The position numbers and the translations under genes are program-made. A stretch of DNA of 64,000 nt, from assembly GCA_947475895.1 (NCBI GenBank), contig CANJMF010000003.1, forward strand, positions 248,001 through 312,000, read 5' to 3'. Every line of letters begins with the position of its first letter. Position 1 is the first letter of the stretch. The stretch is from Fidelibacterota bacterium (GTDB taxonomy: Bacteria > Pseudomonadota > Alphaproteobacteria > Rhodospirillales > Rhodospirillaceae). This document shows, piece by piece, positions 1-64,000 of the stretch. The notes beneath the pieces are model-generated. The model searched no databases and had not been told where the DNA came from. It saw nothing but the letters and a program-made list of their open reading frames with translations.

Positions 1-458
1 ACACCGGCGCCAAGATCCAAGATCACGCGGTCATACCGCGTCGCCATCAACGCCAGGTCTTCGCCTAGAATTTGCAAACGCGACAAGGGAATGTTGGCCA
101 AGCTGCCGGAGCCCGAACGTCCGGCGATCACGTCGAAGCCGCCCGGCTCGTACTGCATGGCCGCCTGGTTCATCGACAGTTTTCCGGTGATGACGCTGCC
201 CAGATCGTATTGCGGCATCAGGCCCAGTTGGATGTCGATATTCGCAAGGCCCAAGTCGCCGTCGAACAGCAATGTCTTTTGTCCGCGCCGCGCCAGCGCG
301 TGGCTCAGCGTGATCGAAAAGAACGTTTTCCCCACGCCGCCTTTGCCCGACGCCACCGCCATCAATCGGCCGCGCTTCGCAGACACGGCAGGGCGCCCCG
401 GCAGACGGGGGCTTGCGGTCTGTGGTCGTGCACCGATCGTCGGCGTATTGGTTGTCAT
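1..458 (-). CDS. flhG: FlhG/MinD-like ATPase, N-terminal part (cut by window edge)
   Basis: This is a ParA/MinD-type ATPase of the FlhG (YlxH/FleN) group, which sets flagellar number and place together with FlhF. About 152 residues are visible before the left edge. A short basic leader is followed by a deviant Walker A, GKGGVGKT, at about residues 38-45. A DGDLGLANID segment follows, then VILDLGAG at the edge, typical of FlhG. The ATG overlaps the flhF stop as ATGA, so the two genes are translationally coupled. The remainder lies outside the window, so completeness cannot be judged. Confidence 0.9.
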   Translation of the reverse strand, partial: MTTNTPTIGARPQTASPRLPGRPAVSAKRGRLMAVASGKGGVGKTFFSITLSHALARRGQKTLLFDGDLGLANIDIQLGLMPQYDLGSVITGKLSMNQAAMQYEPGGFDVIAGRSGSGSLANIPLSRLQILGEDLALMATRYDRVILDLGAG

Positions 459-1483
459 CTCTTAACCTCGGAACGGATGCTGGTGGGGCGCAATTCTTGC
501 GCGGGTGGTTCTTCATCCACACGCGGTTGAAGCTTTTCTTCGGGCGGCAAGATCAAGCGCGCCATGGAAACGGGATTCACCGCGCACAGACCTGTAGCCA
601 CATGCGGGTTCAAACTGACTTCACTGAACATCAATTGGCCTGCGTCGGCGGCGGCCAGAATAGCGCCCAAGCGGCGCGTCATGTCCAAGCGCGTGGCGAG
701 CAGACGCGTCGCACCCGACGCGCCAAACGCTTCGCCAATGTCGGCGGCCTCCGACGCATCGCCGCCGGCAGCCAACACCAAGATCGGTTCCACGTCGGCC
801 GCATTCACCAACGCCTTCAGAAAATCCATATCGTGCTGGCTGAAGGGATTGAGGCCCGGGCTGTCGATGAACACCAAGTCATAGCGCGGCATCATTTCGT
901 TCACGGCCAAGCCCAGGCCGTCGGCGCCGCGCACTTGGCGCAGTTCGACTTCAAGGATGCCGGTAAAAGCTTGCAGCTGTTCAATGGCGCCCGCGCGAAT
1001 GGTATCGGCGGTAATGACGCCGACCTGGCGGCCGGCCAAGCGTCCGCGCGCGGCCAGCTTTGCTGTCGCGATCGTTTTGCCCGATCCGGGCGGGCCCACC
1101 AGCATGAAGGGGCGCGGGCTTTTGCGTTCGGGCAAGGGGGCGAAATCGAAATGGTCTTCAAGGGCGGTCGCGCACGCCATCGTCGGCGAGCCCACTTCAA
1201 CCGCCATGGCGGCTTGCACCATACGTTCGACCAGGCGCGCGGGGCAGCCGTGATACTCCAGCGCTTCGCGCACGCGCTCGCCGAACGGCGTGGTGTTGCG
1301 TCCTGAAATGGCGCGTTGGATATCGTCTTCGTCGGAAGGATCTTCGAGGGCCGCAGTGATGCGCACGCCTTGCCCGTCAGACGAGCGCTGCGTGGAGACA
1401 ATGATGGCATTGTCCCCCAACTCCTCGCGCACCATACGCATGGCTTCCGCCATGGTCGGTGCGTTATAGGATTTTAGCCTCAT
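455..1483 (-). CDS. flhF: FlhF, SRP-type flagellar GTPase
   Basis: FlhF is a signal-recognition-particle-like GTPase that positions the flagellum at the pole and is stimulated by FlhG. The 342-residue protein begins MRLKSYNAPTMAEAM, the usual FlhF N-terminus. It carries P-loop GPPGSGKT at about 130-137 and the ADTIRAGAIEQLQ segment that matches the family DTFR.AA.EQL block. Two guanine-nucleotide motifs are atypical: DTAGR is replaced by DSPGLNP, and TKxD reads TRLD. The linker between the N-terminal and NG domains is short, so the protein is smaller than many FlhFs. It lies between flhA and flhG at the end of the early operon. Confidence 0.9.
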   Translation of the reverse strand: MRLKSYNAPTMAEAMRMVREELGDNAIIVSTQRSSDGQGVRITAALEDPSDEDDIQRAISGRNTTPFGERVREALEYHGCPARLVERMVQAAMAVEVGSPTMACATALEDHFDFAPLPERKSPRPFMLVGPPGSGKTIATAKLAARGRLAGRQVGVITADTIRAGAIEQLQAFTGILEVELRQVRGADGLGLAVNEMMPRYDLVFIDSPGLNPFSQHDMDFLKALVNAADVEPILVLAAGGDASEAADIGEAFGASGATRLLATRLDMTRRLGAILAAADAGQLMFSEVSLNPHVATGLCAVNPVSMARLILPPEEKLQPRVDEEPPAQELRPTSIRSEVKR

Positions 1484-1545
1484 CCCTTAGTCCCCAACCT
1501 CGGCTTCATTCAATTAAGCCGAGTCCGTATCCCCTCATCTCAAGA

Positions 1546-3726
1546 TCAGATTTGCCCAACGGTTCTGATCTTCGCTTTCGGATGAATCTCGTTTTGCGAT
1601 AGTACCACCGTCATCGGCCGGAAGCGGTCGATAATCGACCGTACATAGGGGCGAACCGACGGCGAAGTCAGCAAGGCCGGGGTTTCGCCTTGCATTGCAA
1701 AGCGTTCGAAATTCTGACGTACGGCGGAAATAAATTCCTGCAGCTTCGAAGGCGCCATGGAAAGCTGGCGGTCGTCACCCTGGCCGGCCAAGGACGCCGA
1801 GAATTCCTGCTCCCACTCGGGCGACAGCGCAACCAATGGGATAATGCCGTTTTCGTCGACGCAGGCGTCCGATAGCTGGCGCGACAGGCGCGCGCGCACA
1901 TGCTCGGAGATCATCAGCACGTTGCGGGTGATGGCACATGCTTCCGAAATGCCCTCCAAGATTGTGGGCAGATCGCGAACCGAGACGCGCTCGTTGAGCA
2001 GGTTTTGCAGCACGCGCTGAATGCCGGCGATCGTAATCTGCGCCGGCACGATTTCGGTGATGAGCTTCTGCTGCTCTTTGTCGAGTTCGTTGATCAGCTT
2101 TTGCGTCTCGGTGTACGACAACAGCTCGCTCATGTTGTCGCGCACGACTTCGGTCAGGTGCGTGGTGATGACGGTCGGCGGATCGACGACGGTGTAGCCG
2201 CGGAACAGCGCTTCTTCGCGGTTCGACGGGTCGATCCACAACGCGGGCAAGCCAAACGTCGGTTCTTTCGTGCGTTCGCCGGGCAGCGAGATGTCTTCGC
2301 CGCGCGGGTCCATGACCAACAGCATGTTCGGGCGCAAGTCGCCTTTGCCGGCTTCCACTTCCTTGATGTAAACGGCATAGGAGTTGGCGGGCAGCTGCAT
2401 GTTGTCCTGAATACGCACGGCCGGCATGACGAAGCCCATGTCGGTCGCGAGCGCACGGCGCAGCGATTTGATCTGATCGGTGAGGCGGTGGTTCTCGTTA
2501 TTGATGAGCGACAGCAAGCCGTAACCAAGTTCGAGACGAACCATGTCGATCTTCATGGCTTGGCTGATCGGTTCTTCCTGAACCGGAACTTCCTGCTTCG
2601 ATTTGATCTGCTCGATCTGCTTTTCTTTGAGATGGGTCTGACGGCTCTGCCAGCTAACCCAGGCAGCACCGCCGCCGGTAATAAATGCAAGCAACATGAA
2701 CGGTAGCGCCGGCGTGCCGGGAATGATCGCCATGGCCACGGCGAGCAATGCGCTCATGCCGAGGGCTTTGGGATAGCGCGTAAACTGCGTGCTGATCGCC
2801 ACGTCCATTGTATCTTTGAGGCCGCCTTTGGAGACCATCAAACCGGCGGCGGTCGAGACGACCAGCGCCGGAATCTGCGTCACCAGACCGTCACCGACGG
2901 TCAGGCGCGTGAAAGTGTCGGCGGCGTGTGAGAAAGTCATGCCCTTCTGCACCATGCCGATGATCATGCCGCCGATAACGTTGATGGCGGTGATGATGAG
3001 GCCGGCGACCGCGTCGCCGCGTACGAACTTCGAGGCACCGTCCATGGCGCCGAAGAAGTCGGCTTCTTTTTGTAATTCTTCGCGGCGCATCTTGGCTTCT
3101 TGTTCGTCGATCAAGCCGGCCGACAAGTCGGCGTCGATGGCCATCTGTTTTCCGGGCATGGCGTCCAAGGTGAAGCGCGCCGTCACTTCGGCGATACGCG
3201 TCGAACCTTTGGTGATGACCATGAAGTTCACTATCGTCAAAATGGCGAACACGATCACGCCGATGACGAAGTTGTCGCCCATGATGAATCCGCCGAACGC
3301 CTGGATGACGTGACCGGCGGCGGCGGTGCCCTGGTGGCCGTGCGACAGGATCAGGCGGGTCGATGCGAGGTTGAGCGCCAAGCGCAACAGGGTGGCGATC
3401 AGCAGCACGACGGGGAACGAGTTGAACTCCATCGCCTTCTTGATGAACACCACGGTCATCAGAATCAAAACGGCGAGCGTGATCGAAGCGGCGAGCGAAA
3501 TGTCGAGCAGCCATGCTGGCAGCGGCATGATCAACACGACCATGATCATGACGAGGCCGAGCGCGAAGCCTAAATCGCCGCGGCGTAGCGATGACGATAC
3601 GCGTTCAGTCCAACCGGCCCAGTCGAACGGAGGCATGACCGGCGCGGGCCGCGCGGGCATGCCCGCTGCGGTCGTGCTCGGAACGGATGCTGATCCGCCG
3701 GTCGCTTCAGTTGCTGGTTCAGCCAT
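1546..3726 (-). CDS. flhA: FlhA, flagellar type III export gate protein
   Basis: FlhA forms the nonameric membrane gate of the flagellar type III secretion apparatus. The product is 726 residues from the chosen ATG. It has an N-terminal hydrophobic domain of about eight membrane segments, with the conserved FHIPEP-family stretch around FVKGDAVAG-like text and RLALNLASTRLIL, followed by a large cytoplasmic domain ending KIRTVGQI. The start at 3726 (MAEPATEAT) was preferred over an in-frame ATG at 3801 because GAGGGG lies about 10 bases upstream and the extra residues look non-coding. A CCGGCAA-N3-TTGCCGG palindrome lies 86-102 bases upstream. Confidence 0.95.
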   Translation of the reverse strand: MAEPATEATGGSASVPSTTAAGMPARPAPVMPPFDWAGWTERVSSSLRRGDLGFALGLVMIMVVLIMPLPAWLLDISLAASITLAVLILMTVVFIKKAMEFNSFPVVLLIATLLRLALNLASTRLILSHGHQGTAAAGHVIQAFGGFIMGDNFVIGVIVFAILTIVNFMVITKGSTRIAEVTARFTLDAMPGKQMAIDADLSAGLIDEQEAKMRREELQKEADFFGAMDGASKFVRGDAVAGLIITAINVIGGMIIGMVQKGMTFSHAADTFTRLTVGDGLVTQIPALVVSTAAGLMVSKGGLKDTMDVAISTQFTRYPKALGMSALLAVAMAIIPGTPALPFMLLAFITGGGAAWVSWQSRQTHLKEKQIEQIKSKQEVPVQEEPISQAMKIDMVRLELGYGLLSLINNENHRLTDQIKSLRRALATDMGFVMPAVRIQDNMQLPANSYAVYIKEVEAGKGDLRPNMLLVMDPRGEDISLPGERTKEPTFGLPALWIDPSNREEALFRGYTVVDPPTVITTHLTEVVRDNMSELLSYTETQKLINELDKEQQKLITEIVPAQITIAGIQRVLQNLLNERVSVRDLPTILEGISEACAITRNVLMISEHVRARLSRQLSDACVDENGIIPLVALSPEWEQEFSASLAGQGDDRQLSMAPSKLQEFISAVRQNFERFAMQGETPALLTSPSVRPYVRSIIDRFRPMTVVLSQNEIHPKAKIRTVGQI

Positions 3727-3811
3727 GGTTCTTAAATCCCCTCGCGAAAGGCGGGTCTTCGCCTTTCTGCCCACCCCAAAATCGCTTTTTGGGGTTAACA
3801 AGGGGTTTAAA

Positions 3812-3828
3812 CCGGCAATTTTTGCCGG
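3812..3828. promoter_or_regulatory. ftr-like palindrome upstream of flhA
   Basis: Perfect inverted repeat: CCGGCAA and TTGCCGG separated by TTT. It matches the longer palindrome upstream of fliK (25001-25021). It may be a FlbD-binding element, as ftr sites are in Caulobacter. A weak terminator for the small gene just upstream is the alternative. No convincing -24/-12 promoter was found between it and flhA. Confidence 0.45.
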
Positions 3829-3855
3829 GCCGGCCGTGGCCGGAATGTCACAAAA

Positions 3856-4071
3856 TTAGTGTTTAGAAACAGGGGCTTGAGAATCGGCCTGGCGCCACCG
3901 CCGGTACAGCCGCCATGAATTGCCTAAACCTAAGGCAAGTCCCACGGCCCCGGCGTAAAGCCAGTCGACGGGTCCGTCACCGGTGAAGTGCTGAACCAGG
4001 GCAACGATCCCGGTCCCCACCACGGTGGAAAGGGCGAAATTGAGGGCTAAAAGGATGTTGTCGTGGCTCAT
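3856..4071 (-). CDS. Small two-helix membrane protein, unidentified
   Basis: A 71-residue protein starting MSHDNILLALNFAL. It has one hydrophobic segment at about residues 5-28 (ALNFALSTVVGTGIVALV) and a second at about 35-55 (WLYAGAVGLALGLG), then a basic tail with RLYRRWRQ. The frame stays open upstream to 4284, but that part is proline/arginine-rich, crosses a tandem repeat and looks non-coding, so the shorter start is used; no clear ribosome site was seen. It lies between flbD and flhA in the same direction and is probably co-transcribed. Its function is unknown, and a link to the flagellum rests only on position. Confidence 0.55.
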   Translation of the reverse strand: MSHDNILLALNFALSTVVGTGIVALVQHFTGDGPVDWLYAGAVGLALGLGNSWRLYRRWRQADSQAPVSKH

Positions 4072-4199
4072 GGCCGCAAGATTAGCATCTGAAAGGCCGT
4101 CCCCCAAAAAGATGCGGGGCCGGACACCGCACCCCTGCGACGTCCAGCCCCTGCGTCCCCCGTAAACGTATCCCCCGGATACTGTGTGAGGCGGCTCGG

Positions 4200-4232
4200 C
4201 TGCTCTCGAACTGCTCTCGAACTGCTCTCGAA
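4200..4232. repeat. Three tandem copies of an 11-bp unit
   Basis: The unit CTGCTCTCGAA occurs three times in succession without a mismatch, in the gap between flbD and the small membrane gene. Because 11 is not a multiple of three, copy-number change would shift any frame crossing it, which supports reading this stretch as non-coding. Confidence 0.9.
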
Positions 4233-4314
4233 TTCTGGGGCCGATTATATCCACGGCAGTGCGGGCGGCTTTGACGTGCGTCAAACCCCCAAAGATTTTT
4301 GCGAAGATTTTTGT

Positions 4315-5652
4315 TTAAGCGGTTTCGCCCGCGCCGGCCGGCGGGACCGATAGACCTTCTTGCACATACGCATTCAACTTGTTGCGCAGTGTGCGGATCG
4401 AGATGCCGAGAATTTTTGCGGCATGCGTGCGGTTGCCTAAGGTGTGCTTCAGCGTATCGATAATGAGAACGCGTTCCACATCGGCGACCGTGCGTCCGAC
4501 GAGGGCGCTGCCGCCGCCGTTGTCGCCAAGGCTGCTTGCGGATCCGAGTGCGTCGGCGCTCGAAAGCATGATGGCGTCGGGCGTGATCTCATCGCCGTTC
4601 GAGAGCAGCACGGCGCGGTGAATCGTGTTTTCCAATTCGCGCACGTTGCCGGGCCAGTTATGCGCCTTCAGCGTGGCCAAACCTGCGGCTGACAAGGGGC
4701 GTTTCGGCACGCCGTTTTCGTCGGCGCACGTCTCGGCGAAATGATTGGCGAGGACTTCGATATCGCGTGGGCGCTCGCGCAAAGGCGGCAGCGTTAGCTT
4801 CACCACGTTCAAGCGGAAGTACAAATCCTCGCGGAATCTATTGCCTTTTACGGCTTCTTCCATGTTGCGGTTCGACGTGGCGACAATGCGCGTATCGATC
4901 TTCACCGGCATATTGGAGCCGATGCGCACCACTTCGCGTTCCTGAATCGCGCGCAGGAGTTTCGCCTGCAGCTTCAGATCCATCTCGGAAATTTCGTCCA
5001 GCAACAGCGTGCCGCCGTTGGCTTCCTCGAACTTGCCCAGGCGGCGCGCGACGGCGCCGGTGAAAGCGCCTTTCTCGTGGCCGAACAATTCCGATTCCAA
5101 AAGCTCTCCGGGGATCGCAGCGCAGTTCACCGCGACGAAGGGTTTGTCTTTGCGCGGGCTGTTGCGATGCAGGTAACGCGCGACCAGTTCCTTACCCGTG
5201 CCGGATTCACCGGTGATCAGGATGCTCGCCGGGCTTGCTGCCACCTTCTTAGCCATCTGCAACACCCGCTCCATGGCAGGGTCCTGGTAGACCAGCGTGT
5301 CTTGTTCGGCGGCGACCGCTTCCAGCACGGCGGAGATAAGCTCCGCGTCGGGCGGCAGGGGAATGTATTCCTTCGCACCGGCTTTGATGGCGGCAACGGC
5401 CGCGCGGGAATCGGATTGAATTCCGCAAGCGACGACCGGCACGTTGATGCGTTCGGACTTCAGCGCCGCGATCAGTTGTTCGATGTCGAATGTAACGTCG
5501 CACATGACGACGTCGGCGCCCTGGCCGCTGCGCAACACTTCCAGGCCTTGGGGAATACCGTCGGCCTGCGTGACCTTGGCGCCGCGCTGCATGGCGATAC
5601 GGCTTGCGGCGCCGATCTGTCCATTCATTGAGCCGATGATCAACAGCCGCAT
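4315..5652 (-). CDS. flbD: FlbD, sigma-54-dependent flagellar activator
   Basis: FlbD activates late sigma-54 flagellar promoters and represses the early fliF promoter in Caulobacter; its activity is controlled there by FliX. The 445-residue product has an N-terminal receiver-like domain (1-115), an AAA+ domain with Walker A GESGTGKE at about 148-155 and the sigma-54 contact loop GAFTGA at about 195-200, and a C-terminal Fis-type helix-turn-helix (NRTHAAKILGISIRTLRNKL). The receiver lacks the usual acidic pair near its start (RLLIIGSMN) and the KP motif (IPLPP), although an Asp is kept at about 52. It is therefore unlikely to be controlled by normal phosphorylation, as in Caulobacter. fliX is at 57232. 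Confidence 0.95.
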   Translation of the reverse strand: MRLLIIGSMNGQIGAASRIAMQRGAKVTQADGIPQGLEVLRSGQGADVVMCDVTFDIEQLIAALKSERINVPVVACGIQSDSRAAVAAIKAGAKEYIPLPPDAELISAVLEAVAAEQDTLVYQDPAMERVLQMAKKVAASPASILITGESGTGKELVARYLHRNSPRKDKPFVAVNCAAIPGELLESELFGHEKGAFTGAVARRLGKFEEANGGTLLLDEISEMDLKLQAKLLRAIQEREVVRIGSNMPVKIDTRIVATSNRNMEEAVKGNRFREDLYFRLNVVKLTLPPLRERPRDIEVLANHFAETCADENGVPKRPLSAAGLATLKAHNWPGNVRELENTIHRAVLLSNGDEITPDAIMLSSADALGSASSLGDNGGGSALVGRTVADVERVLIIDTLKHTLGNRTHAAKILGISIRTLRNKLNAYVQEGLSVPPAGAGETA

Positions 5653-5709
5653 GGGAAATCCCGAATCACGTACGTAGGTATGCTGTTATCCGCCGGGCGG
5701 TTCGCGCCG

Positions 5710-6540
5710 TCAACGGTCCAGGTCGTTGGAAAAGAAGCGCACTTTGCTTTCGGGCGGCAGCGCGCTGTTTAGCAACATTTCCAGCCGGCGCGGATTGTCG
5801 TTGCGCGCGATGGACAGGATTCCCAACGTATAAAGGTAATTAATTAAATGCTCGTCGGCGGCGTTACGCTCAAGCTTCGAGGCGAGGGGGTTGAACACCA
5901 TGTTCGCCAAAAGCACACCGTAAAAGGTCGTTAGAAGCGCCACAGCCATGGACGGGCCAATGACGCCCGGATTGTCGAGGTTGCGCAGCATCTGCACCAG
6001 GCCGATCAGTGTACCGATCAGGCCCATGGCGGGCGACAGTTCGGCGGCCTTGCGAAGCACGTTGGCCGAGCGCTGCAAGCGCGCGCTGCTGGCCGCCAGG
6101 TCTTCGCCCAGAATGTCGCCGATGTCTTTTTCCGGCACGCCCTCGATCAGCATGATCAGGGCCTTGTGCAAGAACGGCTCTTTGGAGAAGCGGTCGAGGG
6201 GTTCGCCTTGCAGGCGCAGCACGCCTTGGTGGCGGGCGAAATCCGACAGCTCGAGCATCGTATACGATACGTCCTGAGGGTCGCGCTCGCGGTAAAACAC
6301 CGTTCCGCCGAGCACACCCAAGGTCCGCAACAGATCGCCGATATTGAACGAAACCGCCGTGACGGCGAGGGTGCCGCCTACGACGATCAGCAAGCCCGGG
6401 AAGTTAAAGAATGCGCCGATCGAGCCGCCGAAGAGAATGGCGACAAAGACTAGCAACAACCCGCCGGCCAAGCCGAATACGGTCGCGCCGTCGAACATCG
6501 TCCGGCGCGGCGTCGCGGTGATTTCAATGGGCTCGGCCAT
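5710..6540 (-). CDS. motA: MotA/PomA-type stator channel protein
   Basis: This is a MotA/TolQ/ExbB-family proton-channel subunit, 276 residues long. Predicted membrane segments lie at about 22-42, 47-65, 168-188 and 200-220. The signature stretch SPAMGLIGTLIGLVQML and the PSMAVALLTTFYGVLLAN segment resemble MotA/PomA. A MotB partner would be needed for torque and is not in this window. The gene lies 8 bases after fliN and before flbD, inside the early flagellar operon. The family match is firm; assignment to the flagellar stator rather than another TolQ-like system rests on length, signature and neighbours. Confidence 0.87.
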   Translation of the reverse strand: MAEPIEITATPRRTMFDGATVFGLAGGLLLVFVAILFGGSIGAFFNFPGLLIVVGGTLAVTAVSFNIGDLLRTLGVLGGTVFYRERDPQDVSYTMLELSDFARHQGVLRLQGEPLDRFSKEPFLHKALIMLIEGVPEKDIGDILGEDLAASSARLQRSANVLRKAAELSPAMGLIGTLIGLVQMLRNLDNPGVIGPSMAVALLTTFYGVLLANMVFNPLASKLERNAADEHLINYLYTLGILSIARNDNPRRLEMLLNSALPPESKVRFFSNDLDR

Positions 6541-6548
6541 GGCGACGC

Positions 6549-6941
6549 TTAGGCTTTTTGCGTCTTGATGATTTCCGTCATGGTGATGCCGAGGCGGTCA
6601 TCGACCACCACGACTTCGCCGCGCGCGACCAAGCGGTCGTTGACGTAGATGTCGATAGCCTCGCCGACCTTACGATCAAGCTCCACCACCGCGCCGCGTC
6701 CGAGCTTAAGCAGCTCGTTCACCTGCATGGACGATTTGCCCAGCACGGCGGACACACGCACCGGAATGTCGTAAACGGCCTCAAGATCCTGGGCCGATCG
6801 CGGCTTGTCGGGAATGTCTGCGGGATCGTCCCAACCATCATCCTCGTCGGATGTTTTTTGGACGTTGCCGCCCTCGATCTCGTCGAGGGATAGGTCGGTC
6901 ACCGTTTTCTTCTTCGGTGCGTCAGGTTTGTCGTCTGCCAT
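6549..6941 (-). CDS. fliN: FliN, C-ring switch protein
   Basis: FliN is a component of the flagellar switch complex (C-ring). The 130-residue protein has an acidic, low-complexity N-terminus (about 1-50) and a SpoA/FliN domain at about 55-128. That domain contains VSAVLGKSSMQVNELLKLGRGAVVELDRKVGEAIDIYVNDRLVA with the family's conserved glycines, broken here only by description. It sits between fliH and motA. No fliM is visible in the window, so the switch complex must be completed from elsewhere. Confidence 0.93.
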   Translation of the reverse strand: MADDKPDAPKKKTVTDLSLDEIEGGNVQKTSDEDDGWDDPADIPDKPRSAQDLEAVYDIPVRVSAVLGKSSMQVNELLKLGRGAVVELDRKVGEAIDIYVNDRLVARGEVVVVDDRLGITMTEIIKTQKA

Positions 6942-6999
6942 CTCTCATTCCCGCCGGCATGTTGTGCTAAGGGCGGGCCCCGGTTTGACCACGTTTATA

Positions 7000-7890
7000 T
7001 TATGTGGCCGTTTGCTCTGGTTCTTGTGACGGTTCTTGTAGCGGCTCTTCTTCTGGCGCTTCTGGTAACGCGTCTTGCGTCGATTCTTGTGGCGGCGCTT
7101 CGGCGGCGATTTTATCCGCGGCCGCATCTAACGCGGCGACATCCACGTCGCCGAAATTCGCTGCGATCACTTCGCGGATATTATGCCAGATGCGCCCTTC
7201 GTTGCGGTCGGCTCCACCGCCTTCCCATTCCACGCGGCAATCGCCGGGTTGGAGTTCGTAATCGACGATAACGCTATAGGCACCTTGAAAGCTTGCGCGG
7301 GCGAATACGTCGCGCAAACGTTCGTCCAGATCGGCGGCGATCATTTCGTGGGCGCGGATCAAGATGCGCTGTTCGCCGACGGCCACCGGCAAGATCTGAC
7401 GGATAAAGCTTTCGACGTTTTCCAGCGCGTATTGCCGGCCAATTTCAGGCAACAGCTTGCTGATGACGCCGTACGCCATGCGCATGGCGCCGTTCGCCAA
7501 CTCTTCGTTCGCGGCCGGCTGATTTTCATCCAGCTTGCCGAGGTTTTGCGCGATGAGGTTGATTGCGTCGGCGACGTAATGCTCGCGTGCCGTTCCGGCT
7601 TCTTCCAAGGCGGCGGAATGGCCCTGAATATAACCTTCTTCGCGGGCGGCATCGAGCTGCGCTTGAGTGAATTCGGCTTTGACCTCGGGTTTCGGCGGCT
7701 CGGCCTTTTCCTCGACGGCGCGGGCGGCGGCTTTGACATCAAGCGCCATCGCGGCCGTGCGTGCGGCGGCTTCTGCCGCTTCCGCCGCGGCAATCTCCGA
7801 CTTGCGGCGTTCGCCCGGCATATACAGCTTTGCCGGGTCGTCGAACGACCGCTCGAACAGAAACTTCTTGATGGGTCCGCTGCGCGCCAT
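7000..7890 (-). CDS. fliH: FliH-like negative regulator of the export ATPase
   Basis: FliH binds the export ATPase FliI and links it to the C-ring. The 296-residue protein starts MARSGPIKKFLFERSFD, the usual alphaproteobacterial FliH N-terminus. It has an Ala/Glu/Lys-rich region likely to form coiled coil (about 30-110), then a FliH-type C-terminal domain with EQRILIRAHEMIAADLDERL and DCRVEWEGGGADR. The last 30 or so residues are a Pro/Gln/Glu low-complexity tail. Its start is 9 bases past the fliG stop. No fliI is found in this window. Confidence 0.85.
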   Translation of the reverse strand: MARSGPIKKFLFERSFDDPAKLYMPGERRKSEIAAAEAAEAAARTAAMALDVKAAARAVEEKAEPPKPEVKAEFTQAQLDAAREEGYIQGHSAALEEAGTAREHYVADAINLIAQNLGKLDENQPAANEELANGAMRMAYGVISKLLPEIGRQYALENVESFIRQILPVAVGEQRILIRAHEMIAADLDERLRDVFARASFQGAYSVIVDYELQPGDCRVEWEGGGADRNEGRIWHNIREVIAANFGDVDVAALDAAADKIAAEAPPQESTQDALPEAPEEEPLQEPSQEPEQTAT

Positions 7891-7899
7891 TTTCCTGCC

Positions 7900-8919
7900 T
7901 TAGTAAACCAGTTCGTCGTCGTCTTTGCCTTCGGAAAGCACGATCTGTCCCGAGTTCGACAGTTCCTTGGCAAGGGTGACCACGACGTTCTGCGCGTCTT
8001 CCACGTCCTTGAGGCGGACGGGGCCGAGCGCATCCATATCGTCCTTGAGCATCTTCGAAGCGCGGCCCGACATGTTCGCAAAGAACAGTTCCTTGACCGC
8101 GTCCGAGCCGCCTTTGAGGGCGAGGGCGAGCTTTTCCTTCTCGACGTGGCGCAGCAGGGTCTGCGCGCCGGCGGTGTCGAGGCGGATAAGGTCCTCGAAG
8201 GTGAACATCAGGGCTTTGATCTTCTCGGCCGACTCGCGATTGCGCTCTTCGAGGGCCGTCATGAAGCGGCTCTCGGTATTGCGGTCGAGGCTGTTGAAGA
8301 TTTCGGCCATCATTTCGTGTGAATCGCGGTGCGCGGTACGGGCCAAGTTCGACATGAACTCGGTCCGCAGCGTCTTCTCGATCGATTCCAAAACGTCTTT
8401 CTGCACGGCTTCCATGCGCAGCATGCGCATGACCACTTCCATCGCGAAGCCTTCCGGCAGCAGAGCCAAAACACGGCTGGCGTGATCGGCTTTGATCTTC
8501 GACAGCACGACCGCGACGGTCTGCGGGTATTCGTTCTTCAGATAGTTCGCGAGAACTTGCTCGTGAACGTTGCCCAGCTTGTCCCACATGGTGCGGCCGG
8601 CGGGGCCGCGGATTTCTTCCATGATGAGGGCGACGCGTTCTTTATCCAGACTCTTCCCCAACAGGCGTTCGGTCGATTCATACGAACCCACCAGCGAGCC
8701 GGTGTTGGAGATGGCGTCGGCGAAATCGACGAACAAGCGTTCGACGAGGTTCGCGCCCACGGTGCCGAGATTGGCCATGACTTGTGACATTTCTTTGATT
8801 TCGTCGTCTTCCATCATGCCGAACAGCTTGCCGGCCTGCTCTTCGCCCAAAGACAGCATCATGATGGCCGCTTTTTGCGGGCCGGTCAGGCTGCGATAGT
8901 CTTCTTTTACCCGGGCCAT
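7900..8919 (-). CDS. fliG: FliG, flagellar motor switch protein
   Basis: FliG couples the MS-ring to the C-ring and contacts the stator. The 339-residue length is normal. It begins with the [18 protein letters not shown] block of the N-terminal domain, has the middle-domain [26 protein letters not shown] segment at about 135-160, and ends with a torque domain containing [31 protein letters not shown], whose charged residues are those that face MotA. It follows fliF after a 94-base gap in which no gene was seen. Confidence 0.97.
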
Positions 8920-9013
8920 CGTCTCAACGTTCCTTGGTCGGCCATCTGCTTAGTATACGCTCACGGGACCCATTCCCCCATGCGCGAAATCTTTCTCCAT
9001 CCGCACCAAGCCC

Positions 9014-10636
9014 TTAGGCCTCCTTGTATAACCAGGTTCGGATAATCGAGAGCGCTTCTTCCGGATGCTTGTCGACGATGTCGCCGATTTTGCGCAAGGA
9101 CGACGCTTTGACTCGGCCCTCGACCTTGTCGATGTCGATAAGCTCGTCAAGGTCTTCGTCGTCTTCCGACGAGCCGCCCGGCATGCCTGGGCCCGTGAGT
9201 TGCGCCATGCCTTCGCCGCTCGAGAGCAGGCCTTCTTCGCCTTGCGGCATCGCTTCGAAGGCGCGTGTGACCAGCGGGCGGACAACCAAGAGGATGACGA
9301 GCACGGCCACGATCGCGACGCCAAGCCCTTCGGCGATGCGCATGATCTCTTCCTTGGTGAAGCCAAGGAGGTTGAAGACCTTCTCGTTGCCCATCAGGTC
9401 GTCCATGTTGGTGAAGGGCATGTTCACAACTTGCACTTCGTCGCCGCGCTTGCCGTCAAAACCGATGGACGATTTCACCAGGGCTTCGATCTTGCTCATA
9501 GTCTCTTCGGGCAGGGCGGCGTACGTGCGCTCGCCGCCTTCAGGCGTGGTGTAAGTGCCGTCGACGAGCACGGCCACCGACAGGCGCTTTACGTAAGACG
9601 CTTCGCGCACCGAGTTGATGGTCTTCTTGCCGATTTCGTAGTTCACCGTTTCTTCGGTGCGATCTTCGCTGGTGCGCGCTTGGCCCGCGCCGCTATTGGC
9701 TTGTGCGTCGGGCAGATTGTTGGCGACCGAGACATCTTTCGGCTGCGATTCTTGCGAGGTATTCTTTTCGGTGACGGTCACCGATGAGCGCTGCACCTGC
9801 TGATTGGGATCATAGGCTTCTTCGGCCGTGACGACTTTATCGAAGTCCATTTCGGCGCGTACTTCCGCGCGCACTTTGCCGGGGCCGAGCGAGCTTTCGA
9901 CAAGTGAGGTAATGGATTGCGCGAGGCGATGCTCAAGATTCGTACGCGCTTCTTCTTGCTGCGCCGATACTTGTTGCGCGTCGTTCTCGTAAGACCGCGA
10001 GAGCAGCGTGCCGCGCTCGTCGACGATCGAGATGTTGGTTGGTTTCAATTTCGGCACGGCGGCAGCGATCAAGTGCTGCACGGCTTTCACCTGATTTTCG
10101 GCCAGGCGGCCCGATTTCATTTTAATGTAAACGCTGGCAGTCGGTTCTTGCGTTTCGCGCGTGAACATTTCGCGCTGCGACATCACGAGGTGAACGCGCG
10201 CATTTTGAATGCCTTCGATAGCCTTGATCGTGCGTCCCAATTCGCCTTCAAGCGCGCGCACTAAATTCACGTTCTGCATGAAATTGGTGGCCGACAGCGA
10301 ATCCATGTTGTCGAACACTTCGTAGCCGACGGTGCCGCCCGACGGCAGGCCCAGTTCCGCCATCTGCATGCGCACGCTGGTCACTTGCTCGGTGGGGACC
10401 ATGATCTCGGCGTTGTTGGTACCGCCGTTTTTGAAGGGAATGCCCGACAGCTCCAGCTGTTTGGTGATTTCGCGCGAGTCCGTGGCCGACAGGTTGCCGT
10501 ACAAAAGCTCCATCGGCGCCGCCGAGAAGCGGGTCGCGAAGAAGATGATGAAAGCAATCAGGCCGACGGCGACGCCGCCCATGGCAGCCAATCGGGCGGG
10601 CCCGAGATTGCGGATCTGTTGTACAAAGGGGTTCAA
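9014..10636 (-). CDS. fliF: FliF, MS-ring protein
   Basis: FliF forms the MS-ring in the inner membrane and is the first structure built. The 540-residue product has an N-terminal membrane segment at about 22-42 and a YscJ/FliF domain (about 45-220) with GLPSGGTVGYEVFD and EGELGRTIKAIEGIQNARVHLV. A second membrane segment is at about 447-467 (GVAIVAVLVILLVVRPLV), followed by a short acidic C-terminus that binds FliG. It heads the operon running to flhG. A half-conserved ftr-like site is centred about 100 bases upstream. Confidence 0.97.
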   Translation of the reverse strand: MNPFVQQIRNLGPARLAAMGGVAVGLIAFIIFFATRFSAAPMELLYGNLSATDSREITKQLELSGIPFKNGGTNNAEIMVPTEQVTSVRMQMAELGLPSGGTVGYEVFDNMDSLSATNFMQNVNLVRALEGELGRTIKAIEGIQNARVHLVMSQREMFTRETQEPTASVYIKMKSGRLAENQVKAVQHLIAAAVPKLKPTNISIVDERGTLLSRSYENDAQQVSAQQEEARTNLEHRLAQSITSLVESSLGPGKVRAEVRAEMDFDKVVTAEEAYDPNQQVQRSSVTVTEKNTSQESQPKDVSVANNLPDAQANSGAGQARTSEDRTEETVNYEIGKKTINSVREASYVKRLSVAVLVDGTYTTPEGGERTYAALPEETMSKIEALVKSSIGFDGKRGDEVQVVNMPFTNMDDLMGNEKVFNLLGFTKEEIMRIAEGLGVAIVAVLVILLVVRPLVTRAFEAMPQGEEGLLSSGEGMAQLTGPGMPGGSSEDDEDLDELIDIDKVEGRVKASSLRKIGDIVDKHPEEALSIIRTWLYKEA

Positions 10637-10726
10637 GTTTCGTTCCTCTCGGCCTGAACGCCATTGAGAAAGGCGCTTTTCTACTGGCTTGGAACGTAGG
10701 GGCGGGCGGTTTAAAACAAGTTAACA

Positions 10727-10745
10727 GTGGGAAATATTTGCCGGG
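10727..10745. promoter_or_regulatory. Degenerate ftr-like site upstream of fliF
   Basis: The right arm TTGCCGGG is a perfect match to the palindrome found upstream of fliK; the left arm GTGGGAAA matches at four of eight positions, with a 3-base spacer. In Caulobacter FlbD binds such a site at fliF and represses it. A -24/-12 promoter was not found here. The functional reading is inference. Confidence 0.35.
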
Positions 10746-10822
10746 TTGATCGCAATATAGGCAGGTCCACAGTAGGAACGTGAGTGTCGGACCCGAAAGT
10801 ATGAATCAAAGGTAAAGGCGCG

Positions 10823-11821
10823 TTGAAAACTCCCGAGGCAATTCGAGCAGGCGCGGTCACCGGGGTGGTGATCGAACTCTCGGCCGCCATCGTCGCCGTG
10901 GCCGACGAGGCGCCGCAGATTCTGCTCGTCCGTGCTCCCGCCGGCGCGCAAACCGCGGGTCATCAGATGGGGCTGCCATGCGGTCCCTTCGATCCGGCAG
11001 GTCACCGTACGTTCGAGGAAGGCCTGCGCAGCTGGGTGCGCGAGCAAACCGACCTTCATCTGGGATATGCCGAGCAGCTCTATACCTTCGGCGACCGCTT
11101 TCGCGACCCACAGGAACGCGTGGGTGGTCCCCGCCCCATATCCGTCGGGTATGTGGCCCTGCTGCGCCAAACCGACGTTAAGAATCCCGCCGAAGCCACC
11201 TGGGTCGATTGCTATCGTTACTTCCCTTGGGAAGATTGGCGCGACGGGGCGCCTCCGATCCTCGACGCGGTCATTGGCCCTCAATTGAATCAGTGGATCA
11301 ACGAAGCGGGCGCGAAGCCGGACAAGCAGCGCCGGCGCGAGCGCGTGAACCTGGCCTTTGGTTTTGGCGGTACGGCCTGGGATAACGAGCGTGTGCTGGA
11401 TCGCTATGAGTTGCTGTATGAAGCGGGCTTGGTGTTCGAATCCGCCCTGGATCGCGGTAAGGAAGGCGGCGAGCTGCGTACTGGCGCGGCGCTGACCAAA
11501 GATCATCGCCGCATCCTGGCCACCGCCATGGGCCGCCTGCGCGCCAAGATCAAATATCGTCCGGTGATTTTCGAACTGATGGCGCCCACATTCACGCTGT
11601 TCCAGTTGCAGCGCGCGGTCGAAGCGCTCTCGGGGGCACGGCTCCACAAGCAAAACTTTCGCCGCTTGGTCGCGCATGAAGGCTTGGTCGAAGCAACGGG
11701 GCAGATTTCGCCCCAAACCGGCGGCCGTCCCGCCGAGCTGTTTCGCTTCCGGCGCGAAGTCGTGCATGAACGCCCCGCTCCGGGCGTGAGGGTACCCGTA
11801 CGTGTAAAGAAGCGAACTTAA
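10823..11821 (+). CDS. nadQ: Nudix/winged-helix NAD biosynthesis regulator (NrtR/NadQ-like)
   Basis: A 332-residue protein with a Nudix-like N-terminal domain (about 10-190) followed by a winged-helix C-terminus (about 220-310). The DNA-binding part contains ALSGARLHKQNFRRLVAHE, resembling the NrtR/NadQ type of NAD regulator. The Nudix box is not canonical (FEEGLRSWVREQTDL), so it more likely senses a ligand than hydrolyses one. The start is TTG, preceded by AAAGG; the next ATG is about 48 codons in. nadA and nadC lie downstream on the same strand with two candidate operator palindromes, which supports the assignment. The choice between the NrtR and NadQ names is not certain. Confidence 0.75.
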   Translation: MKTPEAIRAGAVTGVVIELSAAIVAVADEAPQILLVRAPAGAQTAGHQMGLPCGPFDPAGHRTFEEGLRSWVREQTDLHLGYAEQLYTFGDRFRDPQERVGGPRPISVGYVALLRQTDVKNPAEATWVDCYRYFPWEDWRDGAPPILDAVIGPQLNQWINEAGAKPDKQRRRERVNLAFGFGGTAWDNERVLDRYELLYEAGLVFESALDRGKEGGELRTGAALTKDHRRILATAMGRLRAKIKYRPVIFELMAPTFTLFQLQRAVEALSGARLHKQNFRRLVAHEGLVEATGQISPQTGGRPAELFRFRREVVHERPAPGVRVPVRVKKRT

Positions 11822-11881
11822 GTCTGAAATCACGCGGCCACGTTGCGGTGGCTGCTACGTTTCTCTTCAATAATCGGCAAC

Positions 11882-11926
11882 TTGCTCGCGACGTAGACGT
11901 TACGAGCAACCAGACACTCAGTGTCT
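11882..11926. repeat. Two adjacent inverted repeats before the beta-helix gene
   Basis: First, TTGCTCG (11882-11888) pairs with CGAGCAA (11903-11909). Second, AGACACT-C-AGTGTCT at 11912-11926 is a perfect 15-bp palindrome ending about 13 bases before the first ATG. Neither is followed by a T-run. They could be an operator or RNA hairpins that affect translation of the following gene. Confidence 0.6.
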
Positions 11927-11948
11927 CTGATTGAAGAGGATGGATCCC

Positions 11949-13607
11949 GTGTCTCTATCCACGAACACCAGCACCAACTGCGCGATTTTGGGACGCGTGA
12001 TATGTGCTGCCGCGTGCATGATCATCGTCCCAAGTTTATGCGTCGCGTCCGACATCCGCGTGGGTGCCACGCGCACGCTAAAGACGCTGGCAGCGGGCGT
12101 TTCTTCCGCTAAGGCGGGTGATCGCATCATCCTTGATCCTGGCATTTACCTCGACGACATCGCCACCATTTCCCAAGCGCTGACGATCGATGGCGCTGGT
12201 GCGGTGCTGCGCGCGACGAAAGCGTTGAGTGACCGCAAAGGCATTCTCGTGGTGAATGCTGATCTCACCGTCAACAACGTCACCTTCGACGGTGCGCAGG
12301 TCACCGATGCCGATGGAAAAAACGGCGCGGGTATTCGCATGCAGGCCGGCAATCTGGTGGTCGACGGCTGCACGTTCATCAATAATCAGGATGGCATCCT
12401 CGCCAATCCCAATGCCGATTCCACGGTCACGATCCGACGCTCGACCTTCACCGGCAATGGCGCGGGCGACGGCTACACGCACGGCATCTATATCAATGCC
12501 GTCAGCCAATTGACCGTCACCGATAGCGTTTTTTCCAGCACGCGCACGGGCCACGACATCAAAAGCCGCGCACTCAAAACCACCATCCGCAATACGGTGC
12601 TCGATGACGGCGTGACCGGTACCAGCAGCTACGCGGTCGATATGCCGAACGGCGGCGTCGCGGTGCTCGATGGATTGCGCATTACACAAGGCCCGCATAC
12701 CAGCAACACGGTGATGATCGCTTACGGTGCCGAAGGAAATTTACATCCCACCAGCAGTTTGGCCGTGGCCAATTCCACGTTCATCAATCTGATTCCGACC
12801 TCGACCGGGGTCTACAATTTCACCGACATTCCTGTGAAGCTTAGCGGCAACACGTTCCAGAACGTGTCCCAGCCCTTGCGCGGTGTCGGTAAGATCGCCG
12901 AAGCCGTCGCGATCCGTGACAGCGCCATCGCATCGTCGGTGCAGCCCGACGCGCTGTCGTATCTGCGCTTTTATAACGCCGGCCCGAACCCCGGCACCGT
13001 CGAAGTCCGGCTCTACAATGGGGTCTCAGGTGAAGAAGTGGTGCACTGGACCAGCCCTAAGATCCCCGTGGGTGCGGCCCCTCAATATGCCGTAGCCGAG
13101 ATCGAAGCCGCCGCCGCGCAAAACAACAATAAGCCCGCGTTTTACACAGCCACGGTGACGCCGCAAATCAACGGCGCGTTCCAGCACATCTTGTATCAAC
13201 CCTCGGCGGGTGCCCTCACCAACCTTACAAGTTGCGACACCACCCCCGACGAAACGATTCGTTTAATGGATGTGCATTCGTCGTTGCTCGATCGCGACTT
13301 CCCGAGCGCGGTGATGGTCTACAATGGCGGCCCGGTAGCGGCGGCGGCGCAGATCGGAGTCTACGATGCAGACACCGGCGCTAAGGTCGCCAGCTACACC
13401 AGCCCAACTCTACCGCCTTCGGGTCAGATCGTGGTCGCGGTGGCAGCCATCGAGGCGGCAACCCGCATTTCGCCCGGTCCCGACACGCCCCGCTACAATT
13501 TGGCGGTCGAAGGCGACTTCCGCGGAACCCTGCGGCATCTGCTCACCAACCGTCGCCCGGCCATCATGACCGACGTCACAACCGCTTGCGTTCTAACCGC
13601 GCCCTAG
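11949..13607 (+). CDS. Exported right-handed beta-helix protein
   Basis: A predicted secreted protein of about 550 residues. It has a hydrophobic N-terminal signal (CAAACMIIVPSLCVAS), then a right-handed parallel beta-helix of the pectate-lyase/NosD type at about residues 30-320. Features include repeated short strands with VDGCTFINNQDGI, IRRSTFTGNG and TVTDSVF. After it come two tandem copies of a roughly 100-residue beta-rich module, each with YNxGP near its start and an IxxxVA/AVAxIEAA core (about 335-425 and 445-540). GTG at 11949 is favoured because GAGGA lies 8 bases upstream; ATG at 11940 is possible. The substrate is unknown. It separates the NAD regulator from nadA without obvious functional connection. 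Confidence 0.7.
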   Translation: MSLSTNTSTNCAILGRVICAAACMIIVPSLCVASDIRVGATRTLKTLAAGVSSAKAGDRIILDPGIYLDDIATISQALTIDGAGAVLRATKALSDRKGILVVNADLTVNNVTFDGAQVTDADGKNGAGIRMQAGNLVVDGCTFINNQDGILANPNADSTVTIRRSTFTGNGAGDGYTHGIYINAVSQLTVTDSVFSSTRTGHDIKSRALKTTIRNTVLDDGVTGTSSYAVDMPNGGVAVLDGLRITQGPHTSNTVMIAYGAEGNLHPTSSLAVANSTFINLIPTSTGVYNFTDIPVKLSGNTFQNVSQPLRGVGKIAEAVAIRDSAIASSVQPDALSYLRFYNAGPNPGTVEVRLYNGVSGEEVVHWTSPKIPVGAAPQYAVAEIEAAAAQNNNKPAFYTATVTPQINGAFQHILYQPSAGALTNLTSCDTTPDETIRLMDVHSSLLDRDFPSAVMVYNGGPVAAAAQIGVYDADTGAKVASYTSPTLPPSGQIVVAVAAIEAATRISPGPDTPRYNLAVEGDFRGTLRHLLTNRRPAIMTDVTTACVLTAP

Positions 13608-13702
13608 AACAAGAAATTCTCCTAAGTCACTGATATTTATAGTCTTACGCGCAAGTTTCTTGATATCGGAAAAGCGCGCATTACATATCCTGACGGCCCC
13701 TT

Positions 13703-13719
13703 ATGCTTGACTTGAGCTT
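13703..13719. promoter_or_regulatory. Candidate NAD-regulator operator 1 and overlapping promoter
   Basis: Imperfect palindrome ATGCTTG-ACT-TGAGCTT. It overlaps a possible sigma-70 promoter: TTGACT at 13707-13712, a 17-base spacer, and weak TACCGT at 13730-13735. GGCCCC and GGGGCC flank it. Its arms resemble those of operator 2, 74 bases downstream (about seven helical turns). Confidence 0.45.
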
Positions 13720-13776
13720 TTCGGGGCCCTACCGTTTACCCAACACGGCGGCCCGTGCTTTTTCTATCCGCCCCAT

Positions 13777-13793
13777 ATGCTCAAACTAAGTAT
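13777..13793. promoter_or_regulatory. Candidate NAD-regulator operator 2
   Basis: Palindrome ATGCTCA-AAC-TAAGTAT, 5 of 7 arm positions paired, located 34 bases before the nadA start. It shares the layout ATRCTYR-N3-YRAGYWT with operator 1. Binding by the product of the gene at 10823 is inferred from family knowledge and position. Confidence 0.5.
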
Positions 13794-13826
13794 AAGTTTT
13801 ACAATACCTTCACACCAGGTGGCGCC

Positions 13827-14864
13827 ATGAACGTGGTTACAAGCAAAATCACTCCTGCTGCGGATCTGACGTACACGTCGGACGTCGAACGCAGCACGGC
13901 GCACCTGTACGACAAGGTGAAGACGGTCATTCCCGCCATTGAATGGCCGGTGTTCGCGCCGATGATCGCGCGCATCAACGAGCTGAAGAAGCAAAAGAAC
14001 GCCATCATCCTCGGGCACAACTATATGACGCCCGAGATTTTCCACTGTGTCGCCGACGTGACCGGAGATTCGCTGGCGCTCGCTCGTTCCGCCTCCAAGA
14101 CCACAGCCGATATCATCATCATGGCCGGCGTTGAGTTCATGGCCGAAACCGCCAAGATCATGAACCCGAGCAAGAAGGTTCTTATTCCCAACACCGGCGC
14201 GGGCTGTACGCTCGCCGAAGCCATCACCGCCGAAGATGTGCGCAAGCTCAAGGCGCAATACCCCGGCGTGCCGATTGTCACCTACGTCAACACGTCCGCT
14301 GAAGTGAAGGCGGAGTCCGACATCTGCTGCACCTCTGCCAATGCGGCGCAAATCGTCGAAGGCCTCGGCGTGCCCCGCGTGATCATGCTGCCCGACGAAT
14401 ACTTGGCGCTGAACACCGCCAAACTGGTGAAGACCGAGATCATCACTTGGAAGGGCCGCTGCATGGTCCACGAACAGTTCACACCCGACGACATTCGCGG
14501 CATGCGCGCCAACAATCCCGGCGTCGTGGTTTTAGCGCACCCCGAGTGCTCGCCCGAAGTGGTGGCCGAGTGCGACTACACGGGATCGACCGCGGGCATG
14601 ATCGACTACGTCGCCAAGCACAAGCCGCCCAAAGTCGTGCTCGTGACCGAATGCTCCATGAGCGACAACGTCGCCGCCGAATATCCCGAGCTGGATTTCG
14701 TGCGCCCGTGCAATCTGTGCCCGTTCATGAAGAAGATCGAGCTGAAGAACATTCTCCACGCGCTGGAAACCGAAACCCACGAAGTGCATGTCGACCCCGC
14801 CATCATTTCGCGTGCGCGCGTGTCGGTCGAGCGCATGATCACCGGCTGGAAATACGGCACCTAA
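13827..14864 (+). CDS. nadA: Quinolinate synthase NadA
   Basis: NadA condenses iminoaspartate with dihydroxyacetone phosphate to quinolinate in de novo NAD synthesis, using a [4Fe-4S] cluster. The 345-residue product has family blocks ILGHNYMTPEI, GVEFMAETAKI and MVHEQFTPDDI. Likely cluster cysteines lie at about 127 (GAGCTLAE), 241 (HPECSPE) and 295/298 (PCNLCPF). The ATG at 13827 follows AGGTGG and starts the usual N-terminus; upstream in-frame sequence overlaps the operator region and is not part of the gene. nadC follows after 10 bases. No nadB (aspartate oxidase) is in the window. Confidence 0.96.
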   Translation: MNVVTSKITPAADLTYTSDVERSTAHLYDKVKTVIPAIEWPVFAPMIARINELKKQKNAIILGHNYMTPEIFHCVADVTGDSLALARSASKTTADIIIMAGVEFMAETAKIMNPSKKVLIPNTGAGCTLAEAITAEDVRKLKAQYPGVPIVTYVNTSAEVKAESDICCTSANAAQIVEGLGVPRVIMLPDEYLALNTAKLVKTEIITWKGRCMVHEQFTPDDIRGMRANNPGVVVLAHPECSPEVVAECDYTGSTAGMIDYVAKHKPPKVVLVTECSMSDNVAAEYPELDFVRPCNLCPFMKKIELKNILHALETETHEVHVDPAIISRARVSVERMITGWKYGT

Positions 14865-14874
14865 TCTAATCGTC

Positions 14875-15708
14875 GTGACAGGCCTACCGCCGTTCGAAGA
14901 CCTGGTGCGTCAGGCGCTGGCCGAAGACCTCGGCGGCATTGGCGACATCACCACCCTCGCGACCATTCCCGCCGCCAGCCGTTCGCGCGCGGCCATCGTT
15001 GCGCGCAGACCCGGCACCATTGCCGGTGTGCCGGTCGCAAAGCGCGCGTTTGAGATCGTCGACCCCGAGATTAGTTTCGTCGCGCGCATGTCCGACGGCA
15101 CGCGCGTTGCTCCCGGCGATGTGGTGATCGAACTTGCAGGCCCCACGCGCGGCATTCTTACGGCCGAGCGCGTGGCGCTTAATTTCCTCGGTCATCTCTC
15201 GGGTGTCGCTACAGCCACGGCGGATATTGTCGCCGCCATTGCGCACACGCGCACCAATGTCTGCTGCACGCGCAAGACCACGCCCGGCTTACGCGCGCTG
15301 GAAAAGTATGCCGTGCGCTGCGGCGGCGGTGTGAACCACCGCATGGGCCTCTACGACGCCATCCTCATCAAGGACAATCACATCGCCGCGGCGGGCGGTG
15401 TCGCCGCCGCCATCCGCGCGGCCAAGCTGGGCCCCAAAGTTAAGTTGGAAGTGGAAGTCGATACGCTCGAGCAACTCGACGAAGCGCTGGCCGAAGGTGT
15501 CGATCAAATCCTGCTCGACAACATGACGCCCGCGCAGTTGAAAGAAGCCGTCGCCCGCGTCAAAGGCCGCGCCATCACCGAGGCCTCAGGCTCCATCACC
15601 AAAGTCACCGCATCCACGATTGCGGAGACCGGCGTCGACCTCATGTCGGTCGGTTGGATCACCCACTCCGCACCGTGCCTCGATCTGGGCCTCGATTTCC
15701 ACGATTGA
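14875..15708 (+). CDS. nadC: Nicotinate-nucleotide pyrophosphorylase NadC
   Basis: NadC (quinolinate phosphoribosyltransferase) converts quinolinate and PRPP to nicotinate mononucleotide. The 277-residue protein has the hallmark LNFLGHLSGVATATA, the CTRKTTPGLRALEKYAVRCGG active-site region in two adjoining blocks, and HRMGLYDAILIKDNHI. Near the end, ITEASGSI and VDLMSVGWITHSAP form the phosphate-binding loops. The start is GTG, 10 bases past nadA, so the two genes form an operon. Length and motifs are complete. Confidence 0.96.
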   Translation: MTGLPPFEDLVRQALAEDLGGIGDITTLATIPAASRSRAAIVARRPGTIAGVPVAKRAFEIVDPEISFVARMSDGTRVAPGDVVIELAGPTRGILTAERVALNFLGHLSGVATATADIVAAIAHTRTNVCCTRKTTPGLRALEKYAVRCGGGVNHRMGLYDAILIKDNHIAAAGGVAAAIRAAKLGPKVKLEVEVDTLEQLDEALAEGVDQILLDNMTPAQLKEAVARVKGRAITEASGSITKVTASTIAETGVDLMSVGWITHSAPCLDLGLDFHD

Positions 15709-15996
15709 AGCAGGCGTGACGTTGGCGATGAATGCCGACTGAGTAAACAATCGCTCGACCACTTCTAGATGAAGTCTGCAAGGCTTCGCTCAGTGCATTG
15801 CGCGTTTCTAAGTATATTCCGAGGCTGCCATGTACACATGATTTGTGGAAATGGTTACGCACATGCGTGCCGTTGCCGGGGGGCCCAGTAGAAAACGCTG
15901 CGTAGTGAACGAACCAAATGGGGTTAATCCTGAAGGTTATCTGCACCAGAGGCATGCGGCGATTCTGCCGCGCTAGATTTCTTCGAGAGGAGTGTC

Positions 15997-17775
15997 GTGC
16001 CCGAATCCATGCACCTTGAATCACCCCCGCACCTTGGGCCATTACAGCCAGACTTAGCGGGCTTGCCCGTCTTCATCGTAGAAGATGAAGATTTCGTTCG
16101 CGAGGTGCTCCAGGCCATGCTTGAGGAGGTCGGGATGGTTGTCGAGACGTTTCCTTCGGCCGAAGCTTTTCTAGAGACTTTTCGCCCGGACCGGCAAGGC
16201 TGCGTGCTGGTCGACGCCAATTTGCCCGGGATAAGCGGTTTCGAATTACTGCGGCAAATCCGAGTTGCGGGTCATCAGTCGCCCGCGATCATGATCACGG
16301 GGCACAGTAATATTCGGACTGCGGTGGAGGCCATTAAGGTCGGCGCTTCGGACTTCCTTGAGAAGCCAGTCGGCGCCGACGAGTTGCTAGCTACGATTGG
16401 GCGGGTGCTCGAAGAATTTAAGGACGCAAGCAAAGTCGGGGCTAAGCACCAGATTGCTGCTGACTACATAGCCAGTTTGACAGAGCGGCAACGCCAAATC
16501 CTGCAGATGATCCTGGAAGGACAAACCAATAAGAACATTGCGGCGGACCTGGGCATCAGCCAGCGCACAGTTGAGTCTCACCGCGCCGCTATTATGAAAA
16601 AGACAGGCGCCAAATCTCTGACAGGACTGGCCCGATTGGCATTTGGCGGCGCCTCGGATCGCGAATTGGTCCAGGACAATCGACCGCCCAAGCGGCTTGA
16701 AGCGATAGTCGCGAAGACTAACTTGAGTGGCGAACCTGAAAGCGAGCAGTTTAAACGCTTCTTTGATCGCGTCCCACTAGCAATCGTTATCTCGGAAATA
16801 AAACATCCCGAGCAAATCGTTTACGCGAACCCAGAATTCGAGGAACTGTTCGGACAGCGGGCTGCTGAGGTAACTGAAAGGCCTTGGAGTATTCTGCAAA
16901 GTTGCGAAGCCGACGGAATGGGAGAGCGCACACTTGGTTCAGCTATCACCGAGTCCACGGATTTTGTCGGCTGCTTTCGGGTCGAACGACCAGACTCTGG
17001 ACCACTAGTTGTCGATGCCTACTCCAATGTCATTGAAGATGAGGACGGCATACCCACCTTTCGGCTTGCCGCGCTCGTCGCCGGCGCAAACCATGACGCA
17101 ACCCAGCAGGAGGATCTGGAGAAGCAGATTCTGGAAAAGGACGTGCTGCTCCTAGAGTTTCAGCACCGGGTCAAAAATAATCTGCAAATGATCACGTCGT
17201 TGATCCGTGTGGAGGCTAAGAATGCGCGAGGTCAGTTAGGCACACTGCCGTTCGACCGACTCGCAGGGCGCGTTAATTCGCTCCACCTTCTGTACAAGTT
17301 GCTATCGGATTCCGGGAAAGGGGCCGAAATCGATCTGGGCGTCTATCTCAGCGAGATCGTGTCCTCGGTGATGCGCTGCCATGCGGTCGAAGGTATCCGG
17401 CTCAACCTCAAGGTTGACGCCTATCCAGTCTCGGTAAATGTGGCCATGCCTACCGGGCTGGTGGTCAATGAGTTGCTTACGAACGCGCTCAAGCATGCGT
17501 TTGTCGGGCGCGATGGCGGCACGATTACGTTGCACAGTTTTTCCGACAACGTCGGATGCAAGGTTGTCATCGCCGACGACGGAATTGGTCTTCCCGCCGG
17601 TGTCGAATGGCCGAAGCAGGGAAAGCTGGGCGCGCTGATTGTTCGCTCTTTGCGGCAGAATGCCAAAGCCGATTTGGAAGTCGAATCGAGTCCCGAAAAG
17701 GGTACTCGCGTCACGATCTTCTTCACGCGCAAGGCTTCTGCTCCAGACACCGTTCTATTGAGGAAAACGAGTTAG
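15997..17775 (+). CDS. Fused response regulator (REC-LuxR HTH)-PAS-HisKA_2 histidine kinase
   Basis: A 592-residue protein joining both halves of a two-component system. Residues 24-135 are a receiver with acidic pair E29/D30, phosphoacceptor D73 (LVDANLPG) and K123 (EKP). Residues 158-215 form a LuxR/FixJ-type HTH (LTERQRQILQMILEG, ISQRTVESHRAAIMKK). Residues 253-365 look like a PAS domain. Residues 383-460 form a HisKA_2 dimerisation domain with H390 in EFQHRVKNNLQMI, and an HATPase domain follows with NELLTNALKHAF and DDGIGLP. No membrane segment is seen, so it is cytoplasmic. The GTG start follows GAGAGGAG; ATG at 16009 is the alternative. It is isolated from other signalling genes. The combination of FixJ-like regulator and kinase in one chain is unusual. 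Confidence 0.85.
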   Translation: MPESMHLESPPHLGPLQPDLAGLPVFIVEDEDFVREVLQAMLEEVGMVVETFPSAEAFLETFRPDRQGCVLVDANLPGISGFELLRQIRVAGHQSPAIMITGHSNIRTAVEAIKVGASDFLEKPVGADELLATIGRVLEEFKDASKVGAKHQIAADYIASLTERQRQILQMILEGQTNKNIAADLGISQRTVESHRAAIMKKTGAKSLTGLARLAFGGASDRELVQDNRPPKRLEAIVAKTNLSGEPESEQFKRFFDRVPLAIVISEIKHPEQIVYANPEFEELFGQRAAEVTERPWSILQSCEADGMGERTLGSAITESTDFVGCFRVERPDSGPLVVDAYSNVIEDEDGIPTFRLAALVAGANHDATQQEDLEKQILEKDVLLLEFQHRVKNNLQMITSLIRVEAKNARGQLGTLPFDRLAGRVNSLHLLYKLLSDSGKGAEIDLGVYLSEIVSSVMRCHAVEGIRLNLKVDAYPVSVNVAMPTGLVVNELLTNALKHAFVGRDGGTITLHSFSDNVGCKVVIADDGIGLPAGVEWPKQGKLGALIVRSLRQNAKADLEVESSPEKGTRVTIFFTRKASAPDTVLLRKTS

Positions 17776-17863
17776 GTGCTGGGATTCTCGTGGATCGTTT
17801 TCCCGAGCCTCTCCACCCGACAGGCCCGTCACCGCTCATCGAACATAACGGCTTTAGCGGTGA

Positions 17864-18634
17864 TTACCGCGCTTTTAGCGCAATTCGCCGCACACCCGTG
17901 TTCCCGTCCCAAGGCGCGTAAGCGTAGATATCCACCGTGTAGCTTCCGGGCTCGCTGATTTCGAGCTCGCCGTCGAATGTGCTCGGCTTGCCGGCATAGG
18001 CGAGACGCGTCGTCGGATAGGCCTTCGTGCCCTTATGAACGATGACACCAATTTCTAGTTTGTCCGCGTCCCACAATCCGCCCGGCGTGATGGGGCAGCC
18101 ACATTGCATGGTGATTTTCGCGTGAAGGGGAATTTTTTGACTCCCCCCTGCCAGCTTTACGGTCTTCGGTACGGCCGTGGTCAGGTCTATGACAAAGCCT
18201 CTGATTTCCACAACCCAAGCGTCGTCGCCGGTGACCGGCTTGCCGGGAACAACCCACTGCATGGAGGACGTCGTCACGGCATCCTCCTTCGCGTTCATCG
18301 GTCCCTTGACGGTTGCCGAGATTAAACGCGGACGATCCAGATCGAGCGTGGCGGAGAACTTCGCCGAAGTTTCATCGGATAGAGTGCCGCCGCGCGGGTG
18401 AGGGTCGGTCATGATCTTTGGCGTATTGCCTGTGGCACCCGTGGTCAGGCCGTGGGCGAGAATCTTTCCGCTTTCCACATCACGCAACGTGACGTCCGCG
18501 CCACCGGTTTCGGTGCCGATAAACTTTGCGTCCTTCGCGAGCACGCGGATCACAACCTCGGTCGGTTCGGCGAAGGCGGCCGACGTGACAAGTAGGCCGG
18601 CAACCGGAATCCAAAATAGATTGAGTGCACGCAT
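17864..18634 (-). CDS. Exported conserved protein, unidentified
   Basis: A 256-residue protein with an N-terminal signal peptide (LFWIPVAGLLVTSAAFA, cleavage after about residue 22). The mature part is beta-rich and includes DVTLRDVESGKILAHG near the start, MQCGCPITPGGLWDADKLEIGV at about 175-196 with two close cysteines (given here in two parts of one region), and SEPGSYTVDIYAYAP near the end. The domain architecture suggests immunoglobulin-like folds in the periplasm. I do not recognise the family. The gene is convergent with the kinase gene and downstream of the NHL-repeat gene in the same direction, 62 bases away. Confidence 0.6.
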   Translation of the reverse strand: MRALNLFWIPVAGLLVTSAAFAEPTEVVIRVLAKDAKFIGTETGGADVTLRDVESGKILAHGLTTGATGNTPKIMTDPHPRGGTLSDETSAKFSATLDLDRPRLISATVKGPMNAKEDAVTTSSMQWVVPGKPVTGDDAWVVEIRGFVIDLTTAVPKTVKLAGGSQKIPLHAKITMQCGCPITPGGLWDADKLEIGVIVHKGTKAYPTTRLAYAGKPSTFDGELEISEPGSYTVDIYAYAPWDGNTGVRRIALKAR

Positions 18635-18696
18635 CTTTCTTCTCCCCCCTTAAGTTTCGGCCTTCATAGTAGCACGGCTAATGCCTCGCAGCTTGC

Positions 18697-19923
18697 TCAC
18701 GGCTCCGCGTGAACGCCTTCAGTCTGGCAGCAGACCGTCACGGGTGAATAGCCTTTGAAGTTCAGCCGCACGGCGCCGAACGAATTCGGCGTTTTCCCGT
18801 CCAGACCATGCGTCACCACCTGCACAAGGTAGAGATTGCCTGCTTTGTCGACAGCACTGGTGTGACCGATCGGGTCAGCCTGACCGCCATTGCCCACCGG
18901 AATCGTGCTGAGCACTTCGAGTGTGCGCCGGTTCAGGACGTAAGTCCCTGGCGTGCCGCCGAGATACAAGAATCGCTGATCCGGCGAGAAGGCCACGAAG
19001 CGGGCTTGCAGCGGATACTTGCTGTCGAGGCCGACGAATTGCTCGGCGATGAATTTGCCCTCGGGCGTGAACACCTGCACGCGCTTGTTGCCGCGGTCGG
19101 CCAGGTAGACCAATCCGTCATTGGAAATTTTCACATCGTGCATGGGCGATTGGAATTGCTGCAGCACTTCCGAGACTTCCACCCACGGCATCTTTGCCGG
19201 CTTCGAGCGCGCCGGTCGGTCGGACAGATCGAGCGGCGGCCTGCCGTAAGCGCCCCACATGCGCTTGAACTTGCCGGTGTCGGCATCAAACACAATAACC
19301 CTGCTGTTGCCGTACCCATCGGTCACGAACAGCTCGTTGGTTTTTTCGTAGTAGTACGGAGTGGTCGCGCCGCGAAAGACTTCGGTCTTGTTGCTACCCA
19401 CAAGGCCGGGCTTGCCGACGGCCATCACGAATTTACCGGCCTTAGTAAACTTCAGCACCTGGCTATCGTTCTTCGGCTTTGTGGGGTCGTTGGCGGCGTT
19501 ATCGGCGTTGGTGGTGGAGTTGTCGTAGTTGCCGACAATCCAGACGAAGCCCTTAGAATCAATGCTCAGGCCATGTTCGTTCGCCGGCCACGTATAGCCC
19601 GGCCCACTTTGACCGCCCCAGCCCTGGATGAAATTACCGGCGGCGTCGAACTCCATCACGGCCGGCGGAACTGCGGACTTAGGCGTGTCCTTAGGCAAAT
19701 TACGCGGGCGCGTCAGAAACCAGATGTGGCCTTGCTCGTCGGGCGCCACGGCCGTGATGGCCGCGCCCGCCGTCCAAGCTACCGGCCATTTCGGCCACGC
19801 CTTATCGAGTTCGAATTGGGGAACGCCGCCTTCACCGATATGCGGCGCATCGGCGGCTACCGAAAGCCCTGGAATCATTAGCGCACAGGCGATCAGTAGG
19901 CCCAGCGATACAAGGCGCTTCAT
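18697..19923 (-). CDS. Exported NHL-repeat beta-propeller protein
   Basis: A 408-residue protein with a clear signal peptide (MKRLVSLGLLIACALMIPG, cleavage near SVAA-DA). The mature part consists of NHL/six-bladed beta-propeller repeats, such as AVAPDEQGHIWFLTRP, LSIDSKGFVWIVG, NELFVTDGYGNSRVIVFDADTG (cut here) and GLVYLADRGNKRVQVF. Similar proteins are often annotated as peptidylglycine alpha-amidating lyase-like, but no catalytic claim is made. The ATG at 19923 was chosen because GGGGAGG lies just upstream. Probably co-transcribed with the exported protein at 17864-18634. Confidence 0.75.
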   Translation of the reverse strand: MKRLVSLGLLIACALMIPGLSVAADAPHIGEGGVPQFELDKAWPKWPVAWTAGAAITAVAPDEQGHIWFLTRPRNLPKDTPKSAVPPAVMEFDAAGNFIQGWGGQSGPGYTWPANEHGLSIDSKGFVWIVGNYDNSTTNADNAANDPTKPKNDSQVLKFTKAGKFVMAVGKPGLVGSNKTEVFRGATTPYYYEKTNELFVTDGYGNSRVIVFDADTGKFKRMWGAYGRPPLDLSDRPARSKPAKMPWVEVSEVLQQFQSPMHDVKISNDGLVYLADRGNKRVQVFTPEGKFIAEQFVGLDSKYPLQARFVAFSPDQRFLYLGGTPGTYVLNRRTLEVLSTIPVGNGGQADPIGHTSAVDKAGNLYLVQVVTHGLDGKTPNSFGAVRLNFKGYSPVTVCCQTEGVHAEP

Positions 19924-20087
19924 GCAATCCTCCCCTAAAGACAGCGCGTCTAGGATACATACGCTGGCTTTCGGCCGCACCCGACATCTCTCATCGCGGG
20001 TCCACAGTTCACGACCGAAACTGCGGGGGGATCGCCTTCAATTTCAGGGAGTTGCGTCGCTTGTGTAACTGCAGGCGTCGCGAGGAT

Positions 20088-20309
20088 TTAGGCCTTCTTC
20101 ATCCCGACCGCGAGCAACACCACGCCAGCAATAAGCGCCGCGCCGGCGGCCAATTCGGGAAATGCGATGTCGTGCTTCTTGTCGGCGGTGATCTCAAGCG
20201 GACCCAAGTCCACGACCTTTTCCTTGGTCGTGAAGGGGATATGGCCGACAGCGAGGCCGACGCCGCCGAGAATGAGAAGAACGATTCCGACCAGGGCTAC
20301 GGGTTTCAT
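20088..20309 (-). CDS. Small two-helix membrane protein
   Basis: A 73-residue protein beginning MKPVALVGIVLLILGGVGLA. It has a first membrane helix at about 4-22, a short periplasmic or cytoplasmic loop containing TTKEKVVDLGPLEITADK, and a second helix at about 50-69 (ELAAGAALIAGVVLLAVG). Similar small proteins are common in proteobacteria without known function. The ATG at 20309 starts the hydrophobic segment directly; an earlier in-frame ATG at 20390 would overlap the flgE terminator and is not favoured. Confidence 0.65.
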   Translation of the reverse strand: MKPVALVGIVLLILGGVGLAVGHIPFTTKEKVVDLGPLEITADKKHDIAFPELAAGAALIAGVVLLAVGMKKA

Positions 20310-20383
20310 GGTGCGATCCTTTTGCTGAGACTGCGCCCGTGTAAACGCCTCAGAACGTAAACCGTTCCGTGTGCGCCCCCTGA

Positions 20384-20421
20384 AAAGCAAAACCCCCAGC
20401 CTTGAAATGCCGGGGGTTTGG
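20384..20421 (-). terminator. Rho-independent terminator after flgE
   Basis: On the minus strand, AAACCCCC (20412-20419) pairs with GGGGGTTT (20390-20397) across a 14-base loop, and the second arm is followed by TTTTGCTTTT. It begins 25 bases past the flgE stop. Confidence 0.8.
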
Positions 20422-20443
20422 TTCGTCTGCTTAAGGATCAGGC

Positions 20444-22306
20444 TTAGCGCTTGATCTGCAGAAGTTCGTTCAACATGTCGTCGGCGGTCGTAATGACCTT
20501 GGCGGCCGAGGAGTAAGCGCGCTGGGTCGTGATCATGCGCGTGAACTCGGTGCCGAGATCGACCGTCGAGGCTTCGAGGGTCGCGGCGTTGATTTCACCC
20601 GCACCCGCGCTGCCCGCTTCGCGAAGCGTCGGGTTACCGGAGAAGTCGGTTGCGATCCAGGCATTGCCCGACAGCGATGACAGACCGTTCGGGTTGGTGA
20701 AGCTCGCCAGCGGGATCATGAAGATCGGGCGCGTCACGCCGTTGTCGAACAGCGCGGTGACGATGCCGTCCTTGCCGATCGAGACGCCGGCGAAGTTACC
20801 GAACTTCGCGCCGTTCTGTTGCAAGTAGGTCAGCTGGAATTCACCGGAGAGCTGCGTCAAACCGTCCGGCGTATTGTAGTTGCCGAGGAAGGTCTGGATC
20901 GCCGGGCTCTTGTCGTTGCCCTGAACCATGTTTTCCGCGCCGTTGGTCCAGATCAGTTCGGTCGTGGCTTTCGGGCAAGGTGATTCGCTGGGGTTACGGC
21001 CGTAGAATTCAGCCGGTGTACCGTCACCGGCGAATTTGATCGCTGGCACGCCGCGGCTGGGAAGGCCCGTGCCGCTGACGGTTCCGGTCGGATCCCACCA
21101 AGCGATAATCGGATCGGTCACGTTGTCGCCGGTGTCGAGCGCCGGAACAACATAACCCGCCGGATCGCTCTGCGAGATCAGCTGCTTGCCCTGGGCGTCC
21201 GTGGCGGTCGCGGTGAATGTGATGTCGGTGGTGCTCGCTTGGTCGAACACGATGCCGTTTTCGCCCGAGATGCGGCGGCACCAGTTGCCCGGCGGAATGG
21301 GCGCGGCGCCGTTGATGGCAACGAACTGCGTGTCGGCCAGTCTCGCGACTTCGTCGAGAATTTGGCTGACGGTGCGCGCTGTGGTGTCGATCGTGCTTAC
21401 ACCGTCGTCCGAACCGGCGGTGTTGCTAAGGGTGATAGACACGCCATTGCTCAACGTGATTTGACCCGACATCGGCAGCTGGGCCTGATCGTTCATGTCG
21501 ATGCGGCCGGCCGAGTAATAGATTTCGCCTTTTTGCGACTTCTGCGACACCACCGCGGCTTCCGCCGGCGGTTCAATCGTGGCGCTCCATTCGTTGGCCG
21601 CTGTCTTGACGAAGTTGTAGCTGATGTTGTGCGAGGCGCCCAAGCTGTCGAAGATCAGCGCGTTGACGCGCTGCGTATCGTTGACGTTGGCCGATTCAGG
21701 AAGGTTCTCACCCATCGACAATGTGGTCGTCGGCGACGCCGTGCCGCCGATGGTCTGCAAGTTCAAGGGGCGCAGGTTCGAGTTGTCGATGACGTTGTCG
21801 TTGATGATGAGCTTGTCGCCGTTTTCGCGCGTGTAGGCCTTCATGAAAGTGTTGGTGCCGACCTGCACTTGTTTGGCGCTCAAGCTGCCGTCGTAGAAGG
21901 TGAGCGGCCAGCCCTGCATATAAGAACCTGAAACGTTCTGTAGGAAGCCCGAAGGATCGACCTTGAACGAACCCGCGCGGGTATAGGTGAACAAGTCGTT
22001 GTCACCGGCTTCGGCGACGCCGTTCGTGACGAAGAAGCCGCCACCCGAGACGCCGACGTCGGTGGACGAGGTCGTTGCTTGCAACAGGCCTTGAATGTCC
22101 ACACCTTGGCGCGGGCTCGACTGCACACCACCGGGTGAGTACTGGGTCAACGAGGTCTGCGCCGTCACCAGCGTCTTGAAATTCACCTGCGTGGCCTTGT
22201 AACCGATCGTGTTGACGTTGGTCACGTTGTCCGCGATGGCTCCCATGGCGCTCGACTGCGACTGCAAGCCTGAAACGCCTGAGAATAATGCACCGAACAG
22301 CGACAT
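20444..22306 (-). CDS. flgE: FlgE, flagellar hook protein
   Basis: FlgE polymerises into the flagellar hook. The 620-residue product has the rod/hook N-terminal motif ALFSGVSGLQSQSSAMGAIADNV followed by TNVNTIGYKA (given in parts), and the C-terminal block STVDLGTEFTRMITTQRAYS ending in ADDMLNELLQIKR. It is longer than the enterobacterial hook (about 400 residues) because of an expanded central region. Two cysteines lie in that centre (NWCRR and ESPCPK), uncommon for an axial protein. It is the last gene of fliK-flgD-flgE and is followed by a strong terminator. Confidence 0.95.
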   Translation of the reverse strand: MSLFGALFSGVSGLQSQSSAMGAIADNVTNVNTIGYKATQVNFKTLVTAQTSLTQYSPGGVQSSPRQGVDIQGLLQATTSSTDVGVSGGGFFVTNGVAEAGDNDLFTYTRAGSFKVDPSGFLQNVSGSYMQGWPLTFYDGSLSAKQVQVGTNTFMKAYTRENGDKLIINDNVIDNSNLRPLNLQTIGGTASPTTTLSMGENLPESANVNDTQRVNALIFDSLGASHNISYNFVKTAANEWSATIEPPAEAAVVSQKSQKGEIYYSAGRIDMNDQAQLPMSGQITLSNGVSITLSNTAGSDDGVSTIDTTARTVSQILDEVARLADTQFVAINGAAPIPPGNWCRRISGENGIVFDQASTTDITFTATATDAQGKQLISQSDPAGYVVPALDTGDNVTDPIIAWWDPTGTVSGTGLPSRGVPAIKFAGDGTPAEFYGRNPSESPCPKATTELIWTNGAENMVQGNDKSPAIQTFLGNYNTPDGLTQLSGEFQLTYLQQNGAKFGNFAGVSIGKDGIVTALFDNGVTRPIFMIPLASFTNPNGLSSLSGNAWIATDFSGNPTLREAGSAGAGEINAATLEASTVDLGTEFTRMITTQRAYSSAAKVITTADDMLNELLQIKR

Positions 22307-22407
22307 CTTCCGTCTCCTTACTTATAGCCCGCTTCGTATCCGCTTAGCTCTTTGGGCGATTACGACTTTTGCGCGGGTTGGTTAAATTCGTCCTAACTTC
22401 TGCTTCT

Positions 22408-23079
22408 TTACGACTTGCCGTCCGTCACACCCAGGACCGAGGTCACGGGGATGCCGATGTTGCCGATGAGAAGTGTGGTCGCGTTATTGACCGTGGTTAC
22501 GCCCGTGACCTTGCCGAAGATCGTCGTCGACGTATCGACCGACTTGCCGTCGGCGCCGAGCGCCGTGACTTCGAGGGTGTACGTGCCGTCTTTCTGCTGC
22601 ACGCCGTAGGCGTCCTTGCCGTCCCAGTTGAACTCGTGCACGCCGGAGGCGGTATTTCCGGCTTGCGAGAACACGATGTCCCCGTCCGAATTTTTGACCG
22701 CAATCGTGGTGCTCGAGGAAGCGCCCGTAAGATTGTACGAGGCCTTGAGTTGGCCGTTTTCGAGCGGCGCCTGGCTGCTGGGTCCTTCGATCGTCTTGCC
22801 GATGTAGTTGACGACGTTCGACGCAATATTCTGTTGCGTGAGGGTGAGCAAGCTGGCGAGGTTCGCGTTGATGTTGATCTGCTGTTCGACCTGCGAGAAC
22901 TGCACCAACTGGTTGGTGAATTGCGTCGAGTCCATTGGCGACAACGGATCCTGGTTCTTGAGCTGCGAGGTGAGCAGCGTCAGGAACGAATTCAAGTCCT
23001 TCGACAGCTTGGTGCTCGAGACCGCCGCTTTATCGGTGGCCGTCGCGCCGGTCGTACCTGAGATTGTTGTATCCGACAT
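22408..23079 (-). CDS. flgD: FlgD, hook-cap protein
   Basis: FlgD caps the growing hook and is needed for FlgE assembly. The 223-residue protein carries the conserved N-terminal block LNSFLTLLTSQLKNQDPLSP and MDSTQFTNQLVQFSQVEQQI at about 28-68. FlgD Tudor/FnIII-like domains occupy the C-terminal half (VHEFNWDGKDAYG around 140-152). It starts 21 bases after fliK ends and precedes flgE by 101 bases. Confidence 0.95.
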   Translation of the reverse strand: MSDTTISGTTGATATDKAAVSSTKLSKDLNSFLTLLTSQLKNQDPLSPMDSTQFTNQLVQFSQVEQQININANLASLLTLTQQNIASNVVNYIGKTIEGPSSQAPLENGQLKASYNLTGASSSTTIAVKNSDGDIVFSQAGNTASGVHEFNWDGKDAYGVQQKDGTYTLEVTALGADGKSVDTSTTIFGKVTGVTTVNNATTLLIGNIGIPVTSVLGVTDGKS

Positions 23080-23100
23080 GGTCGTTTCCTTGCCGTTCCT

Positions 23101-24807
23101 TTAAGCGAACGTGTCTATGCCGCCGCGCTGACGCGCTGCTTCGGCATAATCGAATGTGGGTGCGTAGTAATCGTCTTCGGCCACGTCGCCGTCATCGTTC
23201 TGCGATGAACCTTGCGCCGCGTTCTGGCCGTTCTGACCGTCGTTCGTGCGCGAACCGCTATCTTCGCGCAGGCTAAAGTGCAGGTTGTTGGCGTCCGTGC
23301 GCAGGCCCGCGTCGTTTAGCGCGCGCTCGAGCGAGTGGGAGTCGCTTTTCAACAGCGCCAACGTTTCGGCGTTGTCGGCCATCACGGTGACACGCACCTT
23401 GTGGTCTTCCGACATTTCCAGCTTCACGTCGATGCGGCCCAGTTCTAAGGGCTTCAACTGAATGGTGACGCGATCTAAGCCCGCTTTTGAAGCGCGCGTG
23501 ATGTTCACCTTAATTTGGTCGATCACGTCTTGCGATGTGACGGTGGGGCGTTCTTGCGCCGTGGACGCGGCCGACTGCGTCGATGTTGTCGCATTCGGGG
23601 CATTTGTGTTGCTGTTGCTGAACGACGCAAAGTCGGCGCCGGCGTTGGTCTGGCCGCCGCTGGTGCTTTGACTCGTCGCGGCTACTGCCGGCACGGCGTC
23701 GGCGCGGGTGGACGTCGCGCTAGAGGTCCCCTGCTGAGACGGCTGTGCTTGGGGAGGCGCAACGTTGAGAGAGGGGAGGACGGGCGCCGTGACCTGCTCA
23801 GCAGAGGTTTTTGTGACCAGCGCATTGGTCGCGTCGGCTTGGCCGGCTTGACCATTGGCGGTCGATTCCGCGTTGCCGGCCGTGTAGCCGGTATAAATGT
23901 TGTACGAGCTGGGCTCGGCCAGCGCCTTGGCCGCAACTTGCGGACCGGCGACCTTCACCTGAACCTGAATTTTGTCGTCGCTCGCCAATGTGCTGGCCAA
24001 AGCCTTGCTTTGTTCCTGTGCGGCGGCCGAGCGCGCCTGATGACGTTCGGTCGCGCGCGTATTCGTTTTGTCGGCGGCGTCCTGATTTACGACCGGCGCT
24101 TCGGTGACTTCTTCCGTGGCGGTTTCGACCGCGGCATTGGTGGCAACCGCTTTTTGCACGGTCTGTGCGACTTCGGCGACTTTCGGCGCGTCGACGACAG
24201 CTTCCGTCGGCGCCGTTTCCGTTGCGGCCTTCGCGGCAACAGTCGTGTTCGTCAGCACTTGCGCGGTCGGATCGACGGCAACTTCGGCGGTTTGCGCGGC
24301 AACTTGCTCGACTGGCGTCGTATCGATGGCGGCGGCAGCGGCTTGTGCTGCAGCGGCGGCATCAGCGGCCTGCGATTGATCGGCGGTGTCGGCGGCTTGT
24401 GCTGCAGCGGCGGCATCAGCGGCCTGCGATTGATCGGCGGTGTCGGCGGTGTCGGCGGCATCGGCGTCGTCGCTCGCGGCGGCGCTCTTGTCGTCGGCGT
24501 CGTCGTTTTTCTTCGACTTCGCGGCTTTCGGCTTTTCTTCGGTCTTCTTGTCTGTGTCTTTCGCGCGCGCCGGGGCGTCTGCGGGTTCTTCCGCGCGCGC
24601 CAGCTTGGCAGCGTCGTCGTTGACGACAAATTTGCTCGCGAGGCTGTTCAGATCGCCGAAGCTTGCCGAGAAGCGCGTTCCCATAGCCTGCAGGAGTGCC
24701 GAGAAGGCATTCGCTGAGGTCGCCGCGGGATCGCTCGCGCCCGTCGTTGCTCCGACGTTCGCACCGGTCTTCTTCGTCGCGTGATTGATCGCCTGAATGC
24801 TGTCCAT
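23101..24807 (-). CDS. fliK: FliK, hook-length control protein
   Basis: FliK measures the hook and switches export specificity. The 568-residue protein has a long Ala/Thr/Asp-rich N-terminal region (to about 400) of low complexity. The conserved C-terminal Flg_hook domain contains LKPLELGRIDVKLEMSED and VTVMADNAETLALLKSD. A perfect tandem duplication of 18 residues lies in the N-terminal half. The ATG at 24807 (MDSIQAINH) has GGAG upstream. A -24/-12 promoter ends about 73 bases before it. Confidence 0.9.
   Translation of the reverse strand: MDSIQAINHATKKTGANVGATTGASDPAATSANAFSALLQAMGTRFSASFGDLNSLASKFVVNDDAAKLARAEEPADAPARAKDTDKKTEEKPKAAKSKKNDDADDKSAAASDDADAADTADTADQSQAADAAAAAQAADTADQSQAADAAAAAQAAAAAIDTTPVEQVAAQTAEVAVDPTAQVLTNTTVAAKAATETAPTEAVVDAPKVAEVAQTVQKAVATNAAVETATEEVTEAPVVNQDAADKTNTRATERHQARSAAAQEQSKALASTLASDDKIQVQVKVAGPQVAAKALAEPSSYNIYTGYTAGNAESTANGQAGQADATNALVTKTSAEQVTAPVLPSLNVAPPQAQPSQQGTSSATSTRADAVPAVAATSQSTSGGQTNAGADFASFSNSNTNAPNATTSTQSAASTAQERPTVTSQDVIDQIKVNITRASKAGLDRVTIQLKPLELGRIDVKLEMSEDHKVRVTVMADNAETLALLKSDSHSLERALNDAGLRTDANNLHFSLREDSGSRTNDGQNGQNAAQGSSQNDDGDVAEDDYYAPTFDYAEAARQRGGIDTFA
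24341..24448. repeat. 54-bp tandem duplication within fliK
   Basis: Two consecutive copies with a 54-base period encode an 18-residue unit rich in Ala, Asp and Gln (QAADTADQSQAADAAAAA). It keeps the reading frame. Length change here would alter the FliK ruler region. Confidence 0.9.
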
Positions 24808-24879
24808 CGCTCGCTCCGTGTTTTGACCCGCGGCCCGGACGTATTTCGGGCGACAGGCGTATAAATCCACGGGAAGCTT

Positions 24880-24895
24880 TGCAACCGGCGGGCCA
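24880..24895 (-). promoter_or_regulatory. Sigma-54 promoter of fliK-flgD-flgE
   Basis: On the minus strand TGGCCCG-CCGG-TTGCA matches the -24/-12 consensus TGGCACG-N4-TTGCA with one change and the correct 12-base GG to GC distance. Transcription would start about 60 bases before fliK. A perfect ftr-like palindrome lies about 105-125 bases upstream. Confidence 0.75.
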
Positions 24896-25000
24896 ACTCG
24901 TGCCGGAAAACTAAGCCACTGTTATTATTGTCAAATTTTTAGATCAGGGCGCGGGGTTAAGGCTCTCGGCCGGCCCGCGGGGCAAAAGATTCCGCCGCTC

Positions 25001-25021
25001 GCCCGGCAATTGTTGCCGGGC
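25001..25021. promoter_or_regulatory. ftr-like perfect palindrome upstream of fliK promoter
   Basis: Arms GCCCGGCAA and TTGCCGGGC are separated by TTG. This is the best copy of the element also seen near flhA, fliF and flgI. It may bind FlbD as an enhancer for the promoter at 24880-24895. It also lies 11 bases past the stop of the gene at 25032, so a terminator hairpin is possible, but no T-run follows it on the minus strand. Confidence 0.6.
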
Positions 25022-25031
25022 TCAAACGCCA

Positions 25032-26252
25032 TCAGGCGATGAGATTGAGGGATACCTGAGTGAAGGGATCGTCCACGAAGCCGGAGAAGGCCTGCAGATA
25101 ATTGCTCTGCACGCTTTGCAGGTTCTGCAAGTTGGCCTGCATGGAGTGATATTCCTGCGCCGCTTTGATTTGCGAATCTTGAATTTGCTTCTGCTGATCG
25201 GATCTGACCTTCAAGGTCTGCTGAGTCAATTCCTGCAGGGCCGTATCGATATGTTTTTGATCGGTCGATGTCTGCACAGCCGTCGTTTGCAGCGTGGCAC
25301 TGGCAGATACGAGATCGACTTCCGTGCGGCCGATGTCGTCCCGCGCGCGCTTGCGGTCGGCAGGCGTCGCGAGGCCGTTGTAGAACCATGACTGCATAAG
25401 ACTGACGCCGGCCCGCTTCAGCGTGCCCGTCACTGTAATCGGGCCGTCTTCAGGCACGATTGTGATTTCTAACGTAATGCGGCCGGTGCTCTGATTGTAG
25501 CTGAGCAGCTTCATGCCGTTGCGGGTCGACGTGGCTTTGTCGATCTCCTGACCGTCATCGGTCGTGTATTTTTGCGCCGGGCCCTGCAGGCCTTTGCGGG
25601 CGGTCAAAATATCCGTGCTGAGATCGGGTTGCCACACCGTGCCGTCGTCGGCTTCGATGCGGTAAGCGTTGCCGATATACGTTCCGGTCAAGGTCGTCGA
25701 GCCGGCCCCGAGATTGTTGCGGTATTCGATCTGATTGGGCGAGTAATCGACCGGATTGATATTGCCGATCAGGTTGGACGCCGGCCCCGAACTATCGGCC
25801 TCGATGTTGATGGAATTAACCTGGCTATCGAACGTCGACCGCCAGAAATCGTCGTCTTCACCTTGCACACCGATGTTGGCAACGGTCGAACGCATGTTGA
25901 GCAGGGTGTTGTTGACGCGCGCGATGGCTTCTTGGCCGTTTGTCACCGCGATCTGCGCGTTGTTCGCTTGCGCCTTTACCGAAATCCAGCGGTTGTTCTG
26001 GGTGTCGATGGCGTCGTTGCGCTGTTTGGCAACGTCTTGAATCTGTTTTTGAATGGTTTCAAGGCGGCTTTCAGCCGTGGCCCTGATTTGGGTCATCAAT
26101 GAATTGGTGGTGGAGCCGATATTGCCGAACAGCGCGCCAGCGCCGTCATCGGCCGAGTTCAAGATCCCGGCAGCACCCGTCGTCCCCGCGCTGGTGCCTA
26201 AGAGGCCCGCGCCGCTGACGGTAATCGGAAGTGATCCGAGAATGCCGACCAT
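25032..26252 (-). CDS. Coiled-coil protein of the flagellar cluster, unidentified
   Basis: A 406-residue protein without signal peptide or membrane segment. Both ends are heptad-rich helices: about 45-120 (SLMTQIRATAESRLETIQKQ, IQDVAKQRNDAI) and about 305-395 (VDLVSASATLQTTAVQTSTD, LQELTQQTLKVRSDQQKQIQ). They flank a central beta-rich region (about 150-300) containing GAGSTTLTGTYIGNAYRIEA. This helix-beta-helix layout resembles flagellar axial proteins such as FlgL and FlgK, but no family signature was recognised. It lies directly upstream of the fliK regulatory region in the same direction. Confident as a gene; function inferred only from context. Confidence 0.7.
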   Translation of the reverse strand: MVGILGSLPITVSGAGLLGTSAGTTGAAGILNSADDGAGALFGNIGSTTNSLMTQIRATAESRLETIQKQIQDVAKQRNDAIDTQNNRWISVKAQANNAQIAVTNGQEAIARVNNTLLNMRSTVANIGVQGEDDDFWRSTFDSQVNSINIEADSSGPASNLIGNINPVDYSPNQIEYRNNLGAGSTTLTGTYIGNAYRIEADDGTVWQPDLSTDILTARKGLQGPAQKYTTDDGQEIDKATSTRNGMKLLSYNQSTGRITLEITIVPEDGPITVTGTLKRAGVSLMQSWFYNGLATPADRKRARDDIGRTEVDLVSASATLQTTAVQTSTDQKHIDTALQELTQQTLKVRSDQQKQIQDSQIKAAQEYHSMQANLQNLQSVQSNYLQAFSGFVDDPFTQVSLNLIA

Positions 26253-26379
26253 TTAACTCACGTCTCCTTGGGGTTTCACCCCGTATTCGCGGAAAGCCAA
26301 TCCGGCTCCACGCGCCTCCCTTGGCCGCCTGGAAGCGGTTAAAGTTTAGCACGCTTACAAAGCGCTTCCAACATACGGT

Positions 26380-28257
26380 CTAGACCCGCAAAGGTTGCCA
26401 AGTGGTTAACGCCTTGAAAACCCTAGCAGTTACGCCCGGCCAGTCGCCTTGGCGCTGTTGTCTGAAAAGGCGGAGACTGTCGTACCAGGGCGAATCGACC
26501 CGATCCAGGAGCCAGCGATAATCGGGCATGAACGGCAACAGCATCCAGGTGGGCTTTCCCATGGCGGCCGCCAAATGCATGACGGCGGTGTCGACCCCGA
26601 TGACGAGATCAAGCTGACTGACGACAGCCGCCGTATCGGCGAAATCCTTCACCACACCATTACAATCGAACACGATCTTTCCCGACGGTAAGGCAGCGAC
26701 CTCGTCGGCGCGGGCTCCAACTTGCAGGCTCACGAAGTCGGCGTCGATTGCGTCTGTAATCTCGGTCAGCAATGCCGCGGGCATGGTTCGGCGGCGATCG
26801 ATTTTGTTATCGGGCGATCCGGCCCACACCAATCCGATCTTCGGTCGGCCTTGCGCATCCGGTAAGCGCAGATGCGTAGCAATATTCGCGGACGCGGAAA
26901 TATAGGTATCCGGATGCGGCACATTCACAGGCGTCGTGGCGAAAATCCGTGGCAGGCTCATGAGCGGCGCTTGGGCGATGAAGTCCGGCAGCGGGTCCCC
27001 GGCAGCGATGATCTCGTCGGCGACGTTCGCGTCTTGCAACAACCTCACGAGCACCGCCGGGCATTCGACAACAACGCGCGCGCAAAGTTTTTTGGCCAAA
27101 GCCGCATAACGCACGAATTGAATCGTGTCGCCTAGGCCCTGTTCGGCGTGGAGAAGGAGCGTGTCGTCGCGAAGCGGCGAGCCGTCCCACAAGGGTGCTG
27201 CGAAGTCGCGCCGACGCGAGCTGAAATTTCCCAACCGCCAGCGCCACTCGTACGCCTGCCAGCCTTCCGCCCATCGCCCTGTGAGCAGCAAAGTCCACGC
27301 GAGGTTGTAGTGCGCCTCCACGTTTTGCGGATCGAGGGCGATGGCATGGTGATAGCACCGTTCGGCTTCGGTGGTGTCGCCGGTCGCCAAGGTAGCGACA
27401 CCGAGATTGGTCCAGGCATCGATATTTTTCGGCGCCCTGGCCAGAATATGTCGAAAGAGCCGAATAGCTTCACCGGGCCGTTCGTCGGCCGTCAGGTGAA
27501 TAGCGAGCGCGCACCGTGCATCCGACGAAGCGGGCGCCAATTTTATGGCCTCGCGCAAATGAAGCTCTGCGTCGATGGCTTGCTTCATTTCGCTCAGCGC
27601 GTTGCCGAGATTGGTGTGGGTCGTCGCGTTGTGTGGGGCAAGTGCGAGTGCCCGGCGATAGTACGAAACCGCCTCCGTGAGATTCCCACGCGCCCGTAAA
27701 ATCACACCGAGATTGTTCAAAATATCGGCATCATAGGGACTAAGTTCGAACGCGCGGCGGAAACTTTCCTCCGACACCTTGAGGCGTCCGGCGCGGCGTT
27801 GCGCGTTGCCGCGTGCGCTCCAGACATCCGCGCGGTTCGGAAAACGCTGCACGCACGTATTCATGATGTCGACCGCTGTACTCCAGCGCCCCAGCGCCCC
27901 CAGCGCGCGTGCCAGGTGCATATAAGGCTCGGCGATCTCCGGCCACCGGTTGGTCGTATCGAGAAGGTGCGCGGCTGCGTCTTCGGTGTCGCCCTTCGCC
28001 AGCAACGCCACACCCAAACTGATGTGATAGAGCGGAGTGTCCGGCTTCTTGACGACGCAGCGGGCCAAAAGCGGCACCGCCTCTGCCGGGCGCCCAACGT
28101 CGATTGCGATCAACGCGAGGCCATGGATCGCTTCGATTTCGCGGGGATCGGCCGCGAGAATGCGTTGATAGGCGTCGTTCGCTTCCACCAACGCGCCCTG
28201 GCGATGCAGGGCGAGGGCGTCGGCGAGCTGGGCGTCGCGTGCGGGTGAACGGGTCAT
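26380..28257 (-). CDS. TPR protein with GT9 (heptosyltransferase-like) C-terminal domain
   Basis: A 625-residue protein. Residues about 10-335 hold roughly nine tetratricopeptide repeats (for example LNNLGVILRARGNLTEAVSY and HTNLGNALSEMKQAIDAELH). Residues about 350-615 resemble the GT9 fold, with LLLHAEQGLGDTIQFVRYAA, IGLVWAGSPDNKIDRRRTMP and DLVIGVDTAVMHLAAAMGKP. Such proteins transfer or bind sugars in polysaccharide or flagellin modification loci. The start at 28257 (MTRSPARDAQ) leaves 28 bases to the divergent paralogue. No membrane anchor is seen. Substrate unknown. Confidence 0.8.
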   Translation of the reverse strand: MTRSPARDAQLADALALHRQGALVEANDAYQRILAADPREIEAIHGLALIAIDVGRPAEAVPLLARCVVKKPDTPLYHISLGVALLAKGDTEDAAAHLLDTTNRWPEIAEPYMHLARALGALGRWSTAVDIMNTCVQRFPNRADVWSARGNAQRRAGRLKVSEESFRRAFELSPYDADILNNLGVILRARGNLTEAVSYYRRALALAPHNATTHTNLGNALSEMKQAIDAELHLREAIKLAPASSDARCALAIHLTADERPGEAIRLFRHILARAPKNIDAWTNLGVATLATGDTTEAERCYHHAIALDPQNVEAHYNLAWTLLLTGRWAEGWQAYEWRWRLGNFSSRRRDFAAPLWDGSPLRDDTLLLHAEQGLGDTIQFVRYAALAKKLCARVVVECPAVLVRLLQDANVADEIIAAGDPLPDFIAQAPLMSLPRIFATTPVNVPHPDTYISASANIATHLRLPDAQGRPKIGLVWAGSPDNKIDRRRTMPAALLTEITDAIDADFVSLQVGARADEVAALPSGKIVFDCNGVVKDFADTAAVVSQLDLVIGVDTAVMHLAAAMGKPTWMLLPFMPDYRWLLDRVDSPWYDSLRLFRQQRQGDWPGVTARVFKALTTWQPLRV

Positions 28258-28285
28258 CGTGACATACGTATCCTGACTTCGTACC

Positions 28286-29860
28286 ATGCCCAATATGAGC
28301 GCCGAACGCGAGATCATCGATGGCCTGATGCAAGATGCCGAAGCGGCGCTGACGCGCGGTGCTGTGGATAAGGCACGCACGCTCTATGGCGGTATTCTGG
28401 CCAACGACCCTCAGAACGCTGCGGCCCTGCGGCAACTCGGCGCCATCGAGGTGAACGGCGGCGATCCAGCCCGCGCGCTGGATCTCTTTCAAGCCGCCCG
28501 CGAGATCGGCCCCTTCGACCCCGACCTATGCCACGCCATCGCCACCGCCTTGCGACTGATGGGGCGCCCCGGGCTCGCGTTGTCGGCCTTAGACGCAGCC
28601 CTCAATATGAATCCCCGTCACGCACCGGCGCTGTACGACCGCGCTGTCGATCAGCAGCGCCGGGGAAAAATGGAGGCCGCGCGCCAGACCTATCAACAAC
28701 TGGCAGCGCTGGGCACGATGCATTTCGGCACCTGGTTCAACAACGGCGTGGTGCTGTTTCGCCTTGGTAACTTGGTCGCCGCCGAGCGCTGGTTTCACGC
28801 GGCCGCGCAGATCGATCCGCTCTCGCCGTTGCCAATGATCAATATCGCGATGATCTACCGCATCTGGGGTTTCGTGAAAGAGGCCGTTGCCTGCCTTGAA
28901 CACGCGGTGAAGCTGGCACCGGACAATGCCGAAGCCCACTGGAATTTGGCCAACGCGCTTTTGGTGTCCGGCGATCTATCTCAAGGGTTTCGCGAATACG
29001 AATGGCGCTTTCGCCGCGCCGGCCGCGGCGAGCGGTCATGGACATTGCCGCGCTGGACGGGTGAACCCCTCAACGGTCAGACCATCGTGCTGGGACTTGA
29101 ACAAGGTGCGGGCGACGCCATTCACTTCATCCGCTTCGCACCTGCAGTTGCCGCGCACGGTGGCCGTGTTGTTGTTGAATGTCAGCCGGCGTTGCGCGCA
29201 CTTCTCGCCACAGCACCAGGCGTCGCGGCGACGGTCGATCCAGGCACCGCGGTTTCGGGTGCGGTCTGCTATGCGCCGCTCATGAGTCTGCCTCATCTTC
29301 TCGGCACTACTCTTGAAACCATTCCAAGTACGGTCCCGTATCTTTCGCCGCCGGCCAACACGCCTGCGATCGACCTGCCAAGCGGCGGCCTGCGTGTCGG
29401 TCTCGTCTGGCGCGGCAATCCCCAGCACGAGCAGGATCAATGGCGCTCCGTCCCGCTCGATCTGCTGCGGCCGTTGCTCGATGTTCCCGGTGTTTCGTTT
29501 TTCAGTCTTCAGGTGGGCGAGGGGAAAGATGAGTTCGCCGCAGCTCCCTGGAATGCGCGCCTAACAGATCTCGCATCCGGCCTGAAAGATTTCGCCGCGA
29601 CGGCTGCTGCGGTCTCCGCGCTCGATCTGATCATCTCCGTCGATACGGCCGTCGCCCATCTCGCCGGGGCGCTTGGAAAACCGGTATGGGTGTTGATCCC
29701 TCAGGGTAACGATTGGCGCTGGCTGCACGGCCGTGGCGACAGCCCCTGGTATCCGACGCTGCGGCTTTTCCGGCAGCGGCGGCAGCGCAACTGGAAACCG
29801 GCCATCACCGCGATGATCGCTGAACTGACGGCAATTGCCGCCGCTGCCAAGACCGCCTAG
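28286..29860 (+). CDS. TPR protein with GT9 (heptosyltransferase-like) C-terminal domain, paralogue
   Basis: A 524-residue paralogue of the divergent gene at 26380-28257, with fewer TPRs (about five, residues 10-240). The GT9-like domain is at about 262-515, marked by IVLGLEQGAGDAIHFIRFAP, VGLVWRGNPQHEQDQWRSVP and DLIISVDTAVAHLAGALGKP. Both proteins keep the EQGxGDxIxFxR block and the D-T-A-V-x-H-L-A block of nucleotide-sugar-binding GT9 enzymes. ATG at 28295 is an alternative start. The next gene follows after 27 bases on the same strand. Confidence 0.8.
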   Translation: MPNMSAEREIIDGLMQDAEAALTRGAVDKARTLYGGILANDPQNAAALRQLGAIEVNGGDPARALDLFQAAREIGPFDPDLCHAIATALRLMGRPGLALSALDAALNMNPRHAPALYDRAVDQQRRGKMEAARQTYQQLAALGTMHFGTWFNNGVVLFRLGNLVAAERWFHAAAQIDPLSPLPMINIAMIYRIWGFVKEAVACLEHAVKLAPDNAEAHWNLANALLVSGDLSQGFREYEWRFRRAGRGERSWTLPRWTGEPLNGQTIVLGLEQGAGDAIHFIRFAPAVAAHGGRVVVECQPALRALLATAPGVAATVDPGTAVSGAVCYAPLMSLPHLLGTTLETIPSTVPYLSPPANTPAIDLPSGGLRVGLVWRGNPQHEQDQWRSVPLDLLRPLLDVPGVSFFSLQVGEGKDEFAAAPWNARLTDLASGLKDFAATAAAVSALDLIISVDTAVAHLAGALGKPVWVLIPQGNDWRWLHGRGDSPWYPTLRLFRQRRQRNWKPAITAMIAELTAIAAAAKTA

Positions 29861-29887
29861 CCTGCGGTATCGATAAAAGGGGGCCGG

Positions 29888-30559
29888 GTGAGCGACGACA
29901 TACCGCTGATTTTCGCTGAGGAGCTGCGTCCGTCGCGCCGCAACGCCGCGCCCATTGCCGTGTTTCTGTCGGCGACCACGGGCGGGCAAATGCAGCAATA
30001 CGCCACCGCGGGATGGCGCGTTCTCACATCGCCCGATTTTAAATCCCCCACCGCCATCGACCTTGCCGCCGTGCCGGCGCGCACCGCGACCGAACAAGAT
30101 CAAGCACCATGCGCTTTGCTGTCATGCGAAGCGCCGCACTTGCGTCCCGATACAGCGGCCCGCATTCAGCAGTGGCAGCCCGATGTCGTGAAGATCCACT
30201 GCGCTTTTCATAACGTGTCGGATGCGGGTGCATTGGCCCCGGCGTTGATCGCCGCCGGCTATACGGTGCTGGGCGCCAAGTGGCGCGACGACAACAGCTT
30301 TGCCCTCAGAAGCCTGGAGTGCATCGTCCCGCTCGAACACATTCAGCCGCCGGAATGGGACCGTCTCAATCTCATTGGCGTGCGGGATGCGGAACATGCG
30401 CGTGCCATCCTCACGCTTGCACGGCTCTATTGTGGTGAGGAACAGCGCATTACCGAACTGCGCGTGGCCAATAAAATTCGCAACGATCACATCGCGAAGC
30501 TCGAGGACGCCATGATCGCCCAGCAGCCATCCGAGCTGTTTAAATTACAGCGGTCTTAA
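29888..30559 (+). CDS. Unidentified protein of the glycosylation block
   Basis: A 223-residue soluble protein starting with GTG (MSDDIPLIFAEELRPSRRNA). No known motif was recognised. It contains SCEAPHLRPDTAARIQQWQP and VVKIHCAFHNVSDAGALAPA, then GYTVLGAKWRDDNSFALRSL, and ends with a helical, charged tail (LRVANKIRNDHIAKLEDAMI). The central stretch recalls the C-terminal part of FkbM-type methyltransferases, but this is only an impression. It follows the TPR-GT9 gene by 27 bases and overlaps the convergent gene by 20 bases. Confidence 0.55.
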   Translation: MSDDIPLIFAEELRPSRRNAAPIAVFLSATTGGQMQQYATAGWRVLTSPDFKSPTAIDLAAVPARTATEQDQAPCALLSCEAPHLRPDTAARIQQWQPDVVKIHCAFHNVSDAGALAPALIAAGYTVLGAKWRDDNSFALRSLECIVPLEHIQPPEWDRLNLIGVRDAEHARAILTLARLYCGEEQRITELRVANKIRNDHIAKLEDAMIAQQPSELFKLQRS

Positions 30560-32303
30560 GTTTCTTTTTCAGCGCAGCCAAAAGCACGTCACCCACTTCC
30601 GCGCCGATGCCGTCGGTGCCAAGGCGCGCGAATTTAGCCGCGTCGCGCACGGCCTCGGCCATTTCGCGCCGCAGCGCGTGATCGTTTAACAAGCGCGTGG
30701 CCACCGTGACATAGTCGTCGGTGGATTTCGTCACCAAAACGTCGAGCCCGATTTCGCGCAACAACGCGCCGCTTTGGCGGCACCGCGCCGTGTGGCCTTC
30801 ACGCACCACCGGCGGGCATCCCATGGTCAGCGGATCGATCAACGATACCGCGCCGGAATAAGGAAAGCTGTCGAGGTAAAGGTCGGCCAGTTTCAAAACG
30901 CCGAGAATGGGCGCGCGGGTGCTTTGGGTTTCCAACACATGAAGCCGATCCACCGTGACGCCGTGGGCCGCGAAGCGTTCCTGAACGAACCGCAGAAAAC
31001 CTTCCTTGAAAGGATAATGCGTCGTCCAATTGGGATTGAACGGATACATCATCAAATGCGCGTTCGGCACATTCTCCAAAATGCGCGCCCAGGCGTTGAT
31101 CATGTCCGGGCCGATCTTGAAGAAGTTCGCGCCCGACGCCAGCAGCAACGCTGCATCCGGCACGCCGATGCGTTCGCGCGTCAGTTCCTCGGGCGCGGGC
31201 TGTTTTCCCGGAAACACATAATGATTCGACGAGCCCGGAATCAGGGCCAGTTCCTCGGTGTAGTCGTCGCTGGCATCGTCGGGCTCGTTGAGAACGCCGT
31301 TGATATAAATGTCGACGGTCTCGAAGCCCGACGTCAGGCTGCACGAATGCATGACCGCCTGAAGGCGCGCGAGACGCTGCGCCATGAGCAACGTCCACGG
31401 AAACCGACATGTGTTGGTGATGTTGGCCCCGGCCATGAGGATGTCGAGGTTTTCGTCGCGGATGATTTCGGCGGCGCGGTTAAGATCGTTCACGGGCAGC
31501 GCAACGAAATCGTCGGCGACGTCCTCGAAACTTGCGCTCACCGTTGTCGCGGCTTCGTCCGGCACAAAAGCGATCACCTGAAACACGTTGCGATCGAGGC
31601 CGAGCAAATGTCCGCGCACGGCAGCCGTTTCGCTCATGGCGCCGGGACATAGGATTCCGAGCCGGACAATGCTTTCGCCCTCGGCCCGCGGCAACGGCTC
31701 GTCGTCGTGCAAAAGGCCGGTGAGCTCAAGGTACATACGGATCAATTCGGCACGGCGCTGTGCCAGCTCGCGTAAAGGAACGTCCTCGCTGTAAATGGAC
31801 GAAACGCCGTAGCCGTCCATGAATCCCGTCAGCACTTCTTTGCGGAAATCATTTTCGTCGATGACCGTCACGGCCTTGTGGATTTCCTGCACCGTCGCTT
31901 CGACATGGGCCAGCGCACGGCGGCGCGCGCCGTCGCGCGTAAAGAACAGCGGAACAGCCAAAAGGCTTTTCACGACGGTTGCTAGAAGCGGCGTCGGTAC
32001 GTCAACGAGATCGAACGAGCGCTCGATGCTGTGGGGAAAGCTGAACAAGCTCAGCGCCAAATAAGCGCTGACCTTGCGCGCCGTGTCGTGTTCCACACTC
32101 AAGATGCGATGACACCGTTCGGCGACAGCTTGATCGACCTTGGTCAGCGGCAGATGACGCACGCCCGAATTGACCATGGTGAGAATCGCGTCGCCGGCCG
32201 CGTTGTGGCACAGCGCGGCAATGCGTTCGACGCGCCCTTCCAGGCACACTTCCGCCAAGTTCAGGCGCAGTTCTCGCAGGCGGCGTTCGGATTCAGAGTC
32301 CAT
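30540..32303 (-). CDS. Divergent GT41/OGT-like protein without TPRs
   Basis: A 587-residue protein. The N-terminal 210 residues are helical but without clear TPR signatures. The rest follows the GT41 (O-GlcNAc transferase/SPINDLY) plan: a first Rossmann half (about 212-330) and a second half with LKLADLYLDSFPYSGAVSLI and DPLTMGCPPVVREGHTARCR. Typical GT41 histidines appear lost: the SPDFxxH block reads CPGAMSETA and the L-A-G-H-T block reads LMAGANITN. It may use another donor or be a non-catalytic partner. Co-directional with waaA, 11 bases after it. Confidence 0.7.
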   Translation of the reverse strand: MDSESERRLRELRLNLAEVCLEGRVERIAALCHNAAGDAILTMVNSGVRHLPLTKVDQAVAERCHRILSVEHDTARKVSAYLALSLFSFPHSIERSFDLVDVPTPLLATVVKSLLAVPLFFTRDGARRRALAHVEATVQEIHKAVTVIDENDFRKEVLTGFMDGYGVSSIYSEDVPLRELAQRRAELIRMYLELTGLLHDDEPLPRAEGESIVRLGILCPGAMSETAAVRGHLLGLDRNVFQVIAFVPDEAATTVSASFEDVADDFVALPVNDLNRAAEIIRDENLDILMAGANITNTCRFPWTLLMAQRLARLQAVMHSCSLTSGFETVDIYINGVLNEPDDASDDYTEELALIPGSSNHYVFPGKQPAPEELTRERIGVPDAALLLASGANFFKIGPDMINAWARILENVPNAHLMMYPFNPNWTTHYPFKEGFLRFVQERFAAHGVTVDRLHVLETQSTRAPILGVLKLADLYLDSFPYSGAVSLIDPLTMGCPPVVREGHTARCRQSGALLREIGLDVLVTKSTDDYVTVATRLLNDHALRREMAEAVRDAAKFARLGTDGIGAEVGDVLLAALKKKLKTAVI

Positions 32304-32314
32304 GGCCGCAGACC

Positions 32315-33574
32315 CTAGCGGATTTCAAGATAAGGGGCGATGTGGCGCATCGTGTCGTCGAGCGCGGCTGCATGCCGCGCCACAACCTTTTGGCCGGCGG
32401 CCCCCATTTCGTGGCGCTCATCCGCATTTCGCAGCAAGTCATCGATTGCCGTTGCCAAAGTTGCGCTATCCGACACGGCTCTTGCCGCATCCGCCGCAAG
32501 AAGCTCCCGCGTCATATCGCGAAAGTTGCTCATATCCGGACCCCAAAGCAAGGCGCATCCCAGTTGTGCGGGTTCCGCCGGGTTTTGTCCGCCGCCCGCC
32601 GCCAAAGATTTACCCACGAAGACGAGATCGCAAAGCCGATAAAACAATCCCAGCTCGCCCATGGTGTCGGCAATATAGATATCCGTGTCGGGCGGAATAG
32701 TCGCCGTCGTGCTCCGCAGCACCACGTTCAACCCCGGCATTTGCGCCGCCATGTTGGCGGCCTTTTGCGGATGACGCGGAACGATGACAGTCAAAAGATT
32801 TGGATGCGCGGCTTTCAGCTGCCGGTGAACGTCGGCCATCATCGTGTCTTCGCCGGGATGAATGCTGGCCGCCAGCCAGTGCGGGCGGTGTTCGATCTCG
32901 CGCTCCAAGGCGTCCAAGCTCTCTTGGTTGGCCGGAAGTGGCGCCGCTGCATATTTCAAGTTGCCCGTTACGCGCGCATCTCTGGCGCCCAACGCGGCAA
33001 AGCGCGTCCGATCCAGTTCAGACTGCGCCAGCACCAGCGCAAAAGCCGACATGCACTTGCGCGCCATGGCGGGCCACCGCTGCCAACCTCGAAACGCCCG
33101 ATCCGAAAGCCGGCCATTTACCACAATAACGGCCGTGCGCCGTGCGGACAGGGCCTCAAGCGTATTCGGCCAAAGTTCCGATTCCGTCCACACAACCAAA
33201 TCCGGCTGCCAATGATCGAGGAAATTTAGCACCCAGGCCGTCCGATCCAACGGCACGAACTGATGAACGGCGCCAATGGGCAAGCGTTCCGCCACAAGGG
33301 CCGCCGACGTGACGGTGCCTGTTGTTAAAAGAATGCCCCACCCACGCGCGGCAATGGCGTGGATCAGCGGCAAAAGCGATTGGGACTCACCGACGCTCGC
33401 GGCATGAAACCAGATGAGTCGGCCAGGCGGTCGGGCTTGGCTCGCAATGCCGAAGCGCTCCGACAGGCGCGCCGGAATTTCCTTACCGCGGCGCGCGCGC
33501 ACCTTCAGCCAAACCACGAGGAAGGGCCCAGCCAGGAACGTCAGACAATGATACAGCGCGCGCGACACGGTCAC
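32315..33574 (-). CDS. waaA: 3-deoxy-D-manno-octulosonate (Kdo) transferase WaaA
   Basis: WaaA (KdtA, GT30) adds Kdo to lipid A precursor at the inner membrane. The 419-residue product has an N-terminal membrane anchor (ALYHCLTFLAGPFLVVWL). Family blocks are WFHAASVGESQSLLPLI with the catalytic Glu, LVVWTESELWPN, AASIHPGEDTMM, and FVGKSLAAGGGQNPAEPAQL followed by GPDMSNF. It sits between a small unknown gene and the GT41-like gene, apparently in one transcript, an unusual home for a lipopolysaccharide core gene. Confidence 0.92.
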   Translation of the reverse strand: MTVSRALYHCLTFLAGPFLVVWLKVRARRGKEIPARLSERFGIASQARPPGRLIWFHAASVGESQSLLPLIHAIAARGWGILLTTGTVTSAALVAERLPIGAVHQFVPLDRTAWVLNFLDHWQPDLVVWTESELWPNTLEALSARRTAVIVVNGRLSDRAFRGWQRWPAMARKCMSAFALVLAQSELDRTRFAALGARDARVTGNLKYAAAPLPANQESLDALEREIEHRPHWLAASIHPGEDTMMADVHRQLKAAHPNLLTVIVPRHPQKAANMAAQMPGLNVVLRSTTATIPPDTDIYIADTMGELGLFYRLCDLVFVGKSLAAGGGQNPAEPAQLGCALLWGPDMSNFRDMTRELLAADAARAVSDSATLATAIDDLLRNADERHEMGAAGQKVVARHAAALDDTMRHIAPYLEIR

Positions 33575-33628
33575 GCGGCTGCGAGATGGTTTTGGAAAAA
33601 AACGAACCGCGAAACGGCCGGCCGGGGG

Positions 33629-33922
33629 CTAGTTCTTTTTGTCGAAGGACAACAAGAGGTCGACGACGGCATGGGCCTTAGGGGCTTCCGTCGGCGATCC
33701 GGTCTGAGCGCTGATCCAGGCTTTGACGTCTGCCGGGTTGACCGGGTGGTCACGCAACAACACGCACAAGATCGCTTGGGTCGCGAAAAGGTTGGCGGCA
33801 AGGTCGTTGATGGCGCCCAGCACCATGTCGGTTTGGGCGTTATGGGTTTTACCCATTTTGTCGACGTCATCGGCCACCTTCGCAAGCAAACCCTGCACTT
33901 GGCTCATCATGAAATCTGACAT
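33629..33922 (-). CDS. Small helical protein, unidentified
   Basis: A 97-residue protein starting MSDFMMSQVQGLLAKVADDV. It is predicted helical throughout and soluble, with AINDLAANLFATQAILCVLL in the middle (hydrophobic but interrupted by charges on either side). It lies 54 bases upstream of waaA in the same direction and divergent from the GT4 gene. No family was recognised. Confidence 0.5.
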   Translation of the reverse strand: MSDFMMSQVQGLLAKVADDVDKMGKTHNAQTDMVLGAINDLAANLFATQAILCVLLRDHPVNPADVKAWISAQTGSPTEAPKAHAVVDLLLSFDKKN

Positions 33923-34060
33923 GAATCAATCCTTCTTCATCTCGTGGCGCGAACGTTCAGCCGACAGCCATAACGGACCAGTGGTAAATAACACTTTAAG
34001 CCGCAGCATGTTAAGCATGCCCAAGAAATTAAAGCCCGAGTTTAAGACGCAGGGTTAAAA

Positions 34061-35227
34061 ATGTACGGTTTCTCGCAAATTGGGATCGGGTGGCAGGTGG
34101 GTGTGCCCAGCGGATGGGGCACCTACGGCGTCAATCTGGCCATTGAAGCCGGAAAACGCGGCATCGCGCCCGCGCTCTTTTTCCGGGCACGGGAGCTTAA
34201 TTTCACCGAAGCCCAAGCCGCCGCGTTGACCACGCCATTGGCGCGCCATGCCCACTGGCACGAGGTCCGCAAGCAGGGGCACGTGGATTTGGGCTTCCCC
34301 ATGCTCCATGCCCTCGGGGACAAACTCGATTTCCCGGACATGCTTCACGGCCTGAACGGCAAGCCGGATTTTGGCGTCGTATTTTTTGAATCCGCCACCA
34401 TTCCGGCGGCCAACATTGAAACCGCGCGCCGGTTTGCGGCCATCATCACCGGCTCCACCTGGAATGCCGACATCTTGAAGCGCCATGGCCTCACGGTGCG
34501 CAATGTTTTGCAGGGCATCGACCCCGCATTGTTTTTTCCTGCCTCGCGCACGGGCCGGTTCGCCGGGCGGTTCGCTGTCTTTTCCGGCGGCAAGCTCGAA
34601 TACCGCAAAGGTCAGGATCTGGTTGTGTCCGCCTTCAAGCGGTTTCAAAAACGCCACGACGATGCGTTGTTGGTGGCGGCCTGGCACAGCCCATGGCCTG
34701 AAGCTGCCCAACGGTTGTCGGCCTCGCCCCATGTGGCCGGCGCGCCGCCGATCAAAGCTGGCCGTGTCGATGTCACCGGCTGGCTTCAAGCCAATGGGCT
34801 GCCCGATCATTCCTTTGTCGATCTCGGCACGCTCGCCAACGCGGCGACTGCAGAACTTTTGCGCGAAGTCGATGTTGCGGTCATGCCCAGCCGATGCGAG
34901 GGCGGTACCAATCTTGTCGCCATGGAATGCATGGCGTGCGGCGTGCCGACGATTTTGTCGCGCAACACCGGGCACATGGATTTGATCAGCACTGACAATT
35001 GCTATGCGCTCGATTTCCAAATTCCCATGGGTCAGGTGACGGGCCGCGCCGATCTTGAAGGCTGGGGCGAGTCATCCATCGACGAGATTGTCACGAAGCT
35101 CGAGCAAGCTTACGCGGATCGAACTGATGCAGCGGCGCGCGGCGCAGCGGCTGCGCGGCAAATGACAGCGTGGAGTTGGGCGGTGCAAATCGAGCGCATG
35201 CTCGGCGACATCAACGCACTTATTTAG
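34061..35227 (+). CDS. GT4-family glycosyltransferase
   Basis: A 388-residue GT-B enzyme. The N-terminal half has a glycine-rich donor/acceptor loop ([20 protein letters not shown]). The C-terminal half carries [20 protein letters not shown], typical of GT4, and the retaining-type motif [20 protein letters not shown] in which E-G-G-T-N-L replaces the common E-x(7)-E pattern. It would transfer a nucleotide-activated sugar in the cytoplasm. It ends by overlapping the convergent TPR-GT41 gene by 8 bases. Acceptor unknown; context suggests flagellin or surface glycan. Confidence 0.85.
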
Positions 35228-37187
35228 CGCAAGCGTCCGACCACACTTTACGCATCGTGGCAGTGAAGTCGCGGGCGAAAGCCGGCCCATCGCACATGGC
35301 CGATGCAGCAACACGGGCGCGCAGGCCCGCGCGCAACGTACTCAATTTCAAGCGATCGTTGGCCAACGAGACCGCGACATCTTCAAAGTCCGAGCGATCG
35401 CGCCCAATCAACTCGGGTAAACCCGCTGCCGTCAAATAGCTGGCCGCATGGCGGCCCGCAAATGTCCGGCCGGGGAACGTGACGACCGGGCATCCCATCC
35501 ACAACGACTCACATGTTGTGAGCCCGCCGGAATAGGGGAAGGTGTCGAGGGCGATATCGATGCCGTTATACGCATCCAAGAATTCGCGGCGCGGCGCGCG
35601 ACCCGAAATGTCGAGGCGCTTGTTGCTGACGCCGTGGGCCACAAGAGCCGCACGCAAACGCACTTGAACACCGGCGTCCTCAAGCCCTTTGAATCTAAGC
35701 TTCAGCCGGCTGTCCGGCACGCGCTCCATAATGCGCGCGAAACTCGCCATGACTTCATCATTCAGTTTGGCGGGGTTGTTTAAGCATCCAAACGTAATGA
35801 CGCCGTTTTTGATCATGGGCAGCGGCCCGATGGCAGGTGCATCGGCCGGCGGATCGAAGCACGTATAGCCGCGCGGCATGCGGATAATGCGCTCAATATA
35901 ATGTGCCTCCGTCCCCGGCGGCGCTTGCACGGCGTCGGCCAGAACGTAGTCCATGGCTTCAACACCGGTCGTGCCCACATACCCAACCCAACTGATTTGA
36001 ACCGGGGCCGGCTTTTGCGCGAACATTTTCAAGCGGTGCCCTGCCGTGTGACCCGACAGATCGAAAAGGATGTCGACGCCTGCATCCGTCACCATGGCCG
36101 CGAGGGCCGCGTCGGAAAGGCCATCCACGCGCCGCCAATCCGTAACGCGCGCGATGCGGGCGCTGATGTCGTCTTCCTGGGCGTGTGGGCGCGTGCTGAA
36201 AACGATGGGGTGAATTTGCGCAGCGTTCAAATTCTCAAACAACCGCACACTCAAGATGCCGACAGGATGATTACCCAAATCCGGCGAGACAAAACCGATA
36301 ACAAGCGGCCGCTCAGCCGTGCGTGCATTTGCGAACGTGGTGTTGGCTTTGATGGCGCCCGTATGCAGGGCGGCCCATCGCCGATGGTTGTCTGCAAGCA
36401 CCGCTTCCGTCACAGCACTCACGTACTGCTGCGCGCTGAGCCAATTGCTGGCGGCTGGCATGTAACCGGGATCGTGGGACATGGACGCCGCGAAAGCGGC
36501 AACAGCATCCGCCGAGCGACCCATATCGCTCAAAATGACTCCCAAAGTATTTTCCGCTTTTGCATAGCCGGGCCGCAGTTGCAGCACCGTGCGGATCTCG
36601 CGCTCGGCGTCGGTCAAACGGCCGAGATCGCGATAGGCGTTGGCAAGGTTGTAGCGTGCGTCGGCGTAGTCGGGTCGCTGTTCCACGGCCGTTTCGAAAG
36701 CGCGCGTGGCTTCGGGAAGTTTCTCAAGATCGCGCAGGGCCGTGCCAAGATTCAAATGCGCTTCGGCGTACGTCGGCTGTAGACGGACCGCTTCGCCGTA
36801 AGCCGTTACGGCTTCACCAAGGCGCTTTTGATCGAATAGAAGATTGCCGAGGTTGAAATGAAACGCGGCCGTTTGCGGCGCGTCGGCGATGGCTTGCCGG
36901 AACGCGGCTTCCGCTTCTTCGCGGCGTCCCAGGCTTTGCAACACAGTGCCGAAGTTGCCCTGCGCTTCGGGAAAAGGTTGGCGCGCACGCAGCGCCTGGT
37001 TAATGGCCTGAGCAGCGGCCTCGGGGAGGTCGAGCTGAAAGGCCGCGATGCCTAACATGTGCAGCGCATCGGCGTGGCGTGGGTCGAGCGTAACAGTCTT
37101 GCGGTAAAACTCCGCGGCCCCTGCAAGGTCTCCCGACTGATGCCGTTCGATGCCTTGCGCGTACAGGGATTGCGGCGTGTCGGTCAT
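35220..37187 (-). CDS. TPR-GT41 (OGT/SPINDLY-like) glycosyltransferase
   Basis: A 655-residue protein. Residues about 5-245 contain seven or so TPRs ([40 protein letters not shown]). Residues about 293-650 form a GT41 catalytic region: [14 protein letters not shown] with D303 and H307, [20 protein letters not shown], and [20 protein letters not shown] followed by [10 protein letters not shown]. All expected active-site blocks are kept, so it is likely an active protein O-glycosyltransferase, probably for flagellin. Its start overlaps the previous gene's stop as ATGA, so it is coupled to it. Conservation of H and D suggests UDP-sugar use but does not prove it. Confidence 0.88.
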
Positions 37188-38122
37188 GCCGCGGGCGCGG
37201 CCGCTTCCGGCACGGTGATGGCCTTGGTGTTCGATTTAATGTGGTGAACGATGACTTGTTGGAAGCGGTCGTAAAAATCGGCGAGTTCGGCAACGCCGAC
37301 CGCATCGGGTTCGCTTGCACCTTTTTTCGGCTCCGTGCCGCGCGCGAACGCGCCGGTATAAAGATGCGAAATCAAATCGAAGAGCAGATCGAATTGGCGC
37401 GCCTGTGGTGACTCATCGCGCCCGCGTCCACGGCGGCACAACTCCACCACATACGAGATGAGCGCATGGAAGAAGAGATAGATCGTATCGTCCCACAGCG
37501 TCTCTTGAGTCACATGCAGGGCAACCGGCGACATGATGGTCTTGAGTGGGCGACCCTGTAAAAGCGATACGAGCGGCATCCAATAATCCCAAAACGGCAT
37601 ACCGAGGCAGAAGGGACTGGGATCGAAGTCGTTGAGTTGATCGGCCGACATCACAAAGTAATCGTAGCCGACCGAATACGTGTCGCCGGCCGAGGGCGCG
37701 AAGGATTTGAAAGACGACATATCCGGCACATCGACGCGCGGGCCGAGAATCAAAGCGCCCTTAGCTTGCTGCGCGAAGATCGACGCAAGCTGCGGCAACG
37801 GCCGCAGGAAAATATCAGCATTGATAATGCCGACCGTGCATTGATCCAGCGGTACGTTGCGCGCGAAGCACGCTTGCTTCAGCGTCCGCAACAGATCGTG
37901 AATGTAAGGCACCGGTTTGCGCGCGAATTTTTCGGCGGTCGCCTCGACGGGTGTCACGGTCACGCCCGGATACGCATTGCGCACGGCGTCGGCTTCAGCG
38001 CCCGCATTGACCGAAATCACTTCAAATCCCGCCGCGCGCCACGAAGCGACCGTGGCGGCTTGCAGCGCTTGATCGCGGCCTGGAATAAGACTTGTCGCGA
38101 GAATGACAGGGGCGGGAAGCAT
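37184..38122 (-). CDS. Putative GT-A-type glycosyltransferase
   Basis: A 312-residue soluble protein with features of a GT-A nucleotide-diphosphosugar transferase. It has an N-terminal strand-helix start ([20 protein letters not shown]), an [10 protein letters not shown] segment that may serve as the DxD metal site (N-A-D), and [20 protein letters not shown] followed by [13 protein letters not shown]. The precise family was not recognised. It lies between the GT8-like gene (22-base gap) and the TPR-GT41 gene (4-base overlap), so the three form one operon, perhaps adding successive sugars. Confidence 0.6.
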
Positions 38123-38144
38123 GGGCGGAGTGTAAGCGAATTCC

Positions 38145-39047
38145 CTAAGAAGCGGAATCGGCTTCCCGATGCTCGGCCGTGGTCAGCAGCACCGGATTGA
38201 ACTTGGCGCGATCCATCGGCGGCAAATTCGCGTCACGCCGCAGCTTGTCGGCCAGATCGAAGTACGTGTCCATGGGCGCCAGTCCGCAAAAATGGCAGAT
38301 CACGCCCGACCACAGGCGCTCCTGGCCACTCGCGGTTTTCTTGACCACGCGTAAGTCGCCCATTTCCATATTCATGACGCCGTCGACGATGTTCGGCGTC
38401 GTCACCTGCAAGCGCTGTGTCGGCGGCGGTTCAAACGGCGCGATGCCAAGGGCACCCAACGCCGCGCCAAAGAACGGCTCATCGGCATATTCGCCCGCGT
38501 GTTTGTAGCGATAGCTGATGGCGTCGCGGTGAGGTCCATCGAAAAGCGCCTGCACCTGATCGAAGACGGCCTTCGACTCTGCCGTGCGCTCGAAATACAT
38601 GACGCCCGCGTTGAAGGCCGACAGATAAGGAATATTCAGCAGGCTGCAGAGCGCCGCCGCGTCCTTTTCGCCCAAAGAACAGGAGAAGGCCGGACCTGTC
38701 GTTTGCTTTTGCCCTTCGACGCCGAAGGCGTGCCCGCGGTATTTGCGCCAGAAGAATTCAATGCGCGGGCTGAAAAGCAGACAATCCGCATCCACATAAA
38801 GGGTGCGCTCATAGGGCGTGAGGTCGAAGAGGCGCGCCTTGTTCATGGCGCCGCGCAGACTCGGGTGATCGGGGGCCGTAATGACCTGGTCGAAGAGGGG
38901 GGTGTAGGCGGGATTGAAACGAACCGCCCGATTCACCACCACACTGATGGGGCGCGTCTCCAGCCGGCGTACTGAAAGGGCCAAATTGGCCGCGATATCA
39001 AGGTAGCGATCATCATCTAATGCGAGCGCGATATAGCCTTCGGTCAT
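38145..39047 (-). CDS. Putative GT8-like glycosyltransferase
   Basis: A 300-residue soluble protein resembling GT8/glycogenin-type GT-A enzymes. It starts with GYIALALDDDRYLDIAANLA, has the metal-binding DxD in RTLYVDADCLLFSPR at about 94-96, and LSAFNAGVMYFERT, the usual second block. A C-terminal HFCGLAPMDTYFD may supply the metal-binding histidine. It is the first gene of the three-gene minus operon ending with the TPR-GT41 gene and lies divergent from the first flagellin gene across 306 bases. Confidence 0.7.
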   Translation of the reverse strand: MTEGYIALALDDDRYLDIAANLALSVRRLETRPISVVVNRAVRFNPAYTPLFDQVITAPDHPSLRGAMNKARLFDLTPYERTLYVDADCLLFSPRIEFFWRKYRGHAFGVEGQKQTTGPAFSCSLGEKDAAALCSLLNIPYLSAFNAGVMYFERTAESKAVFDQVQALFDGPHRDAISYRYKHAGEYADEPFFGAALGALGIAPFEPPPTQRLQVTTPNIVDGVMNMEMGDLRVVKKTASGQERLWSGVICHFCGLAPMDTYFDLADKLRRDANLPPMDRAKFNPVLLTTAEHREADSAS

Positions 39048-39214
39048 CGGGAACGCCTGTGAATCGTGCCTTAATTACAGCTATTGGGAGATTGTCGCAT
39101 AATGTTTTTCTCGCCTCGAAAGTGCTAAAACAGGGCTCAAAGTCACTGTCGACGACGGGCAAATGATATACTAAACACCTGAATTATAACAATAATTTTC
39201 CTGAAATGGATTGT

Positions 39215-39243
39215 TTGACACCCCACCCTTAATCATCTATAAA
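39215..39243 (+). promoter_or_regulatory. Sigma-70-type promoter of flagellin gene 1
   Basis: TTGACA at 39215-39220 and TATAAA at 39238-39243 are separated by exactly 17 bases. Transcription would start near 39250, giving a leader of about 104 bases. This is the best housekeeping-type promoter seen in the window; no -24/-12 element was found upstream of this flagellin gene. Confidence 0.7.
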
Positions 39244-39250
39244 CCATCAG

Positions 39251-39317
39251 CTCATCTCGTCCCCTGAATTGGGGGAATCTGCGTGAGCAGAGTGAGATGA
39301 GTCGACACGAAGTGTCG
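39251..39317 (+). promoter_or_regulatory. Structured 5' leader of flagellin gene 1
   Basis: CTCATCTC (39251-39258) can pair with GAGATGAG (39294-39301), enclosing two smaller hairpins: CCCC-N6-GGGG at 39261-39274 and TCTGC-GTGA-GCAGA at 39278-39291. A fourth helix, CGACAC-GAA-GTGTCG, follows at 39303-39317. The result is a three-way junction plus hairpin, ending about 20 bases before the AAAGGAG ribosome site. In Caulobacter FlbT acts on the flagellin mRNA leader, so this is a plausible target. Confidence 0.6.
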
Positions 39318-39353
39318 TAACGAACGTGTGTCCTAGAAAAGGAGCTCCGAACT

Positions 39354-40238
39354 ATGAGTGATATTACCCTCTCCAGTGCGACGCGGGCCAACCTGCTGTC
39401 GCTCCAAAGCACCACAGACCTCATTGGTAAGACGCAAGAGCGCCTCGCCACCGGTCTTAAGGTGAACAGCGCACTCGACGACGCGCTGGCCTTCTTTAAA
39501 GCCCGCAACCTGACTTCACGCGCCTCTGACTTGTCGGCGATCAAAGATCAGATCACCGGCGGCATCAGCGCGTTGACGGCCGCGGTCCAAGGCCTCGAGT
39601 CGATCGAATCCGTTCTCAAGCAGATGAAGGCGCTTGCGCAATCCGCCATCTCGGCTCCGGAAAGCACCACGCGCGCCAAACTTGCCAGCCAGTTCAACGA
39701 ACTGCGCAGCCAGGTTGATAACCTCGCCGAAGACTCAAGCTTCAACGGCATCAACCTTCTTAAAAACACCACCGGCGCCTTCGCTGCCGGTGCCGACCAG
39801 CTGACGGTGAAGTTCAACGAGCGCGTTGGACCCGAAGCCGTCAACCAGTTGGTGGTCAGCGGCTTGAGAGCTGCCGACTTCAGCACCATCGTTGCTCAGT
39901 CGGCCGTCACGGTCGGCACGGGTACGACGGTTTGGGGCCAGACCGGCTCCGCGGCTGTTAAAGTCATCACCTCGGCCATCAGCGCCATCGACTCGGCGTT
40001 GACGACTGTGCGTCAGGCTTCGCAAGCCTTCGGTACCAACGCGGCCCTCTTGCAGATCCGCGCCGACTTCACCACGAACCTGATCAACACCCTCAAAGGT
40101 GGTGCGTCGGATCTGGTGAACGCCGACCTGAACGAAGAGTCGGCCAACTTGCTGTCTCTGCAAACACGTCAGCAGTTGGGTACCATCTCGCTCTCGATCG
40201 CGCAGCGTTCTGAACAGTCCATCTTGCGTCTGTTCTAA
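39354..40238 (+). CDS. fliC: Flagellin 1
   Basis: A 294-residue filament protein. It has the conserved N-terminal D0/D1 helices (ANLLSLQSTTDLIGKTQERL, ATGLKVNSALDDALAFFKAR) and C-terminal D1/D0 ending NLLSLQTRQQLGTISLSIAQ. The variable D2/D3 region is almost absent, as is usual for alphaproteobacterial flagellins. The centre has Ser/Thr-rich surface loops (VTVGTGTTVWGQTGSAAVKV) that are candidate glycosylation sites. AAAGGAG lies 9 bases before the ATG. It belongs with flagellin 2 in the shorter subtype. Confidence 0.95.
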   Translation: MSDITLSSATRANLLSLQSTTDLIGKTQERLATGLKVNSALDDALAFFKARNLTSRASDLSAIKDQITGGISALTAAVQGLESIESVLKQMKALAQSAISAPESTTRAKLASQFNELRSQVDNLAEDSSFNGINLLKNTTGAFAAGADQLTVKFNERVGPEAVNQLVVSGLRAADFSTIVAQSAVTVGTGTTVWGQTGSAAVKVITSAISAIDSALTTVRQASQAFGTNAALLQIRADFTTNLINTLKGGASDLVNADLNEESANLLSLQTRQQLGTISLSIAQRSEQSILRLF

Positions 40239-40275
40239 ACTTAAGCGGAGCTTTCGGACCGACACACGTGGAGCA

Positions 40276-40299
40276 GCGGCGGGCTTTATAGCCCGCCGC
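40276..40299 (+). terminator. Hairpin after flagellin 1
   Basis: GCGGCGGGC and GCCCGCCGC form a perfect 9-bp stem with loop TTTATA, 37 bases after the stop. No T-run follows, so it may terminate weakly or protect the mRNA 3' end. Confidence 0.6.
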
Positions 40300-40433
40300 C
40301 TATCCCTCAGTCGTAACCGGAACCCCACGGTCGAGGCGCGTCCGCGCCACGCTAGTATTCGGTATTTGGTTCGTTCGATGACGGACGGTACGGGTGTGGT
40401 GAGACGTCGCCATCGGGGCAAGGAGACACCCCT

Positions 40434-41318
40434 ATGGAAGCAATCAATCTCTCGAGTCCAACGCGGGCCAACTTGCTCTCGTTGCAAAATACGACCTCTT
40501 TAATTGGACGGACGCAAGAACGCCTTGCGACCGGACTGAAGGTCAATAACGCCATCGACGATGCGCTCGCCTTCTTCAAGGCGCGCAATCTCAATGCGCG
40601 CGCCAGTGATCTGTCGACGATCAAGAACCAAATCTCGAATGCCGTGAGCACGATCAAGGCTTCGATCCAGGGCCTTGAGACCATCGAAGATATCTTGAAG
40701 CAAATGCGCGCGCTTGCTCAGTCGGCGATCTCGTCGCCGGAAAGCACCACGCGCGCCAAGCTTGCCAGCCAGTTCAACGAATTGCGCACGCAGGTCGATA
40801 ACGTCGCCGAAGACGCCCACTTCAACGGCTACAACCTTTTGAAAAACACGTCGGAGAAATTCACCGCCGGCGCAGATCAACTCACCGTCAAGTTTAACGA
40901 ACGTACGGGCCCAACTTTGGTCAATACGCTCGTCGTCAGCGGTTTGCGTGCCGCCGACTTCAGGCGCATCACCGCGCAATCGGCGGTCGCAGTCGGTTCG
41001 GGCTCCGCTGTTTGGGGCCAAACGGGCAACGCGGCCGTCGCGGCAATCAGATCTGCCATCACGGCGATCGACTCGGCGTTGGTGACGGTGCGTCAGTCGG
41101 CGCAAAGCTTCGGCACGCAGTCGGCGGTTTTGCAAATTCGCATCGATTTTACACAGCGAATCATCAATACGCTTCACGGCGGCGCATCTTCGCTCGTGAA
41201 CGCCGACCTCAATCAGGAATCGGCAAATCTTTTGTCTCTGCAAACGCGTCAGGAACTCGGAACGATCTCCCTTTCCGTCGCGCAAAAATCTGATCAGGCG
41301 GTTTTGAGCCTGTTTTAG
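40434..41318 (+). CDS. fliC: Flagellin 2
   Basis: A 294-residue flagellin of the shorter subtype, starting MEAINLSSPTRANLLSLQNT and ending SVAQKSDQAVLSLF. It is collinear with flagellin 1 without gaps but is clearly diverged (for example FRRITAQSAVAVGSGSAVWG in the surface loop, and RIDFTQRIINTLHGGASSLV). AAGGAG lies about 9 bases before the ATG. The upstream gap of about 195 bases carries the hairpin of flagellin 1; no clear promoter was identified in it. Different filament position or timing is possible but not shown. Confidence 0.95.
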   Translation: MEAINLSSPTRANLLSLQNTTSLIGRTQERLATGLKVNNAIDDALAFFKARNLNARASDLSTIKNQISNAVSTIKASIQGLETIEDILKQMRALAQSAISSPESTTRAKLASQFNELRTQVDNVAEDAHFNGYNLLKNTSEKFTAGADQLTVKFNERTGPTLVNTLVVSGLRAADFRRITAQSAVAVGSGSAVWGQTGNAAVAAIRSAITAIDSALVTVRQSAQSFGTQSAVLQIRIDFTQRIINTLHGGASSLVNADLNQESANLLSLQTRQELGTISLSVAQKSDQAVLSLF

Positions 41319-41385
41319 ACCCGAATTTTAAGGCTTTCTTAAGATTCGCAGCGTTTTCGGCCCGCATTTCTCGTAGAGCGGGCGA

Positions 41386-41424
41386 AACAGCGGGGGTTCT
41401 CCCCCGCTGTTAACGCTTTTTTTC
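41386..41424 (+). terminator. Rho-independent terminator after flagellin 2
   Basis: AACAGCGGGGG and CCCCCGCTGTT form a perfect 11-bp stem with loop TTCT, followed by AACGC and a run of seven T. It lies 68 bases past the stop. Confidence 0.92.
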
Positions 41425-41554
41425 CTTTTGCCCCGTACACCGCATCCTTGAACGCCGCTATTCGCGTCGCACCGAGCATTTGGTGGCACGCGATCTACCG
41501 AAAACTGGCGGTGCGTTCGTTTGGCAGAAACACTCCTAGAAAGGGGTTCAAGAG

Positions 41555-42508
41555 ATGACTCAAGGAATCACGCTTACAAACGCGACACGCACAAACTTGC
41601 TGTCGCTGCAAAACACCACGACGCTCATCGGCAAGACGCAAGAGCGCTTGGCGACCGGCCTGAAGGTCAACTCCGCGCTCGACGACGCGCTCGCGTTCTT
41701 CAAAGCCCGAAGCCTCAATGATCGCGCCGAAGATTTATCGGCGATCAAAGATCAAATCGGCGACGGCATCAACGTTCTGAAAGCCGCCGTGCAAGGTCTC
41801 GAGTCGATCGAAGACGTGCTGAAGCAAATGAAAGCCCTTGCTCAGTCCGCCATCTCCGCTCCCGAAAGCATGACGCGCGCGAAACTGGCCAGCCAGTTCA
41901 ACGAACTGCGCAGCCAAGTCGACAATTTAGCGGAAGATGCCAGCTACAACGGCGTCAACTTGATTAAGAATACGATCACCCCGTTCCAAGGCGGCATCAA
42001 CGTCGGCGGCCCATTCAACGCCGACACGCTCACCGTCAAGTTCAACGAACGGACCGAACAAAAAGCCGTCAACCAGCTCATCGTCAGCGGCCTGCGCTCC
42101 ACCGACTATTCAAAGATCGTTGCTCAGTCGTCGACCACGAAGTACAGCGCCACGCAGTTGGCGCAGTTGGCGGCCGGCACGATCAATCAGTCCACGACAG
42201 TGTGGGGACAAACCGGCTCGGCGGCGATCAAAGCCATCACGGCTTCGATCAGCGCCCTCGACTCGGCGCTCATCACCGTGCGTCAGGCGTCGCAAGGCTT
42301 CGGCACCAACGCGTCGATGCTGCAGATTCGCGCCGACTTCACCACCAACATCGTCAACACGCTCAAAGGCGGCGCCGCGGATCTCGTGAACGCCGACTTG
42401 AACGAAGAATCGGCCAACTTGCTTTCGCTGCAAACGCGCCAGCAGCTCGGCACGATCTCGTTGTCGATCGCCAATCAGTCTGAACAATCGATCCTGCGCT
42501 TGTTCTAA
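41555..42508 (+). CDS. fliC: Flagellin 3
   Basis: A 317-residue flagellin of a longer subtype shared with flagellin 4. Relative to flagellins 1 and 2 it has extra residues in two surface-loop places: about 8 near NTITPFQGGINVGGPFNADT and about 15 around STTKYSATQLAQLAAGTINQ. Both conserved D0/D1 ends are complete (AEDLSAIKDQIGDGINVLKA and NEESANLLSLQTRQQLGTIS). The inserted loops are Thr/Ser/Asn-rich, so extra glycosylation sites are possible. A ribosome site AGAAAGGGG lies upstream of the ATG. Confidence 0.95.
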   Translation: MTQGITLTNATRTNLLSLQNTTTLIGKTQERLATGLKVNSALDDALAFFKARSLNDRAEDLSAIKDQIGDGINVLKAAVQGLESIEDVLKQMKALAQSAISAPESMTRAKLASQFNELRSQVDNLAEDASYNGVNLIKNTITPFQGGINVGGPFNADTLTVKFNERTEQKAVNQLIVSGLRSTDYSKIVAQSSTTKYSATQLAQLAAGTINQSTTVWGQTGSAAIKAITASISALDSALITVRQASQGFGTNASMLQIRADFTTNIVNTLKGGAADLVNADLNEESANLLSLQTRQQLGTISLSIANQSEQSILRLF

Positions 42509-42537
42509 AGTTCTTACGTTTAAGGCTCTTACCTTTA

Positions 42538-42572
42538 GGGCGGCCGCTTCAACGGCCGCCCTTTTCTTTTTT
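42538..42572 (+). terminator. Rho-independent terminator after flagellin 3
   Basis: GGGCGGCCG and CGGCCGCCC form a perfect 9-bp stem with loop CTTCAA, followed directly by TTTTCTTTTTT. It lies about 30 bases past the stop. Confidence 0.93.
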
Positions 42573-42807
42573 GCGAAACCGATTCGCGAATTTAATTTTC
42601 GGTTTCAGAACGCCGGCCAATTTTTTTTAGTTGTTTTGATGCGAACGATTGCACTTCCTGGTTTCGTTAACCTTTTATTTTGGTTTCCCCTCCATTCCAG
42701 TACGTGGATGCGTAGAAGACGACCGCGCGTGCAGATCATTTCTGTGCGGGGAACGCAAAGTCAGCAGGGCGAACGCATCTCCCAGCTGACGTAAGAAGGG
42801 GTCCGAA
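42573..42807 (+). other. Gap before flagellin 4 with an inverted repeat
   Basis: No gene was seen. GAAACCGA (42575-42582) is repeated inverted as TCGGTTTC (42599-42606) around a 16-base AT-rich loop. The remainder is AT-rich around 42620-42690 and probably carries the promoter of flagellin 4, but no convincing -35/-10 or -24/-12 pair could be fixed. AAGAAGGGG precedes the ATG. Confidence 0.5.
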
Positions 42808-43761
42808 ATGGCTCAAGAAATTACACTCACGACGGCGACGCGGACGAATCTGCTCTCGCTGCAAAACACCACGAGTTTGATCGGCCGCACGCAGCAGCGT
42901 CTCGCGACGGGCCTCAAGATCAATAGCGCGCTCGACGATGCGCTCGCTTTCTTCAAAGCGCGCAGCTTGAACAGTCGTGCTTCCGATCTTTCAAACATCA
43001 AAGACAATATTCTCGACGGCATCAACGTCCTCAAGGCCGCGGTCCAAGGCCTCGAGTCGATCGAAAACGTCTTGAAGCAAATGAAAGCGCTCGCGCAATC
43101 GGCCATCTCGGCGCCGGAAAGCATGACGCGCGCCAAGTTGGCCAGCCAGTTCAACGAACTGCGCAGTCAGGTCGACAATCTGGCCGAAGATTCCAGCTAC
43201 AACGGCGTCAATCTTCTCAAGAACACGATTGCTCCGTTCCAAGGCGGCATCCAGCCGAATGGTCCGTTCAACGCCGACACATTGACGGTGAAATTCAACG
43301 AACGTACCGAAGCAAAAGCCGTCAACCAGCTCGTCATCAGCGGTTTGCGCGCGTCCGACTACACCCGAATCGTCGCCCAGTCCGGCACCACGAAGTATAC
43401 GGCGGGGCAGCTGGCGCAATTGGCAGCCGGAACGATGAATCAATCCACAACGGTGTGGGGCCAGACGGGATCCGCGGCCATTAAGGCGATCAACTTCTCG
43501 CTGGCGGCCATCGATTCCGCGCTCGTCACCGTTCGTCAGGCCGGCCAAAGCTTCGGCACCAGTTCATCGCTGCTGCAGATTCGCGCTGACTTCACGGCTC
43601 AGATCATCAACACGTTGAAGGGCGGCGCCGCCGACCTGGTCAACGCGGACATGAACGAAGAATCGGCCAACCTATTGTCTCTGCAGACGCGCCAACAGCT
43701 CGGCACGATCTCGCTGTCGATTGCTCAGAAGTCCGAAGAAGCTATCCTGCGCCTGTTCTAA
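42808..43761 (+). CDS. fliC: Flagellin 4
   Basis: A 317-residue flagellin closest to flagellin 3: the same two loop insertions are present (APFQGGIQPNGPFNADTLTV and TKYTAGQLAQLAAGTMNQST). The D0/D1 ends are intact, from MAQEITLTTATRTNLLSLQN to SIAQKSEEAILRLF. It is the last of the four tandem copies and lies 134 bases upstream of flbT. No strong terminator follows, so some read-through into flbT-flaF is possible. Confidence 0.95.
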   Translation: MAQEITLTTATRTNLLSLQNTTSLIGRTQQRLATGLKINSALDDALAFFKARSLNSRASDLSNIKDNILDGINVLKAAVQGLESIENVLKQMKALAQSAISAPESMTRAKLASQFNELRSQVDNLAEDSSYNGVNLLKNTIAPFQGGIQPNGPFNADTLTVKFNERTEAKAVNQLVISGLRASDYTRIVAQSGTTKYTAGQLAQLAAGTMNQSTTVWGQTGSAAIKAINFSLAAIDSALVTVRQAGQSFGTSSSLLQIRADFTAQIINTLKGGAADLVNADMNEESANLLSLQTRQQLGTISLSIAQKSEEAILRLF

Positions 43762-43895
43762 ACGGCGGCTAAGCAGATATCGAATCGCCTCGCCGGCGAA
43801 AGGCACGCATTTAAAAGCGTACCCTTCACGTTCCGCCCGAGCTGATTCATACTGCACCCCTAAAAGCCGCCTCATCAGCCGGGATCGGAACCGCT

Positions 43896-44294
43896 ATGCC
43901 GTTGAAACTTACATTGAAACCGAACGAAAAGGTGCTGATCGGCACTTCGGTTATCGCCAATGGCCCCGTAAAGACGGAATTTGTGGTGCTGAATCGCGTA
44001 CCGGTGGTGCGCGAGAAGGACATCATCACCGAGGAAAGAGCTGATACGATTGCGAAAAAGCTCTACGTCACGATCCTGAACATGTACATCACCCCGGCCC
44101 GTGAAAAGGATTTTCACGGTATTTACTTCGTTTTAATGAGACAGATGATCTTAATACCAGTTGATGCACGTGCCGTGGACCTGATGGTCGAGATGTCGCA
44201 GCATATTCTCGCGAGCGACCATTACCGCGCACTGAAGCTTTGTCGTCAGCTAATTAAGTTCGAGGCGGAGGCCTTGGCCAATGTCAAAAGATAA
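43896..44294 (+). CDS. flbT: FlbT, flagellin synthesis regulator
   Basis: FlbT is an alphaproteobacterial post-transcriptional regulator that binds flagellin mRNA leaders and, in Caulobacter, lowers message stability when assembly is incomplete. The 132-residue protein starts MPLKLTLKPNEKVLIGTSVI and has DIITEERADTIAKKLYVTIL and LMVEMSQHILASDHYRALKL, all typical. The gene overlaps flaF by 14 bases, so the two are coupled. Its direct neighbourhood of four flagellin genes fits its role. Confidence 0.95.
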   Translation: MPLKLTLKPNEKVLIGTSVIANGPVKTEFVVLNRVPVVREKDIITEERADTIAKKLYVTILNMYITPAREKDFHGIYFVLMRQMILIPVDARAVDLMVEMSQHILASDHYRALKLCRQLIKFEAEALANVKR

Positions 44295-44703
44295 AGTTGC
44301 TGCTTATGCGCAACAGCAAAAGCGGAACTTAACACCGCGCGAAGTGGAGGCTATGGCCTTCACTAAGGCGGCGTTGCTGCTTGAAGACGCCAAGAAGTAC
44401 ACGCAGAACATCGACGAGTTTTCCAAGGCGCTGCGGTTCAATCACTTGCTCTGGACGATCATCCAGGCGGATTTGACTGAACCCGATAACCAGCTCCCGC
44501 CGGAAATCAAAGCGAACGTCATGTCGTTGTCGATTTTCGTCGATAAGCAAACGGCCAAAGCCTTGCGCTCAAGCGTGCCGGCCGATCTCGATGTGTTGAT
44601 CAACATCAACCGCAACTTGGCTGCTGGCTTGCGTGCCGCTGTGCCGACAGGACCCGTTGAAGTGCCGCCGCCGACGCCGGCGGCATCGACAGGGTCGGCG
44701 TAA
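44281..44703 (+). CDS. flaF: FlaF, flagellin secretion/assembly regulator
   Basis: FlaF is a small helical protein that, in Caulobacter and related bacteria, promotes flagellin synthesis and secretion and opposes FlbT. The 140-residue product has TPREVEAMAFTKAALLLEDA and ALRFNHLLWTIIQADLTEPD, then LPPEIKANVMSLSIFVDKQT. It carries a Pro/Ala/Ser-rich C-terminal tail (about 122-140) not seen in the second FlaF-like protein at 59882-60232. It overlaps flbT and ends 6 bases before the convergent frameshifted gene. Confidence 0.93.
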   Translation: MSKDKVAAYAQQQKRNLTPREVEAMAFTKAALLLEDAKKYTQNIDEFSKALRFNHLLWTIIQADLTEPDNQLPPEIKANVMSLSIFVDKQTAKALRSSVPADLDVLININRNLAAGLRAAVPTGPVEVPPPTPAASTGSA

Positions 44704-44709
44704 CGCCGG

Positions 44710-46103
44710 CTACTGCGGCCTCAGCCACAGCGCTGGGGGGCCACCCAAAATTAAATCCGAATGCGTGCGGGCTTGCAAAGCGCCCGTCAACGTTTCGAAG
44801 ATGGCGTGTCTGCGGTTCCACGCGAATTTGCCCACGGCGTTGGGCGAATTGAACATATCGCTGATCCACATCACCGTATGTCCGCCCGCGTGGGCTTCCA
44901 GCATCGCCTTTGCCTCGGCGGGCGCTGCCAGCACATCGACTTCCACAAACACATGCTCCAGGGCCTTGAATCGCCGCCAGTGCGCGCGCCTGTGGTCCGG
45001 CGACGAAAACACCGCACCCATCTCGCGCTGAAATTCTTTTGCGACGGTGCTGGGGTCGCGCATGATTTCGGCGGGCACATACGCCACGGCGCGTTCAAAC
45101 AGCGCATCAATCCGCGGCCGCGCTGCCGCGAAGAAAGCTGCGAAGTCTTCCCCGTCCCATTCCGCGATCATCATGCGGCGCAGCGCCAAAGCCGGCGCGC
45201 TGTAATCATAGGTCACAACCTTCGTGCGCTCATGAAAACCAAAGGTTTCGAGAATCCGGTTCACCTTAAAGCCCGAGGCCAACACAAAGGCTGTGTCGAT
45301 GCCGGGACGGTACCGTAGCTGCGGGAACTCGGCGTCGGACTCGCTGTTGAACGCGAAAACCTTTTTGGGCGCATCGGCGCGGTCGGGAATATTGCGCAGA
45401 TGTTCAATCGTCCGGCGCAGTTTTTCGTCTGTAATCGCGGCAGGGCGCGTCAAATCGTCGAGGCCGGTGATCCAGGCAAAAAGATCCGCGCCGTGGGCGT
45501 CGCAATGCCACATAAACTTTTGCATTTTCTCGGGCCAGGATTGCACAGCCATTCCAGCGGCCCGCGCCGTTGATAGGGCATTCCAGCCGTGGCCAAAGCG
45601 GCCCTCAACAGCAGCCGATGTGCCGTTCGCTACGGCAAGCGTCTTTTCGCCGCTCGCTGGCGTGCCGTAAGCGGGGCGGCCAAGCTTCTCCCACGCGCGC
45701 CGATTTATCAGCACGCAGCCCTCGTGCATGTATAGGGGTAGGGGCCGTCGTCCATCAGGCGGCCCGTCATAAAGGTGCAGCCATCCAATGCTTCCTTCAT
45801 GGCGAACGAAAGCTGGTCGTATCCATGAAAAAGGTGGCCGTAAGTCTGAACGAGGCAAAAGTCTTTGGTACCCGCAGCAAGCGCCGCATCGACCGAGGCG
45901 GCCAAGTTCAACTCCAGCAAAGGCATGTGGAACGAAAATACGGAATAGAACGATGTCAGTTCCGCAAGGCGAATGTCCAATTCCATCACGCGCCGCGAAG
46001 GGCCGCTCTCCGGGTCAAAGCCCGGCAGGTTCACAAGGTAAAAGTCGACGTTATTGCGCACCGTGCGCTGCAGACCGGCATCGTTATAAAAAACCACGGA
46101 CAT
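44710..46103 (-). pseudogene. Frameshifted gene in the flagellin block (unidentified product)
   Basis: Two reading frames form one disrupted gene. The 5' part (46103 down to 45708) encodes 131 residues (MSVVFYNDAGLQRTVRNNVD, LVQTYGHLFHGYDQLSFAMK). The 3' part (45858 down to 44710) continues in another frame with LYMHEGCVLINRRAWEKLGR. They join at 45735-45738, where adding one C on the minus strand to the CCCC run would restore an intact protein of about 455 residues reading GPYPLYMHEG. This may be a true mutation, a phase-variable tract or a sequencing error. The product is soluble and matches no family I recognise. Confidence 0.75.
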
Positions 46104-46205
46104 CCCTCGGCCTGCGCTAATGCGCCGCTACCCAAACCCAATTGGCACCATAAGACAATACCGTAAGGCAATGGCGAATACGGATAAATCGGGTAATGTC
46201 GGCGC

Positions 46206-49001
46206 ATGACGGATCAAATTGCCGCCGGTTCCGAGCGACCCTTGTCGCCGCTGATCCAGCAGGGACTCAGATTTCTCGAAGGCGGCGATGCTGCCGGCGC
46301 CGAGCTGTTGCTCGACACCTATCTCGCGCGCAATCCCGCCGATGCCGATGGCCATAACATCGCCGGCCTCGCAAAACGCATCCTCGGCAAAGGCGACGAA
46401 GCCCTCGATCACCTGCGCCAGGCGCACACGCTTTCGCCGCGCGAGCCCGTGTTTGCGGTCAATCTCGCCAAGTTGCTCGCCGATATCGACCGCGCCGAAG
46501 AAGGGCTCACGGTCATCGATGCCTATCTCGTGTCGCACGCCGGTCAGGCCGACGCGCTCATTCAGCGCATTCAAATTCTTCATCGCCTGCGCCGTTTAAC
46601 CGAGGCTACATCGGTCGCCCGCATGGCGATTGCGTTTCACCGCGACTCAGCGCGCGCACACCACATGCTGGGAATGTCCCTGTTAAAGGAAGGCAAGTTT
46701 TCCGAAGCCGTCGCGGCCTTCGACGAAGCGCTCGCCCGCGATTCAACAACGGCCGATACCTGGATCAATCGCGGTGTCGCTTTGCGCGAGACGGGTAACA
46801 TTGCAGAAGCCGAAGCAAGCTATCGCCGCGCGTTGGAGTTTGCACCCCACGATGCCATCGCGGTCAACAACCTCGCCAATGCCGTCGGCGCGCAAGGGCG
46901 CATCCCGGAAGCCGTGACCTTGTACCGGCGCGCCGTCGAATTGGACCCCGACTACGCCGATGCCAAGGCGAACCTGGGTCTCGCCATTCGCGAAGCCGGC
47001 GATACCGACGCGGCGCTGGCATTTTTCGTCGAGGCCATAGCGCTTCACCCGGGGCACGTCGTGCTCCTCAATGCCTACGGCAATACCTTGCGTCAGGCGG
47101 AACGCCTCGACGAGGCCATCGCTGTTCTAACGCGCGCCATCGAAAGCGGGCCTCAGTATGCCGAGGCGTACAACAACCTCGGCCTTGCCTATGCCATGCA
47201 CCATAAGCAGGAGAAGGCCGCCGAATACATGAAGCGCGCGGCCGAACTCAAGCCGGACTCGGCCATCATCAGCAATAATTACGGTGCGCTGATGGTGCGC
47301 ATGTTCCGTTTCGACGAAGCGGTCAAAGCGCTCGCCAACGCTGTTGCGCACGATCCCAATTACGACGAGGCGCTCATCAATCTCGGCGTCGCCCATTTCA
47401 TGCGGGGTGACGCGGGCGATGCCATCAGCGCCTACCGCCGTGTTCTGGACCGCAACCCCGAGAATGCCTTCGCGCGCTACAGCTTGGGCGTTGCCTATCT
47501 CGAGGATCAGCGTCTCAGCGAGGCGGAAGCGGAAATTCGCGCGGCCCTCGAGCGCGATCCCAAGAATGCCATGGCGCACAACACCCTGGGCGTTTTGCTG
47601 CTCGACCAGCATCATGTGGCCGAGGCGCGCGTGGCCATGCGCGAGGCCGCCAACGTGAACACGGAATCCGCGCCGGTGTTCTATAGCAACTATGCATTCT
47701 CAACCCTGTACGCACCCGATGTCGATAATGCCGAGGTGTTGGAGATTCACCGCGAATACGGCCGCCGCTTTGCGACCGACGAACCGGTGTTGTCTCAACC
47801 GCATCTCAATCCGCGCGAGCCAGAGCGCAAACTGCGCATCGGGTATCTCTCGCCCGATTTTCGCGCGCACTCCGTGGCTTACTTTTTCGAAGCGTTGTTG
47901 GAGAAGCACGACCGCGCCAAATTCGAAATCGCGCTGTACTCGGATACGACACGCCTCGATGTGGTGTCGCGCGCCATGCGCGCCGGCGCGGACGTTTGGG
48001 TCGAAACGGCGGGCCTCAGCGACGAAGCCCTCGCGCAAAAACTCAAAGCCGATGGCGTCGACATCCTGGTCAATTTGGCGGGCCACACCTCCGGCAATCG
48101 TTTGCCCGTCTGTGCGCTGAAGCCCGCGCCCATCCAGATCGAATACCTCGGCTATCCTGAAACCAGTGGCGTGCCGTCGCAGGACTACCGCATCGTCGAC
48201 GCCCGCACCGACCCGGAAGGGGTCAGTGACCGGCAATCGACCGAACGGCTGATCCGGCTCCCCGATTGCTTTCACTGCTACCGGCCCGTCGGCAGGGACC
48301 AGGCTCCTGGGCCCGCCCCGCACATTAGACAGGGCTACGTCACGTTCGCGTCGTTCAATGTCCTGCCCAAAGTGACCGATCAGGCCATTGCCGCCTGGGC
48401 GGCGATTTTAAAGGCCGTTCCGGGCTCCCATTTCCTAATAAAGTGTAAACAACTGCGGGACACGCGCGTCCAGGCGCGCGTGCGCGAAGCCTTCGTGCAA
48501 GCCGGCATTGAATCAAGCCGCATCGAGATGGCGGCCTTCATGCCGTCGGTGCAAGAGCATTTGGCGCAGTATGGGCGGGTCGATTTGGCGCTCGATACCT
48601 TTCCCTACAACGGCACCACGACGACCTGTGAATCGCTCTACATGGGCGTGCCGGTGCTGACCCTGCGCGGCAACAACCATCGCAGCCGGGTCGGCCTTAG
48701 CTTGCTGCACGCCATCGGACTCGCCGATGAATTTGTGGCCGACGATCTGGATGATTACATCGCGCGTGCCGTTGCGTGGGGCCGCGATCCCAAACCCTTG
48801 GCCGATATTCGTGCGCAAATTAGACCGATGATGGAGCGCTCACCTTTGCGCGACGAAAATGGTTTTACGCGCACACTGGAAAACACCTACCGTGATTTGT
48901 GGCGCCAATGGTGCGCCGGTCCCACCACCCACATGCTCAAAGCGCCGCCGGAATTGCGCGCCGAGGATTCCATCCAGGGCGTGCTCGTTAAGACGTTGTG
49001 A
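46206..49001 (+). CDS. Large TPR-GT41 (OGT/SPINDLY-like) glycosyltransferase
   Basis: A 931-residue protein, the largest in the window. Residues about 5-510 consist of some thirteen TPRs (NNLANAVGAQGRIPEAVTLY, YNNLGLAYAMHHKQEKAAEY, HNTLGVLLLDQHHVAEARVA). A GT41 catalytic region follows at about 540-905: LRIGYLSPDFRAHSVAYFFE, ILVNLAGHTSGNRLPVCALK and DLALDTFPYNGTTTTCESLY with MGVPVLTLRG. The Asp/His and Gly-His motifs of OGT enzymes are kept. TPR superhelices in OGT select protein substrates, so it probably glycosylates flagellin or another flagellar protein. Divergent from the frameshifted gene. Confidence 0.9.
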   Translation: MTDQIAAGSERPLSPLIQQGLRFLEGGDAAGAELLLDTYLARNPADADGHNIAGLAKRILGKGDEALDHLRQAHTLSPREPVFAVNLAKLLADIDRAEEGLTVIDAYLVSHAGQADALIQRIQILHRLRRLTEATSVARMAIAFHRDSARAHHMLGMSLLKEGKFSEAVAAFDEALARDSTTADTWINRGVALRETGNIAEAEASYRRALEFAPHDAIAVNNLANAVGAQGRIPEAVTLYRRAVELDPDYADAKANLGLAIREAGDTDAALAFFVEAIALHPGHVVLLNAYGNTLRQAERLDEAIAVLTRAIESGPQYAEAYNNLGLAYAMHHKQEKAAEYMKRAAELKPDSAIISNNYGALMVRMFRFDEAVKALANAVAHDPNYDEALINLGVAHFMRGDAGDAISAYRRVLDRNPENAFARYSLGVAYLEDQRLSEAEAEIRAALERDPKNAMAHNTLGVLLLDQHHVAEARVAMREAANVNTESAPVFYSNYAFSTLYAPDVDNAEVLEIHREYGRRFATDEPVLSQPHLNPREPERKLRIGYLSPDFRAHSVAYFFEALLEKHDRAKFEIALYSDTTRLDVVSRAMRAGADVWVETAGLSDEALAQKLKADGVDILVNLAGHTSGNRLPVCALKPAPIQIEYLGYPETSGVPSQDYRIVDARTDPEGVSDRQSTERLIRLPDCFHCYRPVGRDQAPGPAPHIRQGYVTFASFNVLPKVTDQAIAAWAAILKAVPGSHFLIKCKQLRDTRVQARVREAFVQAGIESSRIEMAAFMPSVQEHLAQYGRVDLALDTFPYNGTTTTCESLYMGVPVLTLRGNNHRSRVGLSLLHAIGLADEFVADDLDDYIARAVAWGRDPKPLADIRAQIRPMMERSPLRDENGFTRTLENTYRDLWRQWCAGPTTHMLKAPPELRAEDSIQGVLVKTL

Positions 49002-49013
49002 TTCCAGGAAAAC

Positions 49014-49100
49014 CATAAGTTCATGGGGTCGAATGCCAGGCCGAAAACCCCCGGCCGATCAATATGTTAGCCTGATAAGAGTCATAAGTTCATGGGGTCG
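49014..49100. repeat. Pair of 18-bp direct repeats between TPR-GT41 genes
   Basis: CATAAGTTCATGGGGTCG occurs at 49014-49031 and again at 49083-49100, 69 bases apart. The second copy ends 12 bases before the next gene's ATG and takes the place where a ribosome site is expected. Origin unknown; a mobile-element remnant or regulatory duplication is possible. Confidence 0.85.
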
Positions 49101-49112
49101 TTTTCGTAAAAA

Positions 49113-50930
49113 ATGGATAACCGGCTCGCGCTCGCTTTCAAATATCACGACGACAACATGCCCGACGCGGCATGGACGGCCCTGCGCGAGATTCTGGCGG
49201 AGGCAGAGGTCGATCCTTTGACGTTGAGGTTCGCGGCGGCCCTCCGATTGGAGATGTTTGCCTACGACGACGTTCTCCAACTCTGCGACCGCATGAACGA
49301 TGCGTGGTCGCGCGGTTTGAAAGCGCACGTACTCCAGCGCTTAGGGCGGATCGCGGAAGCGGAAGCGGCGCTGCGCGCAGGCCTCATCGAACAACCCAAC
49401 AATCCCGCCACGTGGAATGACCTCGGAAATATTCTCGATGAGCAGGGTAAAGTCGCCGAGGCTAAAAGCTCCTTCGAGCGCGCGATTCAATTGGACCCAA
49501 CTTTTTCGGCCGCACACACCAACCTCGGCGCACATCTGGCGAGCCAAGGCTATTTCGCTGCGGCCGCCGCATCTCATCAGCACGCGCTAAACGCAGATCC
49601 CGCCAATACCATTGCCCACATCAATCTCGGCGTAGCGTTCGTGGAGCAGGGCCGAATTGAGTCTGCCATCGAAGCCTTTGACGCGGCCTTGACGCTCGCG
49701 CCGCAAAACGCGGACGCTGCCGACAATCGTTTGTATGCGGCGCTCTATCATGAACCGGACCCTGCGACGATTTGTGCCGCCCACCAAGCGTGGGGACGCA
49801 CGTTGCCACCCGCCGTGCCCGTGCCGCATGACCGAAACGCAAACCGTCGTCTCCGCATCGGCTATGTGTCACCGGATTTTCGCAGGCACTCCGTCGCCTT
49901 CTTTATCGAACCGTTGTTGGCCAACCACGATCCCGCCGCCGTCGAGGTCTTCTGCTACGCCGATGTGGCCCAGCCCGATGCCGTAACGGCATGCCTCAAA
50001 GCGTCGGTGCCCCATTGGCGCGAAACCAGCGGCCTCTCTCACGCACAACTGCATCAACAAATCCTGGCCGACGGCATCGATGTCCTGGTCGACCTCGCCG
50101 GCCACACGAAAGGCAATCGGTTGCCGGTGTTCGCCCATCGCGCGGCCCCCGTGCAAGTCACCGCGCTCGGTTACGCGGCGACCACGGGCGTACCTGCCAT
50201 GGATTATCGTCTCTGTGATGTGGGCACGGACCCCCCGCCGGAGTTTGATTCATACGCGACGGAAACATTGATCCGCTTGCCGTCGGGGTTGCACTGCTAC
50301 GCGCCGCCCTCGGCAGCGCCTGCGGTCGCGCCGCTGCCCGCTTTAAAGAACGGTTTTGTGACGTACGGATCGTTCAATAAGTTCGCGAAAATATCGCCGG
50401 CAACTATCGAAGTCTGGGCGGCGATATTAAAAACGCAATCCACCGCGCGACTGATTTTGAAAAGCAAAGCTCTGGCTGAAGATGTCACACGAAGCCGCAT
50501 TTCATCTGCGTTCGCAGATCACGGCGTTGCGCCGGAACGACTGGAGCTGATCGGTTGGGCCGGCGACGACGCCGCGCACCTCGGGCTTTATGGCCGCATC
50601 GACGTAGCGCTCGACACTTATCCCTACAATGGCACGACCACGACATGTGAAGCGCTGTGGATGGGCGTGCCGGTCTTAAGCCTCGCGGGCCGAAGCCACG
50701 CCGCACGCGTCGGCGCAAGCTTGCTATCCCGCGTCGGTTTAACGGATTGGCTTTGTGGCGCCGCTGCTGAATTGCCCGCGCGTGCGCAAATGCTGACTGA
50801 CTTTAAGACTCTCGCAGAGTTGCGCGCAGCATTACGCACGCGCGTGGCGGCTTCGCCTTTATGCGACGGAAAAAGCTACGCGCGCGGCATCGAAGCCGCG
50901 TATCGCGCGATGTGGCTTACAGGTAGTTGA
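49113..50930 (+). CDS. TPR-GT41 (OGT/SPINDLY-like) glycosyltransferase
   Basis: A 605-residue protein. Roughly four TPRs lie at about 80-225 (WNDLGNILDEQGKVAEAKSS, HTNLGAHLASQGYFAAAAAS). GT41 is at about 245-600, with LRIGYVSPDFRRHSVAFFIE, VLVDLAGHTKGNRLPVFAHR, and DVALDTYPYNGTTTTCEALW followed by MGVPVLSLAG. All OGT active-site blocks are present. No clear ribosome site is seen before the ATG; the direct-repeat copy lies there instead. The 3' end overlaps the convergent flgL by 14 bases. It differs from the 46206 gene mainly in its much shorter TPR array, which suggests a distinct substrate. Confidence 0.9.
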   Translation: MDNRLALAFKYHDDNMPDAAWTALREILAEAEVDPLTLRFAAALRLEMFAYDDVLQLCDRMNDAWSRGLKAHVLQRLGRIAEAEAALRAGLIEQPNNPATWNDLGNILDEQGKVAEAKSSFERAIQLDPTFSAAHTNLGAHLASQGYFAAAAASHQHALNADPANTIAHINLGVAFVEQGRIESAIEAFDAALTLAPQNADAADNRLYAALYHEPDPATICAAHQAWGRTLPPAVPVPHDRNANRRLRIGYVSPDFRRHSVAFFIEPLLANHDPAAVEVFCYADVAQPDAVTACLKASVPHWRETSGLSHAQLHQQILADGIDVLVDLAGHTKGNRLPVFAHRAAPVQVTALGYAATTGVPAMDYRLCDVGTDPPPEFDSYATETLIRLPSGLHCYAPPSAAPAVAPLPALKNGFVTYGSFNKFAKISPATIEVWAAILKTQSTARLILKSKALAEDVTRSRISSAFADHGVAPERLELIGWAGDDAAHLGLYGRIDVALDTYPYNGTTTTCEALWMGVPVLSLAGRSHAARVGASLLSRVGLTDWLCGAAAELPARAQMLTDFKTLAELRAALRTRVAASPLCDGKSYARGIEAAYRAMWLTGS

Positions 50931-52509
50931 GCAGGCTCAGTTGCGTGATTTTCGACAGCGACGCGTATGAAATCTGCAGCGTTTGTGAATCGGTCTGCAA
51001 GCGCACCGCGGCCTCGGTCGTGTCGGCCTTCTCAATATCGTTCTGACGGCCTTCCAGGAATGCCATGAATTGCGTGTGGCTGGTCTTCGCCTGGGCGAGC
51101 GCGTTCTGATTGTTGCCAATCCGATCCGACACGGATTCAAGGTCGCTCGGCGACTCCGTGGGCTGCAACGCCGAATGCGAAATGGCGTCGTTCATGATCG
51201 CCAACGCTTGCGTCACGCGCTCTGGATTATTGAGTAGATCACCTTGCGCAACGATACCCAATGCGCGAACGACTTTCTCAAACGCGGGATCGAGGCCGGT
51301 GACGTCGAGTTTAATGGTCTGCGTATCGCTGATGCGCAGATCGGTGGACAAGCTCGTCCCTTGCATGAACGACGTCGAGGTCAGCGTGATGGTTTCGGGC
51401 CCGGCCGACGTCACGGGGATGCGCCGTTTCGTGAAGACCGAATCACCCGTGACCAAGTCGCCGGCGTTCATGTCATAACCCGCCGCGATCAAATCAGCGT
51501 TGCTGGGCCAAGTCAGTGTATATGCGCCGTTGTTGCCGGCGGACGAGCCGCTCAGCGCCATGGCGGTATTGTTTGGCGCCGTAAGATTGATCTCGACGTT
51601 ATCGGCCGCGAGCGCGGTGCCCGCGTTGACCGGCTGATCGAGCGTGATGCTGTTGCCGTCCGGCGACACCGACGTGATCGTATAAATGCCGTTGTTATCG
51701 GTTGGCGTGCCGACACCCTGCGCGGTGCCGGTGTTGTTGACCATGATCGTCTGGCCGATCTGCAAGCTGCGAAACGAGCCTGGGCTGGCGGCCGTGATCT
51801 TGCCGTTACCCGCGACGTTGCTGAAAATCAGGTTGCCGGTTGCGGTTTGGTCGATTGTCTGGGTGATGAAGTCGCCGGTGCTGCCGGTAACCTGCGTCAG
51901 GCTACCTGAGCCAACTGCGACATTGTTGTAGTTGACGGTTTTATTCGCAAAGCTCATGTCGACGAGGTTCGCCACGCGGGTCGAAGGGAACACGGTGTTG
52001 ATGCCGTCGAAGGTGCTCTGAAAGTCGGAAACGCCGTTGTAAGGCAAACTCATCGGCGGAATATCGGCCTGCGCGCCGCCAAACACATACTTCCCGTTCA
52101 TCTGCTGGGTGAGGAAATACTGCACCTGGCTCAGGGCGTTGAAGGCTTTCTGTTGAAGGCTGGCCACATCGGCGACGTTGCTCGGCGATTGTGAGCTGAG
52201 ATCGTGGCCAGAGAATTCCAACAACGCGCTGCGCATCATGCGCGCGGTGTCGTCGATCCCTTGCACGGATGTCGCCTGCATTTGCAGCGTAGTCGAAGCC
52301 TGGGCGTTGTCGTTGAGATAGCGCTGCATGCGTGCGCGCTCGTTCTCGATATTGATCAGCTGATAAGATTCGCCGGCAACACCGATATAATCTTGCGACT
52401 TAAAGCCCGTGCTCAACTGCGTTTGGTCGTTGTTGACGCGGGTCTGCTGCTCGATCATGCGAGCGACAAGGCCCTGGTTGGCAGCGGCGGTTGCGATACG
52501 AGTTACCAT
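50917..52509 (-). CDS. flgL: FlgL, hook-filament junction protein (enlarged)
   Basis: FlgL (HAP3) forms the junction between hook and filament. The 530-residue protein has the FlgL N-terminus (MVTRIATAAANQGLVARMIE, QQTRVNNDQTQLSTGFKSQD) and a flagellin-like C-terminus (ISYASLSKITQLSLLNYL). The usual length is about 300 residues; the extra roughly 200 residues at about 190-400 are beta-rich and Asn/Thr/Gly-rich (VAGNGKITAASPGSFRSLQI, TSVSPDGNSITLDQPVNAGT). Last gene of the flgI-flgJ-flgN-flgK-flgL operon, 24 bases after flgK. Confidence 0.88.
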   Translation of the reverse strand: MVTRIATAAANQGLVARMIEQQTRVNNDQTQLSTGFKSQDYIGVAGESYQLINIENERARMQRYLNDNAQASTTLQMQATSVQGIDDTARMMRSALLEFSGHDLSSQSPSNVADVASLQQKAFNALSQVQYFLTQQMNGKYVFGGAQADIPPMSLPYNGVSDFQSTFDGINTVFPSTRVANLVDMSFANKTVNYNNVAVGSGSLTQVTGSTGDFITQTIDQTATGNLIFSNVAGNGKITAASPGSFRSLQIGQTIMVNNTGTAQGVGTPTDNNGIYTITSVSPDGNSITLDQPVNAGTALAADNVEINLTAPNNTAMALSGSSAGNNGAYTLTWPSNADLIAAGYDMNAGDLVTGDSVFTKRRIPVTSAGPETITLTSTSFMQGTSLSTDLRISDTQTIKLDVTGLDPAFEKVVRALGIVAQGDLLNNPERVTQALAIMNDAISHSALQPTESPSDLESVSDRIGNNQNALAQAKTSHTQFMAFLEGRQNDIEKADTTEAAVRLQTDSQTLQISYASLSKITQLSLLNYL

Positions 52510-52533
52510 GTCAGTCTCCTATTCCCCGACCCG

Positions 52534-54714
52534 TTATCTGATCAGGTCATTGAGGATGTCGAACAGCTGCTGCGTCGTGGAAATCACTTTCGCCGACGCG
52601 GCATAGCTTTGCTGAAAGATCAGCAGCTGTGACATTTCTTCATCGAGGTTCACGCCCGCGGACTCGGCTTGTTTAAGATCGAGTGAGTCCTTCAGGTCGC
52701 TTTCGACCTTAAAGCTCGCTTGCGCGGTCGCGGCCGATGTCGAGGCGCGCGAAACGATCGATCCGGCGTAATCCGCGAAAGTAACGTTGGTGCCGCTCAA
52801 CGAACCGGCGGCATGGAACGTCGCCGGGTTCGACATGAGCGCGGATAACTGTGACGCCACGGCGTTATCGCCGCTCGCCAGCAGGTATTTGCCGGTGAGG
52901 GGATCCAGCTGCAGTTGGCCGCGGCTGATGCGTGAGGAGTCATCGACCAGCGTTTGATTGACGGAAAGAGCCGCCGCTGCGCCGTTGTTGGAGTAATTCA
53001 GGCCGAGCGTATCTAATCCATTTGTGCCGCCAACCTGGGTTACGACCAGCTGCTCGCCGTTGGTCTGGCGGATGCGCAGGCGTTGGCCGCTGCCTTCAGG
53101 CACGACGTCGGCGCGGATGGTATCGCGCAAGGCCGTGTTGGCGTTGATCTTGTCGCGGATCGTTTCCAGCGTGTCGCCCGGATTGATCGTGACCGTGCCG
53201 CCGACAATCCCCGTGGGATTGCTGTCGTCGGAGAAATTGAGGTCCACGGCGCTCGGAATGCCGAGGGTGTAATTCTTCGGTTTGAACGATGAGTCCCACT
53301 GGGACAGCGTCTGGTTATTGACGAAGTAATCGTTCAGTCCAAGGAAGTTCGAGAAACCTTTGAACGCTTTGTCGCCTTGGCCATCGCCGTCAAGGTCGAT
53401 GGTGGCGGTGACGTCCGTCTGAGCACTGCCCTTGAGAGCCGTTTGCTCGTCCTTAAAAGCGATACCGATCGTGTCGGTGCCGAGATTGATTGCGAAATTG
53501 CCGTCCGAATTGACGGCTACCGTCGCGTTGACCAGTTGAGGATCTTGAGCTTGAAGCCACGTCTGCAAAGACGTCGCAAGGCTGTCAATCGTACCGCCAT
53601 TGGTGAAGTTGATTCCCGTCGGATCTAGGACGCGGCTTGACGTCAGCTCATTCCCATTGGCGTCGTACAGCACGACGTTCGGCTCAGCGCCCGTGAAGGT
53701 CACGGTTTGCGTCGAGGAACTCATGAAGGTGCGCGTACCCGTAACATTTGTCACAAGGGTCGGGAACGAGGTGCCGCGGTTGTGAACCAGGTTGACCTGA
53801 TCCTTCAAGCTCGACGCCAACTCGTCGATCTGCGCTTGCAGATCGGGCAGGGTGCTGTCGCGCATGTCGATCAGGCCCTTCAGTTTGCCCGATCGAATTG
53901 AGGTGGTGATGTCGCGAACGCCAGCGAAAATACCGTTAAAGTCCCCCCCGGCATATGAGCTGGTGGGTGAAACCTGCGACAAAGACACGTGGCTCATTTT
54001 CACAGGATCGCTATCGACCAGCGTCGTGCCGTCGCTCGTAAACACGGTGATCGAACCGTTTTGGTTCTTGAAGTAGCGAACGTCGATCAAGTCTGAAAGC
54101 TTGTTCAAAGCCAGATCGCGCTTGTCTTCCAAGTCTTCGGTCTGCTTGGCGGTGGCGGCATTGAACGAGATCGTGTCGTTCAATGATGCGATCGTGTTCA
54201 AGTAACTGTTGATGTCGTTCATGGCGCCGGAAATCTCGTTGTCGGCGTTCAAGCGCAGCGTTTGCACGGTGCGGGTCATGTTGGCCAGGCCGGCCGCGGT
54301 GTTCACACCGGCCTGCACGGCAGCCAATTGCTGCGAAACGGAATCCGGCGCTGTGGTCAGCGTCGTGAATTCCTGCTGCATCGCGTTGACTTGGTGCGAG
54401 ATCGAGCTGTTGCCGGCGGTCGTACCAAAGGTGTCCTGGATGCGGCGGTAGTAGGTGTTTGAGGTCGACAGCAAGCCGACAGCGCTGTGCTGCGAGCGCA
54501 TGTCTTTCAGCAGGTTCTGATCGACATTGTTGATGATGTCGCCCAGTTGCACGCCGGCGCCCTGACCCGCAAGAACGAGGGACTCCGGTTGGAAAACTTT
54601 GCGCGTATAGCCTTCGGTGTTGACGTTCGCGATGTTGTTCGAGATGACGTCAAGGCCGGCCTGGGCCGTGCTCAGGCCCGAGATCGCGCTGTTTAGTGCT
54701 AAGTTCAACGTCAT
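52534..54714 (-). CDS. flgK: FlgK, hook-filament junction protein
   Basis: FlgK (HAP1) sits between the hook and FlgL. The 726-residue protein begins NLALNSAISGLSTAQAGLDV then ISNNIANVNTEGYTRKVFQP, the rod/hook-family N-terminus, and ends NLDEEMSQLLIFQQSYAASA followed by KVISTTQQLFDILNDLI, the matching C-terminal helix. The middle is expanded relative to the enterobacterial protein (about 550 residues), with beta-rich repeats. It follows the FlgN-like chaperone gene by 28 bases. Confidence 0.95.
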   Translation of the reverse strand: MTLNLALNSAISGLSTAQAGLDVISNNIANVNTEGYTRKVFQPESLVLAGQGAGVQLGDIINNVDQNLLKDMRSQHSAVGLLSTSNTYYRRIQDTFGTTAGNSSISHQVNAMQQEFTTLTTAPDSVSQQLAAVQAGVNTAAGLANMTRTVQTLRLNADNEISGAMNDINSYLNTIASLNDTISFNAATAKQTEDLEDKRDLALNKLSDLIDVRYFKNQNGSITVFTSDGTTLVDSDPVKMSHVSLSQVSPTSSYAGGDFNGIFAGVRDITTSIRSGKLKGLIDMRDSTLPDLQAQIDELASSLKDQVNLVHNRGTSFPTLVTNVTGTRTFMSSSTQTVTFTGAEPNVVLYDANGNELTSSRVLDPTGINFTNGGTIDSLATSLQTWLQAQDPQLVNATVAVNSDGNFAINLGTDTIGIAFKDEQTALKGSAQTDVTATIDLDGDGQGDKAFKGFSNFLGLNDYFVNNQTLSQWDSSFKPKNYTLGIPSAVDLNFSDDSNPTGIVGGTVTINPGDTLETIRDKINANTALRDTIRADVVPEGSGQRLRIRQTNGEQLVVTQVGGTNGLDTLGLNYSNNGAAAALSVNQTLVDDSSRISRGQLQLDPLTGKYLLASGDNAVASQLSALMSNPATFHAAGSLSGTNVTFADYAGSIVSRASTSAATAQASFKVESDLKDSLDLKQAESAGVNLDEEMSQLLIFQQSYAASAKVISTTQQLFDILNDLIR

Positions 54715-54742
54715 AGTGCTCTACTCCTACCGCGACCGCGCA

Positions 54743-55324
54743 TCACGTCGTTTGATTGAAACTGACGGCGAGGCTGCGCTTCGTGACGGCGTACCCATTC
54801 AGTGCGCCACGGCGTGAATAAGCCGCGGCCTTTTCTTCCTGACGCTGACGGAGCGCATCCGTCACAGCCTTGAAGAACATATTGATCGACGAGATGTTGG
54901 CCTTCAGCAGACTGGCGTTCTCTTGCATAAGCTCACCAAGCCGCATGGCCGCTTGCGCAAGGGCTGCGCGGCGGGCCGGGTCGAGAGTCTTCAAACAGGC
55001 CGGATCACGGTGCACGGTATTCATGTGACCTTGATACAGCCGGGCAAGCTGTTCCTTGCGCTCGGTGAAGGCTTTAACTTCGTCGGCGCGATGGCGCTTC
55101 AGCGCTGCATTTTCCTTCGTCAGCAATTCGGTCAGCTGGCGCATGACCATGAACAGATCTTCGCCCTTCGGACGCGCTGGCGCCGAGGGCTGCGACCGTA
55201 CTGCAACGTTACTGGCCGTGACCGTACCTGGAACCGGACGCGCCGGCGCCGCAGCGCGCACCGGTGTCGAAAGACCGGGGCGCTGTTCGGGGCGGGCATT
55301 GGTGTCGCGGCGCAACATGTTCAT
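54743..55324 (-). CDS. flgN: FlgN-like export chaperone
   Basis: FlgN-family proteins chaperone FlgK and FlgL for export. The 193-residue product has a disordered Pro/Arg-rich N-terminus (about 1-55) and then a long helical domain with MRQLTELLTKENAALKRHRA and EVKAFTERKEQLARLYQGHM, the FlgN signature region. Its place between flgJ and flgK, its presumed client, strongly supports the call. The N-terminal extension is unusual for the family. Confidence 0.8.
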   Translation of the reverse strand: MNMLRRDTNARPEQRPGLSTPVRAAAPARPVPGTVTASNVAVRSQPSAPARPKGEDLFMVMRQLTELLTKENAALKRHRADEVKAFTERKEQLARLYQGHMNTVHRDPACLKTLDPARRAALAQAAMRLGELMQENASLLKANISSINMFFKAVTDALRQRQEEKAAAYSRRGALNGYAVTKRSLAVSFNQTT

Positions 55325-55353
55325 CAGATACGTCCTTTAGGTATCGGCGTTCA

Positions 55354-55827
55354 TCAACGACGGGCCGGCGCGATAACCGCGGCGGCTGCCGCGACACCCG
55401 AGCCGGTGACTTCAAGTGCCTCGGACGTCATCGCCACAGGCGCTTGCGGCGCAGCGGCGGCGGTGCGTTCTTCCTGGGCATGCAACATCGCCTTCATCAC
55501 GTTGTCCGCGATGCCGAGCTTGCCGCTCTTGGCGATTTGCTTGCCGTATTCCTGGTTCAGCATCGAGCGCCAGGTTTCTTCACCTGTGCCGCCGCCGAAT
55601 TGAGGGTCAACGTCGATACCAGCCATCATGTGCTCCATCATCTGACTGACGAAAAAGCCTTCGAATTGCTGCGCGGTTTCTTTCACTTTCTCCGGCGTCA
55701 CGCCGCCGTTAATTGCGGGCGCGCGGCGACCGGTGGCTTGCATAGCAGCGGCGCCTTGTGCCGCTTTCTTCTGCATTCCGAGCGCGTAGGCGTCTTGCGC
55801 GCCGCCAATGAGAGATGAAGCGTCCAT
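55354..55827 (-). CDS. flgJ: FlgJ-type rod-binding protein without muramidase domain
   Basis: A 157-residue protein matching the N-terminal rod-binding half of FlgJ (CheL group): VKETAQQFEGFFVSQMMEHM then GGGTGEETWRSMLNQEYGKQ and IAKSGKLGIADNVMKAML. It lacks the C-terminal peptidoglycan hydrolase domain of enterobacterial FlgJ, as is usual in alphaproteobacteria; a separate enzyme would be needed to open the wall. The C-terminus is an Ala-rich tail. Starts 4 bases after flgI. Confidence 0.88.
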   Translation of the reverse strand: MDASSLIGGAQDAYALGMQKKAAQGAAAMQATGRRAPAINGGVTPEKVKETAQQFEGFFVSQMMEHMMAGIDVDPQFGGGTGEETWRSMLNQEYGKQIAKSGKLGIADNVMKAMLHAQEERTAAAAPQAPVAMTSEALEVTGSGVAAAAAVIAPARR

Positions 55828-55831
55828 GGCG

Positions 55832-56995
55832 TTACATCACTTCCAGATCGGCTTGCATCGCGCCCGCAGCCTTGATGGCCTGCAGGATCGAGATCATGTC
55901 GCGCGGGCCGATGCCGAGCGAGTTAAGCCCGTTCACCAGTTCCTGCAGGCTGACGCCCGCGTTCACGACGGCCAAACGTTTGTCTTTATCTTCATCCACG
56001 GTGATTTCCGTGCGCGGAACGACGACGGTTTCACCTGTTTCGGAGAACGGCGCCGGCTGCGACACTTGCGGTGTTTCGGTGACTTTGATTGTCAGGTTGC
56101 CCTGCGCGATGGCGACAGTTGATATGCGGACGTCATCACCGATCACGATCACGCCGGTGTTTTCGTCGATGACGACGCGCGCCGGTGAATCAGGCTCGAC
56201 GCGCAGCTGTTCGATGTCGGTCATTAGATCGACAATGGTGCCCTTGTAAGCTTCGGGCAGGCGCACTTGCACGGTGCCTGCATCCAGCGGAACCGACGCC
56301 AAGGTACCCAGGAAAGCGTTCACCGCATCGGAGATCCGACGCGCCGTGGTGAAATCGGGATTCTTCAGGGCGACCTTCAGCGCCTTCAGCTTCATCAAGT
56401 TGAAGTCGATTTCGCGTTCGATCAATGCGCCATTAGGAATGCGGCCGGCCGTCGGCACGCCGCGCGTGATGGTGGCGCCGGCGCCTTGTGCGGTAAAGCC
56501 GCCGACTTGCAATTGTCCTTGAGCGACGGCCGAAACTTCACCATCGGCGGCGATCAGCGGGGTCACCATCAGAGTACCGCCCTGAAGGCTCTTCGCGTTG
56601 CCGAGCGAGCTGACGGAGACGTCGATGCGGCCACCGTTGCGCGCGAACGGCGGCAATGTGGCGGTGACGATAACGGCGGCGACGTTGTCTGTTTCGAGAC
56701 GGTCGTCGCGGGTGTTGATTCCAAGGCGCTCCAACATGCCGAGCAAGCTCTGCTTCGTGGCGCCGATTTTCTTCAAGTCATCGCCAGTTTTGTTGAGGCC
56801 GACGACAAGGCCGTAACCGACGAGTTGGTTGTCGCGAACGCTTTCAAAGCCCGCGATGTCCTTCACGCGCGAGGTGGCGTGGGCCGAGCTGGCCGTCAGC
56901 AACAGCGCGAACATCAACACGTGCGCGGCAATAAACCACAGCCGATTGACGATCGGCATCACGGCGGAACGGGGAGCGACGGTCAACAAACGCAT
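55832..56995 (-). CDS. flgI: FlgI, P-ring protein
   Basis: FlgI forms the periplasmic P-ring around the rod. The 387-residue precursor has a signal peptide (VNRLWFIAAHVLMFALLLTA, cleavage near AHA-TS), then RVKDIAGFESVRDNQLVGYG and LVVGLNKTGDD, the family start. The C-terminus carries VSLQELVNGLNSLGIGPRDM and ISILQAIKAAGAMQADLEVM. ATG at 56995 is chosen because GAGGAAG lies just upstream; ATG at 57007 is an alternative. A sigma-54 promoter lies about 83 bases upstream. Confidence 0.95.
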   Translation of the reverse strand: MRLLTVAPRSAVMPIVNRLWFIAAHVLMFALLLTASSAHATSRVKDIAGFESVRDNQLVGYGLVVGLNKTGDDLKKIGATKQSLLGMLERLGINTRDDRLETDNVAAVIVTATLPPFARNGGRIDVSVSSLGNAKSLQGGTLMVTPLIAADGEVSAVAQGQLQVGGFTAQGAGATITRGVPTAGRIPNGALIEREIDFNLMKLKALKVALKNPDFTTARRISDAVNAFLGTLASVPLDAGTVQVRLPEAYKGTIVDLMTDIEQLRVEPDSPARVVIDENTGVIVIGDDVRISTVAIAQGNLTIKVTETPQVSQPAPFSETGETVVVPRTEITVDEDKDKRLAVVNAGVSLQELVNGLNSLGIGPRDMISILQAIKAAGAMQADLEVM

Positions 56996-57077
56996 GATCT
57001 TCCTCATCTTGTCAGTGCGGCCCGGACGGCTTCGACACGGTTTTTGGGCGCACACATAGTCATCCGCAGCATCTCAA

Positions 57078-57093
57078 TGCGAAAAGCATGCCA
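57078..57093 (-). promoter_or_regulatory. Sigma-54 promoter of the flgI-flgJ-flgN-flgK-flgL operon
   Basis: On the minus strand TGGCATG-CTTT-TCGCA matches TGGCACG-N4-TTGCA with two changes and the right GG to GC distance of 12 bases. An ftr-like site lies about 95-110 bases upstream, the same geometry as at fliK. Confidence 0.7.
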
Positions 57094-57185
57094 CGGGAAA
57101 ATGGCCAATAAGATATTGATTAATATGAGTATTTTGGCCGTCAAAAGGGGCGGTTACACGCTTTCCGGCAGAAGCCGCCGGGCGG

Positions 57186-57204
57186 GTCGGCAATTCTTAC
57201 CCGG
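57186..57204. promoter_or_regulatory. ftr-like site in the flgI-fliX divergent region
   Basis: GTCGGCAA-TTC-TTACCCGG matches the fliK palindrome arms at six of eight positions on each side. It is shared by the divergent genes; it could serve as FlbD enhancer for the flgI promoter and lie over the fliX start region. Confidence 0.5.
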
Positions 57205-57231
57205 TTGCATCATGGAGGAGCGTGGAGGAGG

Positions 57232-57762
57232 ATGAAGCTCAAGGCACAGCAAGGCCTTAGCGCCCTGCATCCCGTGTCCGCAGCCAAAAGGTCTGGTCCC
57301 GCTGTGAAGGTTGAAGGCTCTAAATCCACATCCTCTGTCCGCGCCGCCGGCAAGGCCGGTAAAACGGCTAAAACTGGTGCGTCGGGTGATTTCGCTGCCG
57401 AGGTCGATCGCGTTTCCGGTGCTGACGAAGCATCGACCGCGGAGGGCCTGGAGCAGGTGGGCGGCGTTCTCAATGTGGGCGGCATCCTTGCGGCGCAATC
57501 CGCCGAAGAGGGAACCGGTACGCCGGACTACAGCGAACGCAAGCGCCGTGCTCAGCGCGGTGCCGACATATTGGATCGCCTTGAGGACGTCCGCCGCGGA
57601 TTGCTGGCGGGATCCATCCCTAAAGACCAACTGGCCAATCTCGCGCACAGCATGCGTGAAAAACGCGAGCGCGGCGCCGATCCGGTCATTTCGCGTTTGC
57701 TTGATGAGATCGAACTGCGTGCAGAAGTCGAACTCGCGAAGCTCAGCCGGCGGCTGGCTTAA
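57232..57762 (+). CDS. fliX: FliX, flagellar assembly regulator
   Basis: FliX is an alphaproteobacterial regulator that, in Caulobacter, controls FlbD activity in response to early flagellar assembly. The product (176 residues from ATG 57232) has a low-complexity N-terminus and the conserved C-terminal half RRAQRGADILDRLEDVRRGL then IPKDQLANLAHSMREKRERG and ISRLLDEIELRAEVELAKLS. GGAGGAGG lies right before the ATG. It is divergent from flgI and followed by dksA, as in Caulobacter. Its regulatory partner flbD is at 4315-5652. Confidence 0.92.
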   Translation: MKLKAQQGLSALHPVSAAKRSGPAVKVEGSKSTSSVRAAGKAGKTAKTGASGDFAAEVDRVSGADEASTAEGLEQVGGVLNVGGILAAQSAEEGTGTPDYSERKRRAQRGADILDRLEDVRRGLLAGSIPKDQLANLAHSMREKRERGADPVISRLLDEIELRAEVELAKLSRRLA

Positions 57763-57948
57763 CCCACATATCTCGGGCTTTTCGCATCCACTGATCTATC
57801 GCCGCGTACGCGAATGCTGTCGCGATTCCGCGATGCGGCCGCCCAAGACTGTAAAAATTTAATATAAATCAATACGATAGGCGGGCTTGCGGATTGCCAT
57901 GGGCAAACCATATAGTCCCGCGCCATTGCGTACAGGATAGGACGTCTC

Positions 57949-58371
57949 ATGGGTATGACGAACACGGTTCCGCCGGATTACCGGCCCACAGAAAAGGAAC
58001 CGTTCATGAATCCGAAGCAGCAAGAATACTTCCGCCGCAAACTGAAGACCTGGCGCGCTGAATTGCTCAAGGAATCCGAAGAGACCCTCGAGAGTTTGCA
58101 AGAAGGCGGGCTGCAAGAACCCGACCTTGCCGACCGCGCGTCTGCGGAAATGGAAAAGGCGCTCGAGCTGCGCACACGTGACCGCGCGCGCAAACTCATC
58201 GCCAAAATCGATGCGGCGATTCAGCGCATTGAAGACGGGTCCTACGGTTACTGCGAGGAAACCGGCGAGCCTATTAGCTTGAAGCGCCTCGAAGCGCGGC
58301 CGATCGCGACCTTAAGCGTCGAAGCTCAGGAACGCCACGAACGCATGGAACGGACCCACCGCTCCGACTAA
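57949..58371 (+). CDS. dksA: DksA-type RNA polymerase regulator
   Basis: DksA binds the RNA polymerase secondary channel and, with ppGpp, controls stable-RNA and amino-acid promoters. The 140-residue protein has a coiled-coil arm (YFRRKLKTWRAELLKESEET, ADRASAEMEKALELRTRDRA) and a C-terminal finger YGYCEETGEPISLKRLEARP. Only one of the four usual zinc cysteines is kept, which is normal for many alphaproteobacterial DksAs. The downstream position to fliX is conserved in other alphaproteobacteria. Confidence 0.93.
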   Translation: MGMTNTVPPDYRPTEKEPFMNPKQQEYFRRKLKTWRAELLKESEETLESLQEGGLQEPDLADRASAEMEKALELRTRDRARKLIAKIDAAIQRIEDGSYGYCEETGEPISLKRLEARPIATLSVEAQERHERMERTHRSD

Positions 58372-58463
58372 AACCCGGCGGTCTGCAGCGCGTATTTCTC
58401 TGAGACCTATCGTTATCTCTCCGCTATCATGCCCTTGGTTGTTGAATTAGGGGGAGGAAAGTC

Positions 58464-59801
58464 ATGGTGTCGACCACCGTATCGCCGTTGGCGCGTTTGT
58501 TGAAAACAGTCGCCAAGGTCGAGCCACACGAAGTGAAAGCCGTCATGGTTTCCTTCGTCTATTTTCTTGCATTGATGTTCGCTTATTTCGTCGTTCGTCC
58601 TGTGCGTGACGCAATGGGCACGGTTTACGGCGTCGATCATCTTCAAGAGCTGTTCACCGGCACGTTCATTGTGAGTTTTGTCGTCGCGCCGATTTACGCT
58701 TTTTTTGCGTCGCGCATTAAACTCTCAAAATTCCTGCCCTGGGTTTATGGCTTTATCGCCGTCACGATGGTCGTGTTCTTCGCGCTGTTTGAAACGGTCG
58801 AACAGGACCAGGACCGCATGATTGCCGCGGTCTTCTATGTGTGGGTAAGCACATTCAACCTGCTGACGATCTCCGTGTTCTGGAGCTTCATGGCTGATAC
58901 TTTTTCGGCAACGCAGGCAAAGCGGCTGTTCGGCTTTATAGCTGCCGGCGGCACGGTCGGTACGATTGCGGGCCCGGCGCTTGGCGCACTCTTCGTGAAG
59001 GCCGTTGGAACCAATACGCTGATGTTGATCTCGGCGGCCGGCTTTGTGCTGACCGCATTGCTTGTGAATGTGCTCGAACGCGAAAAGCAAAAACTCATGG
59101 TAGCGGCGGGTGCGGAAGGCCAAAAGACCAGCCTGGATCGCAAGCTTGGCGGCAACCCCTTCGCGGGTTTTGCTGTGCTATTTCGTTCGCGCTATCTCTT
59201 GATGATCGCGCTTTTCATTCTTGCGATGACGACGATCTCGACCGTGATTTACTTCCAGCTCGGGCAAGCGATTTCGAAAGCTTTCGAATCGCGCGAGGCG
59301 CGCACGCAGGCTTATGCATTGATTGACTTGGCCACCAATAGCATCACGGTTCTGGTGCAACTGCTGGCAACTGGGCGGTTGATCCAGCGATTTGGCGTTA
59401 CCGCAGGCTTGTTGCTAAATCCCGTCATCATGGTCTTGGCATTTTTGGCGGTGGTGATTTCGCCGGTTCTTATGGTGTTGGGCACGATCCAAGTCGTGCG
59501 CCGCTTTGCCGAATACGCGGTCGCGAAACCGAGCCGCGAGATGTTGTTCACGGTGGTGGATCAGGAGAGTAAGTACAAAGCAAAGAATGTCATTGATACG
59601 GTCGTGTATCGTTTCGGCGACGTGACGTCGGCCTGGTTAAGCGCTGCGATTCTTCCGTTTGGTATTACGGGACTGGCGATTGCCGGAATCGTCATTTCGG
59701 CGATCTGGTTCCCCATCGCATTCGCGCTCGGGCGCAAATATGAGAATGTTCGAGATGGCGTGAGTACTGATGTTGCGGTGAACACGACGGCCCCGGTTTA
59801 A
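58464..59801 (+). CDS. Membrane transporter of the NTP/NDP-exchange (MFS-like) type
   Basis: A 445-residue protein with about twelve membrane segments, the first at about 28-48 (VSFVYFLALMFAYFVVRPVR). The motif VRPVRDAMGTVYGV and the region SREMLFTVVDQESKYKAKNV IDT (split here) recall bacterial NTP/NDP-exchange or Tlc-like transporters. Bacterial members of this group lie outside obligate intracellular species too and mostly have unknown substrates. No transport substrate is claimed. It is followed by a strong bidirectional terminator. Confidence 0.75.
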   Translation: MVSTTVSPLARLLKTVAKVEPHEVKAVMVSFVYFLALMFAYFVVRPVRDAMGTVYGVDHLQELFTGTFIVSFVVAPIYAFFASRIKLSKFLPWVYGFIAVTMVVFFALFETVEQDQDRMIAAVFYVWVSTFNLLTISVFWSFMADTFSATQAKRLFGFIAAGGTVGTIAGPALGALFVKAVGTNTLMLISAAGFVLTALLVNVLEREKQKLMVAAGAEGQKTSLDRKLGGNPFAGFAVLFRSRYLLMIALFILAMTTISTVIYFQLGQAISKAFESREARTQAYALIDLATNSITVLVQLLATGRLIQRFGVTAGLLLNPVIMVLAFLAVVISPVLMVLGTIQVVRRFAEYAVAKPSREMLFTVVDQESKYKAKNVIDTVVYRFGDVTSAWLSAAILPFGITGLAIAGIVISAIWFPIAFALGRKYENVRDGVSTDVAVNTTAPV

Positions 59802-59818
59802 GGGCGGCCTTAAAAGCA

Positions 59819-59848
59819 AAAACGCCGCCTCGTGAGAGGCGGCGTTTT
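59819..59848. terminator. Bidirectional terminator between the transporter and the FlaF-like gene
   Basis: AAAACGCCGCCTC and GAGGCGGCGTTTT form a perfect 13-bp stem with loop GTGA. T-rich sequence follows on the plus strand (TTTTCTTT) and a shorter T-run on the minus strand, so it serves both convergent genes. Confidence 0.93.
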
Positions 59849-59881
59849 CTTTATTCGGTGTGACTCGCGAGGCGTTCCGTT

Positions 59882-60232
59882 TTAGCGGCTGCGCTTGTCG
59901 AGAAGGCCTTCGGAGATCTGCAGGTTGGTGTTCGCCAAGGCTTCGATCGTCTTGACGTTGGCACCGTTGTGCATTTCGAAAGTCTTCTGAGCGACAAAGC
60001 TCGACAGGCGGATCAGATTGTCTTTGATCGCCATCGGCAGCGGGTTTTCAGCTGAGGAAACCAGGGTGCGGATACCGACCCACAGTTTCAAATTCCGATC
60101 CAAGGCAGCGGCGAGGCGCTTTTCATCCTTGGATTCAAACGAACGCGAGATTTCCAGGGCTGCCTGGGTCAACGCGAGTGCATCTTCCTCGAAGACTGTG
60201 AGGGTAGATGGCGCAGTGCTCATCATGTTCAT
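59882..60232 (-). CDS. Second FlaF-family protein
   Basis: A 116-residue protein that aligns with the FlaF at 44281 over its core. Shared features are the LW pair (RNLKLWVGIRTLVSSAENPL against FNHLLWTIIQADLTEPDNQL), L-P-x-x-I-K-x-N, L-S-x-F-V-x-(K/Q), and a final LxNxNLxxxGL helix. It lacks the Pro-rich tail of the first FlaF and has no flbT partner. It stands alone between two terminators, so it is transcribed separately. Its role may be regulation of particular flagellins. Confidence 0.8.
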   Translation of the reverse strand: MNMMSTAPSTLTVFEEDALALTQAALEISRSFESKDEKRLAAALDRNLKLWVGIRTLVSSAENPLPMAIKDNLIRLSSFVAQKTFEMHNGANVKTIEALANTNLQISEGLLDKRSR

Positions 60233-60672
60233 CCGTTTATTCCCCTTGCTAGATCACACCGAGGCCCGTGAAGGCCAAACAACAAACACTTCTATGGTTG
60301 TGATTCATGCCCCCGATTGGTTAATAAAACGTTTTAACTTTTGTCTTTTTCGCGTCGGTTTTCGTGCACGGAATCACCCGCTAAATCTCCAAAAAATGAT
60401 GCATTTTCAACCCATTATAAATTCTCCAGCCCTCTCATTAACGCCGCGTTGACGACGCTGGGGCGGGGTTCGAAATGCAGATTCGTGAAAAAAAAAGCCG
60501 GCGATCATGAGATCGCCGGCTGAGGTTACTTCTGGCGCCGCTAAAGGCCATGGATGCGGCAGGAATGGTGAGGGAGGGACTACGTTTCGAAACCGTCTTC
60601 CGTCTGTCACCACGCCTCAACAGAAGGCGTGATCTTCGGCGCAGCGCGCGATGCGTGCGGCGCCGAAGTCAA
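60233..60672 (-). other. Intergenic region between flgH and the FlaF-like gene
   Basis: No gene was seen over about 440 bases. It holds the flgH terminator (60488-60521) and, nearer the FlaF-like gene, an AT-rich stretch with palindrome AAAACGTTTT at 60326-60335 about 95 bases before its ATG, possibly part of its promoter. The segment 60522-60672 shows no recognisable element. Confidence 0.6.
60488..60521 (-). terminator. Rho-independent terminator of the flgF-flgG-flgA-flgH operon
   Basis: On the minus strand AGCCGGCGATC (60521-60511) pairs with GATCGCCGGCT (60506-60496) around loop TCAT, followed by a run of at least eight T. It lies about 150 bases past the flgH stop. Confidence 0.92.
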
Positions 60673-61401
60673 CTAAAACGGAAAGATGATATCGAAGATT
60701 TGCTGGCCGTAACGGGGCTGCTGAACATCCGAGATGGTGCCGCGGCCGCCGTAGGAGATGCGCGCTTCCGCGATCTTGTCCCAGGAGATGGTGTTGTCTG
60801 ATTTGATGTCTTCCGGGCGAATGACGCCGGCGACCTGAAGTTCGCGCAAATCGCCGTTCACGCGCACTTCCTGACGACCCGAAAGGGCCAAGTTGCCGTT
60901 CGGCAGAATCTGAAGGACGACGGCGGCGAGGCGGATGTTGATGCTTTCAGAGCGGTCGACACTGCCTTTGCCGTCGAAGGTGCTATCTGCCGTACCGGCA
61001 GCCTGTGGGTTGGCGGCTTCGATGCCGCCGACGCCCATGAAGTTGGTGATGGCAGCGTTTTCGCTGCTGGCGCGCGAGCGTGAGGTTGCCGCCGACAGTT
61101 GCGCCCGCTCGTTTTGAATGTTGACGACGACCGTGAGAACGTCGCCGACCTGTTTTGCGCGTTGGTCTTTGAAGAAGGCGCGTGCGCCTGGACGCCACAG
61201 GGAGTTGGCAGCGGGTTCCAGGATCAACGGAGTCGGCATTGGCATGCTGACCGGACGGTAGTCCTTATTCTGAGTGGGGTTCTGCACAGGAGTCATGACC
61301 GGCGGTTCGCCGATGCGCGACAGACGCTCGGCTGCGCTGCAGCCCGTGAGGGCGGTCGCGGCCAAGAGGCAAACGGCGATCTGGGCGAAAGAGCGTTTCA
61401 T
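60673..61401 (-). CDS. flgH: FlgH, L-ring lipoprotein
   Basis: FlgH forms the outer-membrane L-ring. The 242-residue precursor has a lipoprotein signal with lipobox LTGC (MKRSFAQIAVCLLAATALTG then C). The FlgH core includes LWRPGARAFFKDQRAKQVGD, VLTVVVNIQNERAQLSAATS and VLQILPNGNLALSGRQEVRV, ending RYGQQIFDIIFPF. ATG at 61401 is preferred because it starts the signal; an upstream ATG at 61422 is less likely. Last gene of the operon. Confidence 0.95.
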   Translation of the reverse strand: MKRSFAQIAVCLLAATALTGCSAAERLSRIGEPPVMTPVQNPTQNKDYRPVSMPMPTPLILEPAANSLWRPGARAFFKDQRAKQVGDVLTVVVNIQNERAQLSAATSRSRASSENAAITNFMGVGGIEAANPQAAGTADSTFDGKGSVDRSESINIRLAAVVLQILPNGNLALSGRQEVRVNGDLRELQVAGVIRPEDIKSDNTISWDKIAEARISYGGRGTISDVQQPRYGQQIFDIIFPF

Positions 61402-61442
61402 GACGGATGTCCCTTTATACATATCGAATGTCCTTGGTCGGC

Positions 61443-62819
61443 TTAGCGAGACGCGATCTGCTGGCTGACGATGCGCACGGTGTGCGAGTCGACGACTTCA
61501 GCAGTCACAGTCATATTGCTTTTGGTGTTCAGCACGCGGATCACGTCGCCGACGCCGCCATTTTCCGTGGCTTGACCTTGGGCCGTGAGTTTGATCATGG
61601 GCAGCGAGAAGACGATGGTGACGAGTCGGCCGCGCTGCACAACCACGGGCCGTGCAATGTCGTAGCCGCGCAATTCTTGGCCGGCGCGCATGGCGTGTTT
61701 GGTCTGACGGCCGACGATTTCTTCGGCATCGATCAGTGCCTGATGAGGCATTTCGCTTTCATTCATGGTGACCCAGTTCAGGTCGCCTTCGGTCACCGTC
61801 GCGCCGCGGATCAGGTCACGGGCCAATACGGGGACGCGAAGTTCTTTGGTTGTTTGCACATCGCCGCGGCGGATCGGGGCGCCAGCGACAAGAACGCGGC
61901 GCGGGCTGCGGCCAATCAACTCGGCGGCGCTTGTTACAGCGTCGCGCGGCAGGTCTTCGGCGTTCATCGCGACAAGACGCACATGGCCTTTGGCGATCAT
62001 GCTGTTGCGCTGCATGTCGACGGTCAGGACCGGTACGTCCACCAACGACATCTGCGCGACATCGTTCTCGAACACGGGTTGGCCGGACTTCAAGAAACCC
62101 TTCGGCGACTTACCGACGAGAAGCGAAGCATCGGTAATGGTCGTCGCTTTGACCTGGTCTTGCGGAAGTTCCAGCGTCGTCAGCATGGCGGCGGTGATGA
62201 TGGTGTTCTTCGGCACGTTGTCTTTCGCGACCGGCACAGTGACCGTCGCGAACGCTACACCGCGCATGGGAATGAATTGGGCTTTCGGATCGCCGGGCGG
62301 AATTTCAATGACCGCGGAATAGGCGTGAGACGCAGCGTCGTAAAATGCTTCGCGCACGCCGATGTCGGCGGCCGCATGCATGGATACGGTAACTTGCGTG
62401 AAATTGAGCGGGGCGCCGATGCTGTAGTTTGCGGGCAAACCTTTCGCCAGCAGTTCTTTCTTCGCGGCGGTGGTGATTTCCTGTGCCGTGATGACTTGGC
62501 CCGGTTGATAGACCACCGCGCGGTCGTAAGCATTGCCGGGCGCCCAATCGAGACCGTTTTTGCGGGCGAGATCGCCCAACCATTCGGCGGTCAAAGTAAG
62601 GCGTTGACCGGGCTGCGGTGCGGACGCCACGATTTTCTCGGGGCGGCTGAGGTAGCCCGCAAAAATATCTCCCAGACGGATTGAGTCGTCCTTCGCCGTA
62701 ATCGACGTGTTCAGGTGCAACTGCTCGTCGAGGTCGGCGGCCAGGGAAGCCGCCGCGAACATCGACACGAGCAGTGCCGCTGCGAAGGGTTGAGCAATAC
62801 GTGCCAGGGAAGTCATCAC
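61443..62819 (-). CDS. flgA: FlgA, P-ring assembly chaperone with three SAF-like repeats
   Basis: FlgA is a periplasmic chaperone for FlgI P-ring assembly. At 458 residues it is much longer than usual (about 220-330). After a signal peptide (about 1-27) and an N-terminal FlgA region (30-185), three related SAF-like modules follow at about 193-254, 261-322 and 328-388. Each has VPV..-D near its start, an (I/L)xG(R/K)xP-like turn, and a G-x-P/E-(V/I/L) block near its end. A C-terminal beta-barrel-like domain (390-458) ends VDSHTVRIVSQQIAS. The gene is in the usual place between flgG and flgH. Confidence 0.9.
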   Translation of the reverse strand: MMTSLARIAQPFAAALLVSMFAAASLAADLDEQLHLNTSITAKDDSIRLGDIFAGYLSRPEKIVASAPQPGQRLTLTAEWLGDLARKNGLDWAPGNAYDRAVVYQPGQVITAQEITTAAKKELLAKGLPANYSIGAPLNFTQVTVSMHAAADIGVREAFYDAASHAYSAVIEIPPGDPKAQFIPMRGVAFATVTVPVAKDNVPKNTIITAAMLTTLELPQDQVKATTITDASLLVGKSPKGFLKSGQPVFENDVAQMSLVDVPVLTVDMQRNSMIAKGHVRLVAMNAEDLPRDAVTSAAELIGRSPRRVLVAGAPIRRGDVQTTKELRVPVLARDLIRGATVTEGDLNWVTMNESEMPHQALIDAEEIVGRQTKHAMRAGQELRGYDIARPVVVQRGRLVTIVFSLPMIKLTAQGQATENGGVGDVIRVLNTKSNMTVTAEVVDSHTVRIVSQQIASR

Positions 62820-62828
62820 ATGTGCCCT

Positions 62829-63620
62829 TTAGGACATCTGGTTGATGGTCGAGGCCATTTCGTCGGCGGCTTTGATCACCTTGGAATTCATTTCATACGC
62901 GCGCTGCGCGCTGATCAGATCGGTGATTTCCGAGACGACGTTGACGTTCGAGGTTTCGAGGAACCCTTGCAAAATCGAGCCGTAGCCCGGGTTGCCGGGA
63001 ATGCCTGCGGTGGCTTGGCCGGATGCGGGTGTCACGAGGTAGAGGTTGTCACCGATGGCGTCGAGGCCGGCTTCATTGGCGAACGTGGCCAATTGGAACT
63101 GACCTGCTTGCGCCGGGTCGGTAACGCCATCTTGCTTATAGAACACCTGGCCTTGAGCGTTGATCGAGATGCTCTTGGCATCGACCGGGATCGCGCCGAC
63201 GCCGAGAACCGGGAAACCGTTATGGTTTACGACTTGGCCCGTGGGCGAAAGCTGGAACGAACCGTCACGGGTATAAGCCGTGTCGCCGCTCGGCAACTGG
63301 ATCTGGAAGTAGCCTTTGCCTTGCAAGGCGACGTCCAGGCTATTGTCGGTGGAGAGCAAGCTGCCTTGCTCGGAGATGCGGTACACCGCTGCGGTTTTCA
63401 CACCGAGGCCGAGCTGTACGCCGGCGGGGACGATGGTTCCGGCATCCGATGACGTGGAGCCGACACGCCGCAGATCTTGATACAGCAAGTCGTTGAACTC
63501 GGTACGGCGGCGCGTATACGCCGTCGTGTTCATGTTGGCGATGTTGTTCGAAATGACTTCGACGTTGGTCTGTTGTGCCAACATGCCGGTCGCTGCGATA
63601 CTGAGTGCTCGGATACTCAT
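62829..63620 (-). CDS. flgG: FlgG, distal rod protein
   Basis: FlgG forms the distal rod. The 263-residue protein has normal length and starts IRALSIAATGMLAQQTNVEV followed by ISNNIANMNTTAYTRRRTEF, then LYQDLRRVGS. The C-terminus NVVSEITDLISAQRAYEMNS and KVIKAADEMASTINQM completes the rod-protein pair of helices. It follows flgF by 36 bases and precedes flgA by 9. Confidence 0.97.
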   Translation of the reverse strand: MSIRALSIAATGMLAQQTNVEVISNNIANMNTTAYTRRRTEFNDLLYQDLRRVGSTSSDAGTIVPAGVQLGLGVKTAAVYRISEQGSLLSTDNSLDVALQGKGYFQIQLPSGDTAYTRDGSFQLSPTGQVVNHNGFPVLGVGAIPVDAKSISINAQGQVFYKQDGVTDPAQAGQFQLATFANEAGLDAIGDNLYLVTPASGQATAGIPGNPGYGSILQGFLETSNVNVVSEITDLISAQRAYEMNSKVIKAADEMASTINQMS

Positions 63621-63656
63621 GGCCTTGTTCCTTTGTCCGTAGCTTCTCTAAGCTTG

Positions 63657-64000
63657 TTAAGCTGTCGCCTGGCGAGAGAAGAGATCCGACGCTTTACGTT
63701 TGCGTTCGTGTTCTTCTTCCACCATGCGGGAGACGTCGTTGTAAGCGCGGTTCAGCGAGATAAGACGCGTCATTTCTACGACGCCATTGACGTTCGAATT
63801 TTCCTGCACGCCCTGGGCAACCTTCGGGTTGTCCATGGGGATGGCTTGTTGGCCTTCGCCGAGCGTGAATGAAGTTCCGTTGATCTGTTTCAGGTTTTGC
63901 TCTTTGTCGAAGCGCACGACGCGGATCTTGTCGATCACTTCGCCGTTTGCATCCAAGATCGAGCCGTCGCCGTGGATCACGACGGTGCCCGCGGTCGGCG
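63657..64000 (-). CDS. flgF: FlgF, proximal rod protein, C-terminal part (cut by window edge)
   Basis: About 114 C-terminal residues are visible, reading PTAGTVVIHGDGSILDANGE and further VRFDKEQNLKQINGTSFTLG. The C-terminal helix VVEMTRLISLNRAYNDVSRM is diagnostic for rod proteins. Identification as FlgF rather than FlgG rests on the position directly before a complete flgG, and on the degenerate C-terminal helix. The start lies outside the window. Confidence 0.85.
   Translation of the reverse strand, partial: PTAGTVVIHGDGSILDANGEVIDKIRVVRFDKEQNLKQINGTSFTLGEGQQAIPMDNPKVAQGVQENSNVNGVVEMTRLISLNRAYNDVSRMVEEEHERKRKASDLFSRQATA

Follow-up and report, generated by a model that had tools for sequence, protein, structure and literature searches.

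The genes between positions 26,380 and 50,930 of the window (the whole 64,000-nucleotide stretch of DNA that was analysed) are best read as an island for cytoplasmic O-glycosylation of flagellin, in which TPR-guided GT41 enzymes would use a GDP-sugar, probably GDP-L-fucose, and FlmG-like, GT8 and GT4 enzymes would carry out additional steps; the probability of this reading is put at roughly 0.6. The swimming filament is probably sugar-coated, because the enzymes adjoining the flagellins most resemble a plant protein-fucosylating enzyme, and the sugar in question is perhaps fucose.

Gene Content of the Island

Pfam searches bore out the gene content given in the first-pass annotation, in which three TPR-GT41 genes, one GT41-like gene, two TPR-GT9-like genes, a GT4 gene, and waaA surround four flagellin genes and flbT-flaF. 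The two TPR-GT9-like genes (26380–28380, minus strand; 28286–29860, plus strand) encode proteins of 36% identity that resemble Caulobacter FlmG in domain layout, with a TPR N-terminus followed by a C-terminal domain of about 290 aa (FlmG domain sizes from PMC7591256), and the GT-B fold is indicated only through a weak Glyco_transf_9 match, which reaches 28.7 bits in 26380 and 21.6 bits, slightly below the cut-off of 22, in 28286. The true start of the 26380 reading frame is probably internal, because the frame overlaps 28286. Thereafter come a 223-aa protein without an assigned family (29888–30559, plus), a relative of which adjoins waaA and a 30540 relative in genome G008; a GT41-like protein (30540–32303, minus) with a PF13844 match of 64.8 bits against a cut-off of 25 and no TPR match; waaA (32315–33574, minus), a Kdo transferase by Pfam whose top NCBIfam match is a Kdo transferase model, under the cut-off of that model; and a GT4 glycosyltransferase (34061–35227, plus; Pfam) that is kept in the islands of relatives.

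The GT41 domain (PF13844) is combined with TPRs in three reading frames, namely 35220–37187 (minus, 655 aa), 46206–49001 (plus, 931 aa), and 49113–50930 (plus, 605 aa). Two further genes had been proposed to encode GT-A transferases. This assignment held for 38145–39047 (minus), whose AlphaFold model (pLDDT 75.9) finds the GT8 enzyme glycogenin as its top PDB match with a Foldseek E-value of about 1e-8, yet with TM-scores of just 0.34–0.48; it found no such backing for the putative GT-A protein at 37184–38122 (minus), a conserved 312-aa protein with a low-confidence model (pLDDT 57.7) and no Pfam match. The four flagellin genes (39354–40238, 40434–41318, 41555–42508, and 42808–43761, all plus; Pfam) account for every Flagellin_N match in the genome, and they are followed by flbT (43896–44294, plus) and the flagellin export chaperone gene flaF (44281–44703, plus), both identified by Pfam. 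A 382-aa protein without an assigned family (44710–45858, minus) sits between flaF and the long TPR-GT41 gene, as it does in G007, G013, and L076. The right border is formed by a gene with a Flagellin_C match (50917–52509, minus; Pfam), presumably flgL.

Linkage of GT41 Genes to Flagellin Genes

A GT41-family gene stands next or next-but-one after flaF or flbT in 22 of 37 evaluable relatives, lying on the same strand within 200 bp in 20 of them and overlapping by 4 bp in three of these 20; by the authors' estimate, about 14 GT41s per roughly 3000 genes would produce this arrangement by chance in well below one relative. Catalytic residues are retained by 15 of the 22 linked genes. For this count, 39 of 45 relatives with flbT were taken in, and G035 and G010, whose contigs end 1.4 and 1.9 kb past flaF without a GT41, were left out of the denominator; G023, whose contig stops 0.7 kb past flaF, was retained as a negative, given the lack of any PF13844 match in its entire genome. 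The assumption that every match to the custom GT41 HMM is a true enzyme was discarded, since eight weak matches among the relatives (50–221 bits) fail to align at the catalytic residues; these were excluded from the tree. Seven of the eight were kept within the 22 as divergent GT41-family genes, with PF13844 confirmed by Pfam in the four that were scanned (G038, G040, G042, and G060) and with G044, G046, and G052 also counted, while the eighth (G028) has no PF13844 match and was uncounted. Also uncounted were G021, where a GT41 (118 bits, Pfam) lies one gene past flbT and 1.2 kb off, and G008, where a 30540-type gene lies past waaA; G005, whose 46206 relative consists of the TPR half alone (62% over 478 aa), was scored as lacking the synteny.

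This rule fails in 15 of the 37 relatives; for example, flbT or flaF is present without a GT41 in the stretch examined in G029, G033, G037, G039, and G056, only FlmG-like genes are found in G050 and G053, and the GT41 of G016 is upstream only. Among 17 loci at least 63% identical to the 46206 catalytic domain, nine of whose contigs match, by length, relatives already counted, 16 include upstream sequence, and in every one of these flaF is present in it. At lower identity, flagellin or flbT lies 0.2–1.6 kb from the GT41 in eight of 60 loci, with Pfam confirming all eight; these distant flagellin-linked loci include Planctomycetota, Mariprofundus, and Gammaproteobacteria, among others. The placement of GT41 genes beside flagellin genes is therefore not fortuitous, given its presence in 22 of 37 relatives and its recurrence in eight of 60 distant loci, and flagellin is likely the acceptor of the island glycosyltransferases. 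The earlier proposal that TPR-GT41 enzymes are dedicated to flagellin gains from the conserved flbT-flaF-GT41 order and from the separate clades of the three island enzymes.

The genome as a whole holds 14 GT41 reading frames (the authors' grouping of 26 matches) and 15 FlmG-like places, and such enzymes are thus not limited to the island. These numbers, together with waaA and the GT4 gene, would suit a lipopolysaccharide or surface-glycan locus that merely happens to adjoin the flagellins; however, order and spacing are kept across genera and families and the flagellin linkage reappears in distant phyla, so that chance clustering was rejected as highly improbable. A different possibility is that flagellin is modified chiefly by the FlmG-like proteins, using a nonulosonic acid, and that the GT41s serve other proteins, for instance secreted adhesins. 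FlmG, a TPR protein, has been proven to transfer pseudaminic acid to flagellin (PMC7591256), FlmG-like genes come after the flaF-linked GT41 in G025, G031, and G034, and five Azospirillum plasmids have a GT41 near type I secretion genes rather than flagellin. The first-pass annotation had reported no nonulosonic acid synthesis genes, judging from the window alone; the genome in fact carries, on a separate contig, LegB, LegC, a NeuC-type epimerase, and NeuB. Nevertheless, the neighbour of flaF or flbT is a GT41 rather than an FlmG-like gene in most relatives, G031 has an FlmG-like gene without a NeuB match (as has G053), and the GT41-flagellin linkage recurs in other phyla, which makes this division of labour unlikely.

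Phylogeny and Donor Site of the Island GT41 Enzymes

The island GT41s form three separate clades, with UFBoot support of 100 for the 46206 type, 100 for the 49113 type, and 99 for the 35220 type, the last of which also includes one GT41 from elsewhere in the genome; this separation is compatible with distinct roles. Six other GT41s of the genome belong to the human OGT clan (support 99), outside which the island enzymes fall, and the nodes uniting SPINDLY (SPY) with the island clades have support below 65. In sequence searches of the PDB, the top match of 46206, 49113, and 35220 is SPINDLY. At 14 donor-site or active-site positions of SPY, 46206 and 49113 each match 11, compared with five in human OGT and five or six in the six OGT-clan paralogues; 35220 matches eight and 30540 three. 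The conserved GT41 histidine (SPY H495) is present in 35220, 46206, and 49113 and is replaced by Glu in 30540. Each of the three TPR-GT41s keeps two residues of the K689/A731/Y744 triad, reading K/Q/Y in 46206, K/L/Y in 49113, and R/A/Y in 35220. According to the accessible part of PMC10027727, mutation of six SPY residues abolished activity; five of these are retained in 46206 and 49113, with Ile592 replaced by Leu, and the fucose-contact residues Tyr744, Ser496, Thr747, and Val497 named there are likewise retained in both.

These results do not support the earlier description of the enzymes as OGT-like or the suggestion of an ordinary UDP-sugar as donor, which was rejected as the default on tree position and donor-site residues. 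A transfer of GlcNAc or another UDP-sugar to the flagellins by OGT-like enzymes would agree with membership in the GT41 family, with the GlcNAc derivatives inferred for enterobacterial island GT41s in the accessible text of De Maayer and Cowan (2016, PMC4875605), and with the Arg that some 46206 orthologues carry at 731, like human OGT. However, Lys689 and Tyr744, both argued in the available portion of PMC10027727 to disfavour UDP-GlcNAc, are invariant across the aligned 46206 orthologues, equivalents of OGT Leu866, Arg904, and Cys917 were not found in the alignment of 46206 and 49113, and the OGT-type paralogues occupy a separate clan; a UDP-sugar donor is accordingly considered improbable. 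Position 731, among the three that are key to selectivity, is highly variable among the 46206 orthologues, and the island enzymes may therefore correspond to the "intermediate" GT41s mentioned in the part of PMC10027727 consulted.

GDP-Fucose Synthesis Genes

On balance, binding site and gene linkage favour a GDP-sugar, most likely GDP-L-fucose, as the donor for 46206 and 49113. In the genome, gmd and fcl lie next to each other, both scoring above curated cut-offs, and fcl is not within the island. At a cut of at least 460 bits (the authors' own, counted by hand), fcl is present in 16 of 16 genomes with a flaF-linked SPY-like GT41, including the genome under study, versus 13 of 21 that lack one (Fisher p = 0.005); raising the cut to the curated 500 bits gives 13 of 16 versus eight of 21 (p = 0.01), in tests that exclude G005 and ignore the relatedness of genomes. 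NeuB does not discriminate between the same groups (12 of 16 versus 15 of 21). Moreover, in Azospirillum sp. B510 and TSA2s, GT41 relatives carrying 13 of the 14 SPY donor-site residues follow, at distances of 62 and 57 bp, a gene annotated as GDP-L-fucose synthase, which scores 511 bits in B510 and 483 bits, below the cut-off of 500, in TSA2s; flagellin is not found in the flanks of these GT41s. Either fcl or gmd flanks a GT41 at just two of 77 genome loci, and neither is found in the flank at four of ten Azospirillaceae plasmid loci (ten examined of 99 records with a GT41 match).

GDP-fucose and other GDP-deoxyhexoses derive from a common Gmd product. Another GDP-sugar, such as GDP-mannose, GDP-rhamnose, or a derivative, might thus serve the island GT41s, of which 46206 and 49113 retain the base-reading Lys689 and are unlike SPY at 592 and 731; the retention of the four fucose-contact residues and the position of fcl beside gmd in the genome and beside GT41 relatives in Azospirillum render this alternative rather doubtful.

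Proposed Mechanism and Comparison with Known Systems

In the proposed sequence of events, cytoplasmic flagellins would bind the superhelical TPR region of 46206, the long GT41, prior to FlaF-assisted export, whereupon the SPINDLY-like catalytic domains of 46206 and 49113 would transfer the sugar from its GDP-linked donor to Ser/Thr. The glycan could then be lengthened or diversified by GT8-like 38145, GT4 34061, and GT41 35220, and the two FlmG-like proteins might conceivably attach one more sugar, perhaps a nonulosonic acid of legionaminic type supplied by the genes on the other contig.

Nucleocytoplasmic-type O-fucosylation is known from plants and protists. It is tentatively proposed that bacteria possess a SPINDLY-type system for O-fucosylation of proteins in the cytoplasm that is dedicated to flagellin and encoded in a flagellin-flbT-flaF-GT41 operon; several paralogous transferases would work either side by side or one after another, with flagellin-linked relatives in the distant groups named above. 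The plant regulatory enzyme would then be akin to a fucosyltransferase of bacterial surface proteins. If so, bacterial flagellin would be a natural substrate of this modification and a simple one on which to test bacterial SPINDLY-like enzymes, a group with very few characterised members according to the available part of PMC10027727. Furthermore, a single locus would pair different catalytic domains, GT41 and FlmG-type, for TPR-guided flagellin glycosylation, and the GlcNAc assumption for GT41 genes of flagellin islands would be called into question.

The island TPR-GT41s share the TPR and GT41 architecture of Arabidopsis SPINDLY, a protein O-fucosyltransferase, but they are bacterial and linked to flagellin, and 46206 and 49113 do not have Ala at residue 731. 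With OGT they share the GT41 fold and the TPRs, although clan and donor-site residues set them apart. Caulobacter FlmG is likewise a TPR-guided cytoplasmic flagellin glycosyltransferase, but it uses pseudaminic acid and has a catalytic domain of a family other than GT41. GT41 genes in flagellin islands are already known from Enterobacteriaceae, where genes of the "SPINDLY family" (COG3914) beside flagellin were predicted to modify it; unlike those of the present island, these GT41s mostly carry methyltransferase domains, and the main text of that paper, as far as available, does not contain "TPR", "tetratricopeptide", or "fucos". A search of the genome for Maf (PF20157), run without a positive control, returned no match; in G040, G044, and G060, which are more distantly related, the divergent flaF-linked GT41 is followed by a Maf gene.

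Gene content of the island and genome

The gene list of the first-pass annotation was borne out by a Pfam search of the window ORFs (the window being G000:C3:248001-312000). All four flagellins of the 3.3 Mb genome (G000) lie in the island at 26380–50930, and none other was found genome-wide. The genome holds 26 matches to PF13844, which by our own grouping fall into 14 GT41 ORFs, 4 of them in the island, namely the TPR-GT41 genes 46206, 49113 and 35220 and the TPR-less GT41-like gene 30540; it also holds 15 FlmG-like (TPR-GT9) places, two of them within the island (26380 and 28286). For 3.3 Mb, these 14 ORFs and 15 places make up an apparently unusually big set of TPR-type glycosyltransferases, and many GT41 matches are also present in most same-genus relatives. 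Judged by catalytic domain, the named contigs nearest to 46206 are uncultured assemblies, mostly labelled Rhodospirillaceae and some under other names.

Association of GT41 genes with flagellin genes

The association of GT41 genes with flagellin genes that had been noticed in the window proved real and conserved, in relatives as well as in close and distant loci. FlbT is present in 46 of 61 genomes, G000 counted in; the flbT loci of 39 of the 45 relatives were examined, and 37 were taken as evaluable. A GT41-family gene stands next to flaF or flbT in 22 of these 37, counting G007 and G013, in which, as in the window, only a homologue of 44710 separates flaF/flbT from the GT41; in 20 of the 37, no more than 200 bp separate flaF or flbT from the GT41-family gene, which is on the same strand, with a 4-bp overlap in three. 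The GT41 catalytic residues are kept in 15 of the 22 linked relatives, and the remaining 7 carry divergent GT41s and come from other families of the order; PF13844 was confirmed in 4 of these seven genes (55–82 bits; four scanned). The window gene 44710–45858 itself encodes a 382-aa protein without any family, placed between flaF and the TPR-GT41, likewise in G007, G013 and locus L076.

Named genome contigs, scanned once with a 46206-type seed, yielded 77 loci. At 63% identity or above there are 17 loci, on contigs of which 9 match, in length, relatives already counted; 16 reach upstream, and flaF is found there in 16/16. Among the 60 loci at 42–50% identity, a flagellin or flbT gene lies 0.2–1.6 kb from a GT41 in 8, against a chance expectation of about 0.3 if every 4 Mb is assumed to hold 1.5 flagellin loci. 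All 8 were confirmed by Pfam: four Planctomycetota, Mariprofundus sp. KV, a Gammaproteobacterium, a SAR116 bacterium and a contig labelled Nitrospirae. Flagellin as the putative acceptor is well supported by context.

The genes that follow the linked GT41 vary. In the window's own family, a 49113-type GT41 and then flgL come after the first GT41 in G001, G013, G018, G019, G020, G024 and G026 (two ORFs interrupt this arrangement in G020), and a FlmG-like gene follows the flaF-linked GT41 in G025, G031 and G034; a Maf gene follows the linked GT41 in G040, G044 and G060. In G005 (L022:7497-9128), the 46206 relative that comes after flaF is reduced to its TPR half (62% over 478 aa), a broken gene or an assembly fault. 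The one-flagellin locus L027 of G008 carries waaA, a 30540-like GT41 and a 29888-like gene, with no 46206, 49113 or 35220 type within the stretch examined.

Donor sugar of the GT41 enzymes

The first-pass annotation had suggested an ordinary UDP-sugar as donor; a comparison of SPINDLY and OGT residues, together with a tree, favours a GDP-sugar instead, probably GDP-fucose. The top solved-structure sequence match of 46206, 49113 and 35220 is Arabidopsis SPINDLY, a protein O-fucosyltransferase. At 14 donor and active-site positions compiled from PMC10027727 and PMC9715652 (SPINDLY numbering), the SPINDLY residue is matched at 11 in 46206, 11 in 49113, 8 in 35220 and 3 in 30540; human OGT matches at 5 and six OGT-clan paralogues of G000 at 5–6. 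Of the six SPINDLY residues whose mutation is described as abolishing activity (PMC10027727), 46206 and 49113 keep five, Ile592 being replaced by Leu; residue 731 is variable and not retained. Across 131 catalytic domains from named contigs, a scan biased to the 46206 type because it was seeded with it, Lys689 and Tyr744 occur together in 106 and Cys744 in none. On a plasmid of Indioceanicola profundi (L071), a 932-aa TPR-GT41 directly adjoins a divergently transcribed flagellin gene; the enzyme has Lys689 and Tyr744, yet only 8 of the 14 SPINDLY residues.

In the tree of 67 GT41 catalytic domains, the 46206, 49113 and 35220 types form three separate clades (support 100, 100 and 99), the last also including the own-genome GT41 of L017. 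Protein length is steady in the 46206 type (925–947 aa in 11 proteins) and varies more in the 49113 (581–652 aa) and 35220 (652–870 aa) types. Human OGT groups with six other GT41s of G000 and three Azospirillum proteins (support 99), and SPINDLY is placed outside this clan, among the island enzymes, where nodes are weak (<65).

Genes for GDP-L-fucose synthesis are at hand: contig C1 carries gmd (621.8 bits) next to fcl (516.8 bits). Fcl scoring at least 460 bits is found in 16/16 genomes with a flaF-linked SPINDLY-like GT41 versus 13/21 without (p 0.005), and at the curated cut-off in 13/16 versus 8/21 (p 0.01), relatedness being uncorrected in both; NeuB is found in 12/16 versus 15/21. A gene annotated as GDP-L-fucose synthase is followed, after 62 bp in Azospirillum sp. 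B510 and after 57 bp in TSA2s, by a GT41 with 13 of the 14 residues; the synthase gene lies about 1 kb from the GT41 in A. ramasamyi and in A. lipoferum 4B, 5.6 kb in TSH100 and 7.4 kb in A. oryzae; it is absent from the flank in the other 4 of 10 plasmid loci examined, Indioceanicola profundi among them. On Azospirillum plasmids (L062, L063, L066, L067 and L068), GT41 and GDP-L-fucose synthase, FlmG-like or GT4 genes adjoin type I secretion genes, which suggests the same toolkit acting on another secreted protein. The A. brasilense and TSH58 plasmid loci L064 and L069 resemble the island's set: two GT41 genes stand together with three of FlmG-like type and a GT4 gene like 34061, and no flagellin match lies in the flank.

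For Enterobacteriaceae flagellin islands, parts of PMC4875605 describe GT41 enzymes with a SPINDLY-family domain and infer GlcNAc; no report of a SPINDLY-type flagellin fucosyltransferase was found in open-access literature, as judged by titles and abstracts. Donor and acceptor are both putative.

FlmG-like and other glycosyltransferases

According to passages of PMC7591256, flagellins are bound via the TPRs of FlmG and modified by it with pseudaminic acid. The layout of FlmG, TPRs plus about 290 aa, is also that of 26380 and 28286, which share 36% identity. Eight FlmG-like places are arrayed at G000:C8:72969-85992 (also L010); they lie about 5 kb from LegB-LegC-NeuC-NeuB genes, a position that suits a nonulosonic-acid role. 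Against such a role, NeuB has no match in the G031 and G053 genomes, both with FlmG-like genes near flbT. The predicted structure of 38145 resembles a GT8-like GT-A enzyme. At L016:4877-6954, two overlapping ORFs of one strand, one with TPRs and the other a GT41, are read in different frames and are possibly one frameshifted TPR-GT41 gene.
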